From assembly GCA_943736015.1 (NCBI GenBank), contig OX031073.1:21851210-21915209 (forward strand): a DNA stretch of 64,000 nt. Direction: 5' to 3'. Numbering within the stretch: the stretch's first letter is position 1; the number at the start of each line of letters is the position of its first letter. Shown here one piece after another: positions 1-64,000 of this stretch. The notes under the pieces were generated by a model. It saw only the letters and a program-made list of their open reading frames with translations. It had not been told where the DNA came from and ran no database searches. This stretch comes from Tridacna crocea (lineage: Eukaryota > Mollusca > Bivalvia > Cardiida > Cardiidae). Both the position numbers and the translations under genes were made by a program.

Positions 1-217
1 CCAACCACGAGTTTTAACGACTTTAAAAATTACGACTTTCAGTCAGAAGCATTATGGGAAAAGGAGAAAATGTTGGTAACCAGCATTTTCTCTTTTTCCC
101 CCACTATGTTTCCTACCCTTTTATAAACAACACTCGTAATTTGAAACACATTTTATTTGTCGTCTACCAAAGCTTTGAATTTAAAAATGTCCACAATTTT
201 GTCCTTTGATAAAGAGT
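1..217. repeat. Family A hairpin MITE, degenerate copy
   Basis: Central hairpin (GGAGAAAATG facing CATTTTCTC) near 62-100 followed by the usual right half ending in GATAAAGAGTTTAA. The left end is cut by the window edge. Confidence 0.7.
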
Positions 218-342
218 TTAAAAATCACACAGCACCCGTATACAACCTCGACATCTGTAGACAACTGAATATAAAATTCAAATTAAACTCAGAAAAAAAA
301 TATATATATATAAGTAGTATTGAATAAACAAGCGGAGAATAT

Positions 343-757
343 AGATCAAGATCAGATTGCACGTTCTGTGCAGTCTGATCTTGATCTGTACCGTCCGCAA
401 AAACCCTCACTTCCCCCGCATTTAAACATTTAAGTTAACAGTCATCTGCTCAAACCGATAGTGAAAAACCCATATAGTGCCGTTTGAAAGATCTTTTCGG
501 GGAAAATATCTCTTTATTGGACAGGTGTAGATCTAAGATCAGACTGCACGTTCTGTGTAGTCTGATCTTGATCTATACCGTCTGCAAAATTTGCTAAAGT
601 GTTCGATTTAAACATTTAACACTCATCCTGGTCAAACCGATGGTGAAAACCCCAAATAGTGCCGTTTGAAACTTACTTTTTTGGGTAAAATATCTCTTTG
701 TCCGACAGTGCAGATCTAAGATCAGACTGCACGTTCTTTGCAGTCTGATCTTGATCT
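343..757. repeat. Family G: three tandem ~190 bp units, each with a 45 bp palindrome
   Basis: Palindromes at 343-387, 529-574 and 712-757 have arms AGATCAAGATCAGA and TCTGATCTTGATCT around GCACGTTCTGTGC. They are spaced about 186-191 bp apart and the DNA between them also repeats (TAGTGCCGTTTGAAA). A lone unit in the other orientation lies at 39843-39960. Confidence 0.75.
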
Positions 758-1109
758 GCGTTGACCGCAAAAGGTCAGTAAGTCGCGCCTAGCAGTCTAA
801 GGGTTAAAGAAAGGTTAATCCACAAACAGCTTTACTGCTAATCCCTAACAATAAACTTAAACGATTTGTGGAGTGTTGGTTTGTGAAAGAGGAATTGTAG
901 ACATACTTATCGTCCCAAAGGTAATTTAAAAACCTTCATTATTGTTTTATATCTTAGATGGAAGTTAAACACCGAAAAAAAAAATATATATATTGACCAA
1001 GAGATAAAGTAGCACATCAAATCACGTCAAAGTTTGCTTGTTTCAATGGTCGCTATTAACGTTATTCCACAGAGTTCCCGATAGAGGGAGGGATTTTGAT
1101 TTTATAACA

Positions 1110-1232
1110 GGAAATATTAATTATTCTCCACTAAATCCTATGTTGTGGTAACTCATTAGAATCGTCTCGATGCGACGATTCTAATGAGTAGCCACAACAT
1201 AGGGTTTGGAAGAGAAATAATTAATAATTGGT
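1110..1232. repeat. Family E fold-back element, copy 1
   Basis: Inverted arms of about 55 bp (CATTAGAATCGTC facing GACGATTCTAATG) with a very short centre. The second copy is at 28851-28955. Confidence 0.8.
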
Positions 1233-1279
1233 AATTCATGGTGTTTTATCTGTATAAAGAATTTTGTTATTCAAACAGG

Positions 1280-1318
1280 CCATAGTAAAGGCCAAGGAGC
1301 TACCAGCAGTAAACAGCG
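1280..1318 (+). CDS. Candidate 39 bp exon, product unknown
   Basis: A pyrimidine-containing acceptor (TTATTCAAACAG) precedes 13 open codons reading AIVKAKELPAVNS, followed by a consensus donor GTGAGT. Phase would be 0 on both sides. There is no neighbouring exon in view to confirm it and no family was recognised. The splice signals alone could occur by chance. Confidence 0.22.
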
Positions 1319-1546
1319 TGAGTGTTGTCTGGAAAGCATTTAGATTTCAAACCATTTTAAAGTATGAAAATTTACGTGAAGTTGGCATTTTGTCATTGTT
1401 CTGTCGATCCAAGTTTAGTCGCTTTCAGAAAAATGAATTTCAAAATTAGGTAAAAGTTGGTAAGTCGCTCTATACCCTTTACTTATGTTGTACACGATTT
1501 TAAATTTTCTTACAATTGGATCGACCGTAGATAACAGATTGTCATA

Positions 1547-1628
1547 TCGTCGGTTTACTTCCAAAATCTCATAACTACAGCTTGTTACAAACTAGTTACG
1601 AGGTTTTGGAAGTAAACTGACGATATTC
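1547..1628. repeat. Family F fold-back element, copy 1
   Basis: Arms reading TCGGTTTACTTCCAAAA and TTTTGGAAGTAAACTGACGA flank a short loop. A second copy is at 14106-14188. Confidence 0.75.
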
Positions 1629-1759
1629 ATAATGATTTCCGAACTTTTACATGCATCTTAACGACGTATATGACAAATGTTCGCGCGCATCCTAATGCGC
1701 ATGTATTTTTGTCGTAGATATTGAACGCTCACCTTAGACTATAGCTTATGAGTAAAATT

Positions 1760-3175
1760 CAATTCTTTGAGCAACTTTGGTAAAGCTTCACCCAAGGAAC
1801 ATCCCTGCCAAGTTTCATCAAGATTGGCCCAGTGGGTTAGGAGAAGAAGATGTTTAAAGAAATTGTTGACGGGCGATAGACTCCGGACATAGGCCAATCA
1901 AATATCAAAGCTCTACACCTTCCAGTTTCAAAGAAGAATTTTACGTTTTCCTTCTTTGTCCTATGTTCGAACTTGTGGTCCCCGGGGCTGGGTCAGTTTT
2001 AACCAAAGCATCATCCTCGGAACAAACTTGGTAGAGGTCCACTCAAAGATGCTACATACCAAGTATCCAAGCTCTACACCTTCCCGTTCAAGAGAAAAAG
2101 AAATTTAAAATTTTCCTTCCTTGTTCCTATGTTCCAACCTGTGACCTCCGGGGCATGGCCAGTTTCGACGCCGGGGACATCATATGAACAAACTTGTTAG
2201 AGGCCCACTAGAAGATTCTGCATATCAAATATCAAAGCTCTGCACCTTCAAGTTTCAGAGAAGATTTCTAAAGTTTTCCTTCTTTGTTGCTGTGTTCGAA
2301 CCTGTGACCCCCCCGGAGCAGGGCCAGTTGTGACCCCAAGGGCATAATATGAACAAACTTGGTAGAGATCCACTAAGAATTGCTACATGCCAAATATCAT
2401 AGCTCTATGCCTTCTAGTTTAAGAGAAGAAGAATTTTAAAATTTTATTTCTGTGTTCCTATGTTCGAACTTGTGACCCCCGGGGCGGGCCAGTTTTGACC
2501 CCACGGGCATAATTTAAAAAACTTGGTAGAGATCTACTAGGAGATGCCACATACCAAATATCAAAGCTCTACGCCATCCAGTTTCAGAGGAGAAGATTTT
2601 TAAAGTTTTCCTTCTTTGTTCCTATACTCAAACTTGTGACCACCGGGATGGGGCCAGTTTTGACCCCAGGGACATCATTTGAATAAACTTGGTAGAGGTC
2701 CATTAGGAGATGCTACATACCAAATATCAAAGCTCCACGCCTTAAAGTTTCAGAGGAGAAGATTTTTACAGTTTTCCTTCTTTGTTACTATGCTCAAACA
2801 CGTTATTCCCCGGGGCGGGGCCAGTTTTGACCCTATGGGCATAATTTGAACAAAGTTAGTAGAGGTCCATTAGGAGATGCTACGTACTAAATATCAAAGC
2901 TCTACGCTTTCTAGTTTCAGAGGAGAAGATTTTCAAAGATTTCGTTTTTTTTTTCTTTTTTGTTGCCATGGCAACCAGAGTTATGGGTGGAATTGAATTC
3001 TTTGAACAATTTTGGTTGAGCTTCACCCAAGGAACATTCCTGCCAAGTTTCATGAAGATTGGCCCAGTGGTTTAGGAGGAGAATATGTTTAAAGAAATTG
3101 TTGACGGACGACGGACGACGGACATAGGGCGATCACAATAGCTCACCTTTAGCACTTTCTGCTAAGGTGAGCTAA
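1760..3175. repeat. Repeat N with seven ~165 bp tandem subunits and a terminal hairpin
   Basis: The subunit contains CCAAATATCAAAGCTCTACG, a CTTCTTTGTTCCTATG block, a GGGGCGGGGCCAG block and TGGTAGAGGTCCA. Starts recur near 1898, 2058, 2225, 2393, 2557, 2720 and 2888. The right end holds GACGACG runs and a 14 bp stem hairpin (AGCTCACCTT...AAGGTGAGCT) at 3141-3174 followed by AAAA. A related array with ~147 bp subunits is at 62205-64000. The 3' hairpin is reminiscent of Helitron ends, but I could not establish the class. Confidence 0.8.
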
Positions 3176-4099
3176 AAAGGGCACTTTGGATTTTCGGGGC
3201 GGGGGGGTGCACATAATGGCAAATTGTTTTTGCACTGAAACAAGCTGATTCTTCGGGTAGTATATTTGTGAAACAGAAAAAAAAAATAGATGTTTGAACT
3301 GTCACCGAGAAATGATTAAAATGGTGCTGACACGGCGTTACGCACTTTACAAGGAAACAAAGGCAGGAAACTTAAACAGTGGAAGTATAGCTGTTTCCAC
3401 TTCGAAAACTATTTTTGTTGGGATAGAAGAAGTCACTCTTATTGAACAATCTTTTTCCACCATGTCTGTTAGGCTTTTATCCAATTTTTTCCTTGAAAAA
3501 ATAACTTCAACTTCAGAAACAGTGACCTCTAACCTTGTTTTCTGACAAAATAAGCACGGATAGATGCCATTTTCATTTTTTTCTTATTGTTCAGAATTAT
3601 AAACACTATACGTCTGGAAATTTTAAGAAAAATCTGTCCATTAGAAAGTATGTAGTAATTTCAAGATTACCCCTTGTTTTGATCAAATTATCTCCCTTTT
3701 TTAACCCAATGGTCTATATATAAAATGCATTCATAACTTCATATGTACATTTATTATGCTCAAACCCAGGCTTTCAATTCTTTTTTGTGCAAATATCTCT
3801 GAGTTTGCATCAAAATGATGTACATGTGTATATTTTTCCTGTAAATTTCCTGTTTTATTGGCTATTAAAGAAAAACTCTTTGAATCCAATATAAGCTATA
3901 TTTTGGAACTGTATAAGTGTATAAAACTTTTTCAAAGGCAAATTTCTCAGAAACGAACACGGGTACCCACATCTTTTTTTTTTACTGTAATCTCCTAGAC
4001 ACATAATGAGATTTGTATGTGCAAAGTTTAAAAAAGAAAGTCTGTCCGCTAGAAAAATTTGTCATATACGTCCTTAACACCTGCATTGTTTACTTCTAG
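3176..4099. other. No gene seen
   Basis: AT-rich unique-looking sequence. An 83-codon open frame at 3294 has no splice or family support. I see no repeat. Confidence 0.5.
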
Positions 4100-4102
4100 C
4101 AG

Positions 4103-4181
4103 CTACTGGGCCTGTAAAAAACGAAGTCCGTCAGTTTCTACCAAAAGAACTATTCGTGCATGCGTTGTCTGTAGCTGGAAG
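4103..4181 (+). CDS. Candidate exon, product unknown
   Basis: Acceptor TTGTTTACTTCTAGCAG and donor AG|GTATTG bracket about 26 open codons. One frame includes GPVKNEVRQFLPKELFVHA, which looks like real protein; a second frame (SYWACKKRSP...) is also open, so phase is unresolved. A family A copy follows directly. It could be an upstream exon of the plus-strand membrane-protein gene or an unrelated exon. Confidence 0.3.
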
Positions 4182-4199
4182 GTATTGGTCCAACTATGA

Positions 4200-4392
4200 A
4201 AAAAGAGAGCGTTTGAAAACGTTCCGAGAAAAGGAGAAAATACTGGTACCAGCATTTTCTCCTTTTCTCATAACGTTTTCTGCAATTTCAATTATTGAGC
4301 CCATCTTTTGAACCACATTGAATTTGTTGTCTGCATACACTTTCAAACTGGACAAGTCTAAAGTTCTGTTGTTTGGTACAGATTTAATTAAA
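4200..4392. repeat. Family A MITE, degenerate
   Basis: GAGAAAATACTGGTACCAGCA hairpin region with a typical right half (GTTGTCTGC, GGACAAGTCTAAAG, TTGGTAC). The left terminus is lost. Confidence 0.7.
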
Positions 4393-4559
4393 TAGAATTT
4401 GTGATGTCGTTAGCTACCCGTTAGGATACCAAAAGAAAATCTGGGTTGTAAAATTATTTGAAAATTGTCATAGAGTTATTTTTTTTAATTTCATCTGGAA
4501 AAAGAAGCAATGAACATTTTACCATTTGATCCATGTTGTAGTGATCATCGGAGGAAAAA

Positions 4560-4670
4560 GGCTAAATAGAAATGCTATAGCAAAAAGAGAAAATGCTGGT
4601 GACCAGCACTTTCTTCTTGTCCAAAAGTGTTTTCTTCCCTTCTAAAGCCAAATGCAATCTATTGATTCAT
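4560..4670. repeat. Family A fragment (hairpin core only)
   Basis: AGAGAAAATGCTGGTGACCAG and matching decayed arm; the ends are not recognisable. Confidence 0.5.
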
Positions 4671-4904
4671 AAATGATTTGTCCCTGAAAAAGCTTACAAA
4701 TCAAACAAGTGTGGAAAAAATGGTAAACAGTTGACTTGTATGGGATTCTTCAGGGACAATTTATAAAGGATGAAAACAGAGAAGCAGGGTGACAAAAAAC
4801 CTCCTCTAACAAAGACACAGAGAAGACGACAACGATGCAGGAATTGCTGTAAGTCTCATTAATTTTAGTCTTGGTCTTTAGACTCGCACGAATATAAACA
4901 AGTC

Positions 4905-5450
4905 GGAGTCTTTAAAAAAGAAGCCAGGTGGGGTCAGCATCAATGTTTTCAAATTTTATTAGCTTTCATTTTCAATATATTTTGGTACATGTAAACAAAC
5001 GAGTACAAAAGCCGCCGCGCAGAAACCTCATATGCTTTACATGACGGTTATTTAACCTTCTTGTTGCGTTTTCAAGTTGCATGTTCTTGTCCAGCAGTCT
5101 TGAATCTCTTTTTTTTAAACGAAATTCTTCTTATTTTTTCTTCTGCTTGGAATATTTGCTTAATTAAAAAGAACTTCAATTATTAGAGAGGTTATCTGCA
5201 GCCATGGCTAATTCCTACATTAAATCTTCTGAAATTCGTCATTTTTAAAAATAAACCACGTCTATATCCTGTTTTCGAAACCATGACAAAACAGACCGTG
5301 TATCAGAACAATTACGATAGAAGAAACAGAATTAGACAACAAATTGTGTAGCAGTCTGCCTTTTAAACTCTCCAATCAGCTACGCTCTGAAAAAATGCTT
5401 AATGCATATCCGTGCAGCATTATTCCAAGCAAGGTATCACACATGTTGGA
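4905..5450 (-). repeat. Repeat O, copy 1 (tandem with copy 2)
   Basis: About 545 bp unit seen again at 5450-6190, 25600-26225 (other strand) and 32466-32850. Read on the minus strand it contains a Lys-rich open stretch, then a stop and an AATAAA-type motif, so it looks like the 3' end of a transcript that has been multiplied. This copy lacks the family A insertion found in copies 2 and 3. Confidence 0.7.
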
Positions 5451-6190
5451 TTCTCTAAAAAAGAAGCCAGGAGTGGTCAGCATCAATGTTTTAAAAATAG
5501 TTTATTGGCTTTTCATTTCAATATATTCTGGTACAGTTAAACAAACAAGTGAAAAAGACGCCGCGTAGAAACCTAGAAAAAGACGCCGCGTAGAAACCTC
5601 ATATGCTTTACCTGACGGTTATTTGACCTTCTTGTCGCTTTTTCAAGTCGTATGATCTTGTCCAGCAGTCTTCTTTCTCTTTTTTAACGAAATTCTTCTA
5701 CTTTTTTTCTTCTGCTTACATTTATTTACTTAACCCATTACCACACAATCCCTACTTTTGACGCCCCTGAGAAAGAAGCCTTTTGAAAACGCTCTGGGAA
5801 AAGGAGAAAATGCTGGTAACCAGCATTTTCTCCTTTTTCCACAGTGTTTTCTACCCTTCCCAGACTAAATTTCAATTTTTCAGTCACCTTTATTTTGTCG
5901 TCTGCAAATGCTTTCAGTTTGGACCTGTCTAAATTTTCTCGTGTGGTAAAGAGTTAAAGAAAAATTACCATTATTTTAGGGGTCATTTGCAGTCATGGCA
6001 AATTATTGTAATGAATATTTTTCTGACATTCGTCATATAAAAATAAACCACGTCTTTTTCCAGTTTCGTTTTTTTTTTTCATTCTGCTTTATTTACAAAG
6101 CCATGACGAAACAGACTGTGTCTGAGGACCTCTCCAATAAGAATGGATCTAAATGTAAAAAAGAATATCGCTCAACAACAGACTGAATCG
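5450..6190 (-). repeat. Repeat O, copy 2, carrying a family A insertion
   Basis: Head-to-tail with copy 1; shares GCCAGG(A/T)G(T/G)GGTCAGCATCAA at its left end. It contains a short internal duplication of GACGCCGCGTAGAAACC near 5555-5597. A family A element sits at 5729-5957 at the same site as in the copy at 25600. Confidence 0.7.
5729..5957. repeat. Family A MITE, full length
   Basis: Begins TTAACCCATTACC and ends GGTAAAGAGTTAA, with a central palindrome around GCTGGTAACCAGC. The unoccupied version of this site is seen in repeat O at 32605-32615 (TTTACTTAACGAAAAATTA), so TTAA is the target duplication. Confidence 0.9.
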
Positions 6191-6325
6191 TGAGGCAGAC
6201 TGGTCCGTAGAGCTGCCGGAAAATTGACCAATTGCACAAAAAGTTTCGACCCTGGTAAGCTTACCGTACGGCGTAGGCTGACCTGGGGTCCATACTTGTT
6301 CCATTTAATCCCTTTTCACAGAATA
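6187..6325. repeat. Family C palindromic MITE, partial
   Basis: Contains AAAAAGTTTCGACCCTGG and GGCTGACCTGGGGTCCATAC, the two arms of the family C palindrome, plus CCCTTTTCACAGA. Confidence 0.6.
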
Positions 6326-6404
6326 CTATGATAGTCTATCTATGAATTGTTTTGGTGAATGTGGCTTTAATTAACTTTTTTGTTAGCATACTTCCTGATT
6401 ATTC

Positions 6405-6628
6405 ATTAACATCACAATCCCGACTTTTAATGATCCTCAAAAAAGAAGTCTGTTGAAAACATGGTGGGAAAAGGAGAAAATGCTCGTAACCAGCATTTTC
6501 TCCATTTCCCACAATGTGTTCTGCAATTCCATGAAAGAAAATGAAAGCATGTTTATTTTGTCATCTGCAATAATTGCTTTCAAATTGGACATGTCTAAAA
6601 TTTTGTAGTTTCGTAAAGAGTCAAATAC
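6405..6628. repeat. Family A MITE
   Basis: Hairpin GGAGAAAATGCTCGTAACCAG (one arm changed) with typical CTCAAAAAAGAAG left and TTTCGTAAAGAGTCAA right ends. Confidence 0.8.
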
Positions 6629-6758
6629 ATGTAGATTTTGGAGTATGCCAGTCCAAGATGTTCTAGATGAGTTTTTTATAAACTTTTGATATTGCAATGT
6701 CTTTTTCTGAAATTTCGATCTTCTATGTCAATCAAATTAATTCCTAACCGACATGTAC

Positions 6759-6989
6759 TTAAACCTTTACCAAATGACAAAATTTTAGACAGGTCCAAAT
6801 TGAAAGCATTTGCAGACGTCAAAATAAACGTAACTCAAAAATTGAAATTTGTTTCCAGCAGGGTAGAAAACAATGTGGGAAAAGGAGAAAATGCTGGTAA
6901 CCAGCATTTTCTCCTTTTCCCACAATGTTTTCAAAAGGCTTCAATCTCAGGGTTGTTAAAAAATTAGGGATTGTTTGATAAAGGGTTAA
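6759..6989. repeat. Family A MITE, full length
   Basis: Starts TTAAACCTTTACCAAATGAC and ends GATAAAGGGTTAA; the central palindrome is intact. Confidence 0.9.
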
Positions 6990-6992
6990 ATA

Positions 6993-7252
6993 TGGCCTGC
7001 AGCACGGAAAAAAAGGAACTTTCAGACGTCGTCTTGGATCGACCTGAGCAATCCGTGAAGGCTAATTAATCCGAAACGACACTTTCACTTTTTTTATGTA
7101 ATTGTCTGTTTTGTGCAAGTGTACTGTAACACAGTCTCATACAGTCGTAAAGTGCCGTCTCGGATTGGCATGCACGGACTGCGCAGGCTGATCCAATACC
7201 ACATTTTACGCAAATGTCAGAATGCCCCTTTTACGTATTGCAAGCCACATTA
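6993..7252. repeat. Family B double-palindrome MITE
   Basis: Two hairpin cores joined by TGTAATTGTCTGTTTTGTGCA; the second (GTCTCGGATTGGC...GCTGATCC) is clearest. Ends resemble GGCCTGCAACACGC, as in the full copy at 18580. Confidence 0.75.
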
Positions 7253-7358
7253 TATCATTTTTATTTCATTTTTTTCCAGCATTTTCCTTGGGACTGTGGC
7301 TGCTGTTCGGGCTTGCTGTTTCAAAAATCATCATGGGTAAAAAAACTTTCTTATTTGT

Positions 7359-7586
7359 TTAACCCTTTCCCAAACGACAAATTTTGGACTCTTCCAAACT
7401 GAAAGAGTTTGCAGACGACAATTTTAGATTTTGAGAAAATGGCAGAAAGTTCTCAAAAAGGATAAAAAACACTGTGGGAAAAGGAGAAATTGCTCGTTAC
7501 GAGCAATTTCTCCTTTTCCCACAGTGTTTTCAAATGACTTGAAATGCAGACACGTAAAAACCAGGGCATTTTTGGGAAAGGGTTAA
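7359..7586. repeat. Family A MITE, subfamily A3
   Basis: TTAACCCTTTCCCAAACGAC left end and GGGAAAGGGTTAA right end. The hairpin tip is GCTCGTTACGAGC in place of GCTGGTTACCAGC, with both arms changed together. A near twin is at 11956-12170. Confidence 0.9.
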
Positions 7587-7679
7587 CATCACACTTAATC
7601 CGTGAGCAACTGAAATATAACTTCGTGCAGACAATAAAATGTTGCATCAGTTGGTGGTTATTTCCGTTTATTTATCGTC

Positions 7680-7960
7680 GCTACCGGTTGCCCATCTGAG
7701 CGACGCCCCCAGAAGACGGTTAGTTGTTGCGGGGGATAGTTCAAGGATACATGTCGAAACTACTCAGAGCTTCGTGTGGTTCTTTATCGTGCTCGGCGTA
7801 TAGCACCGTCACACGGGACCTCGGTTTAATGTCTTATCCGAAAGACTAAATGTTGCATCATTCTGCGCCACACTCAATTTATCCCTATAAGCGTATTAAT
7901 TAGCACTGTGAAGGTTGAATTTATCTACATATATCACGCTACGCGTACAGGGAGGTAATT
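7680..7960. other. Possible old repeat fragment, no gene
   Basis: GC-richer than its surroundings, with CACGGGACCTCGGTTTAATG and ATCCGAAAGACTAA. These phrases look like an old dispersed bivalve repeat to me, but no second copy occurs in this window. Confidence 0.25.
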
Positions 7961-7978
7961 GCATTGAGTTTAAAAGGG

Positions 7979-8110
7979 TTAACCACTTACCAAATGATCG
8001 CGTTTTTTTTAGCTTTCCGGAGGAAAAGACTTTGGAAATCATTGTTTGATATGTACAACTGCTGGTGACCAACGCTTTCTCCTTTTCCCTCTATGTTTTC
8101 TACAAAGACA
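7979..8110. repeat. Family A MITE, badly decayed
   Basis: TTAACCACTTACCAAATGA left end and GCTGGTGACCAACGCTTTCTC hairpin remnant; the right half is lost. Confidence 0.5.
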
Positions 8111-8206
8111 AATCAATCATGTAATGCACAACTAATTTGCTGTGGGTACATGCATGTAATTCTTTTTTTAAAGTGACATCTTGTAAAAACTTAATCCCTA
8201 GATGCT

Positions 8207-9223
8207 AATAGTGATTGTCTCATTTCACTTTCCATTTACCTGCTGAATTGGGTTGTTTACTCGATAACAATATGATTGCCTCGTTTCAACTTCAGTTTGG
8301 TACCAAGTTCGGTTTTTCATGTATAATATTAACGATTGCTTCGATTTCACTTTCATTTCAAGTACCAAGTTTGGTTATCCACACCAAAGCAATTCCATCG
8401 TTTTCACTTTCAGTTTAAATGCCAAGTTCTGACATTCACTCGAGAACAAAGTGATTGCCTCGTTTCACGTTTCATAAAGGAGGCCAGTTTCGTTATTCGC
8501 TAAAAAATAAAGCGATTCCATCGTTTTCACATTTCATTTAGGTGCTGAGTTCGGCAGTTTACTACATCACTAGGTAATTGCCTCGTTTTCATTTTCCATT
8601 TAGGTATCAAGTTTGGTTATTCACCAGAAAGCAAAGTACTTCACATTCTATTTAGGTGCAAAGTTCTGCTATTTACTAGTTAAGATACTTATTGCCTAAT
8701 TTTCACATTCAATTAACTCTTTACCAAACGATAAAATTTTAGACTGGTCCAAATTGGAAGCATTTGCAGACGAAAAAAGTAATGTTACTCAAAAATTGAA
8801 ATTTGTCTTGGGATGGGTAGAAAACATTGTGGGAAAAGGAGAAAATGCTGGTTACCAGCATTTTCTCCTTTTCCCACATTGTTTTCAAAAGGCTTTTTAT
8901 TCAGGGTCGTAAAAACCAGGGTTTGTTTGGGAAAGGGTTAAGGAGACGATTTCTCGGTTGTTCGCTATAGAAAACACAGTCATTGTCTCGTTTTCCCATT
9001 TCCATTTAGGTACTGAGTTCGGCTATTCACTAGATAACAAAATGTTTGCCTCGTTCACAAGATAACAAAATGATTGCCCCGTTTTCACTTTTCATCAAGG
9101 CATCAAGTTCTGTTATTCACTGGAAAATAAAGTTATTGATTCGTTCTCACGTTCCATTAAGATGGCAAGTTCTGTTATTCTTTGGAAAACTAAGTAATGC
9201 CTATACTTACATATTCCTTATAG
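8207..9223 (+). repeat. Array of ~61 bp units resembling the 5' edge of the next exon
   Basis: About 13 degenerate units (for example at 8240, 8299, 8361, 8418, 8479, 8541, 8603, 8656, 9009, 9100 and 9162), each of the form CATTTAGGTGCxGAGTTCGG, then TTCACTxGATAACAAA, TGATTGCCTCG and TTTCAC. The next unit in register is the true splice acceptor and first codons of the exon at 9224 (TATAGGTGCGGAGTTTGG). Several units keep an AG and code for AELGCLLDNN-like residues. A family A element interrupts the array at 8713-8941. Confidence 0.8.
8713..8941. repeat. Family A MITE, full length
   Basis: TTAACTCTTTACCAAACGAT to GGGAAAGGGTTAA with a perfect core palindrome; inserted in the ~61 bp array. Confidence 0.92.
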
Positions 9224-9424
9224 GTGCGGAGTTTGGATGTTCACTTGATAACAAAGTGATTGTCTATCTGGTCGTCTCCGGATCTGTCATTCTACTCATC
9301 ACAGTTGTCTTCATAGCCTTTATTATTGCATTCGGTGCCGACACGATGTTCTCTAAGAAAATGAAGAAGATGATGCGAGTTCCTATAATTGTCTGTTTGA
9401 TCCATCTTCCATGGCTGATTGTCG
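9224..9424 (+). CDS. TMEM272-like membrane protein, internal exon
   Basis: Acceptor CTTATAG, donor GTAAGT, 201 bp, phase 1 on both sides. The codons hold a Cys near the start (GAEFGCSLDN), a hydrophobic span (IVYLVVSGSVILLITVVFI), a basic loop (SKKMKKMM) and a second span (VPIIVCLIHLPWLIVG). The order Gly-x-x-x-x-Cys, YLVVSG and W-x-x-G before an aromatic W is what I know from TMEM272-like four-pass proteins of molluscs and fish, whose function is not established. The preceding exon, which should carry the N-terminus and first span, was not found and is probably upstream of this window. The acceptor is preceded by an array of copies of itself (8207-9223). The family call is from memory, not a search. 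Confidence 0.72.
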
Positions 9425-9654
9425 GTAAGTGTACTCAATAACATTTTAACCATGACAACACAATAACGAGTTTTAGCTCTTTACCAGGGGTTACAGCATA
9501 TAGGCCTATCATTGTAAACATGTTTCATATTCTGTATTTCAGGCAGTGTACAAGGTTTTGTACCATGAACTTTTTTGAAAGCGTCTGGGGTTTACATTGC
9601 GTTTACATTTTCATTGCATATTAGGGTTTGTACTGTGTGCGCGGTCCAAAACGA

Positions 9655-9828
9655 CAATTTCCGTTTTTATGTAATTCAAGTTCTTCTTTGCACAAGTCCA
9701 ATGTAGCACAAAATCAACTGTAGTCGTAAAGTACCGTCTCGGATTAGCCTGCGCGGACTGCGCAGGCTGATCCGAGACGGTACTTTACGCAAATGTCCGA
9801 ATGCTCCTTTTTGCGTGTTGCAGGCCAA
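9655..9828. repeat. Family B MITE, right half
   Basis: Near-perfect palindrome at 9726-9790 (GTCTCGGATTAGCCTGCGCG with its partner) then ACGCAAATGTCCGAATG and GTGTTGCAGGCC. Confidence 0.8.
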
Positions 9829-9996
9829 TTGACCTTTCTGCCGATTTTGAATGACAGGTCTACCAACGTCTGATCGGCCAATGAAAATGCAGCATCGGGC
9901 GTCATGTTAACAAAAATGTCCGACACATTTCTGGTTAGCTTGACAGGCTTGGCAACCGAAATACCGCGTTACTACGCGTTTACAGAAAGGTCAATT
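9828..9996. mobile_element. Short terminal-repeat element P
   Basis: Bounded by AATTGACCTTTCTG and CAGAAAGGTCAATT, 169 bp, with no coding capacity. It directly abuts the family B element. Only copy seen here. Confidence 0.5.
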
Positions 9997-10092
9997 GTGC
10001 TTACATTTTCAGGCATTGTATACCAGTAGGATCTACATTGCGAGCAATTTCTTAGGCAGTACATCAAGTTTATTTTCATGTGTACATTTTAG

Positions 10093-10351
10093 GCAGTGTG
10101 TGGGGATTCCGGAACCTTAAGGACGTGTTGGACGGTTGTGATGGTGATTGCTGCAACAAAGTTCTGGTGTTTTTCGCCGTATCAACGATAGTGGTTGACT
10201 GGTTACTGACCATTGCAACAATCATCAGTATACACTATATGGATATCTCTAGAAAAAAGATTATGTCGCTGTTTTTCGACGAGCCACCTGTTTTTGTGGA
10301 CGTTGGGACCCAACATGACACCATGGAAACTGACGATGAAAAGACAATTAA
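10093..10351 (+). CDS. TMEM272-like membrane protein, next exon
   Basis: Acceptor CATTTTAG; reading continues G|SVWGFRNLKD from the exon at 9224, then a Cys cluster (DGCDGDCCNK), a hydrophobic span (VLVFFAVSTIVVDWLLTIAT) and an acidic cytoplasmic tail. Two ends are possible. (a) Donor AA|GTATGG at 10352 gives phase 2, which matches the exon at 12267 and keeps a long open tail. (b) Read-through gives a stop at 10401-10403. I prefer (a), because the sequence after about 10362 is repeated at 22411, so the read-through codons fall in a duplicated segment. Both isoforms may exist. Confidence 0.7.
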
Positions 10352-10361
10352 GTATGGTCTT

Positions 10362-10956
10362 TCAATCTCCGAGCAGAGTTGTCGTTCGTTACTCTCATCC
10401 TAAATCTCTGCAACGGGCTAAATGACAAGAATCTTGTCAAACCGATGAGAACATGTTTTCTTACTGTTTGACTGTTTCATGTGTAACATGATTTAGTAGA
10501 CAATAGAAATTTGATTCTGGACACATTATAGGTGCATTCAATCTGATTAATTTACCTGTATACAATAGAACTATTTTTTTCAAGCTTCTTACTGATCAGA
10601 GTCTTACGCCAATTGTAACAAAAATGGCTGCGCCCATGAATGATTATAACAGTTTCAACTCACCGATTAAGCTAAGTTTGTAAGATTAAAAACATTGTCC
10701 TTTAAAAGACATTTGAACTTTTCAGAAAATCCCTCTTTTTCTTATTTCCTACCACTAAGTCTGATTGGCCGTATGCTGTTTGAACAGTACACAAAACAAT
10801 GGATATTGGTCTTTCTTTCACGGGCGTTTGTGTCGACATTTTGAGTTATGGTCATGTGACGAAAATATCGCGTGTTGACGGACTACTTTCTGAGCCCACT
10901 ACAGAGGTGAATTAGAATGATCTGTAGTGCAAGAGAGTGATGGCCTTTCGTACAGT
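10362..10956. repeat. Duplicated segment, copy 1
   Basis: Matches 22411-23206 over nearly its whole length (CTACCACTAAGTCTGATTGG and GACTACTTTCTGAGCCCACT in both). It starts just downstream of the donor at 10352. I see no clear terminal repeats, so whether it is a transposon or a segmental copy is open. Confidence 0.75.
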
Positions 10957-11017
10957 TATAAAAGTACGGCATGTACCCTAGCATCAGAAAAAAATGTTAC
11001 TTTTAGACGGTAAAATC

Positions 11018-11246
11018 TAACCCTTTACCATACAATGCCCACTTTTAACGACCCTGGGAAAGAAGCCTTTGGAAAACAATGTGAGAAAAGGAGAAAATGC
11101 TGGGAAACCAGCATTTTCTTCTTTACCCACAATGTTTTCTTCCTTATCAAAGAAAAATTGCACCATTTGAACCGAACTGAAATTTTCGTCTGCAAATGCT
11201 CTCAATTTGGACAAGGCTAAAATTTTGTCGTCTGGTAAAGGATAAA
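11018..11246. repeat. Family A MITE
   Basis: CTAACCCTTTACCATACAA to CTGGTAAAGGATAAA. The core is GCTGGGAAACCAGC with small mismatches between arms. Confidence 0.85.
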
Positions 11247-11346
11247 GCCACGCTATAGGAAAAATGCGTCGGCGTTATGCATTTTACAACGCAGGTCATC
11301 GTATATTTATGGGTTAACAAATCCGTTTATTCCAATAGCACACCAT

Positions 11347-11737
11347 CTTCGCAAGCCAAGGCTGACGATTCACTACGTTACTCTACCCTTGGCGGATCGA
11401 GCTTGATTTCTACATTCACCCGATACGCTTTTTCATTGGATGCAGTCAGCTCTAGCTGCAACGAATGAAATTGCTCGTAGTATTTCATCTTTGATAAAAA
11501 TAGAACAAGGTCGTTACCTTTCGAATAGAAGGTAAACCCACGTGGATTTATGCTTGTCGCTTCATGTGTATTCGTAAGCGGCTTGTAAAACGATATTTTA
11601 CTTGCTTTTAGCAATATGATGTAAAGGGGGGGTAATAACCAGCATCAAATAGAGGGCGCATCGCAGGAATTTCGAAATCGGGCTCAATAAGCCAAGGTAA
11701 GATCCACATAGTGATCGTAACCTTGGCTCGCGAAGAT
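11347..11737. mobile_element. MULE-like element Q, copy 1
   Basis: Ends CATCTTCGCAAGCCAAGG and CCTTGGCTCGCGAAGATG form long imperfect inverted repeats. Flanks ATAGCACAC and ATAGGACAG match at 7 of 9 positions, as expected of an old 9 bp target duplication. Other copies are at 24549 and 42895. Confidence 0.75.
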
Positions 11738-11864
11738 GATAGGACAGTGATCCTTGTGGTAAATGTAGACTGGTCCTTTGATTTTTTCCCCGGGTTAGCC
11801 TGGACGGGTACACAGGCTGACCCTGGTCGATACATTTTCCAAATACATTAAACCCCATATTCAC

Positions 11865-12236
11865 AGTTCATGCCTCAGGTAACCAACATTTTCTCCTTTT
11901 CCCACAATGTGTTTTTTCTACCCTCCCAGAGCAAATTTCAACTTTTGAGTCACAATAACACTTTCCCAAACGACAAATTTTGGACTCTTCCAAACCAAAA
12001 GAGTTTGCAGACGACAATTTTAGATTTGGAGAAAATGGCAGAAAGTTCTCACAAAGGGCAGAAAACACTGTGGGAAAAGGAGAAATTGCTCGTTACGAGC
12101 AATTTCTCCTTTCCCACAGTGTTTTCAAAAGACTTTAACTGCAGACTGGGCTTGTTTGGGAAAGGGTTAATATTGTAGTCTGCAAATGCTTTCGATTTGG
12201 ACCGGTCTACAATTTTGTCGTGTGGTAATGAGTTAA
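11865..12236. repeat. Family A MITE split by a second family A insertion
   Basis: Left piece 11870-11955 (hairpin right arm and right half) resumes at 12171 with TATTGTAGTCTGCAAATGC and ends GGTAATGAGTTAA. The break is filled by the A3 copy at 11956-12170. Confidence 0.75.
11956..12170. repeat. Family A3 MITE nested in family A
   Basis: CTTTCCCAAACGACAAATTT to GGGAAAGGGTTAA with tip GCTCGTTACGAGC; close to the copy at 7359. Confidence 0.85.
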
Positions 12237-12266
12237 CTATACATCTATGCTTTATTTCGTTACTAG

Positions 12267-12340
12267 GAACCCGCCAACGTTCGAAGAGATTGTTTGCTCG
12301 CCTGTATCAGATGAGACGCACATCAAAACCGGAAAGAGAG
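12267..12340 (+). CDS. Short cytoplasmic-tail exon of the TMEM272-like gene
   Basis: Acceptor TTCGTTACTAG, donor AG|GTAAAA, 74 bp. With incoming phase 2 (from 10351) it reads K|NPPTFEEIVCSPVSDETH and leaves in phase 1, matching the exon at 14620. A second frame (TRQRSKRLFARLYQMRR) is also open and would lead through the 60 bp exon at 14330 to a quick stop. I prefer the first because it keeps a 113-codon downstream frame open. Confidence 0.5.
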
Positions 12341-12457
12341 GTAAAAGTTCTGAACACATGAACCATGGAGTGAAGGCGTCTCCTTGATATATTTTACTAA
12401 GCAAGTCAGCTTGTAGATCTCATTATAGATCCATTAAATCAGTTTTGTATGATAATT

Positions 12458-12684
12458 TACCCTTTCCCAAACAATCCCTGGTTTTTACGAGCCTGGAATA
12501 GTAGCCTTTTGAAAACATCGTGGGAAAAGGAGAAAATGCTGGTAACCAGCATTTTCTCCTTTTCCCACAATGTTTTCTACCCTATCATAGACAGAAATCA
12601 TCTTTTCAGCAAGAGTTGAATTGTAGTCTGCAAATGCTTTCAGTTTGGTCTAGTCCAAAATTTTGTCCTTTGGGAAATGGTTAA
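12458..12684. repeat. Family A MITE
   Basis: TTTACCCTTTCCCAAACAAT to TGGGAAATGGTTAA, palindrome nearly perfect; same sub-type as 16159, 27530 and 37154 but reversed. Confidence 0.88.
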
Positions 12685-12776
12685 CTGCATCATGAGCAAC
12701 TATAGTCCTTTGACAAGCAGAGAATCGACCGATAGCAAATTCATGTCAGACTGACTTTAGATTTTCTTTAGATTTT

Positions 12777-13332
12777 AGTATACTGCAAAGACATTTCTTG
12801 TGATCTGATTGGATAATATGCTCCGAACATAGGCCTATATCATGTACACTGACAAAACCAACGTAAAAGCAGTTTCCCCTGCTTCGAAAATTGTTCGGAG
12901 GTAATTGCAAAATCAACGGAACTAATGAACAAAGTATTAATGTATACTAACGAAGAAAGTTGTCAGGTACCATATGCACTGCTTTGTTTGGACAGATCTT
13001 CAACAACAATAATGTACAAGCTGAAAAACTTACCTTTTTAAAACGAAAATGGCGGATTTAAAATGTCTCCGATGACGTATGCTATGACGTAGGTTGTTAC
13101 CCCTGAAAACGGCGGCGTAGATCAAGATTAACATCAAAATTATGCACCATGCTGTACGTTTTAGCGCGTAGGGTTTCAGTGACGTCAATTCTCAGTGGCG
13201 TCAGTTTTTATTGAATTGGGACACTCAGATGGGATTTTTTACTTCGTCAGCCTACAAAAATTTTAAACAAAAAAAAACAGGTAAAATTTGGCTTAACAAA
13301 CGTTGGAACGGTAAAACTTTGCATTATAATAA
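12777..13332. mobile_element. Element J, long copy
   Basis: Ends TATACTGCAAAG and CTTTGCATTATAATAA; inside are TGATCTGATTGG and GTGACGTCA motifs shared with copies at 31569, 33303 and 37877. About 190 bp longer than the copy at 33303. The J2 palindrome follows immediately. Confidence 0.7.
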
Positions 13333-13334
13333 AG

Positions 13335-13472
13335 TCGTTGTACTGTCAGGTGACAGGGGAATTGTAAACTTGTTCACGGCTGTGGTGAATCATGGCGCCA
13401 CCTTGCCTTCGGCTCGGGACGACAAGATCCACTACAGCCGTGAACAAGTCCCCTGCTACCTGACTGTACAAC
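13335..13472. repeat. J2 palindrome, copy 1
   Basis: Arms GTTGTACTGTCAGGTGACAG and CTACCTGACTGTACAAC; inner arms TTGTTCACGGCTGTGG and CTACAGCCGTGAACAAG. Any ORF here is an effect of the palindrome. Confidence 0.8.
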
Positions 13473-13486
13473 TGATATTGTCCTTT

Positions 13487-13624
13487 AGTAGACTTGCACG
13501 AAACAGAAAATCACATTAGAACGGAAAGTGTCGTCTAGGATTAGCCTGCGCGAACAGCACAGGCTGATCCGAGACGACACTTGACGCAAATTTGCGAATC
13601 TCCTTTTTCGCGTGTTGTAGGCCA
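13487..13624. repeat. Family B MITE, partial
   Basis: Second palindrome of family B (GTGTCGTCTAGGATTAGCC and GGCTGATCCGAGACGACAC) followed by GTGTTGTAGGCC. Confidence 0.75.
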
Positions 13625-14105
13625 ATTAAATATCTTCAATGAGCATTGTTTCACGTATCTACATGGTAATATACTTTCTGGAAATTGATCTCCGCAATTC
13701 GGGGGTCGAACCAATATCATCTTATGCAATGGTCGACCTCGGACCTCTATTGAAAACAAATATAAAGGTTTATATATCATACCATACAGGTTTTTTACCA
13801 ACAAAATGTTCCATGAATGCATCTGAATTCAGTATACTTTTAGTGGTTAAATCATAAAGCTTAGTGTAAAAGTGTGTGTGTGTGGTTTTTTATTCTGAAT
13901 TTATTCACAAGGAATTCCTGATTAAATTCTTTCTCTAACTTTCCCAATCAGCATCTGATTGGTCTTGTATCAGCCAATCAATTTGCTTATCTTGGAATCT
14001 AGGACTTGAAATGAATTCAAACTGTCAAGTGCAAACAGATGCCATTAGGGAAAACTCCGTTGATGTATTGATTAAATTTATCTCGCCTGTAACTACAAGA
14101 TTTGT
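13625..14105. other. No gene seen
   Basis: A short GT run at 13871-13884 is the only repeat noticed. A 72-codon frame at 13639 has no support. Confidence 0.5.
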
Positions 14106-14188
14106 ATAGTCGGTTTACTTCAGAAACCTCGTAACTAGAGCTGGTAACAAGCTGTAGTTACAAGGTTTGCGATGTAAACCGACGATAT
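14106..14188. repeat. Family F fold-back, copy 2
   Basis: Arms AGTCGGTTTACTTC and GATGTAAACCGAC with CCTCGTAACTA facing TAGTTACAAGG; compare 1547-1628. Confidence 0.75.
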
Positions 14189-14329
14189 GCACCTTCATGG
14201 TACACTTCTGCGCCGGAAATAAATTGCTTCACCGTTCTTAAAATTGTATGGCTCCACTCAAAAAAAAAAGAAGAAAAGGAAAACACGAAATAGGTTATTT
14301 TTTTAATCGAAATCTTTCTGTTTAAATAG

Positions 14330-14389
14330 ACTTCCACTGAAAACAGTTACGAGCACATTCAAATTAAAACCTGGTCTATCGATAAAGAG
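14330..14389 (+). CDS. Candidate optional 60 bp exon that would end the frame
   Basis: Acceptor TTTAAATAG, donor GAG|GTATGT. Phase 0 is open (TSTENSYEHIQIKTWSIDKE), but in phase 1, the phase delivered by the exon at 12267 in the preferred model, it reads three codons then TGA. It is therefore either a poison-type exon, part of an alternative tail, or a chance match. Confidence 0.3.
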
Positions 14390-14619
14390 GTATGTTTCCG
14401 ACGAAGAGATCCTCCATCTCGGTGTATATCACCCATTGTTATGGATCAATTGATCTCCTAAGGTTTCCCGAATACGATTTAGATGGGCACCGCCAGTTTT
14501 AAGATCATATGACTGACAGCTCTTCAAAACGGAAACTTCCGTCATACAGATGAAGTCAGATGTAGTTTCGGAATCGGCCGAGTTGGGACAAGTGTACAGA
14601 CCTCTCTTTTTATTTTCAG

Positions 14620-14960
14620 GAATTCTCAGTGTACAAGATACGTTACATAATGATGTAACCTGCACACATGTAGAGACCTTGAACCTGGTATCAGAGCAGC
14701 TATCTGTACAACCTAAACCGGACACTTTACAAACTGTCGGGGCAGCTAACACTGATAAAGGTCCATCTGCCATTAGTTATCTGCCGAACTCGGCCGATTT
14801 CAACACTGAAATTAAATGTGATCTATTACCAATTAGTACAGACGACGGGACCGCTGTATCTACGAAGAAAAGCGCGGCTTCGTCAACGCAGACAGTCACG
14901 GACTCAAAGTCAACAGGGAACAATAAAAGTAAAGCTAAATCTAAAAAGAACAAAAAGTAG
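14620..14960 (+). CDS. Terminal exon of the TMEM272-like gene (Ser/Thr/Lys-rich tail)
   Basis: Acceptor TTTTTATTTTCAG. With phase 1 input it reads G|GILSVQDTLHNDV and stays open for 113 codons to TAG at 14958. The product is polar and Thr/Ser-rich, ending in KSKAKSKKNKK, with no hydrophobic span, so it would be an intracellular tail. Such a long tail is unusual for TMEM272-like proteins as I know them, and that weakens the link to 9224. The frame, codon composition and downstream AATAAA support it being coding. Confidence 0.5.
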
Positions 14961-15135
14961 AACATATTATCATCGCCCACAAAAACTCCATTGATTTATC
15001 TTAGGGTACAGAAATTTTCATTGGTTGACCATTGGACTATCACAGACTGTTACTAAAAATAGCACATAATCTTCTCATGCATTGCGCTAAAAGTGGACAA
15101 AAGAGCAATGTACTTGGTTAACGATGGCCTATGGA

Positions 15136-15251
15136 GCGACACAGGGCCTACTTACAGCGATACAGGGCCTACTTACAGCGATACAAGGCCTACTTACAGC
15201 GACACAGGGCCTACCTACAGCGACACAGGGCCTACTTACAGCGATACAGGA
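15136..15251 (+). repeat. 21 bp minisatellite in the putative 3' UTR
   Basis: Five to six units of CGACACAGGGCCTACTTACAG with C/T and A/G variants. Units contain CTTACAG, close to a splice acceptor core. It lies between the stop at 14960 and the AATAAA at 15291. Confidence 0.9.
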
Positions 15252-15290
15252 CCACCATGGTTCTCATATTCGATACCTAGTATGTGAGTG

Positions 15291-15296
15291 AATAAA
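15291..15296 (+). promoter_or_regulatory. Poly(A) signal AATAAA
   Basis: About 330 bp after the stop at 14960, same strand; a likely 3' end for the plus-strand gene. Confidence 0.5.
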
Positions 15297-15299
15297 AGA

Positions 15300-16158
15300 G
15301 ATCACACTCGAAGTGTCATTTTGGGAAAAAAGATATTTTAATCTCGGCTAGTGTGGGTTATTTCAAACCTTTATCAAGGGACAGACTGTTTATCATTAAA
15401 GGCTGATGACACCAACGTTGCATGACGTCACTGACAACAATGCAAGAAAAATGGTAATGACCTTGGAGAAAAAAATAGTGAATCAAAAGTTTAATAAACA
15501 AGAACAGGATCCAATAATATGCAAAATTACACTAAATTTCTAAAGCTTATTATTAACAAGAAATAGACGGCGTGAGAGATACGAGAATATGAATATTGAA
15601 ACTTATGTTGTTCAGTATGAAGTAAAATGAAGGAAAGAAGCCTAACAAGCGATTGCCTCCTTTTCCTCACTGTTTTTCATTTTGTTGAAAAGTAGTATTG
15701 TGTTTTGGGTAACGCTTACAAAATACCAAATTTCCCAATAGCACAAAAAAGAAGCATTCTTTAGTGAATTAGTTTGCTATGAAAGGAATAAGGACCCCTG
15801 TGTATCGATTAGCGATAGATACTTGCGGTTCCATAACGGTTCTTAGCAAATGTGGTCGCAACGCCCGCAGAATAACCATGTTGACATTTTTGACCAATCG
15901 TAAATTACTATTTATTCGTTCTTTATCGGTTTCAAGAAGTAGGTCTAAAGTCCGCGCATTCAGCTACGGCTTGTAATGACTACTATGTTAAATGTCAAGC
16001 TGTATGGCACCAATACTTTTAACTATTTACCGCTCGAAAAGTTTTCGCAAATTATATGCATTTGTAACGGCGACAAATTCAGTATTGTTTAAATGATTGA
16101 TTCCGTCCCTAAAAGAGTAGCAAATATTGCCAGAAAACCTAGTAGAAAGTATATAGTA
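15300..16158. other. No gene seen
   Basis: Unique-looking AT-rich DNA. A faint family A remnant (AAGAAGCC, CTCCTTTTCCTCACTG) lies near 15635-15690. Confidence 0.5.
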
Positions 16159-16387
16159 TTAACCCTTTCCCAAACGACATACTTTTGGACTAGACCAAAT
16201 TGAAAGTATTTGCAGACGACAATTCAACTCTTGCTGAAAAGATTATTTCTGTCTATAATAGGGTAGAAAACATTGTGGGAAAAGGAGAACATGCTGGTTA
16301 CCAACATTTTCTCCGTTTCCCACAATGTTTTCAAAAGGCTACCACTCCAGACCCGTAAAAACCAGGGATTGTTTGGGAAAGGGTTAA
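16159..16387. repeat. Family A MITE, full length
   Basis: TTAACCCTTTCCCAAACGAC to GGGAAAGGGTTAA. The core palindrome is intact apart from two changes (GAACATG, CCAACA). Confidence 0.92.
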
Positions 16388-16569
16388 ACATTTCTGTCAT
16401 AAATACCAGCTCTAGACGCAAAACAGGCTCAGAGAAAACAATTCTTTCATGCCAAATGATGTCATAGAACTGAACGATTCTAATCTGGGGTGTCCTGAAA
16501 AGTATCCCATGTCGAAATTACTTTCAAAACTTTCAAAAAGATTCCTTCTTTATAGTTAACTCCATACCA

Positions 16570-16760
16570 CTTGAGCCCGTATTTTAACAACTCTGAAAGA
16601 GAAAGATTTTGAAAACACTGTGGTAAAAAGGAGAAAATGCTGGTAACCAGCATTTTCTTCTTTTTGCCGCAATGTTTTTCAACCATATCAAAGACAGAAA
16701 ACATCGTTTAAGAAACATAAAAGTTGTCGTCTGATGATGCTGACAGCTTGGTTGAGTAAA
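16570..16760. repeat. Family A MITE, decayed
   Basis: GGAGAAAATGCTGGTAACCAG core with expanded T runs in the right arm; both ends lost. Confidence 0.7.
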
Positions 16761-16849
16761 AAAAAATGTGTTTTGTAAACTTAATATTAAAAAAAAAAAG
16801 CAAAATACCAATACGAGTCGGCAATGCCCTTTCTTATTTAACATTAGTA

Positions 16850-17053
16850 ATACAGAGCCCGTATTGACCAACCATTCTTAAAAACATTCTTCGTCTTATT
16901 CTCCAGAATTTTCTACATTTGTAAGTAACACAACTTCTGATTGGCTAAACCATCCGGTTTAGCGAATCAGAAGTTGTGTCACTTACAAACGTAGAAAACC
17001 TTGGAGAATGAAACTAAGAATACTCTCAAGAATGGTCGGTGAATACAGGCCCA
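16850..17053. repeat. Family D full-length fold-back element, copy 1
   Basis: Almost all of it is inverted: AGCCCGTATTGACCAACC at the left, GGTCGGTGAATACAGGCCC at the right, and a core pairing ACACAACTTCTGATTGGC with AATCAGAAGTTGTGT. Confidence 0.85.
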
Positions 17054-17125
17054 GTTTAACCAACATCGCTCGTGAACACATTCTCAAACACACAAAAGCA
17101 CATTGAAAACAAAAGTATATAAATC

Positions 17126-17131
17126 TTTATT
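17126..17131 (-). promoter_or_regulatory. Poly(A) signal AATAAA (minus strand)
   Basis: Nine bases past the stop codon at 17140-17142 on the minus strand; marks the 3' end of the minus-strand gene. Confidence 0.55.
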
Positions 17132-17139
17132 ATATCAGT

Positions 17140-17241
17140 TTAAACTGCTATCGTGTAATAGCTGTTCGGATCCAGTTGTCCAAAGCCTCCATTGACAAGA
17201 TGTTTGAGAATGGCCTCTTGTCCACAATCTTGGAATGCAAT
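17140..17241 (-). CDS. Last exon of an unidentified minus-strand gene
   Basis: Acceptor GCTAACTTGTAACTTCAG, then 33 codons and TAA. The peptide starts IAFQDCGQEAILKHLVNGGF and ends PNSYYTIAV. Phase 0 input matches the donor of 19080-19214. Good splice context, protein-like composition and an adjacent AATAAA make this a solid coding end. I do not recognise the family; it has no membrane span. Confidence 0.65.
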   Translation of the reverse strand: MAFQDCGQEAILKHLVNGGFGQLDPNSYYTIAV

Positions 17242-17329
17242 CTGAAGTTACAAGTTAGCGTAACCTTACAGTTGAGCCATACTTTGGCAAAAAGGGGCTT
17301 AGTGCATCTCCGAGATGCATTGTTCCAAG

Positions 17330-17722
17330 TAAGATAATATCACATATTATCACATAACCTCCCTTGTTATCTGTGTAAAATACCTATTATGAATTTCTTA
17401 TCTTATACACGTGTAATATCACAATAGTGTGACGTCATTTTTGACGTCATTTTGAACGTTTTTCATAGAAGTAAACGGGTTTTACGGATATAACTGCGGG
17501 TGCATTTATCGACGTTTTTGCATCTTTTGATCTATCATTAGTGAAATAGCGTTATGTGATAAAAAGAATCTGATATTCTGTGGCATTTGAGATGAAGTTT
17601 TATCAAACTCGTCAAGAAAAATCTTATTAAGCTCGCCATAGGCTCGCCTGATAACATTTTCTCAAGACTCGTTTAATAAAATTTTATCTCAAAAGCCAAC
17701 TCATGTCAGATCCTATATATCA
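17330..17722. mobile_element. Element M, copy 1
   Basis: Contains TTATCACATAACCTCCCTTG, an internal palindrome (TTATTAAGCTCGCC...GGCTCGCCTGATAA) and TCATGTCAGATCCTATAT, all repeated in the copy at 19331. Confidence 0.75.
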
Positions 17723-17750
17723 GAAATCTATAAAACTTACATTATCTATC

Positions 17751-17930
17751 AATCGGCTGAATTATGAGATAGACTGGTCCTTTAGCATACAATTAAAATG
17801 ACTAATGACTAATAGCAAAAAGTTTCGGTCCAGGTCAGTCGGCGCGGACTGTGCAGACTAATCTGGTTCAATACTTTTTAACAGATGCATGAAGGCCCCT
17901 TTTCACAGAGCGTGGCTCCACTACATTCGG
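17751..17930. repeat. Family C MITE
   Basis: AAAAAGTTTCGGTCCAGGTC pairs with GGTTCAATACTTTTT; flanks GAGATAGACTGGTCCTTT and CCCCTTTTCACAGAG are family constants. Confidence 0.75.
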
Positions 17931-17999
17931 TATCATTTTGAAATTCCGCGTGAAATATAAATGCCGTGGAATAAAAAATTTACAGTGAAAATATAGCTT

Positions 18000-18228
18000 T
18001 TAACGCTTTACCCCATAAGGCATTGCTATGGTATCTCTAATTGACCCTAAATAACAGCACGGATAAAGCCGTTTCTTGTGTGTATATGACACCTTTTGAT
18101 AGTGTAGAAAACAATGTGGCAAAAGGTGAAATTGCTCGTCACGAGCAATTTCACCTTTTGCCACAATGTTTTCCAAAGGCTCCTACAAGCAATGCGTACA
18201 AATGAGTATCTATGGAGTAAAGGGTTAA
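18000..18228. repeat. Family A MITE, subfamily A2
   Basis: TTAACGCTTTACCCCATAAG to GGAGTAAAGGGTTAA; core GGTGAAATTGCTCGTCACG with its exact partner. The second A2 copy is at 40248-40476 in the other orientation. Confidence 0.92.
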
Positions 18229-18399
18229 GCAACACACTGACTGGTACGTAAAGTATTCTATGCCTATCCTTTATTTGTACAATGTTATATAGGTCATTCT
18301 CTGGCAACAGGGAACATAATGCACTGCTGTAATAGATCACACAAAGTAAGCCACCACGAAACTATGGCTGTATAAGATCTATCTTATCAAGCAACTGCA

Positions 18400-18575
18400 T
18401 GACTGTATCGTGAGGTAGAATGGTTTTTTGATATGTAGAAAATTTATAATCAGCAAAAAGTTTCGATCGGGGTCAGCCTGTGCAGACTGCGCAGGCTGAC
18501 CTCGATCGAAACTTTTTGCCGATTGCCTTTTGACAGATTCATCAATCCCTTTTTTTCATAGAGCTTTGCTCACAT
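18400..18575. repeat. Family C MITE with near-perfect palindrome
   Basis: At 18456-18519 the arms AAAAAGTTTCGATCGGGGTC and GACCTCGATCGAAACTTTTT flank AGCCTGTGCAGACTGCGCAGG. Confidence 0.85.
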
Positions 18576-18579
18576 ATCG

Positions 18580-18842
18580 CCTGCAACATGCCAAAGGGGG
18601 CATTCAAACATTTGCGTAAAGTATCATCTCGGATCAGCCTGCGCAGTTCGCGCAGGCTAATCCCAGACGACACTTTCCGTTTTTATGTAAACTTCTGTTT
18701 TGCACAAGTCTACTGAAGCACAAAATCTATTGTAGTCGTAAAGTGCCGTCTCGGATTAGCTTGCGCGGACTGCACAGGCTGATCCGAGACGACACATTTA
18801 CGCAAATGTCGGAATGTCCCTTTTCGTGTATTGCAAGCCCCA
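18580..18842. repeat. Family B MITE, full length
   Basis: Two palindromic cores (18626-18678 and 18739-18795) joined by CTGTTTTGCACAAGTCTACT. Ends GCCTGCAACATGCC and GTGTATTGCAAGCCCC are inverted. Confidence 0.88.
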
Positions 18843-18864
18843 TAGTTCATGTATATTCAAAATG

Positions 18865-19136
18865 ATCATTACTGGAAGAATTCTAAGGAGAAAATTTGCC
18901 ACAATACCCTGACTATGGATACATAAATATGGGTATTATTTACCTCGAATCCATCGGGTTCACATCTTATAAACACTGCGACCATATGGCCAACAAAATT
19001 ATCATTACTGGAAGAATTATATAGAGAAAATTTGCCACAACACCCTGACTATGAGCATATAAATATGGGTATTACTTACCTCGAATCCATCGGGTTCACA
19101 TCTTATAAACACTGCAGCAATATGACCAACAGATTG
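18865..19136 (-). repeat. 136 bp tandem duplication of an exon end and its donor
   Basis: Units 18865-19000 and 19001-19136 share the last ~50 bp of the exon at 19080-19214, its GT donor and the following intron. The outer unit has donor GTAAAT, the inner GTAAGT, and the outer carries an exon fragment ending CCCGATGGATTCGAG. Inclusion of the fragment would need a new acceptor. Confidence 0.85.
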
Positions 19137-19214
19137 AAAAGTTTGTAAATCTGGTGCAAAAGAGGCTATTGCTGTGAAAGGTTGGATTGTGTTGGTCCGA
19201 CATCGAGCCATTAC
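19080..19214 (-). CDS. Internal exon of the unidentified minus-strand gene
   Basis: Acceptor TTTTACAATAG, donor GAG|GTAAGT, 135 bp, phase 0 at both ends. It reads VMARCRTNTIQPFTAIASF, later FQSVGHIAAVFIRCEPDGFE, and continues in frame into 17140-17241. In phase 1, the phase of exon 20042-20140, it would read GNGSMSDQHNPTFHSN and stop after about 38 codons. The phase 0 reading is preferred because the next exon stays open. Its 3' part is tandemly duplicated. Confidence 0.6.
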
Positions 19215-19280
19215 CTATTGTAAAATTCAAAATTGTGTCCAAAAACTCCAGAATCAGACGAATAATGTAATTAAGAATTG

Positions 19281-20043
19281 TTCGAGAACACGGACCCTGG
19301 GTCCGTAGTCACCAATTATTCTTAAGAACATTCTTTTTATCACACAACTCCCCTTGTTTTCAATGTAATACAGCCATTACGAATTTTCTTGTCTCACACA
19401 CGCGTGAAATAAGAAAATAGTGCTGTATTTTGGTCAACACTCTGTAATTATATGCTTCATTTCTAAAACATTACTGACCTAGGTTCCTGGTGGAAATTAG
19501 TGGTCAAAATTCTTAACGGGATAAAGTTGTTAATTCAATCACTTGTAGACTCAAAACAGAATCAATATATGCAAATTTCTTCGGAACTATTTTTCGTTCG
19601 TAATGTACCTGTCAAAGTAAGCGCACAGGCTTCATGTAAATTTCACTACACATTATACATGTACATGTATGCCTCTAATGTAACACATTTTGGACTTAAA
19701 TTCTGGCTATATTGTAATGTGATAAAAAGAATCTGACACTCGTTGGCTTTTGAGGTAAAAAATTTTTAAACTCGTCCACGAAAAAATGTTATTAAGCTCG
19801 CCAAAGGCTCGCTTAATAACATTTTTTGCAAACACGTTTAATATTTTTTTATCTCAAAAACCAACTCATGTCAGATCCTATATGTCTTGTTCTTCAAGAT
19901 TTTCAAATTGTGAAAGTAACAGAACTTCTAATTGGCTAAACCAAATGGTTTAGCCAATCAGAAGTTCTGTTACTTTCACAGTGACAAATTTCTGAAGAAT
20001 AAGACTAAGAATGTCCTTAAGAATGGTTGGTGAATATGGACCT
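19281..20043. repeat. Family D element, copy 2, interrupted by element M
   Basis: Left end at 19281-19330 (GGTCCGTAGTCACCAATTAT), right part from 19880 with the core AACTTCTAATTGGCTAAACC and its partner, ending GGTTGGTGAATATGGACC. The gap is filled by M. Confidence 0.75.
19331..19878. mobile_element. Element M, copy 2, nested in family D
   Basis: TTATCACACAACTCCCCTTG to CATGTCAGATCCTATATG. Internal palindrome TTATTAAGCTCGCCAAAGGC with partner GCTCGCTTAATAA. Confidence 0.75.
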
Positions 20044-20140
20044 TGATCGTCAGTGGCAGTCATTGATGTGGTTCCTTCGAGAAGTCCGAAATACAAGTGC
20101 AGGAGGTACGACATTGAAGCACCTAACATAGAGGCTATTC
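20042..20140 (-). CDS. Candidate minus-strand exon ending at a transposon border
   Basis: Acceptor CACAATTCTGCAG, 99 bp, only phase 1 is open: IASMLGASMSYLLHLYFGLL then EGTTSMTATDDQ. The 3' border CAAG|GTCC coincides with the end of the family D element, so the native donor may have been lost or replaced. Its phase (1) does not fit the phase 0 exon at 19214, so it may belong to another isoform or frame of the gene. Confidence 0.4.
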
Positions 20141-20497
20141 CTGCAGAATTGTGACTACAGTTTCAACAAATTACAATTAATACTGAGCCGTATGCAGGAT
20201 CGCTTGATGAGTAAAGGGCACAACAACAAAAACAGAAAAGCTTGAAACCATTTTTCACGGACGAAACTTCAAGGTGGTGCTAGGGAGATACAAATAAGAC
20301 ATGTGCTATTGTTGGAATACTGCTGCGTTCCTGAACTTTCATAGAAATGTTTATAGTACTTAAAATGCTTATAGTATTTAAAATGAGATAACATTACACA
20401 CAATACATTAACGAATCTTGCCATAATTACGGCGTAATCTGTTCAAGTAATCTATTCAAGAGTTTAAGTTGTTTACTTATCTTAATAGCTCTCAGTC
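20141..20497. other. No gene seen
   Basis: Unique-looking sequence upstream (minus sense) of the exon at 20140; no repeat noticed apart from a short duplication of ATAGTACTTAAAATG at 20352-20383. Confidence 0.5.
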
Positions 20498-20570
20498 TAC
20501 TGCATTTCGTGTACGCACACGAACCGGTTACGTGACGTAACCGGTTCGTGTGCGTACACGAAATGCAGTA
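20498..20570. repeat. Perfect 73 bp palindrome
   Basis: 36 bp arms (TACTGCATTTCGTGTACG... and its exact reverse complement) around one G. No other copy was seen in the window. Confidence 0.93.
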
Positions 20571-20973
20571 CACCGATAGCACGAGAAATGGGTACGACGT
20601 TTGATGGCAGATCACTGGGACTCTTTATCCATATTTATGTTGCATTCTCTCTGGTTCGTGAAAATGTTCTCACCCTCACGTTATGAGCTCTTCTGTCTTT
20701 GCAAGTTTGTTATGTGTACCCTGATATGATTATTCATCGAGGTGTTTTATTGTAGGTGCAATTTGCATTTCTAAGAGGAGCCTTACAATTTTCAGAACGG
20801 TAAACTAGGGTATTTCCGGGTATGTACCGATCTGATGCATATCAATCCACTACATACATCCAAGGGATTTGATGGCTCCCATCACCCGAGTTATGCCGAA
20901 TGTTTGTAGGTGATCATAAATGTGTGCTCGAGTTTCGTTAACTTTTTGAAATAACAGTATGCTCCCCATTTTG

Positions 20974-21202
20974 TTAACCCATTTCCAAACGACAAAATTT
21001 TAGACTGGTCCAAATTGAAAGCATTTGCAGACGACAAAATAAAAGTGACTGAAAATTTAAAATTTGTTTTGTGAAGGGTAGAAAACATTGTGGGAAAAGG
21101 AGAAAATGCTGGCAACCAGCATTTTCTCCTTTTCCCACAATGTTTTCTAAAGGCTTCATTCTGAGGGGCGTCAAAAGTAGGGATTGTGTGGTAACGGGTT
21201 AA
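20974..21202. repeat. Family A MITE, full length
   Basis: TTAACCCATTTCCAAACGAC to GTGGTAACGGGTTAA; core GCTGGCAACCAGC. Confidence 0.92.
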
Positions 21203-21314
21203 AGTGTTTAGGGAGTATCAATTTACAGGTAATTTTAACAAGTATTTACAAGCGTCCCACAGGCCTCAAATCAAATTCTAATTACAAGAAGAGATACATA
21301 TATGATTAATATGA

Positions 21315-21560
21315 GCTATGCTCTATGAAAAAGGGGCCTAAATGCATGGGCGAAAAGTATCGATCCAGGGCAACCTGCGCGAATTACCTAGGCCGACACT
21401 TTTCGCTGTTGGTCAGTCAAAGGACCAGACTTCCTCATGATTAAGTCGGTTCTTAAAAAGTGGCTATTTTGGATCTATAACGATATAACGATGTGATGGC
21501 TTGCATGGTATTGTGGGTCACAGAAATGCAATAAGCCCCCTTTTGCCAGAGCATGGCTCA
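21315..21560. repeat. Family C MITE, decayed
   Basis: GCGAAAAGTATCGATCCAGG faces GGCCGACACTTTTCGC; CCCCCTTTTGCCAGAGCATG marks the right end, followed by a TA run. Confidence 0.65.
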
Positions 21561-21860
21561 TATATACACATTATACACATATATATATATGTATAATAAG
21601 CCCCTCCCTCCCTTTATTTTTTCCTGAGCGAGGTTCAAATGTACTGACGTTGTTTCCTTTTCTCCATGAGTTAGCTGGACCAATGGAGCAGGTTTTTATC
21701 ACCAGGGCGTCACTTGAAGAGTAGTTACTGTTCGAACAGGGTATTGAGCCCGAGGAGAACACTACCGAACTTTTACCAACAGCTTCTATAACGTCAAACT
21801 TGTCACAGACTATAAAAGATAGTACACATTGGTAAACAGTAGGCGTGAACTAAATAGTTT

Positions 21861-22012
21861 ATTTTATCAGCTTGTGGTTAATATGGGGAAATATTTGCCT
21901 CAAAAGGGAAAGGTGTGCGAAAATAACGAGTGCCGTATGGCACTAGTTATTTTCGCGGACCTTTCCCTTTTGAAGCAGATATTTCCCCATATTAACCACA
22001 AGCTGATGAAAT
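21861..22012. repeat. Long palindrome H (~73 bp arms)
   Basis: ATCAGCTTGTGGTTAATATG at the left and CATATTAACCACAAGCTGAT at the right, with GGGAAAGGT and ACCTTTCCC inside and a tip of GTGCCGTATGGCAC. Only a few mismatches. Confidence 0.9.
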
Positions 22013-22410
22013 GAATTATATATTACATTTCATCTGATCATTTTGTCAACGAATGCCACTTTTAAAACGTAATTTAAACCAGATTTTCGGTAGGAGGAAA
22101 TTATTCACTGTGACGGGGAAATAATTCTCCCCAGCTTAAATGACGTCACATTTTTACCTATAACATTTCTAAAAATAGACACATGAAATATAATATAGTA
22201 GTTGATTACATACTTTGATATTGTCCCCGTGTATTTGCACTGGATGAAAGTATGCAATATTTTTTCTGATTGCACACTTTCATATTACATAGTTTAGAGG
22301 TTTTTATTTTCATGTGCGTTGCTAAGTACAGAACTATTTTACTACCCTTCATTTCTCTAAAAATCAAAATATGAACGGCCGCCATTGTAAAAAAAAAAAT
22401 CAGCGTCCAA

Positions 22411-23206
22411 CCAATCTTTGAGCAGAGTTGTCGTTCGTTATTCTCACCATACATCTCTTCAAGGGGCTAAATGACAAGAATCTTGTCAAACCGAGGGAAA
22501 CATGTTTTGTTACTGTTTAACTGTAGGTGCAATCAAACTGATGAATTTACCTGTATAGAATGGAACTATCACTTTTCCTTTTTTCTTTTTAATTTTTCAG
22601 ATAACGAAGCCCTTTTGTTTATAATCCTATTATCTGTTCTTTTGTAATAAATTCTTTTCTTTTTTGACATTTGATATTATTGGAGTATCACGTGATTCAG
22701 TTTAGGGAGAGGAACTATATAAACATCATGCTTTCGTTCCAATCCTTTTCACATCATTTCTTGTATTGTAAATGTAAATGTCAATATATTGAATAAAATA
22801 TGTTTAAATCAAATTAATGGAACTATTCTTTTTTTCGAGCTTCTTCACTTATCAGAATCCTACGCCAACTTTAACAAAAATGGCTGCACTCATGAATGAT
22901 GACAACTGATTTGACACACCGGTGGATCTAAGTTTGTAAGATTAAAATCAAGTTATCGTCCTTTAAAGATATTTAGGCTTTTCAGAAAATCCCTCTTTTT
23001 TACATTTCCTACCACTAAGTCTGATTGGTCCCATGCTGTTTGAACAGCACACGAAACAATCGATATTGGTCTTTCTTTCACCGGCGTTTGTGTCGCCATT
23101 TTGAGCTATGGTCATGTGACGAAAATATGACGTAATAATGGACTACTTTCTGAGCCCACTACAGAGGTGAATGTGAATGATCCGGAGTGCAAGAGAGTGG
23201 CGTCAA
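22411..23206. repeat. Duplicated segment, copy 2
   Basis: Matches 10362-10956. It carries the same GAGCAGAGTTGTCGTTCGTT block that overlaps the read-through codons at 10365, so it includes a scrap of the last part of that frame. An extra ~257 bp sits inside (22570-22826). Confidence 0.75.
22570..22826. mobile_element. Unclassified ~257 bp insertion with 10 bp target duplication
   Basis: Absent from the paralogous segment at 10565. Flanked by ATGGAACTAT at 22560-22569 and 22817-22826. Contains a TATATAAAC box and AATAAAATATG near its end. It could be a solo LTR or a short retroposon. Confidence 0.55.
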
Positions 23207-23597
23207 ACATCAAGATTTACCATTTTTTCGAAGCATTATTCTTATTAAAAGCATGAAATATAAACAGAATATTTGTTTTCTGAATGACAGTCACTACCAA
23301 GGTTATGAAGAATTTGTCTATCGAACATAGATCTACATATCGACGATGAAATTTTCAAGCGATGAAAAAGGATCCTCGGTCATCATCTTATTTGTTTACA
23401 ATCCGTTAGCAACAGTGACGTCATCAAAAGCGAAAATTGAAAATTCCGCGAAAGCGCGGAGTGGCGACTAAACAAATTTGTCGTCGCTTTTTTAATAAAT
23501 AAGACGAATTCGATGAAATTTTATTGTTAAATCTCGGTAAATTATGTAAACAATGTCAAACTATATAATAAAAAGGTTATTGCACTTGTATGGGAAT
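23207..23597. other. No gene seen
   Basis: AT-rich with a small hairpin CCGCGAAAGCGCGG at 23447-23460. Confidence 0.45.
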
Positions 23598-23690
23598 ATA
23601 TTGTGTTGAATGAGTTCTTTTGGCAGAGTTGCCCGAGCTTGCGAGGGCAACTACGCCAACAGAACGAATTCAACACAACACAACAACCTA
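23598..23690. repeat. Fold-back R
   Basis: TGTGTTGAATGAGTTCTTTT faces CAGAACGAATTCAACACA; inner arms GTTGCCC and GGGCAAC around GAGCTTGCGA. Confidence 0.7.
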
Positions 23691-23702
23691 TAATAATTGG
23701 TG

Positions 23703-23962
23703 TGCAACACGTGAAAAAGGGCATTCGGACATTTGCGTTAAGTGTCGTCTCGGATCAGCCTGTGCAGTTAGCACAAGCTAATTCGAAACGTCACTTTCCC
23801 TTTTTAGGTAATTCCTTGTTTTGGGCAAGTCTGCTGTAGCACAAAATCTAATGTAGTCGTAAAGTTCCGTCTCGGATTAGCCTGCGCGGACTGCGCAGGC
23901 TGATCCGAGACGACTCTTAACGCAAATGTCCGAATGAGCCTTTTCGCGTGCTGCAGGCCAGT
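23703..23962. repeat. Family B MITE, full length
   Basis: Both palindromic cores present; the second (GTCTCGGATTAGCCTGCGCG) is near perfect. Ends AACACGTGAAAAAGGGCATT and GCGTGCTGCAGGCC. Confidence 0.88.
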
Positions 23963-24059
23963 TATAGTATCCTTTGGCATCAAACAGAAGTACGTTTTAC
24001 TTGTCCAATGCAGAATTCAGAAAAAAAATGTACTTTGTGTCTATTTCATTAGAAACCCT

Positions 24060-24280
24060 TTACTCTTTACCTCTCTACAAAAGTTTAGCCTTATTAAAAG
24101 CATTTGCAGACGTCAAAATAAAATGTGACTAAAAAAATTCACTCCGAATTTGGAAGAGAACATAATATTGAGGGAAAAAGAGAAAATAATGGTTACCAGC
24201 ATTTTCTTCTTTTCCCGCAATGTTTTCAAAAGCTTTCTCTCAGGGTTGTTCATAGTCTGGATTGTGTAGCTAAGAGTTGA
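24060..24280. repeat. Family A MITE, decayed
   Basis: CTCTTTACCTCTCTACA to GTAGCTAAGAGTTGA; core GAAAATAATGGTTACCAGC. Confidence 0.75.
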
Positions 24281-24374
24281 TATATTATTAGATGCATGTT
24301 GACATGCAAAGGTTATTAATTTTCTTTGTCAATTAATTTACATAATTGAGTGTTTACATACTCTTTTCTGGGTA

Positions 24375-24470
24375 TATCACTGTGGTTGTTGGAACTGTAG
24401 TTGTTGTTGTAGTCGATGTGGTGGTGCTGGTTGTTGTTGTTGTCAATTTGGGGGTAGTAGTAGTTGTTTC
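24375..24470. repeat. GTT-rich microsatellite
   Basis: Runs of GTT, GTG and GTA triplets. They give a spurious Asn/Tyr-rich frame on the minus strand. Confidence 0.8.
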
Positions 24471-24548
24471 TAATGATTGAATGAGATGACAAATCATTCA
24501 ATGTCCATGATATAAACTCTTTTACCAACAAAACTTTAGATCATATTC

Positions 24549-25070
24549 ACTTCGCTAGCCAAGGTAACGATCCCATGTGGATCTTACCTTTGCAGATCGA
24601 GCCCGATTTCGATGTTGGTTATTATCCCCCTTTACATCTCATTTCTGATAGCCAATAAAATGTCGTTTTAAAAATCGCTTACGAATACAATAATTCTACA
24701 TGAAGCAATAACCACAAACTTACTTCGACATTCCATGGTCAGGTGCTGGGATATAGCCTAAAACCTCCGATAATTGATTGGTCACACTGAAACTTTCTGT
24801 AAATATTGTCCATATTTTTTTCGGTAATAAATCATTACAGATCCTGCACACATCCACGGAGGTACCCATGTTTACCTTCTATTTTCATTCGAAAGGTCGC
24901 GACCTTGTTTTATTTTCGTCAAAGATGAAATGCTACGAGCAATTTGATTCGTGCAGTTGGAGCTGGCTGCAACCAATGAAAGTGCGTATCGCGGGACTGT
25001 CGAAATCATGCTCGATCCGCCAAGGGTAGAGTAGCGTAGTGGATCGTCACCCTTGGCTTGCGAAGATGCT
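24549..25070. mobile_element. MULE-like element Q, copy 2
   Basis: Left CTTCGCTAGCCAAGGTAACG, right CACCCTTGGCTTGCGAAGAT. Interior shared with 42895 (TGATTGGTCA, TCATTACAGATCCTGCACAC). Flanks too decayed to call a target duplication. Confidence 0.75.
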
Positions 25071-25076
25071 CCATAT

Positions 25077-25262
25077 TGTGCCTGGAACACGCGAAAAGAG
25101 GCGTTTGGACATTTGCGTAAAGTGTCGTCTAGGATCAGCCTGCGAAGTCCGCACAGGCTAATCCAAAACGACACTTTTCCGTTTTTATGTAATTTTCTGT
25201 TTTGCACAAGTCTACTGTAGCATAAAACCTACCGTAGTCGTAAAGTGCCATCTCGGATAACT
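25077..25262. repeat. Family B MITE, truncated on the right
   Basis: First core (GTGTCGTCTAGGATCAGCC with its partner), then TTTTGCACAAGTCTACTGTA; breaks off in the second core where family D begins. Confidence 0.75.
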
Positions 25263-25269
25263 GAAAGAC

Positions 25270-25473
25270 CTGGGCCCGTATTCACCAACCATTCTTGAGA
25301 ATATTCTTAGGCCTATTCTTCAGAATTTTGCAAATGTGAAAGTAACAGAACGTCTGATTGGCTAAACCGGATGGTTTAGCCAATCAGACGTTCTGTTACT
25401 TTCACAGTCAGGAAATCTTGAAGAATAAGACCAAGAACGTCCTTGAGAATGGTTGGTGAATACGGGCCCTGAT
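25270..25473. repeat. Family D fold-back, copy 3 (best preserved)
   Basis: GGGCCCGTATTCACCAACCA and its reverse complement at the right end; core AGAACGTCTGATTGGCTAAA pairs with TTTAGCCAATCAGACGTTCT. Confidence 0.9.
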
Positions 25474-25475
25474 CA

Positions 25476-25485
25476 TATATAAAAG
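25476..25485 (+). promoter_or_regulatory. Candidate TATA-box promoter
   Basis: TATATAAAAG lies directly at the right end of the family D element, about 68 bp before an ATG in fair context (ATCATGG). Confidence 0.35.
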
Positions 25486-25505
25486 AGAAATTTCTGCTAT
25501 GCTAT

Positions 25506-25547
25506 TCCCTTATTGGAAAGGTCATCAGACATCTCCAACAATCATGG
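25506..25547 (+). other. Candidate first exon: 5' leader plus ATG G|GTGAGT
   Basis: About 30 bp after the TATA box a leader could start; ATG at 25544 is followed by one base and a perfect donor GTGAGT at 25548. No confirmed second exon was found, so this is only a promoter-exon candidate. Confidence 0.25.
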
Positions 25548-25599
25548 GTGAGTTTTAAAGGTAGACTGCCACAATATTTGCTGTCTAAATCCATTTTTC

Positions 25600-26225
25600 T
25601 TGCCAAATTGTACTGATACGCAGTCTGTTGTAAATAAAGAGAAATCAAAAAAATAGAAACAGGAAATAGGCGTGGTTTATTTTCATATGTCGAATTTCAG
25701 AAAATATTTTTTAAATCAATTTGCCATGTCTGCTAATGACCCCTCAAATAATTGTAATTTTTCATTAACTCTTAACCAAACGACAAAATTATATACTGGT
25801 CCAAATTGAAAGCATTTGCAGACGTCAAAATAAATCTGACTGAAAAATTGCAATTTGGTTTGGGAAGGGTAGAAAGCATTGTGGGAACAGGAGAAAATGC
25901 TGGTTACCAGCATTTTCTCCATTTTCCTTAATACTTTCTTTTTCAGGGTATTTAAATGTTGGGGTCGTGTGGCAAAGAGTAAAGCAAATAAATCAAAGCA
26001 GCAGAAAAAAAAGAAGAATTTCGTTAAAAAAGAAAAAGAAGACTGCTGGACAAGATCATGCGACTTGAAAAAGCGACAAGAAGGCCAAATGACCGCCATG
26101 TAAAGCATAATTATTAAGTTTCTACGCGGCGGCTTTTTTACTTGTTTGTTTACATGTACCAAAATGTATTGAAATTAAAAGCCAATAAACTATTTGAAAA
26201 CATTGGTGCTGAACTCTCCTAGCTT
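25600..26225 (+). repeat. Repeat O, copy 3 (other strand), with family A insertion
   Basis: Reverse complement of 4905-5450. In this orientation the Lys-rich frame ends KRQEGQMTAM with TAA at 26101, followed by CCAATAAAC at 26184. Family A occupies the same internal site as in copy 2, so the insertion predates the duplication. Confidence 0.7.
25764..25982. repeat. Family A MITE
   Basis: TTAACTCTTAACCAAACGAC to GTGTGGCAAAGAGTAAA; core GCTGGTTACCAGC; right half shortened. Confidence 0.85.
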
Positions 26226-26279
26226 CTTTTTTTAAATAAGCCAACTTGTTAGTTTCAAGAGCTTACATCTTCAAGGTCT

Positions 26280-26500
26280 TCAACGTTTCACCAATCGACA
26301 AAATTTTACACATGTCCTAGGAAGCAATTGTAGACGAGAGATAAATTGTGGTCATTATGGTATTTGTCTTTGAAAGGGTAGAAAACATTGTGGGGAAAGG
26401 AAAAAATGTTTTTTTCCAGCATATTCGCCTTTTCCCACTTTGCTTTTCTATTCAGAAAGCTTTCCTTCTCATGATCGTCATAACTTGATAAAGTCTTAGT
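26280..26500. repeat. Family A MITE, decayed
   Basis: CACCAATCGACAAAATTTTA start and GTAGAAAACATTGTGGGGAA core arm; the opposite arm is damaged by T insertion. Confidence 0.65.
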
Positions 26501-27205
26501 CACAGCAATGCTTGGTAAGCTTTTAATGGTCCATTCTTCCACGTAATCATACTCATTTTTTCCACTTACTGCAATAGTTCCATTACATCTAGAGTACCTA
26601 TTTGTAAAAGTTATAAAATTATGCGACTGAAGCTTTGAGCGGATTTCTCCCCCCCCCCCTCCCCACCAATCAATAAGAAAAAAAAAAACTTTATCTATAT
26701 TGTATATAAATATGTATCAAATAAAATACAAACGTTGTTTGATATAATTACCTTGCATACATTTGCAATCGCTGCCATGCCTTGCAAAAGCATCTAGAAA
26801 AATGAAATCATTCAAGTTAATAAAAAATTTAATGTTTATAACTGAACCTTCAAAGTTTCAACAAAGTATATTTTGCCACTTGGCTTAGGTTAAACTTTTA
26901 TGACTTGTTACAAAATAAAAAAAAATAAACCGTATCATTAAATACGGTAAAACAATTTTTTAAATATTGTAACCGTTATTCCTACCTTATATTACATCGT
27001 CCAAACCGCCCTATTTACCTTATGTCAACCTCGTTTTTTTTTACAAATGATATACGAGTGCACCACAATTTTGTAGACAACTTTATAAAATCAAATAATA
27101 ACAAAAAAAAAACCAGTTACAGTGGCGAATTCTTTTCCCCTCAATCAAGAGTTGGAATTAGGTTTAAACTTATTTATTTACATCGATGGAGAATCAAGTT
27201 CCCAA
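26500..27205. other. No gene apart from the short exon at 26752
   Basis: AT-rich with poly-C (26650-26659) and poly-A runs; CCGTATCATTAAATACGG at 26930 is a small hairpin. Confidence 0.5.
26752..26793 (-). CDS. Candidate 42 bp exon of the minus-strand gene
   Basis: Acceptor TTTCATTTTTCTAG and donor AAG|GTAATT, both good. Phase 0 reads MLLQGMAAIANVCK and would join the phase 0 exons at 31503 and 19214; phase 1 reads AFARHGSDCKCMQ and would join 38237 and 20140. All frames are open, so the sequence cannot choose. Confidence 0.4.
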
Positions 27206-27207
27206 AA

Positions 27208-27437
27208 CTTAAATCTTTACCAAACGACAGAATTTTAGACAGGTCCAATTTGAAAACACTTGCAGACGACAAGAGAAAAGTAACTAAAAAATTGAAATTG
27301 TATCCAGCAGGGTATAAAACATTGTGGGAAAAGGAAAAAATGCTGGTTACCAGCATTTTGTCCTTTTCCCACAATGTTTTCAAAAAGTTTCTGTCTAAGG
27401 GTCGTAAAAACCAGGGATTGTTTGGTGAAGGGTAAAA
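27208..27437. repeat. Family A MITE
   Basis: TCTTTACCAAACGACAGAA to TTTGGTGAAGGGTAAA; the core arms are intact save one base. Confidence 0.88.
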
Positions 27438-27529
27438 AAAAAACCTATTTAAGCCAAGCTCTGGCAAGTGGAAAGAATTCAAGTCTTATCCTTGAAGAAC
27501 TAAACCAAATAATTCGTTACATGATTAGT

Positions 27530-27758
27530 TTAACCCTTTCCCAAACAATAAACTTTTGGACTAGACCAAATTGAAAGCATTTGCAGATGACAATTCAACT
27601 CTTGCTGTAAAGATGATTTCTGTCTATGATAGGGTAGAAAACATTGTGAGAAAAGAAGAAAATGCTGGTTACCAGCATTTTCTTCTTTTCCCACAATGTT
27701 TTCAAAAGGCTACTATTCCACACCCGTAAAAACCAGGGATTGTTTGGGAAAGGGATAA
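27530..27758. repeat. Family A MITE, full length
   Basis: TTAACCCTTTCCCAAACAAT to GGGAAAGGGATAA. Both arms carry the same A-to-G type change (GAGAAAAGAAG facing CTTCTTTTC). Confidence 0.9.
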
Positions 27759-27829
27759 ACATATTTATTTACATCGATTGAGAAACAAGTTCTTACAACT
27801 TATACTAATCTCTTTCGATTCTGCTTCCT

Positions 27830-27965
27830 GGGAACTACACCAGTACACGCGCCGAATGTGTGAGCCAATGAAAAATCCCAAAGTTGACACCCGCTCCCGG
27901 GTATCGAACTCAGGACCATTAAGTTATGAAGCCGACGCTCTACCTCACAGCCACGGACACCACAC
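27830..27965 (-). repeat. tRNA-derived SINE fragment (Met-like head)
   Basis: Minus strand shows GTGGCTGTGAGGTAGAGCG (A box), CTTCATAAC where a CAT anticodon loop would be, and GAGTTCGATACCCGGGAGCG (B box). The acceptor stem does not pair, so it is a SINE head or pseudogene and not a working tRNA. Confidence 0.55.
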
Positions 27966-28076
27966 AAGATGTCACATGATTATGAGTCCATGGATTCTAT
28001 TTACTGAAGAAAGTCAACCGGGTATGGAGGTAGAACGCTCTATTTGACATGCAGGTTCTCCAAACCAATCAAGTCA

Positions 28077-28618
28077 TTAGCCCTTTCCCAAACGACAAAT
28101 TTTAGACACATCCAAACTCAGAGCATCCACAGACCAAAAAATTCAGAATGGGTACAAATGAACTTTAGGTCTCTAATAGGATAGAAAACATTGAGGGAAA
28201 AGGAGAAAATGCATTTTCTCCTTTTCCCACAATGTTTTCAAAAGGTTTCTATCTCACTTCCAAACAGAGAGCATCCACAGACAAAAAATTCAGAATGGGT
28301 ACAAATGAACTTAAGGTCTCTAATAGGGTAGAAAACATTGAGGGAAAAGGAGAAAATGCTGGTTACCAGCATTTTGTCCTTTTCCCACAATGTTTTCAAA
28401 AGGTTTCTATATCACTTCCAAACAGAGAGCATCCTCCACAGACAAAAAACTCAGAATGGGTACAAATGAACTTTAGGTCTCTAATAGGATAAAAAAAAAA
28501 AACATTGTGGGAAAAGGAGAAAATGATGCTTACCAGCTTTTTCTCCTTTTCCCACAATGTTTTCAAAAGGTTTCTATCTCAGGGTCGCAAAAACCAGGGA
28601 TTGTTAGGGAAAGGTTTA
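28077..28618. repeat. Family A MITE with three tandem hairpins
   Basis: Usual ends (CCCTTTCCCAAACGACAA, GGGAAAGGTTTAA), but the core plus its left flank is repeated three times with a ~145-150 bp period. Hairpins at 28190-28240, 28330-28400 and 28490-28570. The first has lost its tip (AAAATGCATTTT). Confidence 0.88.
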
Positions 28619-28659
28619 AATAATTATGGATCCATGGGTTCCGTTTAGTCAAAAAATAG

Positions 28660-28800
28660 AGCTGATATGCAGGTAGAATGGTCCTTAAATATGCAGAAAA
28701 TTTACAAATCGCTAAAAGCTTTTACCCGTGTCAGCATGTCACGATTACGAGTCGACACTTTTTTTAGATGACGAAAGACTCCTATACACAGAATATGACT
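28660..28800. repeat. Family C MITE, decayed
   Basis: GCAGGTAGAATGGTCCTTAA and CGCTAAAAGCTTTTACCC mark the left half; the palindrome is broken. Confidence 0.55.
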
Positions 28801-28850
28801 TATAGTCTTGCAGAGCTCGAGATAAGAGGGGGCTGGTGGTGTTCAAAATC

Positions 28851-28955
28851 CATTATTTCTCATCCAAACCCTATGTTGTGGGTACTCATTAGAATCGTCT
28901 CGTCGAGACGATTCTAATGAGTACCCACAACATAGGGTTTAGATGAGAGTAATTA
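28851..28955. repeat. Family E fold-back, copy 2, perfect core
   Basis: 28866-28940 is a 75 bp perfect palindrome (37 bp arms around a T, reading AAACCCTATGTTGTGGGTAC outward). A poly-T run follows. Confidence 0.92.
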
Positions 28956-29194
28956 TTATTTTCATTCTTTTTTTTTTTTTTTTTTTTAATTACAATCACT
29001 CCCTTTATCTGGAGCTCTGGTCTGGTGTGACTACTTCAGTCACGACTTACTTGATATCTCATTTATAAGCGTCCATTGACAAAGAAGTGGTGTGACGCCA
29101 TGATGGTTTGTCAAGGTGACCAATCCGTGCCAGACTATTAAAAATGAAAAATAAAACATAACTAGTGTTAGGCGTCAACCGACAGAGATTATTA

Positions 29195-29560
29195 TACCTC
29201 CACTCTTAAGATGTAGAGGGGATGTTGCCTGCCTGTCTGTCTATCCGTCCGTCCGTCTATAAACTCTTCCGTTTCCGTGCTCTAATTCAAAAACCGATCT
29301 AGGAACCTGGATTTTTTTACAAGTATTGCTCATGACCCTAGAAGGTGCCCTATTGATTTTGGTGTACATGGATCAAAGGTCAAGGACAAAGATGAAATTT
29401 GTTTGAAAAATGTTCTTTGAAAAATGTCTAAAACCAATAGCACTTTGACAAAGGACTATGAAACTTTATGCAAGCCTAATTGGCCATTGTCCAAGGAGAT
29501 GCCTTATCGTTTTAGTGTGACTTGGGGATGGGGGGTACGATTATTCTCCGCCCTGCGACA
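29195..29560. repeat. Dispersed repeat T (GTCCGTCCG type), copy 1
   Basis: CTGTCTATCCGTCCGTCCGT followed by AAACTCTTCCGTTTCC and GATCAAAGGTCAAGGAC. Resembles 51309-51800 in style. The phrase order is familiar from mollusc intergenic repeats. Confidence 0.5.
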
Positions 29561-29762
29561 GTTCTAGTTTCATGAAAAAGGCGTTATATCATCTCAAAAG
29601 AGTAAGATACCTCAGACAACGAGTGACAACTCAGTAGAAAAGGTGTAGGTTAGAAACAGTTGCAGGCCTCTCGCTTCAAAGACACGAATTTCGCCGTATT
29701 ACCATAGACCACTGAAACTCCATTGGTCAAGCAGAATAGAAGTTTACATTTGTCGATTTTAG

Positions 29763-30139
29763 GACACCGTTACTGTGTCGTTGATAAAAGGTTCTTACAT
29801 GTACATGTATATACAATACGAGAGAAGGACTGTGACAGTGTTCAATTTTTAACAACAGTGTTCGATGATGGACTCATGAAAACTTCAATGTTCCGTGACA
29901 GACCAAAGGTTCAAAAGTCTTGTCATACTTACGACTTCTGTGGGTATTACAGCCTATTTTTGTGTTTCTACCTTGTCCGAAAAAATGGTCATACATTCCT
30001 GGAACAGAACAATTATGATGAGTGCTTCCATTTCTATGCAGGTTTATTTACAAAAAAACATATAATCGTTGAAAGAAGTTTTCAATGTTTTACCATATGT
30101 TTGAAAGCACCTCTGCGCGTAATCAGCGAAACCTCTTGA
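29763..30139 (+). CDS. Candidate coding exon, product unknown
   Basis: Acceptor GTCGATTTTAG, then 124 open codons to TGA: GHRYCVVDKRFLHVHVYTIR early, FRDRPKVQKSCHTYDFCGYY in the middle. A donor-like TATGCAG|GTTTAT lies at 30042. Cys and aromatic residues are frequent. No family recognised; it may be an exon or a relic of a transposon gene. Confidence 0.35.
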
Positions 30140-30184
30140 CACCCTCAAATCTTCGATCTATTTGCAAATAGTTAAGCTTTGAAT

Positions 30185-30402
30185 TTAACTCTTTACCACA
30201 CGACAAAAATTTAGACTTATCCAAATGAAAGCATTTGCAGACGGCAATTAAAATGTTTACATTTTGAAATTTGTCTGTAATGGAGTAGAAAACATCTTGG
30301 GAAAAGGAGAAAATGCTGGTTACCACAATTTTATCCTTTTCCCACAATGTTTCAAGAGGCTTTTCCCACAGAGCCCTTAAAAATTGTGATTTGAAGAGTT
30401 AA
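30185..30402. repeat. Family A MITE
   Basis: TTAACTCTTTACCACACGAC to GATTTGAAGAGTTAA; tip GCTGGTTACCACAATTTTATC is one-sidedly mutated. Confidence 0.85.
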
Positions 30403-31189
30403 AGGTGAATTTTTACATCTCACCAAATTAAAAAAATATTTATATCACTGAAATTCAAATGGAAAAATAGTACAATCTTCACCAATTAAGAGTCATAAAA
30501 TTACAATATTTTTTTTCTGGATGGTATTCCCTTTAAAGGCTACGTAGCCTCTTGAGGTATTTTTAGCTTTCGCACCAAAAATCAATAAAGCATTTCGGGA
30601 ATGCCAAGTGACTGGCACGTGACTCATAACGCTTAAATTCCATTACTTTACAAACATGTAATAATTATTTTCCATAATGTCTTCTTCGGATGCTATATTT
30701 GAAACTCTGTCTGTGTTTTCCTGTATATAAATAAGCGAATTGATCATCTAAAAATAGAATGTGTCTCCGGTTGGTGTCGACCTGGGCTGTAGTAAATCTC
30801 TAATTTCTCGTGTTGTCGGACGGTGTTCGACTACTGGGGTTTTATGAATGAAAATCAAAAGGCCTTGGGAGTATAAGGATGATTTTTTTGCATTTTTGTA
30901 AAATTTTCGTCCCATAATCTGAAGGACCACCTTTAAGTCCCAAAGTTCAGCTGTTTACGTTGTGTTTTTGCTTTACACTGACAGAAATTTTGATGTAATT
31001 AGCCAAATAGCTTACCATCGTCGTGAAAAATGATAGAAATTGATGGGGTGAGTACCGCAAAAAAAAAAAGATCATAGTCATATAGTACAAGGCGGATTAA
31101 GTTCCAGGGTACATAAAACTTAAAGGCGCCGGCTGAATCGGTGTAGATGTAAACCCTGCAATTGAACTTCCGTTGTACCACATATTGCA
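30403..31189. other. No firm gene; one weak minus-strand frame
   Basis: A minus-strand acceptor (GTTCAATTGCAG at about 31162) is followed by two possible readings (YIYTDSAGAFKFYVPWN, or TSTPIQPAPLSFMYPGT and stop). I did not call it because no partner exon fits. Confidence 0.2.
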
Positions 31190-31402
31190 CACAAACTTTA
31201 AGACTGGTCCAAACTATTAAAGCATTCGCAGATGGCAAATAATCTGTGGCTAAATGATAGAAACCGTCTGTGAAAGGCTAAAAGTCATTGTGGGAAAAGG
31301 ATAAAATGCAATGTAACAGCATGTTCTCCTTTATCGGATTTTTTTTCAAGAGCCTTCTCCCCCAGGGTCGTTAAAAACAAGATAGTTTGATGAAGGGCTC
31401 TT
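31190..31402. repeat. Family A MITE, decayed
   Basis: CTTTAAGACTGGTCCAAAC, AAAAGTCATTGTGGGAAAAG and TTTGATGAAGGGCTCTTA; the palindrome is largely lost. Confidence 0.7.
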
Positions 31403-31502
31403 AGAGACTGACAGACAGACATGCTTTAATTGCTCAAATTCACAAAATGTAAATACATGAGCTACAAATGCAAAATGCTTATGAATAGCCCAAAATACTT
31501 AC

Positions 31503-31542
31503 TTCTATAGTTGGTATCCCTTGCTCTACAGTCGGCGTGGCG
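31503..31542 (-). CDS. Candidate 40 bp exon of the minus-strand gene
   Basis: Acceptor GTAGAACCTTTGCAG and donor GAA|GTAAGTATTTT are both strong. Incoming phase 2 gives ATPTVEQGIPTIE and leaves in phase 0, as needed for 26752 and 19214. Phase 1 hits a stop, so it cannot follow 38237-38305 directly; an unseen exon or skipping is needed. Confidence 0.42.
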
Positions 31543-31568
31543 CTGCAAAGGTTCTACAAAGAAGCATT

Positions 31569-31900
31569 TATTATACTGCAAAGAATTTTTTCGTGATCTG
31601 ATTGGATAATATGCCCCAAACATATGTATCATGTACATGGGAAAACCAATGCAAAAGCAGTTTCCTTTTCGAGAGCCTCGTATACATGACTACACTGTCA
31701 ACACAATATCCAAAATGGCGGCGTCGATCAAGATTAACATCAATATTATGTGCCAAACTGCATGTTTTAGCACATATTATCAAGGTTGAAGTGATTTCAT
31801 TTCCCAGTGCTGTCAGTTTTCATTGAAATGGGGCATTCAGAAGGGAAATTGTGCTTCGTCAGCGCACTCAATCTTTTAAACAAAAAAAACTAGGTAAAAT
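31569..31900. mobile_element. Element J, truncated copy
   Basis: Starts TTATTATACTGCAAAGAATT with TGATCTGATTGGATAATATG and ATGGCGGCGTCGATC. The right terminal repeat and J2 are absent. Confidence 0.65.
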
Positions 31901-31984
31901 TCCAAATATGTTAACAAATATGGGAACAACTTTATCATGACAAGAACTTTGACCGCGAATTTTCTTCAGAAACCTAGGTCAGCA

Positions 31985-32130
31985 TTGTTTTAGAAATCAA
32001 GCGAATAATTTCAGAGTATTGACCAAATACAGCACTTTTTTTCTTATCTCACACGTGTGTGAGACCAGAAAATTCGTAATGGCTGAATTACATTGAAAAC
32101 AGAAGGAATTACATGTATGTGATAAAAATA
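31985..32130. mobile_element. Element M fragment
   Basis: Reverse of the M left part: TCTTATCTCACACGTGTGTG, GAAAATTCGTAATGGCTG and ATGTGATAAAAATAA. Confidence 0.5.
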
Positions 32131-32164
32131 AATCCCTGTTTCATTGACCACCATAAATCGTCGG

Positions 32165-32262
32165 AAGGAATTTGGCGAAGCTTGGTATCGAACCTGCGAC
32201 CATTAGGTTTCGACCTATGTATTGTCCGGACAGCTCTATCTGTCGTGGCTTTCGTGTTGGTA
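32165..32262 (-). repeat. tRNA-derived SINE head
   Basis: Minus strand: CCACGACAGATAGAGCTGTC (A box) and CGCAGGTTCGATACCAAG (B box). The intervening arms do not fold as a functional tRNA. Confidence 0.45.
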
Positions 32263-32397
32263 TCATTTTGAAAATTATTACATTCGTCTAAAGTTCTGAA
32301 TGGGGGGCATTCTTGGAAATTAAATTATCTCCCTTGCCGGATAAACACTAAAATTATCCAAATAACAGATTGGTCCTTTTACCTGTAGTCCTTTATT

Positions 32398-32468
32398 AGT
32401 TGTACGGTCAGGTGGCAGGGGACTTGGAAACTTTTTCACGGCTGTGGTTAATCATGTCGCCCCGAGCC
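32398..32468. repeat. J2 half-palindrome
   Basis: Left arm only (GTTGTACGGTCAGGTGGCAG to CATGTCGCCCCGAGCC), then an abrupt junction with repeat O. Confidence 0.7.
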
Positions 32469-32850
32469 GCACAGAAACGTCATATGCTTTACTTGACGAT
32501 TATTTGGCCTTCCTTTCGTATTTTCAAGTCATGACCTTGTCCAGCAGTCTTGTTTCTCTTTGTTTTAACGAAATCATTCCTATTTTTTCTTCTGCTAAGA
32601 TTTATTTACTTAACGAAAAATTACACTTACTTTAGGGTCATTTGCACATGGCAAATTAACGTACTAAATATTGGTCTGAAATTCGTCATATAAAAATAAA
32701 TAACGTCTATTTCCTGTTCCGGTTTTTTGATTTCGATTTATTTACAAAACCATGACGAAACAGACTGTTTATCAGAATAATTTCGCAAATAAAAATGAAT
32801 TTAGACAGCAAATTCTGTGGCATTCCGCCTTTTAAATTCACCGCTGCAGT
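32466..32850 (-). repeat. Repeat O, copy 4, unoccupied at the family A site
   Basis: TTTATTTACTTAACGAAAAATTAC here corresponds to the positions filled by family A in copies at 5450 and 25600. It is an empty site with a single TTAA. Confidence 0.75.
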
Positions 32851-32869
32851 TGGAGAGGTCTGATGACCT

Positions 32870-33000
32870 CTCCTGTAAGTTTTGAGGTGGAACGATCCGA
32901 CAGGAAGAAAATTGACAATAGCAAAATGTTTCGATTCAGGTCAGCCTGCGCGGATTGCGCAGGCTGACCTGAATCGATACTTTTTGCAGATGGATTTAGC
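32870..33000. repeat. Family C MITE, near-perfect palindrome
   Basis: TTTCGATTCAGGTCAGCCTG and CAGGCTGACCTGAATCGATA. Both arms carry TTCAGG/CCTGAA where the 18456 copy has TCGGGG/CCTCGA. Confidence 0.82.
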
Positions 33001-33302
33001 ACATTTTTAGTCCACCGTTTATTAAATTAGAGAATGAGGGTCATTCTTTCGTTATTTCCCTTGATTCTTCTCCAGTCTAACATTTGAGGGTTACTTGGAT
33101 TTTATCCTTGATTTTCTTGCACTGAACAGCTATGATTTTGAGACGATAACGCAATTAAATCTAGTTAGATTGTTTTATAAATCAATACTTGTGCGTAGTT
33201 CGAGATGATTAAGAACAGAATTTGAATTTAATTACATGCAGACCTTACACAAACGTAATAAATCATTGTTATATATTTGCAACACCCCAAGGGAACCAAG
33301 GA

Positions 33303-33669
33303 TAAAAAACATTATTATACTGCAAAGAAATTTCTTGTGATCTGATTGGTTAACATGCCGAGAACATAATATCATGTTCCATGGCAAAAAACACGTAAAA
33401 CCAGTTTCCCCTTTGAGTGCCCCGTATACATCACTACACGTGCAATACATCATCCACAATGGCGGCGTCGATCTATCACCAAACTGCATATTTATGCACC
33501 AAACTGCAGTTTTAGTGACGTCAGTTTCCAGTGACGTCAGTTTTCATTGAATTGGGGCACACAGAAGCGAATTTCTATTTCGTCAGCATACCCGATTCGT
33601 GAAATTATAAAACAGGAAAATTTCGCTTAACACGCTTTGAAAGGGTAAAACTTTGCAGTATAATAAATT
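33303..33669. mobile_element. Element J, complete copy
   Basis: Ends TTATTATACTGCAAAG at the left and CTTTGCAGTATAATAA at the right. 367 bp; no coding capacity. Confidence 0.85.
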
Positions 33670-33671
33670 CG

Positions 33672-33812
33672 TTGTATGGTCAGGTGGCAGGGGACTTGGA
33701 AACTTGTTCACGGCTGTGGGGAATCATGTCGCCACCTTGCTTTCGGCTCGAGGCGACAAGATTCACCACAGCCGTGAACAAGTTTCCAAGTCCTCTGCCA
33801 CCTGACCATACA
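33672..33812. repeat. J2 palindrome, copy with near-perfect arms
   Basis: GTTGTATGGTCAGGTGGCAG and CTGCCACCTGACCATACAAC at the ends, two bases away from the J terminus. Confidence 0.88.
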
Positions 33813-33985
33813 ACTAAAACTGTATACCGACCACTCTGCCAAAAATTCGGGGTTCCTGTACACACACAACCATCGGGCACGGAGGGAAAGTTGGTTTGAA
33901 ATATACCTAGATATGAGGAAAAAAGTTTGTGTCAGTCATTTAGAAGCTGTTAAACAACTTGCTTGGTTACGTATAAAATCAAAAT

Positions 33986-33987
<2 letters not shown>

Positions 33988-34035
<48 letters not shown>
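33988..34035. repeat. CT microsatellite
   Basis: About 24 CT units, followed by CCGTCTGTCTGTCCGTCTG. Confidence 0.95.
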
Positions 34036-34036
<1 letters not shown>

Positions 34037-34106
34037 GTCCGTCTGTCTGTCCGTCTGTCTGCCTGTCTTGAATGAATGAGACAGGCTATGAGAAAAAGCG
34101 GGGATT

Positions 34107-34781
34107 AAGGTCCGTTTATACAGAGCGCGAATGCGAACGCGTCCAAAGCGAACACGAACGCGAACGCGACTTTTGAGCAGTTTTGCCATTCAAATAGAGC
34201 AGGAACCCGAACGCGGAAAACCGTCGACGGCTTTGGAGGCGGCTCGTCTTTTTCTTGCTGTGAGAGATAAAATTTGGTCATTTGGAATCATGGCGTAGGG
34301 AGAGTCAGATACGGAGGAGATCATAGTACTGTGCTTGTACGCAAAACAACGGAGGAAGAGAAAGAGGTGTGTGTCAGTGCACAAAATTGTCATACAGTCC
34401 ATGATTCTTCTCAATTTCAAGAATCATGGCTTCTGTCTTGTCCATTGTCTTGTCCATTCTTCTCCAAACTTCACAAGCAAAGTAGACTGACGCCAGGGCC
34501 TAGCTTTTCCTTGGGACGGTCAGGCGTACAAGTTTCTATTTGTGGAAATGATGCAAGGGAAGTACCTGCTGATTGGTTGATAGCAAAAAAGCCGCGCGAC
34601 CTTCTCAGAAAATTCGCTCTGGGGGCAATCAAGGCGGTCGTTCGCGCGAACAAATGTTTGTTCGCGTTCGCGTTCGCACTGTATTTGAACGGTTCCTCTA
34701 CAAATGACTAAAATATTCCTGGACGAAAAACCGCGTTCGCTTTCGCGTTCGCGTTCGCACTCTGTATAAACGGACCTTAAT
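34107..34781. mobile_element. GC-rich terminal-repeat MITE (possibly PIF/Harbinger-derived)
   Basis: TTAAGGTCCGTTTATACAGA at the left and TCTGTATAAACGGACCTTAA at the right, with AACGCGAACGCG-type subterminal repeats at both ends. The interior frames (both strands) show no transposase motif I know. The class is a guess from the style of the ends. Confidence 0.75.
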
Positions 34782-36276
34782 ACCTAACAAGTCTCCCCGG
34801 TGCGTTATACCTAACAAGTCTCCCCGGTGCGTTATACCTAACAAGTCTCCACGAAGCATTGTGCCTAACAAGTCTCCCCGGTGCATTGTGCCTAACAATT
34901 CTCCCCGCTGCATTGTGCCTAACGAGTCTCCCCGGTGCATTATACCTAACAATTCTCCAAGGTGCATTGTACCTAACGAGTCTCCCCGGTGCATTGTACC
35001 TAACAGGTCTCCCCGGTGCAGTATACCTAACAAGTATCCCCGGTGCATTATACCTAACAGGTCTCCCCGGTGCAGTATACCTAACAAGTCCCCCCCGGTG
35101 CATTGTACCTAACAAGTCTTCCCGGTGCAGTATACCTAACAAGTCTCCCCGGTGCAGTATACCGCAGTATACCTAACATGTCTCCCCGCTGTAGTATACC
35201 ATAGTATACCTATCAAGTCTCTCCGGTGCGTTGTACCTAATGAGTCTCCCCGGTGCAGTATACCAAACATGTCTCCCGGTGCATAATACCTAACAGGTCT
35301 CCCCGGTGCAGTATACATAACAAGTCTCCCCAGTGCATTGTAAATAACAGGTCTCCCCGATGCAGCATGCCTAACAAGTCTCCCCGGTGCATTGTACCTA
35401 ACAAGTCTCCCAGGTGCAGTATGCTTAACAAGTCTCCCCGGTGCATTATACCTAACAAGTCTCCCCGGCACATTATACCTAACAAGTCTCCCCGGTGCAT
35501 TATACCTAACAAGTCACCCCGGTACATTATACCTAACAAGTCTCCCCGGTACATTATACCTCACAAGTCCCCCCGGTACATTATACCTAACAAGTCTTCA
35601 CAGTACATTATACCTAACAAGTCTCCCCGTTACATTATACCTAACAAGTCTCCCCGGTACATTGTACCTAACAAGTCTCCCCGGTACAGTATACCTAACA
35701 AGTCTCCCCGGTGCAGTATACCTAACAAATCTCCCCGGTATATTATACCTAACAAGTCTTCCCGTTATATTATACCTAACAAGTCTCCCCGGTACATTAT
35801 ACCTAACAAATCTTTTCGGTACATTATACCTAACAAGTCCCCCCGGTACGTTATACCTAACAAGTCCCCCCGGTACGTTATACCTAACAAGTCTTTCCGG
35901 TATGTTATACCTAACAAGTCTCCCCGGGTACATTATACCTAACAAGTCCCCCCCCCCGGTACATTATACCTAACAAGTCTCTCCGGTACATTTTACCTAA
36001 CAAGTCTTTCCGGTACATTATACCTAACAAGTCTTCCCGTTACATTATACCTAACAAGTCTCCCCGGTACATTATACCTAACAAGTCTCTCCGGTACACT
36101 TTACCTAACAAGTCTTTCCGGTACATTATACCTAACAAGTCTTCCCGTTACATTATACCTAACAAGCCTTCTCGGTATGTTATGCCTAACAAGTCTCCCC
36201 GGTGCAGTATACCTAACAAATCTCCCCGGTGCAGTATACCTAACAAATCTCTCCGGTACATTATACCCAACAAGTC
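34782..36276. repeat. 27 bp satellite, about 55 units
   Basis: Unit CCTAACAAGTCTCCCCGGTA plus CATTATA. Because 27 is a multiple of three and stops are rare, several frames on both strands stay open (PNKSPRYII-type 9-residue repeats); these are not genes. GGTGC-type units fill the left part to about 35500 and return near 36190, with GGTAC-type units between. Irregular units lie at 35155-35210. Confidence 0.95.
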
Positions 36277-36399
36277 ATCATATTTTTGTAGATCCATAAA
36301 ATCCATCCGTATGTATGTAACAACCGACTGAAGTATTAGGAACACTGGTCCATTGCACGGGTAGAAAATGGACGAAAAGCGGGTCAGCTTAAGTCTCAA

Positions 36400-36480
36400 T
36401 AAACAGACGCTACGGTGATTTTTTTTTTTTCATATTTGGACATTTATTGTGCACCGTACCGTCTCAAGTCCATCGTAGAT
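36400..36480. repeat. Repeat S, copy 1
   Basis: CATATTTGGACATTTATTGT and CGTCTCAAGTCCATCGTAGA recur inverted at 59062-59145. Confidence 0.6.
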
Positions 36481-37019
36481 TTTCCTGTAGCAAAGATACT
36501 GCCTTTCTGTGTCGCCGGTTTAATCTGTATTGCAGCGAAATGCAATTAAATTTAAGTAATCAACATGACCAAAGACAAATTATGAAACATTTCATTACCA
36601 AAATGTAGAAGTCGTTTATAACATGTAAATCTCGGAAAAACACTGACGAAATTTATCGTGCATGGCGGCCATCTTGAGTGTTTTCGGAAATATAAATAAC
36701 TAAAGTAACAGATGAAATGCACGGTTTTCTCTTATGTTAAGTATTCAAATTGACAATATTTGTATTTCAAAAGAAGGATTATTAAATACACAAGCAACAG
36801 GTATGATTAAATCCTAGTTTTGTGCTCTATTTGCGAAATTATAAGGGTTCAAACTTGAGCACAACATCTGTGCGGAACTTTCAACTGGTTTTGTCCGGAT
36901 CGTCTCTGTACCCAGAGGCGACCAGTCAAAAAGTAACATCGCCTTTGGGGACAGTTGTCTGTGCTAAAGTCGTTTTACCTTTTGCTCGTGCATTTCCAAA
37001 GAGTTTGGCTAAAATATAG
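36481..37019. other. No firm gene; a 30 bp minus-strand micro-exon is possible
   Basis: On the minus strand GCTATATTTTAG and AAAAG|GTAAAA bracket 30 bases (36978-37007) that read AKLFGNARAK in phase 1. Signals are weak. A plus frame at 36822 has no support. Confidence 0.2.
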
Positions 37020-37145
37020 CATGCCCTGTAAAAAGGGGCCTTAATGCATCTGCGAAAAGTATCGACCCAGGTCAGCCTGGATCGAAACATTTCGCTATTG
37101 GTCAATTTTCTGTTTGTCATAGGACCAGTGCACCTCATAGTTAAG
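37020..37145. repeat. Family C MITE with the palindrome's middle deleted
   Basis: GCGAAAAGTATCGACCCAGG, then TCAGCCTGGATCGAAACATTTCGC; the GCGCAGG part is missing. Confidence 0.7.
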
Positions 37146-37153
37146 TCTATTGT

Positions 37154-37382
37154 TTAACCCTTTCCCAAAAGACAAACTTTTCGACTAGACCAAATTGAAA
37201 GCATTTGCAGACGACAATTCAACTTTTGCTGAAAAGATTATTTCTGTCTATGATAGGGTAGAAAACATTGTGGGAAAAGGAGAAAATGCTGGTTACCAGC
37301 ATTTTCTCCTTTTCCCACAATATTTTCAAAAGGCTACTATTCCAGACCCGTAAAAACCATGGATTGTTTTGGAAAGGGTTAA
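37154..37382. repeat. Family A MITE, full length
   Basis: TTAACCCTTTCCCAAAAGAC to TTGGAAAGGGTTAA; the last TTAA is shared with the next copy. Confidence 0.92.
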
Positions 37383-37607
37383 CTCTTTACCACAAGAGAA
37401 AATTTTAGACTGGTCCAAATTGAGAGCATTTGCAGACGACAAAATAAAGGTGACTGAAAAATTAAAATATGCTTTTGGGAGGGTAGAAAACACTGTGGGA
37501 AAAGGAGAAAATGCTGGTTAGCATCATTTTCTCCTTTTCCAACAGTGTTTTCGAAAGGCTTCTTTCTCAGGTTCGTTAAAAGTCGGGATTGTGTGATAAA
37601 GAGTTAA
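37379..37607. repeat. Family A MITE, head to tail with the previous copy
   Basis: TTAACTCTTTACCACAAGAG to GTGATAAAGAGTTAA. Belongs to a different sub-type than its neighbour, so this is insertion into a terminal TTAA and not duplication. Confidence 0.9.
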
Positions 37608-37735
37608 AAGAAGTGACTATTAGGGATCCATAATTATGTGATAATTATGTGATAATTGTGTGATGACTTAGTTTGGTATCACGTATCACGGGACTGCATT
37701 AAGCCCTCTTTTGCCAACTTACATATACATTATCA

Positions 37736-37866
37736 GTTGTACGGTCAGGTGGCAGGGGACTTGGAAACAGCTGTGGTTAATCATGTCGTCTCGAGCCGAA
37801 GGCGGGGTGGCGACATCATTCGACACAGCCATGAACAAGTTTCCAAGTCCCCTGCTACCTGAACGA
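37736..37866. repeat. J2 palindrome, copy 3
   Basis: GTTGTACGGTCAGGTGGCAG left; CAAGTCCCCTGCTACCTGAA right; a ~15 bp deletion in one arm. Confidence 0.8.
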
Positions 37867-37876
37867 AAAACGAATT

Positions 37877-38221
37877 TATTATACTGCAAAGTTTTACCTT
37901 TTTAAAGCACGTTAAGCAAAATTGTCCTGTATTATAATCTCACGAATCGAGTATGTTAACAAAGTAGAAATTCCCTTCTGAGTGCCTCAATTTAATGAAA
38001 ACTGACGTCACTGCAAACTGCCGTCACTAAAACGTGCAGTTTGGTGCATAAATGTGAAGTCTGGTGATGGATCGACGCCGCCATTTTGGATGTTGTGTTG
38101 CACGTGTAATGATGTTTACGAGGCACTCAAAAGGGAAACTGGTTTTTGCCAGGGAACATGATATATGTTCCAGGCATGTTAACCAATCAGATCACGAGAA
38201 ATCTCTTTGCAGTATAATAAG
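37877..38221. mobile_element. Element J, complete, reversed
   Basis: TTATTATACTGCAAAG and CTTTGCAGTATAATAA ends; J2 again lies against one terminus, here on the left. Confidence 0.85.
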
Positions 38222-38236
38222 TATATACGTCCATAC

Positions 38237-38305
38237 CTGCCAGTTCGTGCACAGCTTTGTAGGCTATTCGATCATCTTTAATTTTTGACGTGATGTTATG
38301 AACGG
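38237..38305 (-). CDS. Internal exon of an unidentified minus-strand gene
   Basis: Acceptor ATTTGTTTTCAG, donor CAG|GTATGG, 69 bp. Only phase 1 is open: VHNITSKIKDDRIAYKAVHE and then LAG. Charged, helix-prone, with one NIT glycosylation sequon, which is relevant if the signal-peptide exon at 61760 belongs to the same gene. Phase matches 42741-42839. No family recognised. Confidence 0.55.
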
Positions 38306-38399
38306 CTGAAAACAAATAAGAAAAACTACATTCACGAAAAGTAATGATTATACGGTATCAAAGGGCTGAGAGTTCTGATACAGAATTTGTCCCGCGCTA

Positions 38400-38635
38400 T
38401 TAACTGTTTACAAAACGACAAAATTTTAGCATTTTCCAAATTGAAATATTTTGCAGACGACAAATTATACGTCTCTCATTTGCAAGAATTGATACTTGAC
38501 TTTAAAAGAGTAGAAAACATTGCAGAAAAAAAGGAGAAAATGCTGGTTGCCAACATTTTCTCCTTTTCCCACAATGTTTTCCGGAGGCTTCTTCCTCTGG
38601 GTCGTGGAAACCAGGGATTATTGGTAAAGGGTTAA
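38400..38635. repeat. Family A MITE
   Basis: TTAACTGTTTACAAAACGAC to TTGGTAAAGGGTTAA; core GCTGGTTGCCAACA. Confidence 0.85.
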
Positions 38636-38682
38636 GTTATCACAGGGGACAATGAAATATAGGCTTTTTGCCGCATGAAATT

Positions 38683-39110
38683 TAAATATGAAAAGGGGGT
38701 GGGGCAAATACATAGGCAAAACCCATCGACTAAGATCAGCTTGTGCAGCCTGCGCAGGCTGACCTTGGCCGGTGTAATGCAGGGAAATGACCCTCGCCTA
38801 CAAAATGACTCACGGGTCATTTCTCTACGTAGAGGATTAACCCGGGTCATTATTCTACGTAGAGGATTGCCCCGGGTCATTATTCTACGTAGAGAAATAG
38901 CCCCAGGGTCATTATTCTAGGTAGAGAAGTGACTCCAGAGGGTTATTTCTCTAAGTAGAATAATGACCCACGGGTCATTCCTCTACGTAGAGAAATGACC
39001 GGTGGGTCATTTTGTAGGGTTGGGTAATTTCTCTGCATTACACCGGAACCTGGTGCTGCTGGTCGATTTTCTGTATGTCCAAGGACCAGTTTACCTCATG
39101 ATTCAGTCAG
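38683..39110. repeat. Family C MITE interrupted by element K
   Basis: AAGATCAGCTTGTGCAGCCT and GGCTGACCTTGGCC before K; GCTGCTGGTCGATTTTCTGT after it. Confidence 0.65.
38774..39046. mobile_element. Element K with an internal CTACGTAGAG array, copy 1
   Basis: Ends GGTGTAATGCAGGGAAATGA and ATTTCTCTGCATTACACC. Between them about eight ~35 bp units built from TTCTCTACGTAGAGAAATGA and GGGTCATT, many palindromic. Copy 2 is at 61369-61668. Confidence 0.88.
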
Positions 39111-39186
39111 TTGTTAGACGATAGACTTTATGGATCAATAACAATGTGATAACTTGTCAGGTATTTAGAATCATGGAGATGCAATA

Positions 39187-39380
39187 ACCCTGAGAAAGAA
39201 GCCTTCTGAAAACATCGTGGGAAAAGGAGAAAATGCTGGTAACCAGCATTTTCTCCTTTTCCCGCAATGTTTTCTTCCCTTCCTAAAACATATTTCAATT
39301 TTTGAGTCACTTTTATTTTGTCATCTGCAAATGCTTCCAACTTGGACTAGTCTAATGTTATGTTGTTTAGTAAAGAGTTA
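39187..39380. repeat. Family A MITE, 5' truncated
   Basis: Starts CCCTGAGAAAGAAGCC and ends GTAAAGAGTTAA; the core palindrome is perfect but for one base. Confidence 0.85.
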
Positions 39381-39842
39381 AGTCCCTTGTTAGAGGGCTC
39401 ATATATGGCTCATATATATTTGTTTATGACCATGCCCTTATAAAAAGATAACTGATCAGGTAGTCATCTTCCCAGCTCATCAGTTTGATGCAGTTTTCTT
39501 CAAGTTATCTAAATGTCTGACTGTATAAAAGTGTATTGCACATACGGTACCAACTTGGCGAGCTTGATATGTATTAGCTAAACTTTGACTGAAAATAGAA
39601 TGTTTAGAGCGCATGCGTATACGACAGTAACTGGTTCCGGCAAGAACAATCATAGAACGCTACAAATGAATCTTTAAACTTAATTTTCAAGTAACTTTAC
39701 ATTTGAAATTCTGTAAGCAAGCTTTCTTTTATAAAGAAAGGATAAAGGCTATTACACTCAAATATCTTTTTTTGAAAAAAAAAATAATAAATAAATAAAT
39801 TAGGCCTACGCTTTAGCTGCTGATCGCGGCTCTCCGACCTTT
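39381..39842. other. No gene seen
   Basis: Short AT-rich sequence; an AAATAAATAAATAAAT run near 39786. Confidence 0.5.
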
Positions 39843-39960
39843 TAAGTAAAGTGTAGATCAAGATCAGACTACACAAATCGTGCAATCTGATCTTTGATCA
39901 GCACTGTCCGAGATATTTCTCCCCAAAAGTCGACTTTGAAACAGCAACCCTTGAGTTTTT
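39843..39960. repeat. Family G unit, reversed
   Basis: GTAGATCAAGATCAGACTAC faces CAATCTGATCTTTGATCA; GTCGACTTTGAAACAG matches the reverse of the unit near 480-520. Confidence 0.65.
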
Positions 39961-39981
39961 ACTATCCACTTTAAGGTGTTG

Positions 39982-40202
39982 TTAAACTCTTAACCAAACG
40001 ACATGTAGTCCAAATTGAAAGCACTTGCAGACGACAAAATAAACGTGACTAAAAAATTGAAATATGTTTCCAGTAGGGTAGAAAACATTGTGGGAACAGG
40101 AGAAAATGCTGGTTACCAGCATTTTCTCCTTTTCCTGCAATGTTTTCAAAAGGCTTCTATCTCAGGGTCGTAAAAACCAGGGATTGTTTCGGATAGGGTT
40201 AA
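39982..40202. repeat. Family A MITE
   Basis: TTAAACTCTTAACCAAACGA to CGGATAGGGTTAA; core GCTGGTTACCAGC. Confidence 0.9.
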
Positions 40203-40247
40203 CTTACACAGCGCGATAAGTGTTAAAATCTTGTTATACTGTTGTTT

Positions 40248-40476
40248 TTAACCCTTTACTCCATAGATACTCATTTCTACGCATTGCATGTAGGAGCCTT
40301 TGGAAAACATTGTGGCAAAAAGTGAAATTGCTCGTGACGAGCAATTTCACCTTTTGCCACAATGTTTTCTACACTATCAAAAGGTGCCATATACACATAA
40401 GAAACGGCTTCATCCTTGCTGTAATTTAGGGTCAATTAGAGATACCATAGAAATGCCTTATGGGGTAAAGGGTTAA
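40248..40476. repeat. Family A MITE, subfamily A2
   Basis: TTAACCCTTTACTCCATAGA to GGGGTAAAGGGTTAA; core AGTGAAATTGCTCGTGACG with partner. Confidence 0.92.
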
Positions 40477-40494
40477 TGTGTATTTATATTAATT

Positions 40495-40925
40495 TCAGGC
40501 TTTCCGGTAGGATATCGAGAAATAGTCGTATTTTTCGATCTTACACTGGTACAACCAGTGAAAATACCGATTTTCATGTTCTTGTTGCCTAGGTAAATTG
40601 CGCGTGCCTCACAACCAGATGGAAATATGACGTCATTTACCCTACATTTCTCGCACTTGACGTAATATTGTAATGCGTTGCTTTACCGGGTGGGGTACGC
40701 CACAGGGAATAACGGAAAAGGACTGTGCTGGATTTTGATAAAGCTCCTCCCAGAAAGGGTTAAAAGCATGAAATAAAAAGATTTTTTTTTTTCGGTGAAA
40801 GATCGAAATTCATTTCTTCTCGTGAACACCATCGGTAATATTTCCACTCGTGGCTGCGCCACTCGTGAAAATATTACCGATGGTGTCCACTGGATGGAAT
40901 AAATTTCGATCTTTCACCGAAAAAG
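40495..40925. mobile_element. Element X, copy 1
   Basis: Left part GCTTTCCGGTAGGATATC to CCCAGAAAGGGTTAAAAGC, then a fold-back with TTCGGTGAAAGATCGAAATT and AATTTCGATCTTTCACCGAA arms around CACTCGTGGCTGCGCCACTCG. Confidence 0.7.
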
Positions 40926-41133
40926 ACAAATATCACCTAGTTTAAACTTTATTTATAATGCTGATACAAGTAAACATGTAAAATAAAGGAAATAATACAT
41001 GGTATATTAAGTTTTAAAGGTTGACTGATAGGATTGGAAAACAAGCCGGTATAGTATACCTATAAATATCCTCTATGTCTTCACATTGCAAGAGAAACTT
41101 TATACAGATTTTAAAAAGTAAATGTACAAATGG

Positions 41134-41392
41134 AGTGCAATACGCCAAAAGGTGCATTCGGACATTTGCGTAAAGTGTCGTCACGGATTAGCCAGCGCAG
41201 TCCGCGCAGGCTAATCCGAGACGGCCCTTTACGACTACATTAGATTTTGTGCTACAGTAGACTTGCGTAAAACAGAAAATCACATAAAATCGGAAAGTGT
41301 CGTTTCGGATTAGCCTGTGCGGACTGCACACGCTGATCCGAGACGACACTTTACGCAAATGTCCGAATGACCCTTTTCGCGTGTTGCAGGCC
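41134..41392. repeat. Family B MITE, full length
   Basis: Cores GTCACGGATTAGCCAGCGCA and GTTTCGGATTAGCCTGTGCG with partners; ends AATACGCCAAAAGGTGCATT and CGCGTGTTGCAGGCC. Confidence 0.85.
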
Positions 41393-41454
41393 AAATGATT
41401 TGACTTGAATTATAAGATATATTGGTGAAACGGTGCAAACTTAGCAGTTTTTTT

Positions 41455-41575
41455 TTAAATAATATTTTCTTCTTTATCAGAAACAGATTTTATCATTGAG
41501 GCCATATTTCTTTGGTCGCCAGCTTTCAATTTAGAAAAGTCAAATGTTTGTCGTCTAGTCAAAAGTTGGGCTTTC
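41455..41575. repeat. Family A fragment (right half)
   Basis: TCAGAAACAGATTTTATCA, TTCAATTTAGAAAAGTC, TTGTCGTCTAGTCAAAAG; weak. Confidence 0.4.
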
Positions 41576-41726
41576 TCAGTCGGCACCTAGATCTACTTAA
41601 TGCAGCCTTTAAATATTTCAGCAACATTCATACAACCTGGCATTATTCAATTCCTTTGTAAACATTGCAGGTTGACTATATAGAGGATATTTAGTGTTTT
41701 ACGTTGGAAGTTCGAATTTCATTTCG

Positions 41727-41957
41727 CCCGCCCGGGTGGCTCAGTGGTGAGCGTGTCGGATTCATGACCTGGTGGTTGTGAGTTCGATACCCGATTGAGG
41801 GGTACTTTCTTTCCGGCGTATTTTCGCCTCTCACCTCTGCCGAAGCATGGCGTTGGAAAGAAAGTAGTGTAAGTACCGGCGTGAGAAAGCCAGGAAACAC
41901 ATGTGCGTCACCGACCGCCATGATATGACCTTAGCTATTAAAGCTATTAAACCCCAA
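41727..41957 (+). repeat. tRNA-derived SINE with target duplication
   Basis: GGGTGGCTCAGTGGTGAGCG (A box), GTGAGTTCGATACCCGATTG (B box), a body with GAAAGAAAGTAGTGTAAG, and a tail GACCTTAGCTATTAAAGC. Flanks CGAATTTCATTT and CGAAATTCATAT are a near-exact duplication of the X sequence. The tail resembles that of V/Meta-type SINEs of bivalves. Confidence 0.8.
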
Positions 41958-42344
41958 TACAACCAAAATCGAAATTCATATCATCTCGTGAACGTGATCG
42001 ATAAAAACATTTTCACGAGCGGCGCATCCACGAGGGAAAATACTACCGATAATGTTCACGGGATGACATAAATTTCGATCTTTCACCGAAAAAGAAAACA
42101 AACATTCTTTTTTTTTTTAAATGCATTTAACCCTTTCTTGGGGAGAGGGAGACTTCATTAAAATCTAGTACAGCCCTTTTCGGTTAGTCCCCGTGGCGTA
42201 CCCCCTCCGAATAGCAAAGCATCACAATATTACGTCAAGTGTGAGAATTGTGCGGTAAATTATGTCATATTTCCATCTGGTTGTGAAGCACGCGCATTTT
42301 ACCTTGGTGACTAGTGCGCGGGGAATAACTCTTTCCGCCTTCAA

Positions 42345-42624
42345 TTAACTCTTTACCAAAACGACAAAATTTTAGACTGGTTCAAATTGAAAGCATTTAC
42401 AGACGACTAAATAAAGGTGACTGAAAAGTTGAAATTTCTTCTGGGAAGTGCAGAAAACACTGTGGGAAAAGGAGAAAATGCTGGTAACCAGCATTTTCTC
42501 CTTTTCCTACAGTGTTTTCAAAAGGCTTCTTTCTCATCAGCATTTTCTCCTTTTCCCGCAATGTTTTCAATAGGCTTCTTTCTCAGGATCGTCAAAAGTA
42601 GGGATTGTCCGGTAATGGACTAAA
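42345..42624. repeat. Family A MITE with a duplicated right arm
   Basis: TTAACTCTTTACCAAAACGA to CCGGTAATGGACTAAA. CAGCATTTTCTCCTTTTCC and AGGCTTCTTTCTCA occur twice in tandem (42489-42580). Confidence 0.88.
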
Positions 42625-42740
42625 GAGTTACAGTATAATTATAATTGATGCTTTCACTGGTCGTAACCAAGTGAAATATCGAAAAATATTTCACCGGTAT
42701 TTCTCCTAACGGAAAGCATGAAATAAGATTAGATACTTAC

Positions 42741-42839
42741 CTTCATATATACTGGTACAATCGTGGGGATCGGCCAGTCTGCTCACCAGAAGCTTTGCCT
42801 CTGTGTCCAGGGGTCTCTCCCAAAAAGGCGAAGCATTAC
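42741..42839 (-). CDS. Internal exon of an unidentified minus-strand gene
   Basis: Acceptor TGTATTGTTTAG, donor GAAG|GTAAGT, 99 bp; only phase 1 is open: GNASPFWERPLDTEAKLLVS, then RLADPHDCTSIYE. Joins in phase to 38237-38305 and, going up, to the signal-peptide exon at 61760 (also phase 1). NAS is a glycosylation sequon. Composition and splice sites strongly suggest real coding DNA. Family not recognised. Confidence 0.6.
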
Positions 42840-42886
42840 CTAAACAATACAGAAAGACAAAATAAAACACGGTTAGGATTTATTTA

Positions 42887-43455
42887 CCTGTCAGCATCTT
42901 CGCGAACCAAGATTACGATCACTACGTGGATCTTACCTTGGCAGATCGAGCCTGATTTCGATATTCCCGCGCTACGCCCCCTATTGGATGCTGCTTATTA
43001 TCCCCCTTTACATCATATATCTGATAGCCGATGAAAGATCGTTTTACAAACCGCTTACGAATACAATAATTCAGCATGAAGCAATAACCACAAACGTGCT
43101 TCGACTTTCAATCGTCCAGTGCTCGAATATAGCCTAGAACCTCCGATAATTGATTGGTCATACTGAAACTTTCTGTAAATATTGTTCGTCTACGTTTTTT
43201 CGATAATAAATCATTACAGATCCTGCACACATCCACGGAGGTATGCATGTTTACCTTCTATTTTTATTCGAAAGATAGCGACTTTGTTCTATTTTTATCA
43301 AATATGAAATGCTACGAGCGATTTTATTCGTGCAGTTAGAGCTAGCTTCAACCAATGAAAATGGGTATGGGGGGATGTAAAAATCAAGCTCGATCCGCGA
43401 AGGGTAGAGTAGCGTAGTGGATCGTCACCCTTGGCTTGCGAAAATGACCTGTCAG
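42887..43455. mobile_element. MULE-like element Q, copy 3, with 9 bp target duplication
   Basis: Flanked by ACCTGTCAG at 42886-42894 and 43447-43455. Ends CATCTTCGCGAACCAAG and CTTGGCTTGCGAAAATG sit in longer imperfect inverted repeats. No transposase frame. A 9 bp duplication with long terminal repeats is the Mutator pattern. Confidence 0.85.
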
Positions 43456-43616
43456 TACCTTATCATTTCTTTCTGCATCTGTAATTTTGAATAAAAGTCC
43501 AACGGTTAAAATGCCTGTTTTTAATATTATAATTCAAAGTAACGATTGTCGTTTTTAAAAATTATCTCTCGATAAAAGGCATTCTACAAATACTCATATA
43601 TCTAATTTGGGCATCC

Positions 43617-43864
43617 TATGGCGTGACAAACGTTGCAATATTCGATGTCAAAATATTCATTCCAAAACGGAAAAAAATTGTTCGATAAAAAAAATATTTG
43701 TTCCCAAAACTAAAATTATCGAATAAATAATTTTTTTCGCACACATATTTTTTGTTTTGTAGCAAATATTTAGGATTATTGAACCAATATTTTTTTTTTC
43801 GAATCATTATTTTTTTTTCGAATGAAAATATTGGTATCGAATATTGCAACGTTTGTCATGACAC
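43617..43864. mobile_element. AT-rich element U, copy 1
   Basis: ATGGCGTGACAAACGTTGCA at the left, TGCAACGTTTGTCATGACAC at the right, with runs of TTCGAATGAATATTTTTT-like sequence between. Confidence 0.8.
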
Positions 43865-43914
43865 AAATGTTGCAATAAAAAAAAAATTCATTCGATACTG
43901 GTTAAAGACCATTT

Positions 43915-44031
43915 TGCAACAGTGCATTTGATTGGACGACAGTTTCAAGGGATTTCCAACATGGCGATGCTTTATCAGGACGGCGCAAGTTCGGGAAAAA
44001 CTCTTGCCAGTTAGCTGGATTGCCGGTAAGT
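43915..44031 (+). promoter_or_regulatory. Candidate promoter and first exon, paralogous to 59732-59820
   Basis: TTTGATTGGAC (inverted CCAAT box) lies ~30 bp before CCAACATGGC, and a donor GCCG|GTAAGT follows at 44029-44034. The same spacing and words occur on the minus strand at 59780-59815, also beside a U element. The frame from this ATG stops after 17 codons, so it may be a decayed copy. Confidence 0.35.
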
Positions 44032-44149
44032 TGAATTTTAAAGGAAATGGGCAACTTGACTTTCTGTATTTGTTTGTACACATACACTTGAACGTTGACC
44101 ACGATGTTTCCAAGTTAAAAGTAGAGAGAATGGACCGAGTGACCTCCTT

Positions 44150-44511
44150 ATGATTAGGGCTCGTCGAGAACACCGGACTGCACCGAAAGTTAATTCAAAG
44201 TACCAGAATGCACAATTGTCTCTGAAATAAAGTATAATTGTGCGAAAGAAATGTGAATTTTATCTCCAATGTAAGGCGAGTGGATACAGTTTTCTCGTTT
44301 TCTGTCTGTCTGAACAGATTACTTCTCTGACTTGGTGCAGTGTCTTGGCAAAAGGGGGCTAAACGTCTGTCAGTAGGGGAATGATTTGTGGATTGTCACA
44401 AGGGCTTGCCAATATGGGCATATAGGCAACGAACCCTGAAGACTGCTAGTTTCGTTACTAGGAATAGTACAGATTGAAATCCATCCTAATCAAGTTACAC
44501 CCGTTTCTTGA
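44150..44511. other. No gene seen
   Basis: A weak CAATTGT...ACAATTGTGC pair and AATAAAG at 44226 only. Confidence 0.4.
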
Positions 44512-44740
44512 ATACATTACTAAACAATCAGGGGTTTTACAGCCCCGAGAAACAGGCCTCTGAGAACGTTGTGGGAAAAGGGGAAAATGCTAGTTACCAG
44601 CATTTTCTCCTCTTCCCAGTGTTTTTTGCCCTTCTATACATAATTTTTTTGTTTTTAAGTCACAGCACTTTTGTCATCTGCAAAAGCTTTCAATTTTGAT
44701 TATGATAAGTTTAAAATTCTGTCATTTGGGAAAGGGTTAA
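44512..44740. repeat. Family A MITE
   Basis: TACTAAACAATCAGGGGTTT to TGGGAAAGGGTTAA; core GCTAGTTACCAGC. Confidence 0.85.
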
Positions 44741-44849
44741 CATGCTCCATATGTCACATGGGACAGCGGGACAGCGGTTTAACATCTCTTCAGAAAGACT
44801 GTAAGTAATTTTAGATGGTCAGTCTGAAATTTTGAAATTTGATATAGAG

Positions 44850-45175
44850 TTAGCCATAGGCAGATCCAGTGGGGGGGACCGGGGGTCCGGACCCCCCCTG
44901 GAATTTTGGCAAAAATGTGGTTATTGGATTCGTGAAATGGTACTGGTTTGATATTGCACAGCATTTATGTAAAATACAGTCATAAATTTAAAAATAAAAT
45001 GCTCTAAATGTGGAGACCTCCTCATGGTTAGAACTGGAAACTTTGACTTTTCTTGTAAACGGCTTACATCCACTGAAATCCGGAAACCAAAGTATCATAA
45101 AATAAGACCAGTGCGTTTTCGGTGAGATCCCCCCCCCACCCCCCCCCACTGAGAAAGATATCTGGATCCGCCCAT
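44850..45175. mobile_element. Element V, copy 1
   Basis: CATAGGCAGATCCAGTGGGG to ACTGAGAAAGATATCTGGAT then CCGCCCATG, with poly-G and poly-C tracts next to each end. Copy 2 is reversed at 57268-57568. Confidence 0.8.
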
Positions 45176-45176
45176 G

Positions 45177-45410
45177 TTAGCTCTTTACCGAACGACAAAA
45201 TTCTGGATGGGTCAAATTGAAAACACTTGCACAAAAAAAAGAATGTTATTCAGATATAGATATTTTGGTAAAGATAAAAACCATAGGGGAAAAAGAGAAA
45301 ATACTGGTTATCAGTATTTTCTCGCATTCTCCTTTTTTTTTTACAATGTTTTCAAAAGCTGTCTTTCATAGGGTTAATAAAAGTCAGGATTCTGTGGTAA
45401 CTAAAGAGTT
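45177..45410. repeat. Family A MITE
   Basis: TTAGCTCTTTACCGAACGAC to GTGGTAACTAAAGAGTT; core GAGAAAATACTGGTTATCAG, both arms changed. Confidence 0.8.
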
Positions 45411-45775
45411 CGAGTTAAACTCCATTTTCACAAAGGCTGAGCATAACTTTGGGTTATTGTTATTTTTCAGAACATGGTGTTTGCACATTAGCTTCTTTTC
45501 CAACTTTTTGCAGTCCCATGATAGTGCTTGGCCATTCCTAAATGTTAATAAAATGTGTGGCGAAAGCTGAAATAACAGATTATGATGAACAAATATTCAG
45601 TGGGTATGTATTTGCACAATATCAGAATAAATTCTAGATTACCAGCAGGCCATTTAGGGTTGCCCAAAAGTACATCAAAAGACAACACTCCCCTAGATCT
45701 ATTTACCAGAAAACAATATTTTTCCTTAACTCTCAACCACACAACCAAATTTTAGATATACACGCATCTAACTTT

Positions 45776-46004
45776 TTAACCCATTACCACACAATCCCTA
45801 CTTTTGACGCCCCTGAGAAAGAAGCCTTTTGAAAACACTGTTGGAAAAGGAGAAAATGCTGGTAACCAGCATTTTCTCCTTTTCCAACAGTGTTTTCTAC
45901 CCTTCCCAGAAAAAATTTCTATTTTTCAGTCACCTTTATTTTGTCGTCTGCAAATGCTTTCAATTTGGACCAGTCCAAAATTTTCTCGTGTGGTAATGAG
46001 TTAA
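45776..46004. repeat. Family A MITE, full length, perfect core
   Basis: TTAACCCATTACCACACAAT to GTGGTAATGAGTTAA. Both arms carry CTGTTGGAAAAGG / CCTTTTCCAACAG. A solo left end lies just before it at 45725-45770. Confidence 0.93.
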
Positions 46005-46009
46005 AGCAT

Positions 46010-46182
46010 TTTCAGAGTAAAACATGAAGTTGAATATATAGCTCAAATTACAAAGTTTGTCTCAGAAAGGGTAGAAAACAATGATGGAATAGTAGAGAAA
46101 TTCTGTAACCAGCATTTCCCTTTTAACCATGTTTTAAAAATCCTTCTCCATTCACTTTAGGGATTATGTGTGGTAAAGGGCT
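46010..46182. repeat. Family A MITE, decayed
   Basis: AAGGGTAGAAAACAATGATG and GTGGTAAAGGGCTAA; core mostly lost. Confidence 0.6.
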
Positions 46183-46189
46183 AATTTTT

Positions 46190-46350
46190 ATTGATCAAAG
46201 TTGTCAAAGGCAATGAAGCTGTGGTTCAGACTTGGAAATTTGTCTAAAAATGTTAAAAAACATTGTGTGGAAAAGGAGGAACTTTGGTTATTGGTATTTT
46301 CTCCCTTTTCTATGTTTTGAAAAGCCTTCTTACTGAGGATGGTTGAAAAA
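46190..46350. repeat. Family A MITE, decayed
   Basis: AAAAAACATTGTGTGGAAAA and TATTTTCTCCCTTTTC only. Confidence 0.5.
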
Positions 46351-46464
46351 AACAAAGCTGATGGATTTGAACAGAAAAGAAAGGACTTTACATTGCACTT
46401 TGTAATGTCAAAACTCTGGGTGTCATTGCAACAAAATTGAAAAATATTGAAAATCTTTGAAAAT

Positions 46465-46545
46465 CCTCTAGTCAGAAGCCATAACCTGAGGGGACTGTGC
46501 TCGCTGATCTGGGTCAATATTGTTTGCAGATGCCTCAACTCTGTA
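46465..46545. repeat. Family C remnant
   Basis: GGGGACTGTGCTCGCTGATC and GGGTCAATATTGTTTGCAGA resemble one half of the family C palindrome. Confidence 0.35.
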
Positions 46546-46635
46546 CTAAAGGACAAAAGGACAGGCCCAGATAGCTCCACATCTGCTATCCAGCAACCAT
46601 TTGGCAGGGGATGGTCATGTCAACATTGCTCTTTT

Positions 46636-46760
46636 TAAAACATTGTGGGAAAAGGAGAAAATGCAGATGATCAGCATTTTTGGCTTTTCCCATGATATTT
46701 TCTACTCTATCAAAGAGAAATCCATCAATTGAGCCACATTTAGGTTATTTGCATGAATTA
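46636..46760. repeat. Family A MITE, decayed
   Basis: AAAACATTGTGGGAAAAGG and a broken right arm. Confidence 0.6.
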
Positions 46761-46911
46761 TTTATGCATATTTCTATAGTTTCAGAAGCTGAAACTGAAT
46801 GACCTCAGATTCCATATTGTGAAGAAAGAAATGGATATGCCAGGGAAATGTTTGAAGATTTCTTCTTAAGTCTGACTAAGCTGATTACTTTCAATATATG
46901 GAAGAAAGAAG

Positions 46912-47066
46912 AGGACCATTGAGGAGACTGGTTTCATTGCTAGAAATCCTATTCATAACTCCAGGGTAGAGCGTCTTTGGAGAGATGTCTACTATGCAGT
47001 CATACAGATGATGATATTCAGCTTCATGGAAGTAATAGGCTTTAAGTTGAACAAGATATTTTAACT
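46912..47066 (+). pseudogene. Remnant of an integrase-core transposon gene
   Basis: In frame it reads ETGFIARNPIHNSRVERLWR and then DVYYAVIQMMIF. The pattern N-x-R-V/I-E-R-L-W-R-D-V is typical of integrase-core domain proteins found in many animal genomes. The frame runs into the TTAA of a family A insertion at 47061; weak traces resume after 47289. No start or upstream catalytic region is readable. Confidence 0.55.
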
Positions 47067-47289
47067 CTTTACCAAACGCCAACATTTTGGACTAGTCCAA
47101 ATTGAAACCATTTGCAGACGACAAAATAAATGTGTATCCAAATTTGAAATTTGATTTGGATAGGGTAGAAAACATTGTGGGAAAAGGAGAAAATGCTGGT
47201 TACCAGCATTTTCTCCTTTTCCTAAAATGTTTTCAAAAGCTTTCTTTCTCAGGATCGTTAAAAGTCGGGATTGTGTGGTAAAGAGTTAA
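47061..47289. repeat. Family A MITE, full length
   Basis: TTAACTCTTTACCAAACGCC to GTGGTAAAGAGTTAA; sits in the integrase-like remnant. Confidence 0.92.
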
Positions 47290-47776
47290 ACCAGTTGAGA
47301 GAGTCTGTTTTGATCCTCTTGCAGCTAGTAATGATATTGGAGTAGACATTTACACAGGGGTGAAAGCAGTATTGAATGCTTTGCTAAATGTGAATAAATG
47401 ACTTTTAACGACTTGTACAAAGCAAGGTATAAACAAGCCTGCAGAATTTCCTGCCAAAACAGATAGTCATATATGGCTTCCGTCCAGGCCGCAGTCATAT
47501 ATGGCTTCCGTCCAGACTGTCTGTAATCTCATGCTGCCTGTAGAGACTCTAACCTTTGAAAAATTGTGGTCTGCCATGACTGTCATTATTCTGCCAGCTG
47601 CCTACCTTAGGCAGAAAGCAGAATCACTGGGACAGTCTCGGGAGGAAGCCATTTTCATGCATAGGAAGCAAGAGATCATGGATGGTCTGGGTAGAAGCCA
47701 AATATGACAGTCTCGGCATGAAGTGATAACTGACAGACTAGTCTGTGCCCTGTATACAAGGCTGGAATCTATCATA
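47290..47776. other. Possible further decay of the integrase-like gene
   Basis: A 28 bp tandem duplication (AGTCATATATGGCTTCCGTC twice, 47467-47516) precedes a frame TFEKLWSAMTVIILPAAYLR that ends at 47705. Coding-like but without a recognised motif. Confidence 0.3.
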
Positions 47777-48004
47777 TTAACCCATTACCACACAATCCCT
47801 ACTTTTGACTAACCCGAGAAAGAAGCCTATAGAAAACATTGTTGGAAAAGGAGAAAATGCTGGTAACCAGCATTTTCTCCTTTTCCCACAATGTTTTCTA
47901 CCCTTCACAATACAAATTTCAATTTTCAGTCATTTTTATTTTGTCGTCTGCAAATGCTTTCGATTTGGATAAGCCAAAAATTATGTTGTTTGGTAAAGAG
48001 TTAA
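47777..48004. repeat. Family A MITE, full length
   Basis: TTAACCCATTACCACACAAT to TTTGGTAAAGAGTTAA; one-base mismatch in the core. Confidence 0.92.
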
Positions 48005-48039
48005 AAAACAACAAATCATTCCAGATAAATATATTTCAT

Positions 48040-48190
48040 TATGGCATAAAAGATTTGTCTTTGAAAGTGTAGAAAACTGTAGGAAAACGATGCTGGAAAC
48101 CAGCAATTTTGTTTTTTTCCACAATGTTTTCAAAAGTCTTTTGTCCTCAAGGCCATTTAAACCTGGGATTGTGTAGTAAAGGGGCATTTT
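48040..48190. repeat. Family A MITE, decayed
   Basis: AAAACGATGCTGGAAACCAG and GGGATTGTGTAGTAAAGGGG. Confidence 0.6.
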
Positions 48191-48284
48191 AAAATTAAGA
48201 TGTTAAAAAAAACAACAGGAAACTTTATAACAGTGTAGTCCTAAGTTTTCCAGTAAAGCATTGTAGATTGGAGATTAGGGTCCA

Positions 48285-48475
48285 TTTACACCAACCATAA
48301 AGAATTTCTTTGTCATATTCTACACAATTTTCAAAATTTGCGAGTAACAAGACTTCTGATGGGCTAAAAAAATGATTTTAGCCGATCAGAAGCTATGTTA
48401 CTTTCAAATGTGGAAAAATCTGGAGAACAAAACTGAGTATGTTCTCGTGAATGGTTGTTGAATAAGGTCCCTGAG
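48285..48475. repeat. Family D fold-back, copy 4
   Basis: GGGTCCATTTACACCAACCA to GGTTGTTGAATAAGGTCCC; core ACAAGACTTCTGATGGGCTA with imperfect partner. Confidence 0.7.
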
Positions 48476-48959
48476 TGCATGTTTTTTTTGCAGTCTAATT
48501 TTGATCAACACTGACTGCTAAAGCTCTTATAGTTGTGAGTTATTTAGAAGGGGTTCATATGCTGATACATCGTCAAAATCTGCATTTCTTCCTCCAAAAA
48601 CATGAAGAAATGGCTGTATTCTACAAAAAGTTACAATTTGGATAACACTGTAACTTGTAGGAGTGTGCATATCACAAGTTGAAGCACATCATTTATGTGT
48701 AGAATTATGTCAAGTAAACTTTAGAAATTCAATCCAGTCAACAGTTTTACTCCACTGCATTTTTCTGCCTGTACCATGAAATCGTGGGAAGGACATAGGC
48801 ATCTTTTCAACAGCTTCCAATTGCATCCAAAATTATTCGCATAAATGATGTTCATGGACAGACGACCTGTCTTTTGCAACTGTGTCATCAGTTTAAAGGT
48901 CAAGGTCACATTGTTATGATGAAATTTGTCAATAGTTGAAACTATTAAAGTGATTACAA
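48476..48959. other. No gene seen
   Basis: A long minus-strand frame (48721-49005) overlaps the SINE and an AAAGGTCAAGGTCACA repeat phrase, so I do not call it. Confidence 0.4.
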
Positions 48960-49260
48960 GTGTTTCTGTCTGCCCAGTCAAGTCACTTAGCTCAGTCTTT
49001 AGCATGGAGGACTTGAGAACAGGTCACTGGTTTGATCCTTAGCTTGGACAATTTCTTCTTGAGGATTAATGATTGCGACAGGATTCATTCCTCTCTCACT
49101 GCTGTCCACTCTTTTAACAATGGTTATGTGGGGAAGCAGCCAGTGGCCTGGAAATCAGATTGTGCGGAGTACTGGTGAAAGAAGCTCCACGAAAACATGG
49201 ATAGAAGCAGTGGCTGCCACGATAAAACTTAATTAATGTTGAAAACGGTGTTTAAACACA
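48960..49260 (+). repeat. tRNA-derived SINE
   Basis: TTAGCTCAGTCTTTAGCATG (A box) and CACTGGTTTGATCCTTAGC (B box), then a body ending CACGATAAAACTTAATTAA. A second head is at 54283. Confidence 0.65.
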
Positions 49261-49951
49261 ACACAATCAATCAGTCAATCTGTCCGCCCAATGAATCAGT
49301 ATTAATTTCCATCAATACTGACAAGTTCTGTCAGTTCCGTTTGGCTATTTCTTTTTCATAGCTTCACAAATTGAAAAAAAAAATCTTTTGCTGTCAAACT
49401 TAAATAAATATGTGTTTACGACATTACATAATGTTTTTTTCTGTCTAAACATGACAGAAGATAAAAATTTATCCCATGTTCATCTTATTAGTTTTGCGGG
49501 TTACCTTCTTTTTTTTTGCTCCTTGGGCCAAAGCCCAGGAGCTTATGTTATAGTCATTTGTCCATCTTTCAACTTGCAAGGTGGAAAGTTGCTCCTTGAA
49601 GTAAGTTTTTCTGCCAGCAACTGGATATGACAGGACTTTCTCCACAATAAAGGCCTCAGCTCAGCCTCGCCTTTAGTGGAGAATATATTACTGCTCAGGT
49701 ATAACTCAATAAATGACAACTCATGTTTAAGCATGTACTGACAGGAATAAATAAACAAACTATCACAAAATTACGGTAGTTTCTTAATATTTATTTGTTA
49801 TCGTATTGTCGACATAATTATTTCTAATGTGCATTAAAACTAAAAATGAGAAATAATCTTTAAACAGACTAGAATGATTTGTATCACAAACAAAACCTGA
49901 CCCACATACAGGATAGCTTGCCTGCCCATCACCAAAAAAATATATCTTGAC
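49261..49951. other. No gene; one repeat-like hairpin
   Basis: GCTCCTTGGGCCAAAGCCCAGGAGC at 49518-49543 is a stem of the GGCCGAAGGCC type seen at 51318. Overlapping frames on both strands are not supported. Confidence 0.4.
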
Positions 49952-50179
49952 TTAACTCATTACCAAACGACGATATTTTAGGTTTGTCCAACTCAAAAGC
50001 ATTTGCAGACTACAAAATAAAAGTTACTGAAAATTTGAAATTTGAAGGGTTTTAGAAAACATTTTTTAGGAAAAGGAGAAAATGCTGGTTACCAGCATTT
50101 TCTCCTTTTTCCCACAATATTTTCTGAGGGCTTCTTTCTCAGGGTCGTTAAAAGTAGGGATTGTGTGGTAATGGGTTAA
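49952..50179. repeat. Family A MITE
   Basis: TTAACTCATTACCAAACGAC to GTGGTAATGGGTTAA; core GCTGGTTACCAGC. Confidence 0.9.
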
Positions 50180-50224
50180 AGATAAGCTATCTGGTTGGGG
50201 AAGTCTTGTTGAAGATAAAACTAA

Positions 50225-50434
50225 TTAACCCATTACCACCCTATCCCAAGTTGTAACAACCCTGATTTACAGAAAGAAGGCTTCTGAAAGCATTTTGGGA
50301 AAATGATGAGGTGCTGCTTACTGCCACTTTTCCCCTATCTCCCCATGTTTTGTACCCAATCAGAGACAAAAACCATGAATCTGTTGCCCGTAAATGTTTT
50401 AGATTTTGTTTTGTCTAAAGTTTTTTCCTGTGGT
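50225..50434. repeat. Family A MITE, decayed
   Basis: TTAACCCATTACCACCCTAT to GTGGTAAAAAGTTA; core reduced to GGTGCTGCTTACTGCC. Confidence 0.65.
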
Positions 50435-50619
50435 AAAAAGTTATGTAAAAACAAAATCTACGCAAGCATTTGATTCAACCCCAAACTCAAGGTATGACCT
50501 TGACCTCAAGGTCAATGAGTGGGTTTGGTGGTACTCTGTAAAGTCCAGACTTGTATTTAAAAGGGGTTCAAGTATCAACTGATATAGACTTAAAAAAAAA
50601 ATAAGCTAACACTTTAAGA

Positions 50620-50880
50620 TGGCAAAGCAGCCCTAATGGCCCTGAAATCTTTCACCCGAACGTTTTGACCAAGCATGACTTATTTCCATTATCGTCTGAT
50701 GTGATTTATTATGACATGCACACACTAATAAACTCTCATAAGTATCTGACTGAAATGTGGCCATTAGAGTATGTACAAGTTGTTGCTAGAATTTGTCTCA
50801 GTGACCTTTTTAGTTCAACATGCCCCATTTTCAAGACTAACATTCTGACCAACTTTTATGGATATTGCACAGAAAACTAG
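50620..50880. repeat. Dispersed repeat start (GGCCCTGAAATC type)
   Basis: GCAGCCCTAATGGCCCTGAA then TTTCACCCGAACG, similar to 54378 and 62211 (GGGCCATGATGGCCCTGAAG, CTCACCTGAG). Confidence 0.4.
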
Positions 50881-50978
50881 AGCCATCACTAAATGTGATG
50901 AATACCCTCCACAGCTCCATGTCAAGAAATAAATCTTTGATACTGAAATGTATATAGCCTTAGTCCAGAATACATCTT

Positions 50979-51208
50979 GACTCTTTACCACATGACAAAA
51001 TTTTAGACTGGTCCAAATTAAAAGCATTTTGTAGACAAGAAAAAATAACTGCAACTAAAATATTGAAATTTGTTTCCAGCAGAGTAGAAAATATTGTGGG
51101 AAAAGGAGAAAATTATGGTTTCCAGCATTTTCTCCTTTTTCCACAATGTTTTCAAAAGGCTTCTTTCTCGGGGTTGTTAAAAGTCTGGATTGTGTGGTGA
51201 AGAGTTAA
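50979..51208. repeat. Family A MITE
   Basis: CTCTTTACCACATGACAAAA to GTGTGGTGAAGAGTTAA; core with one-sided changes. Confidence 0.88.
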
Positions 51209-51308
51209 ATAGTAACAAAAAGATAAACTTTGCACAGCAACCTGAATAAAAACTTGAGAAAATAGAAGCTTTTGCCAATACATAAAGAAGCAATAACTTC
51301 ATTTTTAG

Positions 51309-51800
51309 CTCCACTGGCCGAAGGCCAGCGGGCTATTGTCATGGCGTTGTGTCCGTCGTGCGTCCGTCCGTCCGTCCGTTCGTTCGTTCGTCCGTTCGTC
51401 CGTGCGTGCGTCCGTAAACTTTTTCTTTAAAAAACTTCTCCTCAGAAACTATTGACTGGATTTTTACCAAATTTCACAGGAATGTTCCTTAGGTGGTCCT
51501 CTTTCAAATTCCTTCAAATAATTGTGTTCCATGAATAATTCTGGTTGCCATGGCAACCAAAGTAAAAAACCTTTAAAAATCTTCTCCTCCCAAACCGCTT
51601 ATTGGATAGCATTACTTTTTGGCAGGAATGTTCCTTTGATATAGGTCTACAGAATTCCTTAAGAAAAAAAAGATCCATCAAAAAACATGGCTTTTATGGG
51701 AGACTCATTTTCCTTTTATGGTATAAAGTAAAATCTTTGAAAAATTTCTTCTCTCAAACTACTTGTTTTGATTTCATTGTTGTATTGAAGGTTAGTTCCA
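51309..51800. repeat. Dispersed repeat T (GTCCGTCCG type), copy 2
   Basis: TGGCCGAAGGCCAGCGGGCT, a GTCCGTCCGTTCGTTCG run, then two repeats of AAACTTCTCCTC and GGTTGCCATGGCAACC. Confidence 0.6.
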
Positions 51801-51805
51801 ATGGT

Positions 51806-52035
51806 GGTAAGTCTTTACCATACAATCCTGACTTTTAAGGACCCTAAAGAAGAAGTCTTTGGAAAACACTCTTGGAAAAGGAGAAAATGCTGGTAATCAG
51901 CATTTTCTCCTTTTACCTCAGTGTTTTCTACTCTATGAAAGAGAGAAATCATCATTTCATCAATGTTTAATTTGTTGTCTGCAAATGCTCTCAGTTTGGT
52001 CACATCCCAAGTTTTGTCGTTTGGTAAAGAGTTAA
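51806..52035. repeat. Family A MITE
   Basis: AAGTCTTTACCATACAATCC to TTTGGTAAAGAGTTAA; core GCTGGTAATCAGC. Confidence 0.88.
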
Positions 52036-52189
52036 AGATGGTTGCTTTACATAATCTATAATCCTTTTCATATAAAGCAAGGGAAACTCTGCACTTTGAT
52101 AAGTTCTGGTAAAGGTTTGTTGACCTCCTGGTGACCTAGTAGAAAGAGGGACAGGGCTTTACTGTTGTGATAGGCATTTTGTTATCAAA

Positions 52190-52380
52190 TCAAACTGATC
52201 CCTGACAAAGAAGAGTTTAGAAAACATTGTGGGAAAAAGAGAAAATGCTGGTAACCTTTTCCCACAATGTTATCTACCCTTCACAAAACAACTTTCAAAT
52301 TTTCAGTCACTTTTATTTTTTCATCTACAAATGCTTTCCATTTGGACAACCATAGAATGTTGTGATTTGGTAATGAGTTA
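52190..52380. repeat. Family A MITE with one hairpin arm deleted
   Basis: AAAATGCTGGTAACC runs straight into TTTTCCCACAATG; about 18 bp of the right arm is missing. Ends GGTAATGAGTTAA. Confidence 0.8.
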
Positions 52381-52600
52381 ACTAAACTAGAAGACAAAAT
52401 TTTTATAACTGGCCATAATTGAAAGATGTTGCAGACAACATAATAAATCTTCAATTTAGTAAAACTTGTATCAAAAAGGGTAGAAATTATTGTGTCAAAC
52501 TAAGAAAATGCAGGTAACTTTTATTTTCTTCTTTTCTCACAATGATTTTCATAGCTTTTTTTCTTTAGTGACCTAAAATGCAGGAATGAATGGTAATTGT
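52378..52600. repeat. Family A MITE, decayed
   Basis: TTAACTAAACTAGAAGACAA, AAAAGGGTAGAAATTATTG and CTTTTATTTTCTTCTTTTC. Confidence 0.55.
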
Positions 52601-52619
52601 AAAAAACTTCCCTTCACCG

Positions 52620-52935
52620 GTACAGAAAAATCAGGCCTGTGGAGCGATACAGGCGCTCAAGCGCCTCTAGTTCTGATATACATGTACGGTACTTCGAATT
52701 GGCTATGAACGGAAATCACTATATGTGCCACATATCCCCTAAGCACAATATTTGAGTTAACTTGAAGATAGACAGGTATTCTTGTGCAAATTTCATTCTT
52801 GTTTTTGAGAGCCTTTGACTAGCTTATGGCCTGAATAAAAAACAGTAATAAATTCCAAACAATGTTCAGTGTCTGTAGTTATACATGTTTTCATCTGGTT
52901 TAAAAAAAAAACACACACACAAAAGCCTACTTAGG
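52620..52935. other. No gene seen
   Basis: Contains CAGGCGCTCAAGCGCCTC, a small hairpin, and an AC run at 52909-52920. Confidence 0.4.
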
Positions 52936-52939
52936 CTTT

Positions 52940-53120
52940 TAAGCCTTTACCACACAACAATATTTTAGACTACCAAAATGATAACATTAATTTTGCAGAC
53001 AACATAATAAATAATTGTGGCAGATGTTATGGGATTTATTGTGTAACCAGCATTTTGTCCTCTTCCAAAAAGGTTTTCAAAGGATTTCATTTTCAGGGTC
53101 GATTGTGTGGTGAAAGGCTA
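52940..53120. repeat. Family A MITE, decayed
   Basis: GCCTTTACCACACAACAATA to GATTGTGTGGTGAAAGGC; left arm lost. Confidence 0.6.
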
Positions 53121-53689
53121 AGGATTCTTATTCATTACCAAATTGGTCTAAAAGTATTTAACTTGCAGACCAACAAGTTTAAGGCTAAACCTTTTGCCAT
53201 GTGGACTTCATATATGAAAATCAACAGAACTTAATAAGAAAAAATGATATTGTGAAATCTTGACTAAAATACCCACACCTCCCTTCAACCCTTTCCCTGG
53301 TTATGGCATCTTTGACTTTTTTTAATTTGATAGCCACTAAGGAGTTATATAAGGAACTGGGTGCCCTTTTACTACGGTAGTTATAAACAAAATTTGCCTA
53401 AGTAATACAGTATACTGGCATTAATCTGCCACGAAATACAAGATAGCTTTCATGATTATTTTAGAAAACTACATGTATTGCGATATATCAAAGTTTCTTG
53501 GGAATATTATCTTTTCATTTTAACTTGATGAAATTTCTAGGAAACTATGATTAATCACAATAGTGTTCTAAAATAATCATGATAGTCACATGTATATTGT
53601 ATCTTATGGCTAAAATATGCCACCATGTTATAGTAATGTAAAACTTTGAAAATCATTAACTTGTTGCCAAATTATAATTTGCACATCTT

Positions 53690-54265
53690 GGCTTCATACA
53701 TACACTTCCCATAAAGTTTGACTGCAATCCATCTGATAGATACTGAGTAATGGACCGGAGAAAAAAATCAAGAAAGGGCCATAACTCGTTTAGAAATTAT
53801 TCAACTGTAACAAAATTATAATATGCACATCTTTACTTCATAATAAAACTTCCTATTAACCCTTTCCCAAACAATCCCTGGTTTTTACAGGAAAGGAATA
53901 GAAGCCTTTTGGTAACCAGCATTTTCTCCTTTTCCCACAATATTTTCTACCCTATCGTATAGAAAAATCATCTTTTAAGCAACTGTTAATTTGTCATCGG
54001 CAAAATGCTTTGAACTTGGTCTGGTCCCAAATTTGCCGTCTGGGAAAGGGTTAAGTTTGATTTACTGAAATCTGTCCTGTAGTTATTGAGAAATAGAGCC
54101 GACAAAAAAAAAATCACGGAAGGGCCATAACTCCTTTGAAAATCATTGAACTGTAGCCAAATTATAATATGCACACCTTGACTTCATAATGGAACTTCCC
54201 ATGAACTTTGACTAAAATCCATCCAGTAGATACTGATACTTTTTGACCTTGTGACCTTTCTTTTG
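53690..54265. repeat. Tandem ~160 bp repeat interrupted by family A
   Basis: Units share ATAATATGCACATCTT, CTTCATAAT, TTTGACTxxAATCCATC and GAAAGGGCCATAACTC. The second unit is split at TTAA by family A (53856-54054). Confidence 0.75.
53856..54054. repeat. Family A MITE lacking the left hairpin arm
   Basis: TTAACCCTTTCCCAAACAAT to TGGGAAAGGGTTAA. The text jumps from AGCCTTTTGG to TAACCAGCATTTTC. Removing it and one TTAA restores the tandem unit to the length of its siblings. Confidence 0.88.
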
Positions 54266-54282
54266 ACACAATGTGTGCCAAG

Positions 54283-54430
54283 CACCCATAGCTTGGTTGA
54301 TAGCCTGCAAGCTTGAGAACAGGGAGTCATTGATTTGATCACTGGCTTGGCCAATTCAGACTTTTTCTTTTCAGAAACAAGAGGGCCATGATGGCCCTGA
54401 AGTTGCTCACCTGAGCCTTTTTGACCACAC
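54283..54430 (+). repeat. SINE head followed by a GGGCCATGATGGCCC repeat
   Basis: CATAGCTTGGTTGATAGCC (A box position) and CATTGATTTGATCACTGGC (B box position) match the SINE at 48960. Then AAGAGGGCCATGATGGCCCT and GCTCACCTGAG. Confidence 0.5.
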
Positions 54431-54576
54431 GTGCCCCATTTCCAATCACTTCCAAGACATGAGTATCAGACCGAAAAAGTGGCCATTAGAGTGTATACAA
54501 GGTTTTTCTAGGACTTGACTTAGTGACAGTTTTTTTTAACCCAACATGACCCACTTTAAACTCATCTAGGATATCA

Positions 54577-54796
54577 TTAACCCTTTGCAACACATTGACT
54601 ACTTTTAACACCCCCTGAAAGAGAAGGCTTTTGAAAACATTGTGGGAAAAGGAGAAAATGCTGGTTACCAGCATTTTCTCCTTTTCTCACAATGTTTTCT
54701 ACCCTATCAAAGAAAAATGAGCCATGTTAAAACTGTTATCTACAAATGCTTTTAATTTTGACAGATCTAAAATTTTGTCGTGTGGTAAAGGGTTAA
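54577..54796. repeat. Family A MITE, full length
   Basis: TTAACCCTTTGCAACACATT to GTGGTAAAGGGTTAA; core with one mismatch. Confidence 0.92.
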
Positions 54797-54939
54797 GGAA
54801 AATATTCTGACAAAGTTACATGAGAATCAGATTGACAATGTGGCCTGTAGAGTGTACACAAAGTTTTCCCGAGATTAGACCCAGTTACCTATTTTCTGAT
54901 TGGTGGCTTTACCAATTCAATTACATGTACAACTTACAC

Positions 54940-55095
54940 TACAACAAGCAATCCCATATTTCAAAGACCCTGAGGTAGCCATCTTTTGAAACATTGTGGG
55001 ATAAGAAAAAAAGGCAAATAAACAGCATTTTCATTTTCCTCCCGACATACTTTCTCCTGGGTTGTTAAAACATGGGATTCTGTTGTATAGGCTGA
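54940..55095. repeat. Family A MITE, decayed
   Basis: AGACCCTGAGGTAGCCATC, TTGTGGGATAAGAAAAAAAG. Confidence 0.5.
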
Positions 55096-55149
55096 TTAAA
55101 CTCTGCACAAATAACAAAGAAATGATCTATGCTCTAGCAAAAGGAAATT

Positions 55150-55390
55150 AGAGCATCCGAGAGATCAAATGTGCCAAACAAGTAATCACATATTTATGGG
55201 TCCATAAAGGATCCATATAATCATTTTTTTCCAATAACTGAGTGGACCATGAGGTGGAATGGTCCATGAGCGTGCAGAAAAAAAAAACAAATAATGAAAT
55301 GCTTCGACCCATGCTTAGATACACAGACTGACATGTCTCATTGCTTTTTTGCTGGTGCATCAAGCCTTTTTCACAGAGGATGGCTATTTT
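55150..55390. repeat. Family C MITE, decayed
   Basis: GAGGTGGAATGGTCCATGAG, AAATGCTTCGACCCATGC and CCTTTTTCACAGAGGATGGC. Confidence 0.55.
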
Positions 55391-55593
55391 TATTTAACTC
55401 ATTATGTTCAGTTATGACCCAAATATTGTTTGTTACAGGTGAACAGTCATTCAAAACATCAACAAAAAATAATCTGCCCAGCCAAAGAGAAACAGCCTTT
55501 TCCGAGTATGGACAGAAGGTTTTTCAAGAGTCCATCTCGGTGACCTAGTTTTTGACCCTATGTGACCCAATTTATATCTCGTTAGAGTTCTCA

Positions 55594-55665
55594 TTAACCC
55601 TTCACTGAAGAACAAAATTCTAGACTGGTTCAATTGGAAAGCATTTGCAGATGATAAAATAAATA
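55594..55665. repeat. Family A left-end fragment
   Basis: TTAACCCTTCACTGAAGAAC to GATGATAAAATAAAT, cut by the next copy. Confidence 0.7.
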
Positions 55666-55667
55666 TT

Positions 55668-55891
55668 TACTCTTTACCACATGAGAAAATTTTAGATTGG
55701 TCCAAATTGAAAGCATTTGCAGACGACAAAATAAAGGTGACTGAAAAATTGAAATTTGTTCTGGGAAGGGTAGAAAACACTGTGGAAAAGGAGAAAATGC
55801 TGGTTACCAGCATTTTCTCCTTTTCCACAGTGTTTTCAAAAGGCTTTTTTCTCAGGGGTATCAAAAGTAGGGATTGTGTGGTAATGGGTTG
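55668..55891. repeat. Family A MITE
   Basis: TTTACTCTTTACCACATGAG to GTGGTAATGGGTTGA. Both arms lack the same base (CTGTGGAAAAGG / CCTTTTCCACAG). Confidence 0.9.
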
Positions 55892-55899
55892 AACAAAAA

Positions 55900-56050
55900 G
55901 GGAAATTTGTCTTGTCTCTTGTGAAGACTAGGAAACATTGTGGAAAGGGAAAAATGCCGGTTACCAGCATTTTCTCCTTTTCTCACTACACTGCCAAATG
56001 CCTTCTCTCTCAGTGCCGTAAAAAGGTGGGATTGTGTGGTAAGGAGTCAA
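55900..56050. repeat. Family A MITE, decayed
   Basis: GCCGGTTACCAGCATTTTCT core and GTGTGGTAAGGAGTCAA end. Confidence 0.7.
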
Positions 56051-56147
56051 GACATATATTCTTACCAACTTTCATAAGTATTGAACATAACACTTGGTAT
56101 CTAGGATATACAGAGTTTATCTAAAATTTAACCAGGTGACCTAGTTT

Positions 56148-56370
56148 TTAATCCTTTCCAAACAACAAAATTCTAGACTGGTCCAACTTAAAAGCATTTG
56201 CAGATGACAAAATTCATGTGACTCAAAAACTGAAAATTGTTTAGGGAAGGGTAGAAAACATTGTTGGAAAAGGAGAAAATGCTGGTTACCAGTTTTTTCT
56301 CCTTTTCCCACAATGTTTACAAAATGTCTCTAACTCCGGGCCATGAAAAACCTGGAAAAGGGTTGGGAGA
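56148..56370. repeat. Family A MITE
   Basis: TTAATCCTTTCCAAACAACA to ACCTGGAAAAGGGTTGG; core GCTGGTTACCAGT. Confidence 0.82.
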
Positions 56371-56539
56371 GGGAATAACCCTGTTTTGTAAGTCTGTTTT
56401 TCTGTACCAGGTGACAATCTCCATCCCAAATTAAAGCCATTTTCATCTTCTTGTAAAAAGTTCCTGTATTGACACTCCAGGCTATCGCCAAAGTGTGAGT
56501 CACAAGCAACCGATCAATAGAATTGATGAAATTCATCTC

Positions 56540-56611
56540 TCATCTTTTATGAAATCCCATGCCTGTCCAGAAAGTCAGTAGGTTGTTTCGTAGATACATC
56601 TCCAGTAGCAT
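56540..56611 (-). CDS. Last coding exon of an unidentified minus-strand gene
   Basis: Acceptor CATTTCTATTGTAG. In phase 0, which follows from 57665-57775, it reads MLLEMYLRNNLLTFWTGMGF, HKR and TGA. A second frame (ATGDVSTKQPTDFLDRHGIS and stop) is also open and would need phase 1 input. No poly(A) signal was found close by. I do not recognise the protein; the end is hydrophobic and aromatic. Confidence 0.5.
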   Translation of the reverse strand: MLLEMYLRNNLLTFWTGMGFHKR

Positions 56612-56619
56612 CTACAATA

Positions 56620-57263
56620 GAAATGAAAGTACACTGACATTACTTTTTAGATAGTGCAGTTATATTTCCAAATTTTGAAAAAAAAAAGTCATGAAAATTT
56701 TTCATACAAATGAAACAAAATGATGGCTCTATAGTGCCAGCATAATGTGGAGAGTATTTTACCACATGACAATCTATATGTAATCCATTTTATACCACTG
56801 TCCAGGTAAAGAATCACCAGACTGACTTTCTTCAGATACATTTATTTTCACCCGAATGAAAAGCACAAGGTTTGCTGCCTAAGAGCATGCCATAAAAATC
56901 ACAAATAAGCCATCATATATAATTTCAAAATTGTCAAATTCAAATACCTGAAATTACACAATGAATAGCTCAATTTGACAATTCGCAAAATTTCTATTAC
57001 ATTTCAAAGACAAGGGTTTTGCAAAGCAGCCCATAATACACCGCAAGGGGCTTGTCAGTCAAATTATTAATTTCAGAATTAAAGGGCAGATAACTCTAGA
57101 CCTCATGAACAGAACGAAAAGAAAAAAGTCCCATGCACAACTACACATCATAGACTCATACTGCTATGTTTGAACTTATTCCAATAGAAACTGTTGGAGT
57201 TGTGCTCACAAGAAATTGCTCCTGGAAGGACAGATGGGCGGAAGGATGACTGGTGCCATAACA
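56620..57263. other. Intronic, no exon seen
   Basis: AT-rich unique-looking DNA between two exons of the minus-strand gene. Confidence 0.45.
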
Positions 57264-57267
57264 TACA

Positions 57268-57568
57268 TGCGCGGATCCAGATATCTTTCTCAGGGGGGAT
57301 CCCACCAAAAAAGCACTCGTCTTATTATATGATACTTTGATTTCCGGATTTCAGTGGATGTAAGCTGTTAACAAGAAAAGTCAACATTTCGAGTTCTAAC
57401 CATGAGGAGGTCTCCACATTCAGAACTTTTTTTTAAAATTTATGACTGTATTTTACATAAATGCTGTGCAATATCAAACCAGCACCATTTCATGAATCTG
57501 ATAACCACATTTTTGCCAAAATTCCGGGGGTCCAGACCCCCAGTCCCCCACTCTGGATCCGCCCATGA
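57268..57568. mobile_element. Element V, copy 2
   Basis: CATGCGCGGATCCAGATATC to CTCTGGATCCGCCCATG, flanked by ACATA on both sides. Reverse of 44850-45175. It lies in the intron just past exon 57665. Confidence 0.82.
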
Positions 57569-57664
57569 CATAATAAGACTCTTTTACAGTTTTCTTCACA
57601 AAAGTATGGTACACAATCGCGACAAAAAGTACAGTTGGAAATTGAAAATAGCATGGCATCTTAC

Positions 57665-57775
57665 CAACAGTTCTATCACAACAAGTCCCTCAACATTTTC
57701 AGGAATGGCAAAATTGGTTCCAGTTGAATGGACTGCAACCCTATCTACACCTTCAATATATTTCAGTGCATCTAC
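57665..57775 (-). CDS. Internal exon of an unidentified minus-strand gene
   Basis: Acceptor TTTTGCTCTTGCAG, donor TTG|GTAAGA, 111 bp, phase 0 at both ends: VDALKYIEGVDRVAVHSTGT, then NFAIPENVEGLVVIELL. Excellent splice sites and amino-acid make-up; continues into 56540-56611. The upstream partner 59732-59780 leaves in phase 1, so at least one exon between them is missing from my model. Confidence 0.68.
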
Positions 57776-57842
57776 CTGCAAGAGCAAAAATATAAATGAA
57801 ATACATCTGTGTGTGTCCATATACAGATATATATATATATGA

Positions 57843-57965
57843 ACCATGCTTTTGCAGAAGGGGACCTAATGCATCTACAAAATGTCTTGACCTAGGCTTA
57901 CCTGGTCTGAAAAATTTTGCCATTTGTCAGATTTTCTGTGTGTTCAAGGACCAGTCTACCTTGTG
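57843..57965. repeat. Family C MITE, decayed
   Basis: CATGCTTTTGCAGAAGGGGA, CTTGACCTAGGCTTACCTGG, CAAGGACCAGTCTACC. Confidence 0.6.
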
Positions 57966-58155
57966 ATAAACTCTTTACCAAACAACAAAATTTTACACAG
58001 GTCCAAACTGAAAGCATTTGCAGACAGCAAATTAAATGTTGTTAAAATGGTGATTTGTTTTTCCAATGGGTAAAAAACGTGGGGAAAGGAGAAAACGCTG
58101 GTTTCTAGCATTTTCTCCTTTTAGCACAAAGTTGGGATTGTGTGGTAAAGGATAA
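57965..58155. repeat. Family A MITE, right half shortened
   Basis: AAACTCTTTACCAAACAACA to GTGGTAAAGGATAA; core GCTGGTTTCTAGC. Confidence 0.8.
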
Positions 58156-58279
58156 AAATGTTGTTAAATAAGGATGGATTACTGATTCACAATTATGTGA
58201 TGACTTGCTGGGTATCATGCATGGATCATTGAGATACCTTTAGCTCCTTTTTGCTTGATCATGGCTCATGTATACATGT

Positions 58280-58506
58280 TTAACTCCTTACCACACCAGT
58301 AAATTTGAGACTGGTCCAAATTGAAAGCATTTGCAGATGACAAAATCAGTGACTGAAAATTTGAAATTTGTTTTGTGAAGGGTAGAAAACATTGTGGGAA
58401 AAAGAGAAAATGCTGGTTACCAGCATTTTCTCCTTTTCCCACAATGTTTTCTAATGGCTTCTTTCTCAGGGGCATCAAAAGTAGGGATTGTGTGGTAATG
58501 GTTTAA
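58280..58506. repeat. Family A MITE, full length
   Basis: TTAACTCCTTACCACACCAG to GTGGTAATGGTTTAA; the final TTAA is shared with the next copy. Confidence 0.9.
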
Positions 58507-58735
58507 CCCTTTTCCAAACAACAAAATTTAACCTAGACCAAATAAAAAGAGTCTACAGATGACAAAATAAATGTGACTCAAAAATTGCTAATTGTTTTGG
58601 GAAGGATAGAGAAAATTGTGGTACATGTAATTGGAGAAAAAAACTGGTTAACAGTATTTCTTCTTTTCCCACATTTCAAATGTCTTTTTGCGTTGGGTCA
58701 CTAAAACTTGGGATTGTGCAGTAAAGAATTAAAGT
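58503..58735. repeat. Family A MITE, decayed, adjoining the previous copy
   Basis: TTAACCCTTTTCCAAACAAC to GTGCAGTAAAGAATTAA; core ACTGGTTAACAGT. Confidence 0.8.
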
Positions 58736-58739
58736 TTTT

Positions 58740-59060
58740 CTAAACAATGGATGTTTACACAGCATCATGTTCAACCAACAAAAGCTAAACTGGTTAGACT
58801 TTAAGTAGCCGCCAAGAATTTGAAGGTGAACAAATCCCTGAAAAATGCTGGCAAGTTGAACTCCTTAAGATCACTTTAAAGTATGGCAGTCATTGGGTTA
58901 AAAGTTTCCAAATCTTTAATTGTACTTGAGATTTGGCTGTTCTAGCACTGACTGGACTGGTACAGAGACAATCAAGACAAAATCAGTTGAAAGTTCGGCA
59001 CAGATTTTGTGAGCAAGTTTGAACTCTTAAAAAATGCTGCACATAAGAGAAAACCCTGCA
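58740..59060. other. No gene seen
   Basis: Unique-looking sequence in the first intron region of the minus-strand gene at 59780. Confidence 0.45.
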
Positions 59061-59061
59061 T

Positions 59062-59145
59062 TTCATCAGTTAAATTTACGACGGACTTGAGACGATACAG
59101 TGTACAATAAATGTCCAAATATGAAAAAGATCACCGTAGCATCTC
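59062..59145. repeat. Repeat S, copy 2 (reversed)
   Basis: GACGGACTTGAGACGATACA and CAATAAATGTCCAAATATGA match the reverse of 36400-36480. Confidence 0.6.
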
Positions 59146-59159
59146 ATTATTGAGCGTAC

Positions 59160-59335
59160 ACACAATCCCTACTTTAGAAAACACTGCGGGAATAGAAGAA
59201 AATGCTGTTAACCAGCATTTTCTCCTTTTCCCACAATGTTTTCTACCATTTACAAAACAAATTTCAAAGTTTCAGTCTACAAATGCTTTCGATTTAGACA
59301 AGCCTAAAATATTGTTGCTTAGTAAATGAGATAAA
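59160..59335. repeat. Family A MITE, left half shortened
   Basis: CACAATCCCTACTTTAGAAA to TTAGTAAATGAGATAA; core AATGCTGTTAACCAGCATT. Confidence 0.8.
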
Positions 59336-59731
59336 GCTTGGAAATATTTCTACAAAATTTAAAGTACTTTTATAGAATCAATTCTGTAACAGAACATAGC
59401 TTTGTACATTAATTAAGTCCCATTTTGCAAGAGCATGACTCATGTGATTTAGAAGGTGTTCAGAATTCAATGCAACTTCTAATGCAAGTGCATTCCGAAT
59501 TTCTGTCCGTCGCGGTAGGTAGTTGTTTCAATTAAATCCAGTAACTTAAATGGTTTCCGGTGCATTCCGGTGAACTTTCGCCGCTCTAAATCTTATGGCG
59601 AAAAGTAAATGGCACTGCTTCCACAACAAACGTTCATGTCATACATTAGCATTTATGTCATCTATTTGAAATAATTCAACAAATACAACTTTTCTACAGG
59701 AATTAAATGAAATAAATAATTTTCCACTCAC
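59336..59731. other. No gene seen
   Basis: First intron (minus sense) of the gene starting at 59780; a short repeat of GTGCATTCCG at 59489 and 59562. Confidence 0.4.
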
Positions 59732-59780
59732 TGAATAGATCTATATTCTGGTGGGCAGCTGGCGTCTGTTGCGTAGCCAT
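59732..59780 (-). CDS. First coding exon of a minus-strand gene
   Basis: ATG in good context (CCAACATGGC) and a consensus donor CA|GTGAGT; reads MATQQTPAAHQNIDLF and leaves in phase 1. An inverted CCAAT motif (TTTGATTGGAC on the minus strand) lies about 25-35 bp upstream and element U just beyond, the same layout as at 43915. Probably the start of the gene whose later exons are 57665 and 56540, but the phase gap means an exon is unseen. Confidence 0.5.
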
Positions 59781-59869
59781 GTTGGGAATCTAACAACATC
59801 ATTGTCCAATCAAATAAGCCGTTACTAAATGGGCTTTCCCAAATCTCATTGGTCAATTATCGAATGAAT

Positions 59870-60137
59870 ATTTTTTCAACTGCAATCTGTAAATTTTTAT
59901 ATGTTGCAAAATTTTTTTTTTTCATTGGATAATTTTTTTTTTTCATTGGATAATTTTTTTTTGTATTCGATATTTATCTTTTATTGAATGTATATAATTT
60001 AAGTTTAGAACGAATATATTTTTATCCAATGAATATTTTTTTGTTTTCGAATGAAAATTTTTTTTTCGAATGAATATTTTTTCGTTTTAGAATATAAATT
60101 TTGATATCGAATATTGCAACGTTTGTCACGCCATAGC
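59870..60137. mobile_element. AT-rich element U, copy 2 (reversed)
   Basis: Right end ATTGCAACGTTTGTCACGCC and ATAGCATCC equal the reverse of the left end at 43612; the interior has repeated TTCATTGGATAATTTTTTTT. The left terminal repeat is not clear. Confidence 0.7.
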
Positions 60138-60614
60138 ATCCTGGGTACAGAAACGGACTACGTTTCTATGCAACAAACGGTACTTTGAATTTCGAAGTAA
60201 TATAAACGTTTACTCAATAAAACGCTACCTGGTACGATTTATTCAGAAATGATTAGCAGTTTAGAGAAATCTGAAGCTGAAACAGGCCTGGTTTTTCCTC
60301 GAACGTATTGATAAAAGCCATTTTCTCCATTGCTACTTAATATAGTGTATTACTACTCCAATCTCTCACTGTCCGGGATAGTGATGCGTCATATAAGACA
60401 GGTCTAATCTTCGAAGAATATGACATGTGCAGACAAGGCTGATGAAAAATTAGTCCGCTTTTGTACCCAGAATGCCCATATTAGATAGATGTGTATTTGT
60501 AGAATGCCATCTAGCAGGAGATATTGCTCAAGAAGTGATGCTTGTTTTCGCTATACAGTGTACTCCAGCAGTTCGTTCGTTTAAATGGTGTTTTAAGCCG
60601 CTTTCAACTTTATT
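60138..60614. other. No gene seen
   Basis: No repeat or exon noticed. Confidence 0.4.
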
Positions 60615-60800
60615 ATTTTAGTCATATCACTGCGACACCTCACATATTTATGTTTTCTGGGTTTCACCAGTAATAGGCTAGGCTCTGAAGTGTCTTTCCC
60701 AAGGACACTCTTGTGAAAGGCTCAGTGGAGACAGTGAGGCTCGAATCCGGTGCCTCTAAGTCACGAGACCTACACTTTTCCACTGAGCCAATTTTTTCCC
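60615..60800 (-). repeat. tRNA-derived SINE fragment
   Basis: Minus strand: TTGGCTCAGTGGAAAAGTG (A box) and CACCGGATTCGAGCCTCAC (B box), then TCCTTGGGAAAGACACTTC. Confidence 0.6.
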
Positions 60801-60933
60801 CTTTTGGAAACGACGAGGTTAAAAAAAATTGAACCTCGACATTTCATAAGCGCAAGGAAAGTAAAAATTAGATATAGCTCCAGATATGAGACACATTTCG
60901 GTAAAAGGACAAAATTGCTGGGTACCAATATTT

Positions 60934-61104
60934 GGCCTGTAACACATGAAAAAGGTTATTTGGGCATATGCGTAAAGTGTCGTGTAGGATCAGACTGCCC
61001 GGTCCACGCAGGCTGATCCTAGACTGCACTTTACGACTACATGGGAATTTTAGAGGGTAGAAAATATTGTGGTGAAAGGTCAAAATGCTAGGTACCATAA
61101 TTTG
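60934..61104. repeat. Family B half-copy plus family A scrap
   Basis: GGCCTGTAACACATGAAAAA and the first B core at 60970-61032, then GAGGGTAGAAAATATTGTGG, a family A left arm. Confidence 0.65.
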
Positions 61105-61368
61105 GCTTGTAACACGTGAAAAAGGTTATTTGAACATTTGCGTAAAGTGCCGTCTTTGATCAGCCTGCGCAGTCCGCGCAGGCTGATCAAAGACGGCACT
61201 TTACGACTACATTAGATTTTGTGCTACAGTAGACTTTCGCAAAACAGAAAATTCCATAAAAAAACAGAGTTTCGTTTCGGATTAGTCTGCTCGAACTGCA
61301 CAGGTTGATCCGGTAACATTTTACACAAATGTCCGAAAGCCCCTTTCCGCGAGTTGCCGTTGTAATGC
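61105..61368. repeat. Family B MITE with a perfect first core
   Basis: 61147-61206 has arms AAAGTGCCGTCTTTGATCAG and CTGATCAAAGACGGCACTTT. Both arms read TTTGATCAG/CTGATCAAA where the consensus has TCGGATCAG/CTGATCCGA. Element K follows the right end. Confidence 0.85.
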
Positions 61369-61668
61369 AGAGAAATGACCCTCCCAAACAAAATGACCCG
61401 GGTCATTTTTCTATGTAGAGAAATGACCCCAGTTGTCATTTCATTACACACAGGAATAACCAGGGTCATTATTCTGCGTAGAGAAATGACCCCAGAGGGT
61501 CATTTCTCTACGTAGAATATTGACCCGGGTCATTCCTCTACGTAGAGAAATTACTTCTTGGGTCATTTCTCTACATAGAAAAATGACGCAGGTCATTCCT
61601 CTACGTAGAGAAATGACCGATTGGTTATTTTCTAGGGGAGGGTCATTTCTCTGTATTACACCAGTCAG
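61369..61668. mobile_element. Element K, copy 2
   Basis: GTTGTAATGCAGAGAAATGA to TCATTTCTCTGTATTACACC; about eight CTACGTAG units as at 38774. Confidence 0.88.
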
Positions 61669-61759
61669 TATTTCTCCTTGTCCATCAAGGTTTGCAAAAA
61701 GCTTTTTTCTTCATGGACCGTTTGGCGACAGCTTTTAAATATTACCACAGTACACTTAC

Positions 61760-61832
61760 CGGATAAACTTGAATCAATCAAAAAGCCACAACAACTGCTC
61801 GTCAGCACCAAAACTAGCCCGGCGATCCTCAT
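61760..61832 (-). CDS. Signal-peptide first exon of a minus-strand secreted protein gene
   Basis: ATG then MRIAGLVLVLTSSCCGF and LIDSSLS, ending TCCG|GTAAGT in phase 1. One positive residue, a hydrophobic core and small residues make a classic secretion signal. CAATTTTTCAG lies 8 bp before the ATG, so a non-coding leader exon may splice in. Phase fits the exon at 42741 (G|GNASPFWERP). Because that is 19 kb away with another gene between, the link is only an inference. Confidence 0.6.
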
Positions 61833-61934
61833 CTTGCTCTCTGAAAAATTGAATGTGGCACGCTCTGGCAAAACAGACCTTAAAGGTGGGTATTTAGGTT
61901 TTTCACATTGCATTGAATTAAAAAAATATATCGA

Positions 61935-62180
61935 GGGGTGAATGCGAAACTATTCCATCTTTCGAAAATTTTACAGGTGAGGGAAAAACTTCTCATTTCT
62001 CTGAAAAGCATTGGTAAGTTATCATTCTTAGATATGTAATGTTGAATTCATTTATTCAATTCTACACAACAAATCTTAAAAACGTGATCTAACAATGCTT
62101 TCAAGAGAAATGAGAAGTTTTTTTCGTCACCTGTAAAATTTTCCAAAATGCAGATGAAATAGTTTCGCTTTCACCCCTGG
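61935..62180. mobile_element. Element W with ~80 bp terminal inverted repeats
   Basis: GGGGTGAATGCGAAACTATT at the left, AATAGTTTCGCTTTCACCCC at the right, AACTTCTCATTTCTCT facing AGAGAAATGAGAAGTTT inside; 246 bp. Confidence 0.85.
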
Positions 62181-62204
62181 ATATGTATCCCTGAAATTTA
62201 TATG

Positions 62205-64000
62205 AAACAAGAGGACCATGATGGTCCTATATCGCTCACCTGAGTACTAAGCAGCAAAGGTCTACAACAAAGACTATAATTACCAAATACTGAGGTTCAA
62301 GGGCTAATGATGATGAAAAAAGAGCGGCAAATTGTCGAAAGATATGCAATCCCACCACCAGTTGTATAGGAGGTATAATAGTTGCAAAGGGCTGGCAATG
62401 CAACAGACAATTTGACTTGAGACTTCAAAATTCCACTCTGGACAAGCAAACAATACTATTAAAATAAAGATCAAAGTGGAATTTCTCAAAATCCATGCTA
62501 GGTAGAGTTATTGTTCTTGAACCGAGTACTCAGTAATATCACAACAAACATGCATACCAATTTTGAATTCGTTCCGACTTGAGATGACAAAGTTATATTC
62601 CAAACAAGCATTCAATGCAGACTCATGTGAGATTTTATTGAGAAAAACATTCTAACCAATTTTCAATTCAGCTTAGCAAGAAATGTGGTCTCAAGAGTGC
62701 TCACAAGAACACTTTCAAACATTTCCCTCTTTATCTCTATGTGAAATCTGAGACCAACAACATAGGGCTAACTTTCACACCAGGACCATAATTTGAAGTA
62801 TTTTAGTAGAGGGCCACTAGATGATGCTACATGCCAAATATGAAAGCTCTAGCCCTTATGGTTTGGGAGAAGAAGATTTTCTAAGATTTCCTCCTTTATC
62901 GCGATGTGAAATCCGGGAACCTACAACATAGGGCCATAATTCGAGGTATGTTGATAGAAAGCCACTAGATGATGCTACATGCCAAATATGAAAGCTCTAG
63001 CCCTTATGGTTTGGGAGAAGATTTTCTAAGATTTCCTTCTTTATCGCTATGTGAAATCCGGGAACCTACAACATAGGGCCATAATTTGAGGTATGTTGAT
63101 AGAAAGCCACTAGATGATGCTATATGCCAAATATGAAAGCTCTGGCCATTACGGTTTGGTACAAGAAAATTTTCTAAGATTTCCTTCTTTATCGCTATGT
63201 GAAATCCGAGACCCACAACATAGGGCAAATTCTTTACATCAGGAACATAATTTGACGAAAATTGGTAGAGGGCTACTAGCTGATGCTACATGCCAAATAT
63301 GAAAGCTCTGGCCTTTACCATTTGCTCAAGAAGGTTTTTAAAGATTTCCTTCCTTGTCTTCATGTGAAATCCAAGACCAACAACATAGGTTTAATTTCAC
63401 ACCAGGGCCTTAATTTGAAGTATTTTGGTAGAGGGTCACTAGATGATGCTGCATGCCAAATATGAAAGCTCTAGCCCTTACGGTTTGGGACAAGAACATT
63501 TTCTGAGATTTCCTTCTTTATTTCTTTGTGAAATCCGAGACCCCACAACATAGGACCAATTTCCACACTAAGGTGATAATTTGAAGTATTTCAGTAGAGG
63601 GCCACTAGATGATGCTACATGCAAATTATGAGAGCTCTAACCCTTACGGTTTGGGAGAAGGAGATTATCTAATATTTCCTTCTTTATCTCTATGTGAAAT
63701 CTGAGAACCCACAGCATAGGGCCAATTTCAAGACTAGAGCCACAATTTGAAGTATTTTGGTAGAGGGCCATTAGATGATGCTACATGCCAAATATGAAAG
63801 CTCTAGCCCTTACAGTTTTTGACGAGAAGATTTTTAAAGTTTTTTCACTCTGTTGCCATAGCAACCAGAGTTCTACATGGAATTCAAATCTTTGAAGTAT
63901 TTTGAAAGTGCATCATCTAGGGATCATTTCTGTGAAGTTTGACTGAAATCTGATTGTTAGTTTAGGAGGAGAAGATTTTTTTGTAATTGTGAACAGACGG
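62205..64000. repeat. Repeat N-like array of ~147 bp tandem subunits, running off the window
   Basis: Starts with AGAGGACCATGATGGTCCTA and CGCTCACCTGAG. Subunits ATGCCAAATATGAAAGCTCT, AGATTTCCTTCTTTATCGCT and CACTAGATGATGCTACATGC recur near 62826, 62975, 63125, 63290, 63455, 63625 and 63785. Frames on both strands reflect the repeat. It ends with GTTGCCATAGCAACCAGAGT, as does the array at 1760. Confidence 0.8.

Follow-up and report, generated by a model that had tools for sequence, protein, structure and literature searches.

The matched arm changes by which copies of the family A palindromes differ were mainly inherited from a few parent elements and not made copy by copy. The most probable explanation, in our assessment, is that such changes arose mostly in a small number of source elements whose pairing was maintained, and that they were spread by transposition into copies that subsequently decayed. 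A few source elements per subfamily would keep their stems paired, and matched arm changes would arise there; transposition would then multiply the matched source stems, and the inserted copies would decay, their two arms mutating nearly independently. The larger share of our confidence in this explanation goes to the version in which pairing is maintained since a paired stem would help amplification, and the smaller remainder to one in which rare template switches in the source lineages would rewrite one arm from the other. The steps of the explanation are seen in family A as the concentration of matched changes at diagnostic pairs, their enrichment on internal branches, the mostly one-sided private changes, and the equality of A2 singletons between stem and flank.

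Hairpin families of the window

The window, i.e., the whole stretch of 64,000 nucleotides that was analysed, carries the following members of hairpin families A, B, C, and D.

7359-7586, plus strand: A3 element, TTAA to TTAA, as read in the sequence
7465-7531, plus strand: A3 central palindrome, 33+1+33, with matched variants at pairs 8, 26, and 31
12061-12126, plus strand: A3 palindrome whose right arm has lost one base, with matched changes as at 7465-7531
16844-17063, unstranded: D foldback element
18000-18228, plus strand: A2 element, TTAA to TTAA, as read in the sequence, with ends checked in fetched A2 copies
18107-18173, plus strand: A2 palindrome with matched variants at pairs 14, 21, 26, and 31 and an unmatched pair 8
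18453-18519, plus strand: C hairpin, 29/31 pairs, with matched variants
19884-20005, unstranded: D foldback element, inner part
25272-25469, unstranded: D foldback element
32921-32987, plus strand: C hairpin, 29/31 pairs, with matched variants
40303-40369, minus strand: A2 palindrome with matched variants at pairs 14, 21, 26, and 31 and an unmatched pair 19
60971-61035, minus strand: B hairpin, 24/30 pairs, the neighbouring unit in a 170-bp tandem duplication (60900-61212)
61141-61205, minus strand: B hairpin, perfect 30+5+30, with two adjacent matched changes

Stem alignments bear out the claim of the first-pass annotation that the arms change together between copies in all of these families. 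Relative to the commonest A stem, the A3 palindrome at 7465-7531 shows matched replacements of T-A by C-G at pair 8, of A-T by T-A at pair 26, and of G-C by C-G at pair 31, along with a single unmatched change at pair 1. The two adjacent matched changes in the arms of the B hairpin at 61141-61205 (TTTGATCA/TGATCAAA) occur in none of the 100 listed B stems. In a set of 12 C copies, pairs 15-19 take several Watson-Crick types; in the copy at 18453, GATCGGGGTC lies opposite GACCTCGATC with one mismatch, since only 29 of its 31 pairs match. The D elements (at 16925, 19916, and 25342) differ by ACACAAC/GTTGTGT versus ACAGAAC/GTTCTGT and by AACTTC/GAAGTT versus AACGTC/GACGTT. Stems of the A, B, C, and D kinds were absent from a base-shuffled copy of the 264 kb scanned, on one strand.

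Judged by its sequence, family A is a TTAA-ended, MITE-like element of about 230 bp. The ends of A2 fall exactly at TTAA on both sides in 30 of the 35 copies with both ends recognised (40 fetched). An exact 31-bp core of the family has 191,599 matches in the 1.05-Gb genome, and a query containing the A3 element at 7359-7586 was matched at 93-99% in 39 other places, mostly within its element portion. Families B-D probably belong, like A, to the MITE-like mobile elements that are non-coding, reach high copy numbers, and carry long hairpins. The two longest open reading frames of the window (229 and 193 aa) lie within a 27-bp tandem array, outside family A. Local alignments of the element ends to the arm (p 0.06-0.10 in A1 and A3; 0.2-0.76 in A2 and A4) led us to reject the idea that the central palindrome consists of two sites resembling the termini.

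Matched changes, private changes, and arm copying

Paired substitutions exceed expectation: the 116 A stems counted (of 153 local ones, those under 54/67 matches being left out) hold 89 complementary doubles versus 18.6 under independence. Five subfamily-diagnostic pairs (8, 14, 21, 26, and 31) account for 69 of these 89, and the other 28 pairs hold 20 versus about 7 expected (6.9, expectations summed). On a tree built from flanks only, with 126 of the 153 A elements (those with 50/67 or more matches whose flank could be recognised), matched changes account for 11 of the 44 events assigned to internal branches and for 28 of the 401 assigned to terminal branches (Fisher p 0.0005); two-sided unmatched changes number 1 on internal versus 19 on terminal branches. 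The clustering at diagnostic pairs and the internal-branch excess mean that founder effects, named in advance as a possible refutation, do explain most of the matched changes, but maintenance of the stem survives at the level of the source elements.

Private changes present a different picture. At pair 28, 191,599 copies are unchanged, 9,192 are changed on one side, and 311 on both; among the 50 listed of these 311, 29 are complementary where 24.5 are expected from the margins (p 0.09), so that the complementary surplus amounts to 0.58% of the copies changed there (-0.10 to 1.26, 95% range). Pair 31 has 551 copies changed on both sides; of the 50 of them that were listed, 30 are complementary where 22.5 are expected (p 0.014), a surplus of 150 copies (15 to 279); two of these 50 copies lie 120 bp apart and are possibly non-independent. 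A2, A4, and B together (A2 minus pairs 13, 31, and 32; A4 in full; B minus pairs 10, 15, and 21) show 306 one-sided private changes, 13 complementary ones (3.1 expected), and 8 two-sided but non-complementary ones (3.1 expected). The A4 private doubles comprise 8 complementary (1.9 expected) and 4 non-complementary (1.8 expected), and those of A3 comprise 7 complementary (1.7 expected; the CpG pairs 31 and 32 supply three of the seven) and 0 non-complementary. The sets were 94 of 100 A2 copies (three of another length were left out, as were three by the stem-type filter, one of them A2 by its letters), 89 of 100 A4 copies (without ten of another length and one A2-type stem), and 38 of 40 A3 copies (without one indel copy and one unplaced copy).

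The first-pass annotation had attributed the pairing to arm-to-arm copying or to selection for the stem. The data do not support arm-to-arm copying as a frequent process within copies, given that private changes are mostly one-sided and that the surplus at pair 28 is about 0.6%; maintenance of the stem stands, at the source level. The excesses at pair 31, in A3, in A4, and at the non-diagnostic pairs hint at some coupling within copies. Pair 31 and A3 lean toward rare copying, and these, together with the B hairpin at 61141, are possible cases of such events.

The strongest alternative, which we nonetheless consider unlikely, is that template switching at replication copies arm onto arm in the source lineages, at a rate sufficient to yield the matched subfamily differences in single steps. 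Template switching is a known mechanism, for which two reports give arm homogenization and spacer inversion as outcomes (PMC8604942; PMC8794818). It would suit the diagnostic A pairs, four of the five being A-T/T-A or G-C/C-G swaps without a G-T intermediate, and the B hairpin at 61141, which is paired 30/30 and carries side by side the two matched changes missing from the 100 listed B stems. The A4 copy C1:989611, in which pairs 8 and 10 carry matched changes and 27/27 listed pairs match, points the same way, as do the complementing of the centre base and the inverted loop of one B copy described below. However, the surplus at pair 28 is not distinct from zero, and mismatched diagnostics persist in many copies (A.C at A2 pair 13 in 36/94; C.A at B pair 10 in 81/100), so neither transposition nor residence routinely rewrites the arms. 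Maintenance of pairing was itself partial, mismatched sources having been amplified too: these include A2 pair 13 and, in B, pair 10 along with pairs 15 and 21, both T.G.

The unpaired centre base of the A2 palindrome is changed from C to G in 13/94 copies, as against 0.2% elsewhere in the stem, and that of A4 from T to A in 8/89; such complementing in the two subfamilies is 11- to 70-fold above the frequency of that substitution at other stem positions. The A3 centre is changed in 0/38 copies, a set picked by likeness to a query containing the centre, and the five-base B loop is inverted in 1/100. Founder clustering of the A2 centre changes was not detected on a flank tree of 13 centre-G and 27 centre-C copies (12 changes needed versus 11.2 in shuffles), although the tree, with its 40 copies, is a weak one (p 0.047 for the state of pair 13). 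Centre-changed and unchanged copies do not differ significantly in their other changes (A2 1.31 versus 1.42; A4 2.12 versus 1.76).

Inversion of the full palindrome past pair 13, which would turn A.C into G.T, is not supported. A search pattern for G.T copies matched 459 copies, and a hand tally of the 100 listed gave a centre of G in 34, C in 61, A in 3, and T in 2. Because only one flank base fixed the orientation of the pattern, flanks were fetched; the apparent enrichment of centre G was not upheld, and its p values are void: of the 32 centre-G copies examined, 24 proved to be ordinary A.C copies in reverse orientation and 8 were true G.T, while 7 of the 9 centre-C copies fetched were true. 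The corrected centre-G share, about 8/55, equals the base rate of 13/94.

We offer, tentatively and with some doubt, a more specific proposal: that strand switches at the very tip of the hairpin repeatedly convert the centre base to its complement (in two subfamilies, 9-14% of copies), that arm copying touches only about 1% of mutated copies, and that long-run pairing rests on selection during amplification. If true, hairpin-mediated mutation would flip the tip far more than it would repair the arms, and the approximately 190,000 near-identical cruciform-prone sites would constitute a natural library in one genome.

Probable maintenance of the stem

In 81 A2 copies, singletons per site number 0.81 in the flank and 0.88 in the stem (over 36 columns of flank and 26 of stem); changes found in no more than two copies number 1.64 and 1.42 per site, and departure from the majority is 7.9% and 4.2%, respectively. 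These 81 of 100 rows were typed after 15 indel rows and 4 duplicated rows were left out, and they include four whose indel lies beyond the letters listed. Across 126 A elements, stem identity is 0.775 where flank identity is 0.3-0.4. Hence, the proposed refutation that the arms diverge like the flanks holds for new A2 singletons, which arise at an equal rate, but fails for shared differences, which are fewer in the stem, and for the 78% identity of stems whose flanks have fallen to 30-40%. Because private changes are mostly one-sided, matched changes are over-represented on internal branches, and A2 singletons are equal in stem and flank, pairing appears to have been kept mainly in the source elements.

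A pure founder effect, by which matched changes were fixed in the sources by chance with no maintenance of pairing, would draw on the strong subfamily structure, yet it is improbable: A2 departs from the commonest A stem at five pairs, of which all but pair 13 are altered in both arms and still match, and between copies the stems are much less diverged than the flanks. Preservation of the stem as a structured RNA by compensatory selection would fit the several Watson-Crick types at C pairs 15-19, but is very improbable, as no Rfam family matches within the window at gathering score, the diagnostic A changes are mostly swaps without a G-U intermediate, and private changes break pairing freely.

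Relation to known systems

The palindromes separate two usually confounded causes of matched hairpin changes, namely inheritance from paired sources and arm copying in place, and the approximately 190,000 exact core copies suffice to bound arm copying at a given pair. They also counsel caution, in that covariation among repeat copies does not by itself prove a selected RNA or per-copy gene conversion. The unexplained tip-specific complementing would fit template switching. Arm homogenization and spacer inversion are the footprints given in the reports on template-switch mutations (PMC8604942; PMC8794818). A very short spacer inversion would account for the complementing of the unpaired centre base; however, in family A two subfamilies commonly show the centre change, arm homogenization is uncommon, and in A2 inversion reaching pair 13 was not detected. 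The literature search that turned up this work met no description of the family A element among the entries listed, which does not prove that none exists.

Family D presumably resembles foldback elements such as Galileo of Drosophila, in which, as in D, long inverted repeats make up most of the element; families A-C are far shorter. The closest class to family A is, we take it, that of the piggyBac-type and other TTAA-target MITEs, with which it shares TTAA at both ends, CCCTTT-like termini, a length of about 230 bp, and no coding capacity seen. Family A departs from those elements in its 67-bp nearly perfect central palindrome, which is common to subfamilies whose flanks align poorly.

Palindromic element families and neighbouring arrays

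The window, whose G+C content is 37.6% from base counts, is dense in palindromes (65 non-overlapping by the script's own score) and matched no Rfam family at gathering score. The elements of family A, and probably those of families B to D, are high-copy, MITE-like palindromic elements, a known class. The A element is about 230 bp long, has TTAA at both ends and carries a central 67-bp palindrome (33+1+33 bases). In an ungapped stem scan of the window plus 20 additional 10-kb stretches (264 kb), the stems recovered numbered 153 for A, 30 for B, 28 for C and 8 for D; after base shuffling of the same 264 kb, the one strand scanned held no stem of any of the four families. The B and C matches overlap because the two hairpins have a common core, AGCCTGCGCGGACTGCGCAGGCTG, flanked by differing outer arms. 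Sixteen of the 30 B matches form eight inverted pairs within one element, seven of them spaced 122 bp. In the genome as a whole (1,048,827,098 bases, 31 contigs), there are 191,599 occurrences of the exact 31-bp A core, 30 of whose bases are fixed; extrapolation from 153 per 264 kb very roughly gives 600,000 A copies, the 20 stretches coming from preset positions on contigs 1-6. With one D element as query, 40 out of 4,702 first-look candidates were scored. Individual structures in the window are as follows.

18615-18801, 23736-23922, 41169-41355: B elements with two inverted hairpins 122 bp apart
28184-28581: short tandem array of A palindromes, unit about 147-167 bp, one copy without the tip
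1899-2950, 62782-63834: two arrays of a related tandem repeat of about 166 bp, some 60 kb apart near the window ends
34780-36276: tandem array of a 27-bp unit, about 55 copies, with open frames up to 229 aa
38803-39011, 61390-61618: two more palindromic arrays, unit about 30 bp, with GGTCATT and TCTACGTAGAG

A palindrome arm is partially duplicated in tandem next to an A stem at 42489-42585 and in the sequences labelled L015 (near 6595) and L144, which might be a trace of slipped or switched synthesis. Outside the window, on contig 1 (14008517-14175363), a pair of A2 copies with the same listed letters recurs three times at a spacing of about 80-84 kb, which suggests a large tandem duplication.

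Matched changes and the A subfamilies

The first-pass annotation had claimed that the two arms change together between copies; its examples stand with small corrections, and matched arm changes in these palindromes are real. Against a reference stem, 116 A stems showed 400 one-sided departures, 14 two-sided non-complementary ones and 89 complementary ones, versus 18.6 of the last expected under independence. These matched changes are mostly subfamily differences: 69 of the 89 lie at the diagnostic pairs 8, 14, 21, 26 and 31, and the remaining 28 pairs hold 20, against an expectation of about 7. Among window copies, pairs 26 and 31 are changed in both A2 and A3, pairs 14 and 21 in A2, and pair 8 in A3. 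When 126 A elements were placed on a tree drawn from their flanks alone, internal branches carried 44 events, 11 of them matched changes, and terminal branches 401, 28 of them matched (Fisher p 0.0005), and unmatched two-sided changes numbered 1 and 19, respectively; with 190 noisy columns and Fitch parsimony, these event counts are approximate.

Private changes and the upkeep of pairing

Stem identity is 78% between A copies with 30-40% flank identity and 93% between those with 80-90%. Among 81 A2 copies, singletons per site are similar (flank 0.81, stem 0.88) whereas average divergence from the majority letter is lower in the stem (4.2% versus 7.9%); thus, new mutations strike stem and flank equally, and shared, source-level variation is spared in the stem. 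This upkeep is not strict: A2 was amplified despite an A.C mismatch at pair 13 (36 of 94 copies), and amplified mismatches among 100 B copies include C.A at pair 10 in 81 and T.G at pairs 15 and 21 in 38 and 23, respectively.

Changes private to single copies are nearly independent between arms. At pair 28 of A, which separates no subfamily known to the analysis, 9,192 copies genome-wide are changed on one side and 311 on both, versus 120 predicted by independence. Unmatched two-sided copies alone number about 131 of the 311, so that two-sided changes of both kinds are over-represented, as expected if copies differ in age. Complementary changes account for 29 of the 50 listed among the 311 (24.5 expected from margins, p 0.09); the surplus of 55 copies corresponds to 0.58% of those changed, with a 95% range from -0.10 to 1.26%. 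At diagnostic pair 31, they account for 30 of the 50 listed among 551 two-sided copies (22.5 expected, p 0.014), which amounts to an excess of 150 copies (range 15 to 279). In the listed A2 (94), A4 (89) and B (100) stems, with pairs 13, 31 and 32 of A2 and 10, 15 and 21 of B omitted, 306 changes are one-sided, 13 are complementary and 8 are non-complementary, the expectation being 3.1 for either two-sided class. The corresponding counts for A3, over all pairs, are 60, 7 and 0. Taken together, these counts make some within-copy coupling of the arms likely, yet as a small fraction of changes. The earlier interpretation, arm-to-arm copying or selection for the stem, is supported in part: upkeep of the stem survives at the source level, and private changes give no support to frequent arm copying.

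Probable source-level maintenance and the hairpin tip

Under the preferred explanation, source elements would maintain a paired stem that is then multiplied, with individual inserted copies decaying freely. Pairing might be kept since paired elements amplify better, or since rare template switches rewrite the arms in sources. The best single candidate for such a switch is the B hairpin at 61141, in which all 30 pairs match, including two adjacent matched changes absent from the 100 listed B stems and from elsewhere in the 328 kb examined; its tandem neighbour at 60971 has 24 matching pairs. These changes may instead belong to a private subfamily.

The unpaired centre base, in copies oriented by letters from both flanks, is C in 78, G in 13, A in 2 and T in 1 of the A2 copies; in A4 it is T in 80, A in 8 and G in 1. 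Where the centre is changed, the complement is preferred in both subfamilies (p 2e-8 for A2, 0.0016 for A4), against a background in the same stems of 0.2% for C>G and 0.8% for T>A, and the changed centres of A2 are dispersed across a weak flank tree. None of 38 A3 copies, a biased set, has a complemented centre. The five-base loop is inverted in one of 100 B copies (contig 1, 624983), with 3 bases unlike the usual loop. Inversions extending to pair 13 left no sign once a reading artefact was removed, and full inversion is unsupported. A strand switch limited to the tip would fit both the complemented centres and the B loop inversion and is plausible; the A3 copies and the lack of inversion at pair 13 speak against it. 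These elements allow a ceiling on arm copying to be measured. Template switching between inverted-repeat arms, the mechanism suggested above for rewriting in sources, is described as resulting in arm homogenization and spacer inversion (PMC8604942) and as a possible origin of compensatory hairpin changes (PMC8794818).
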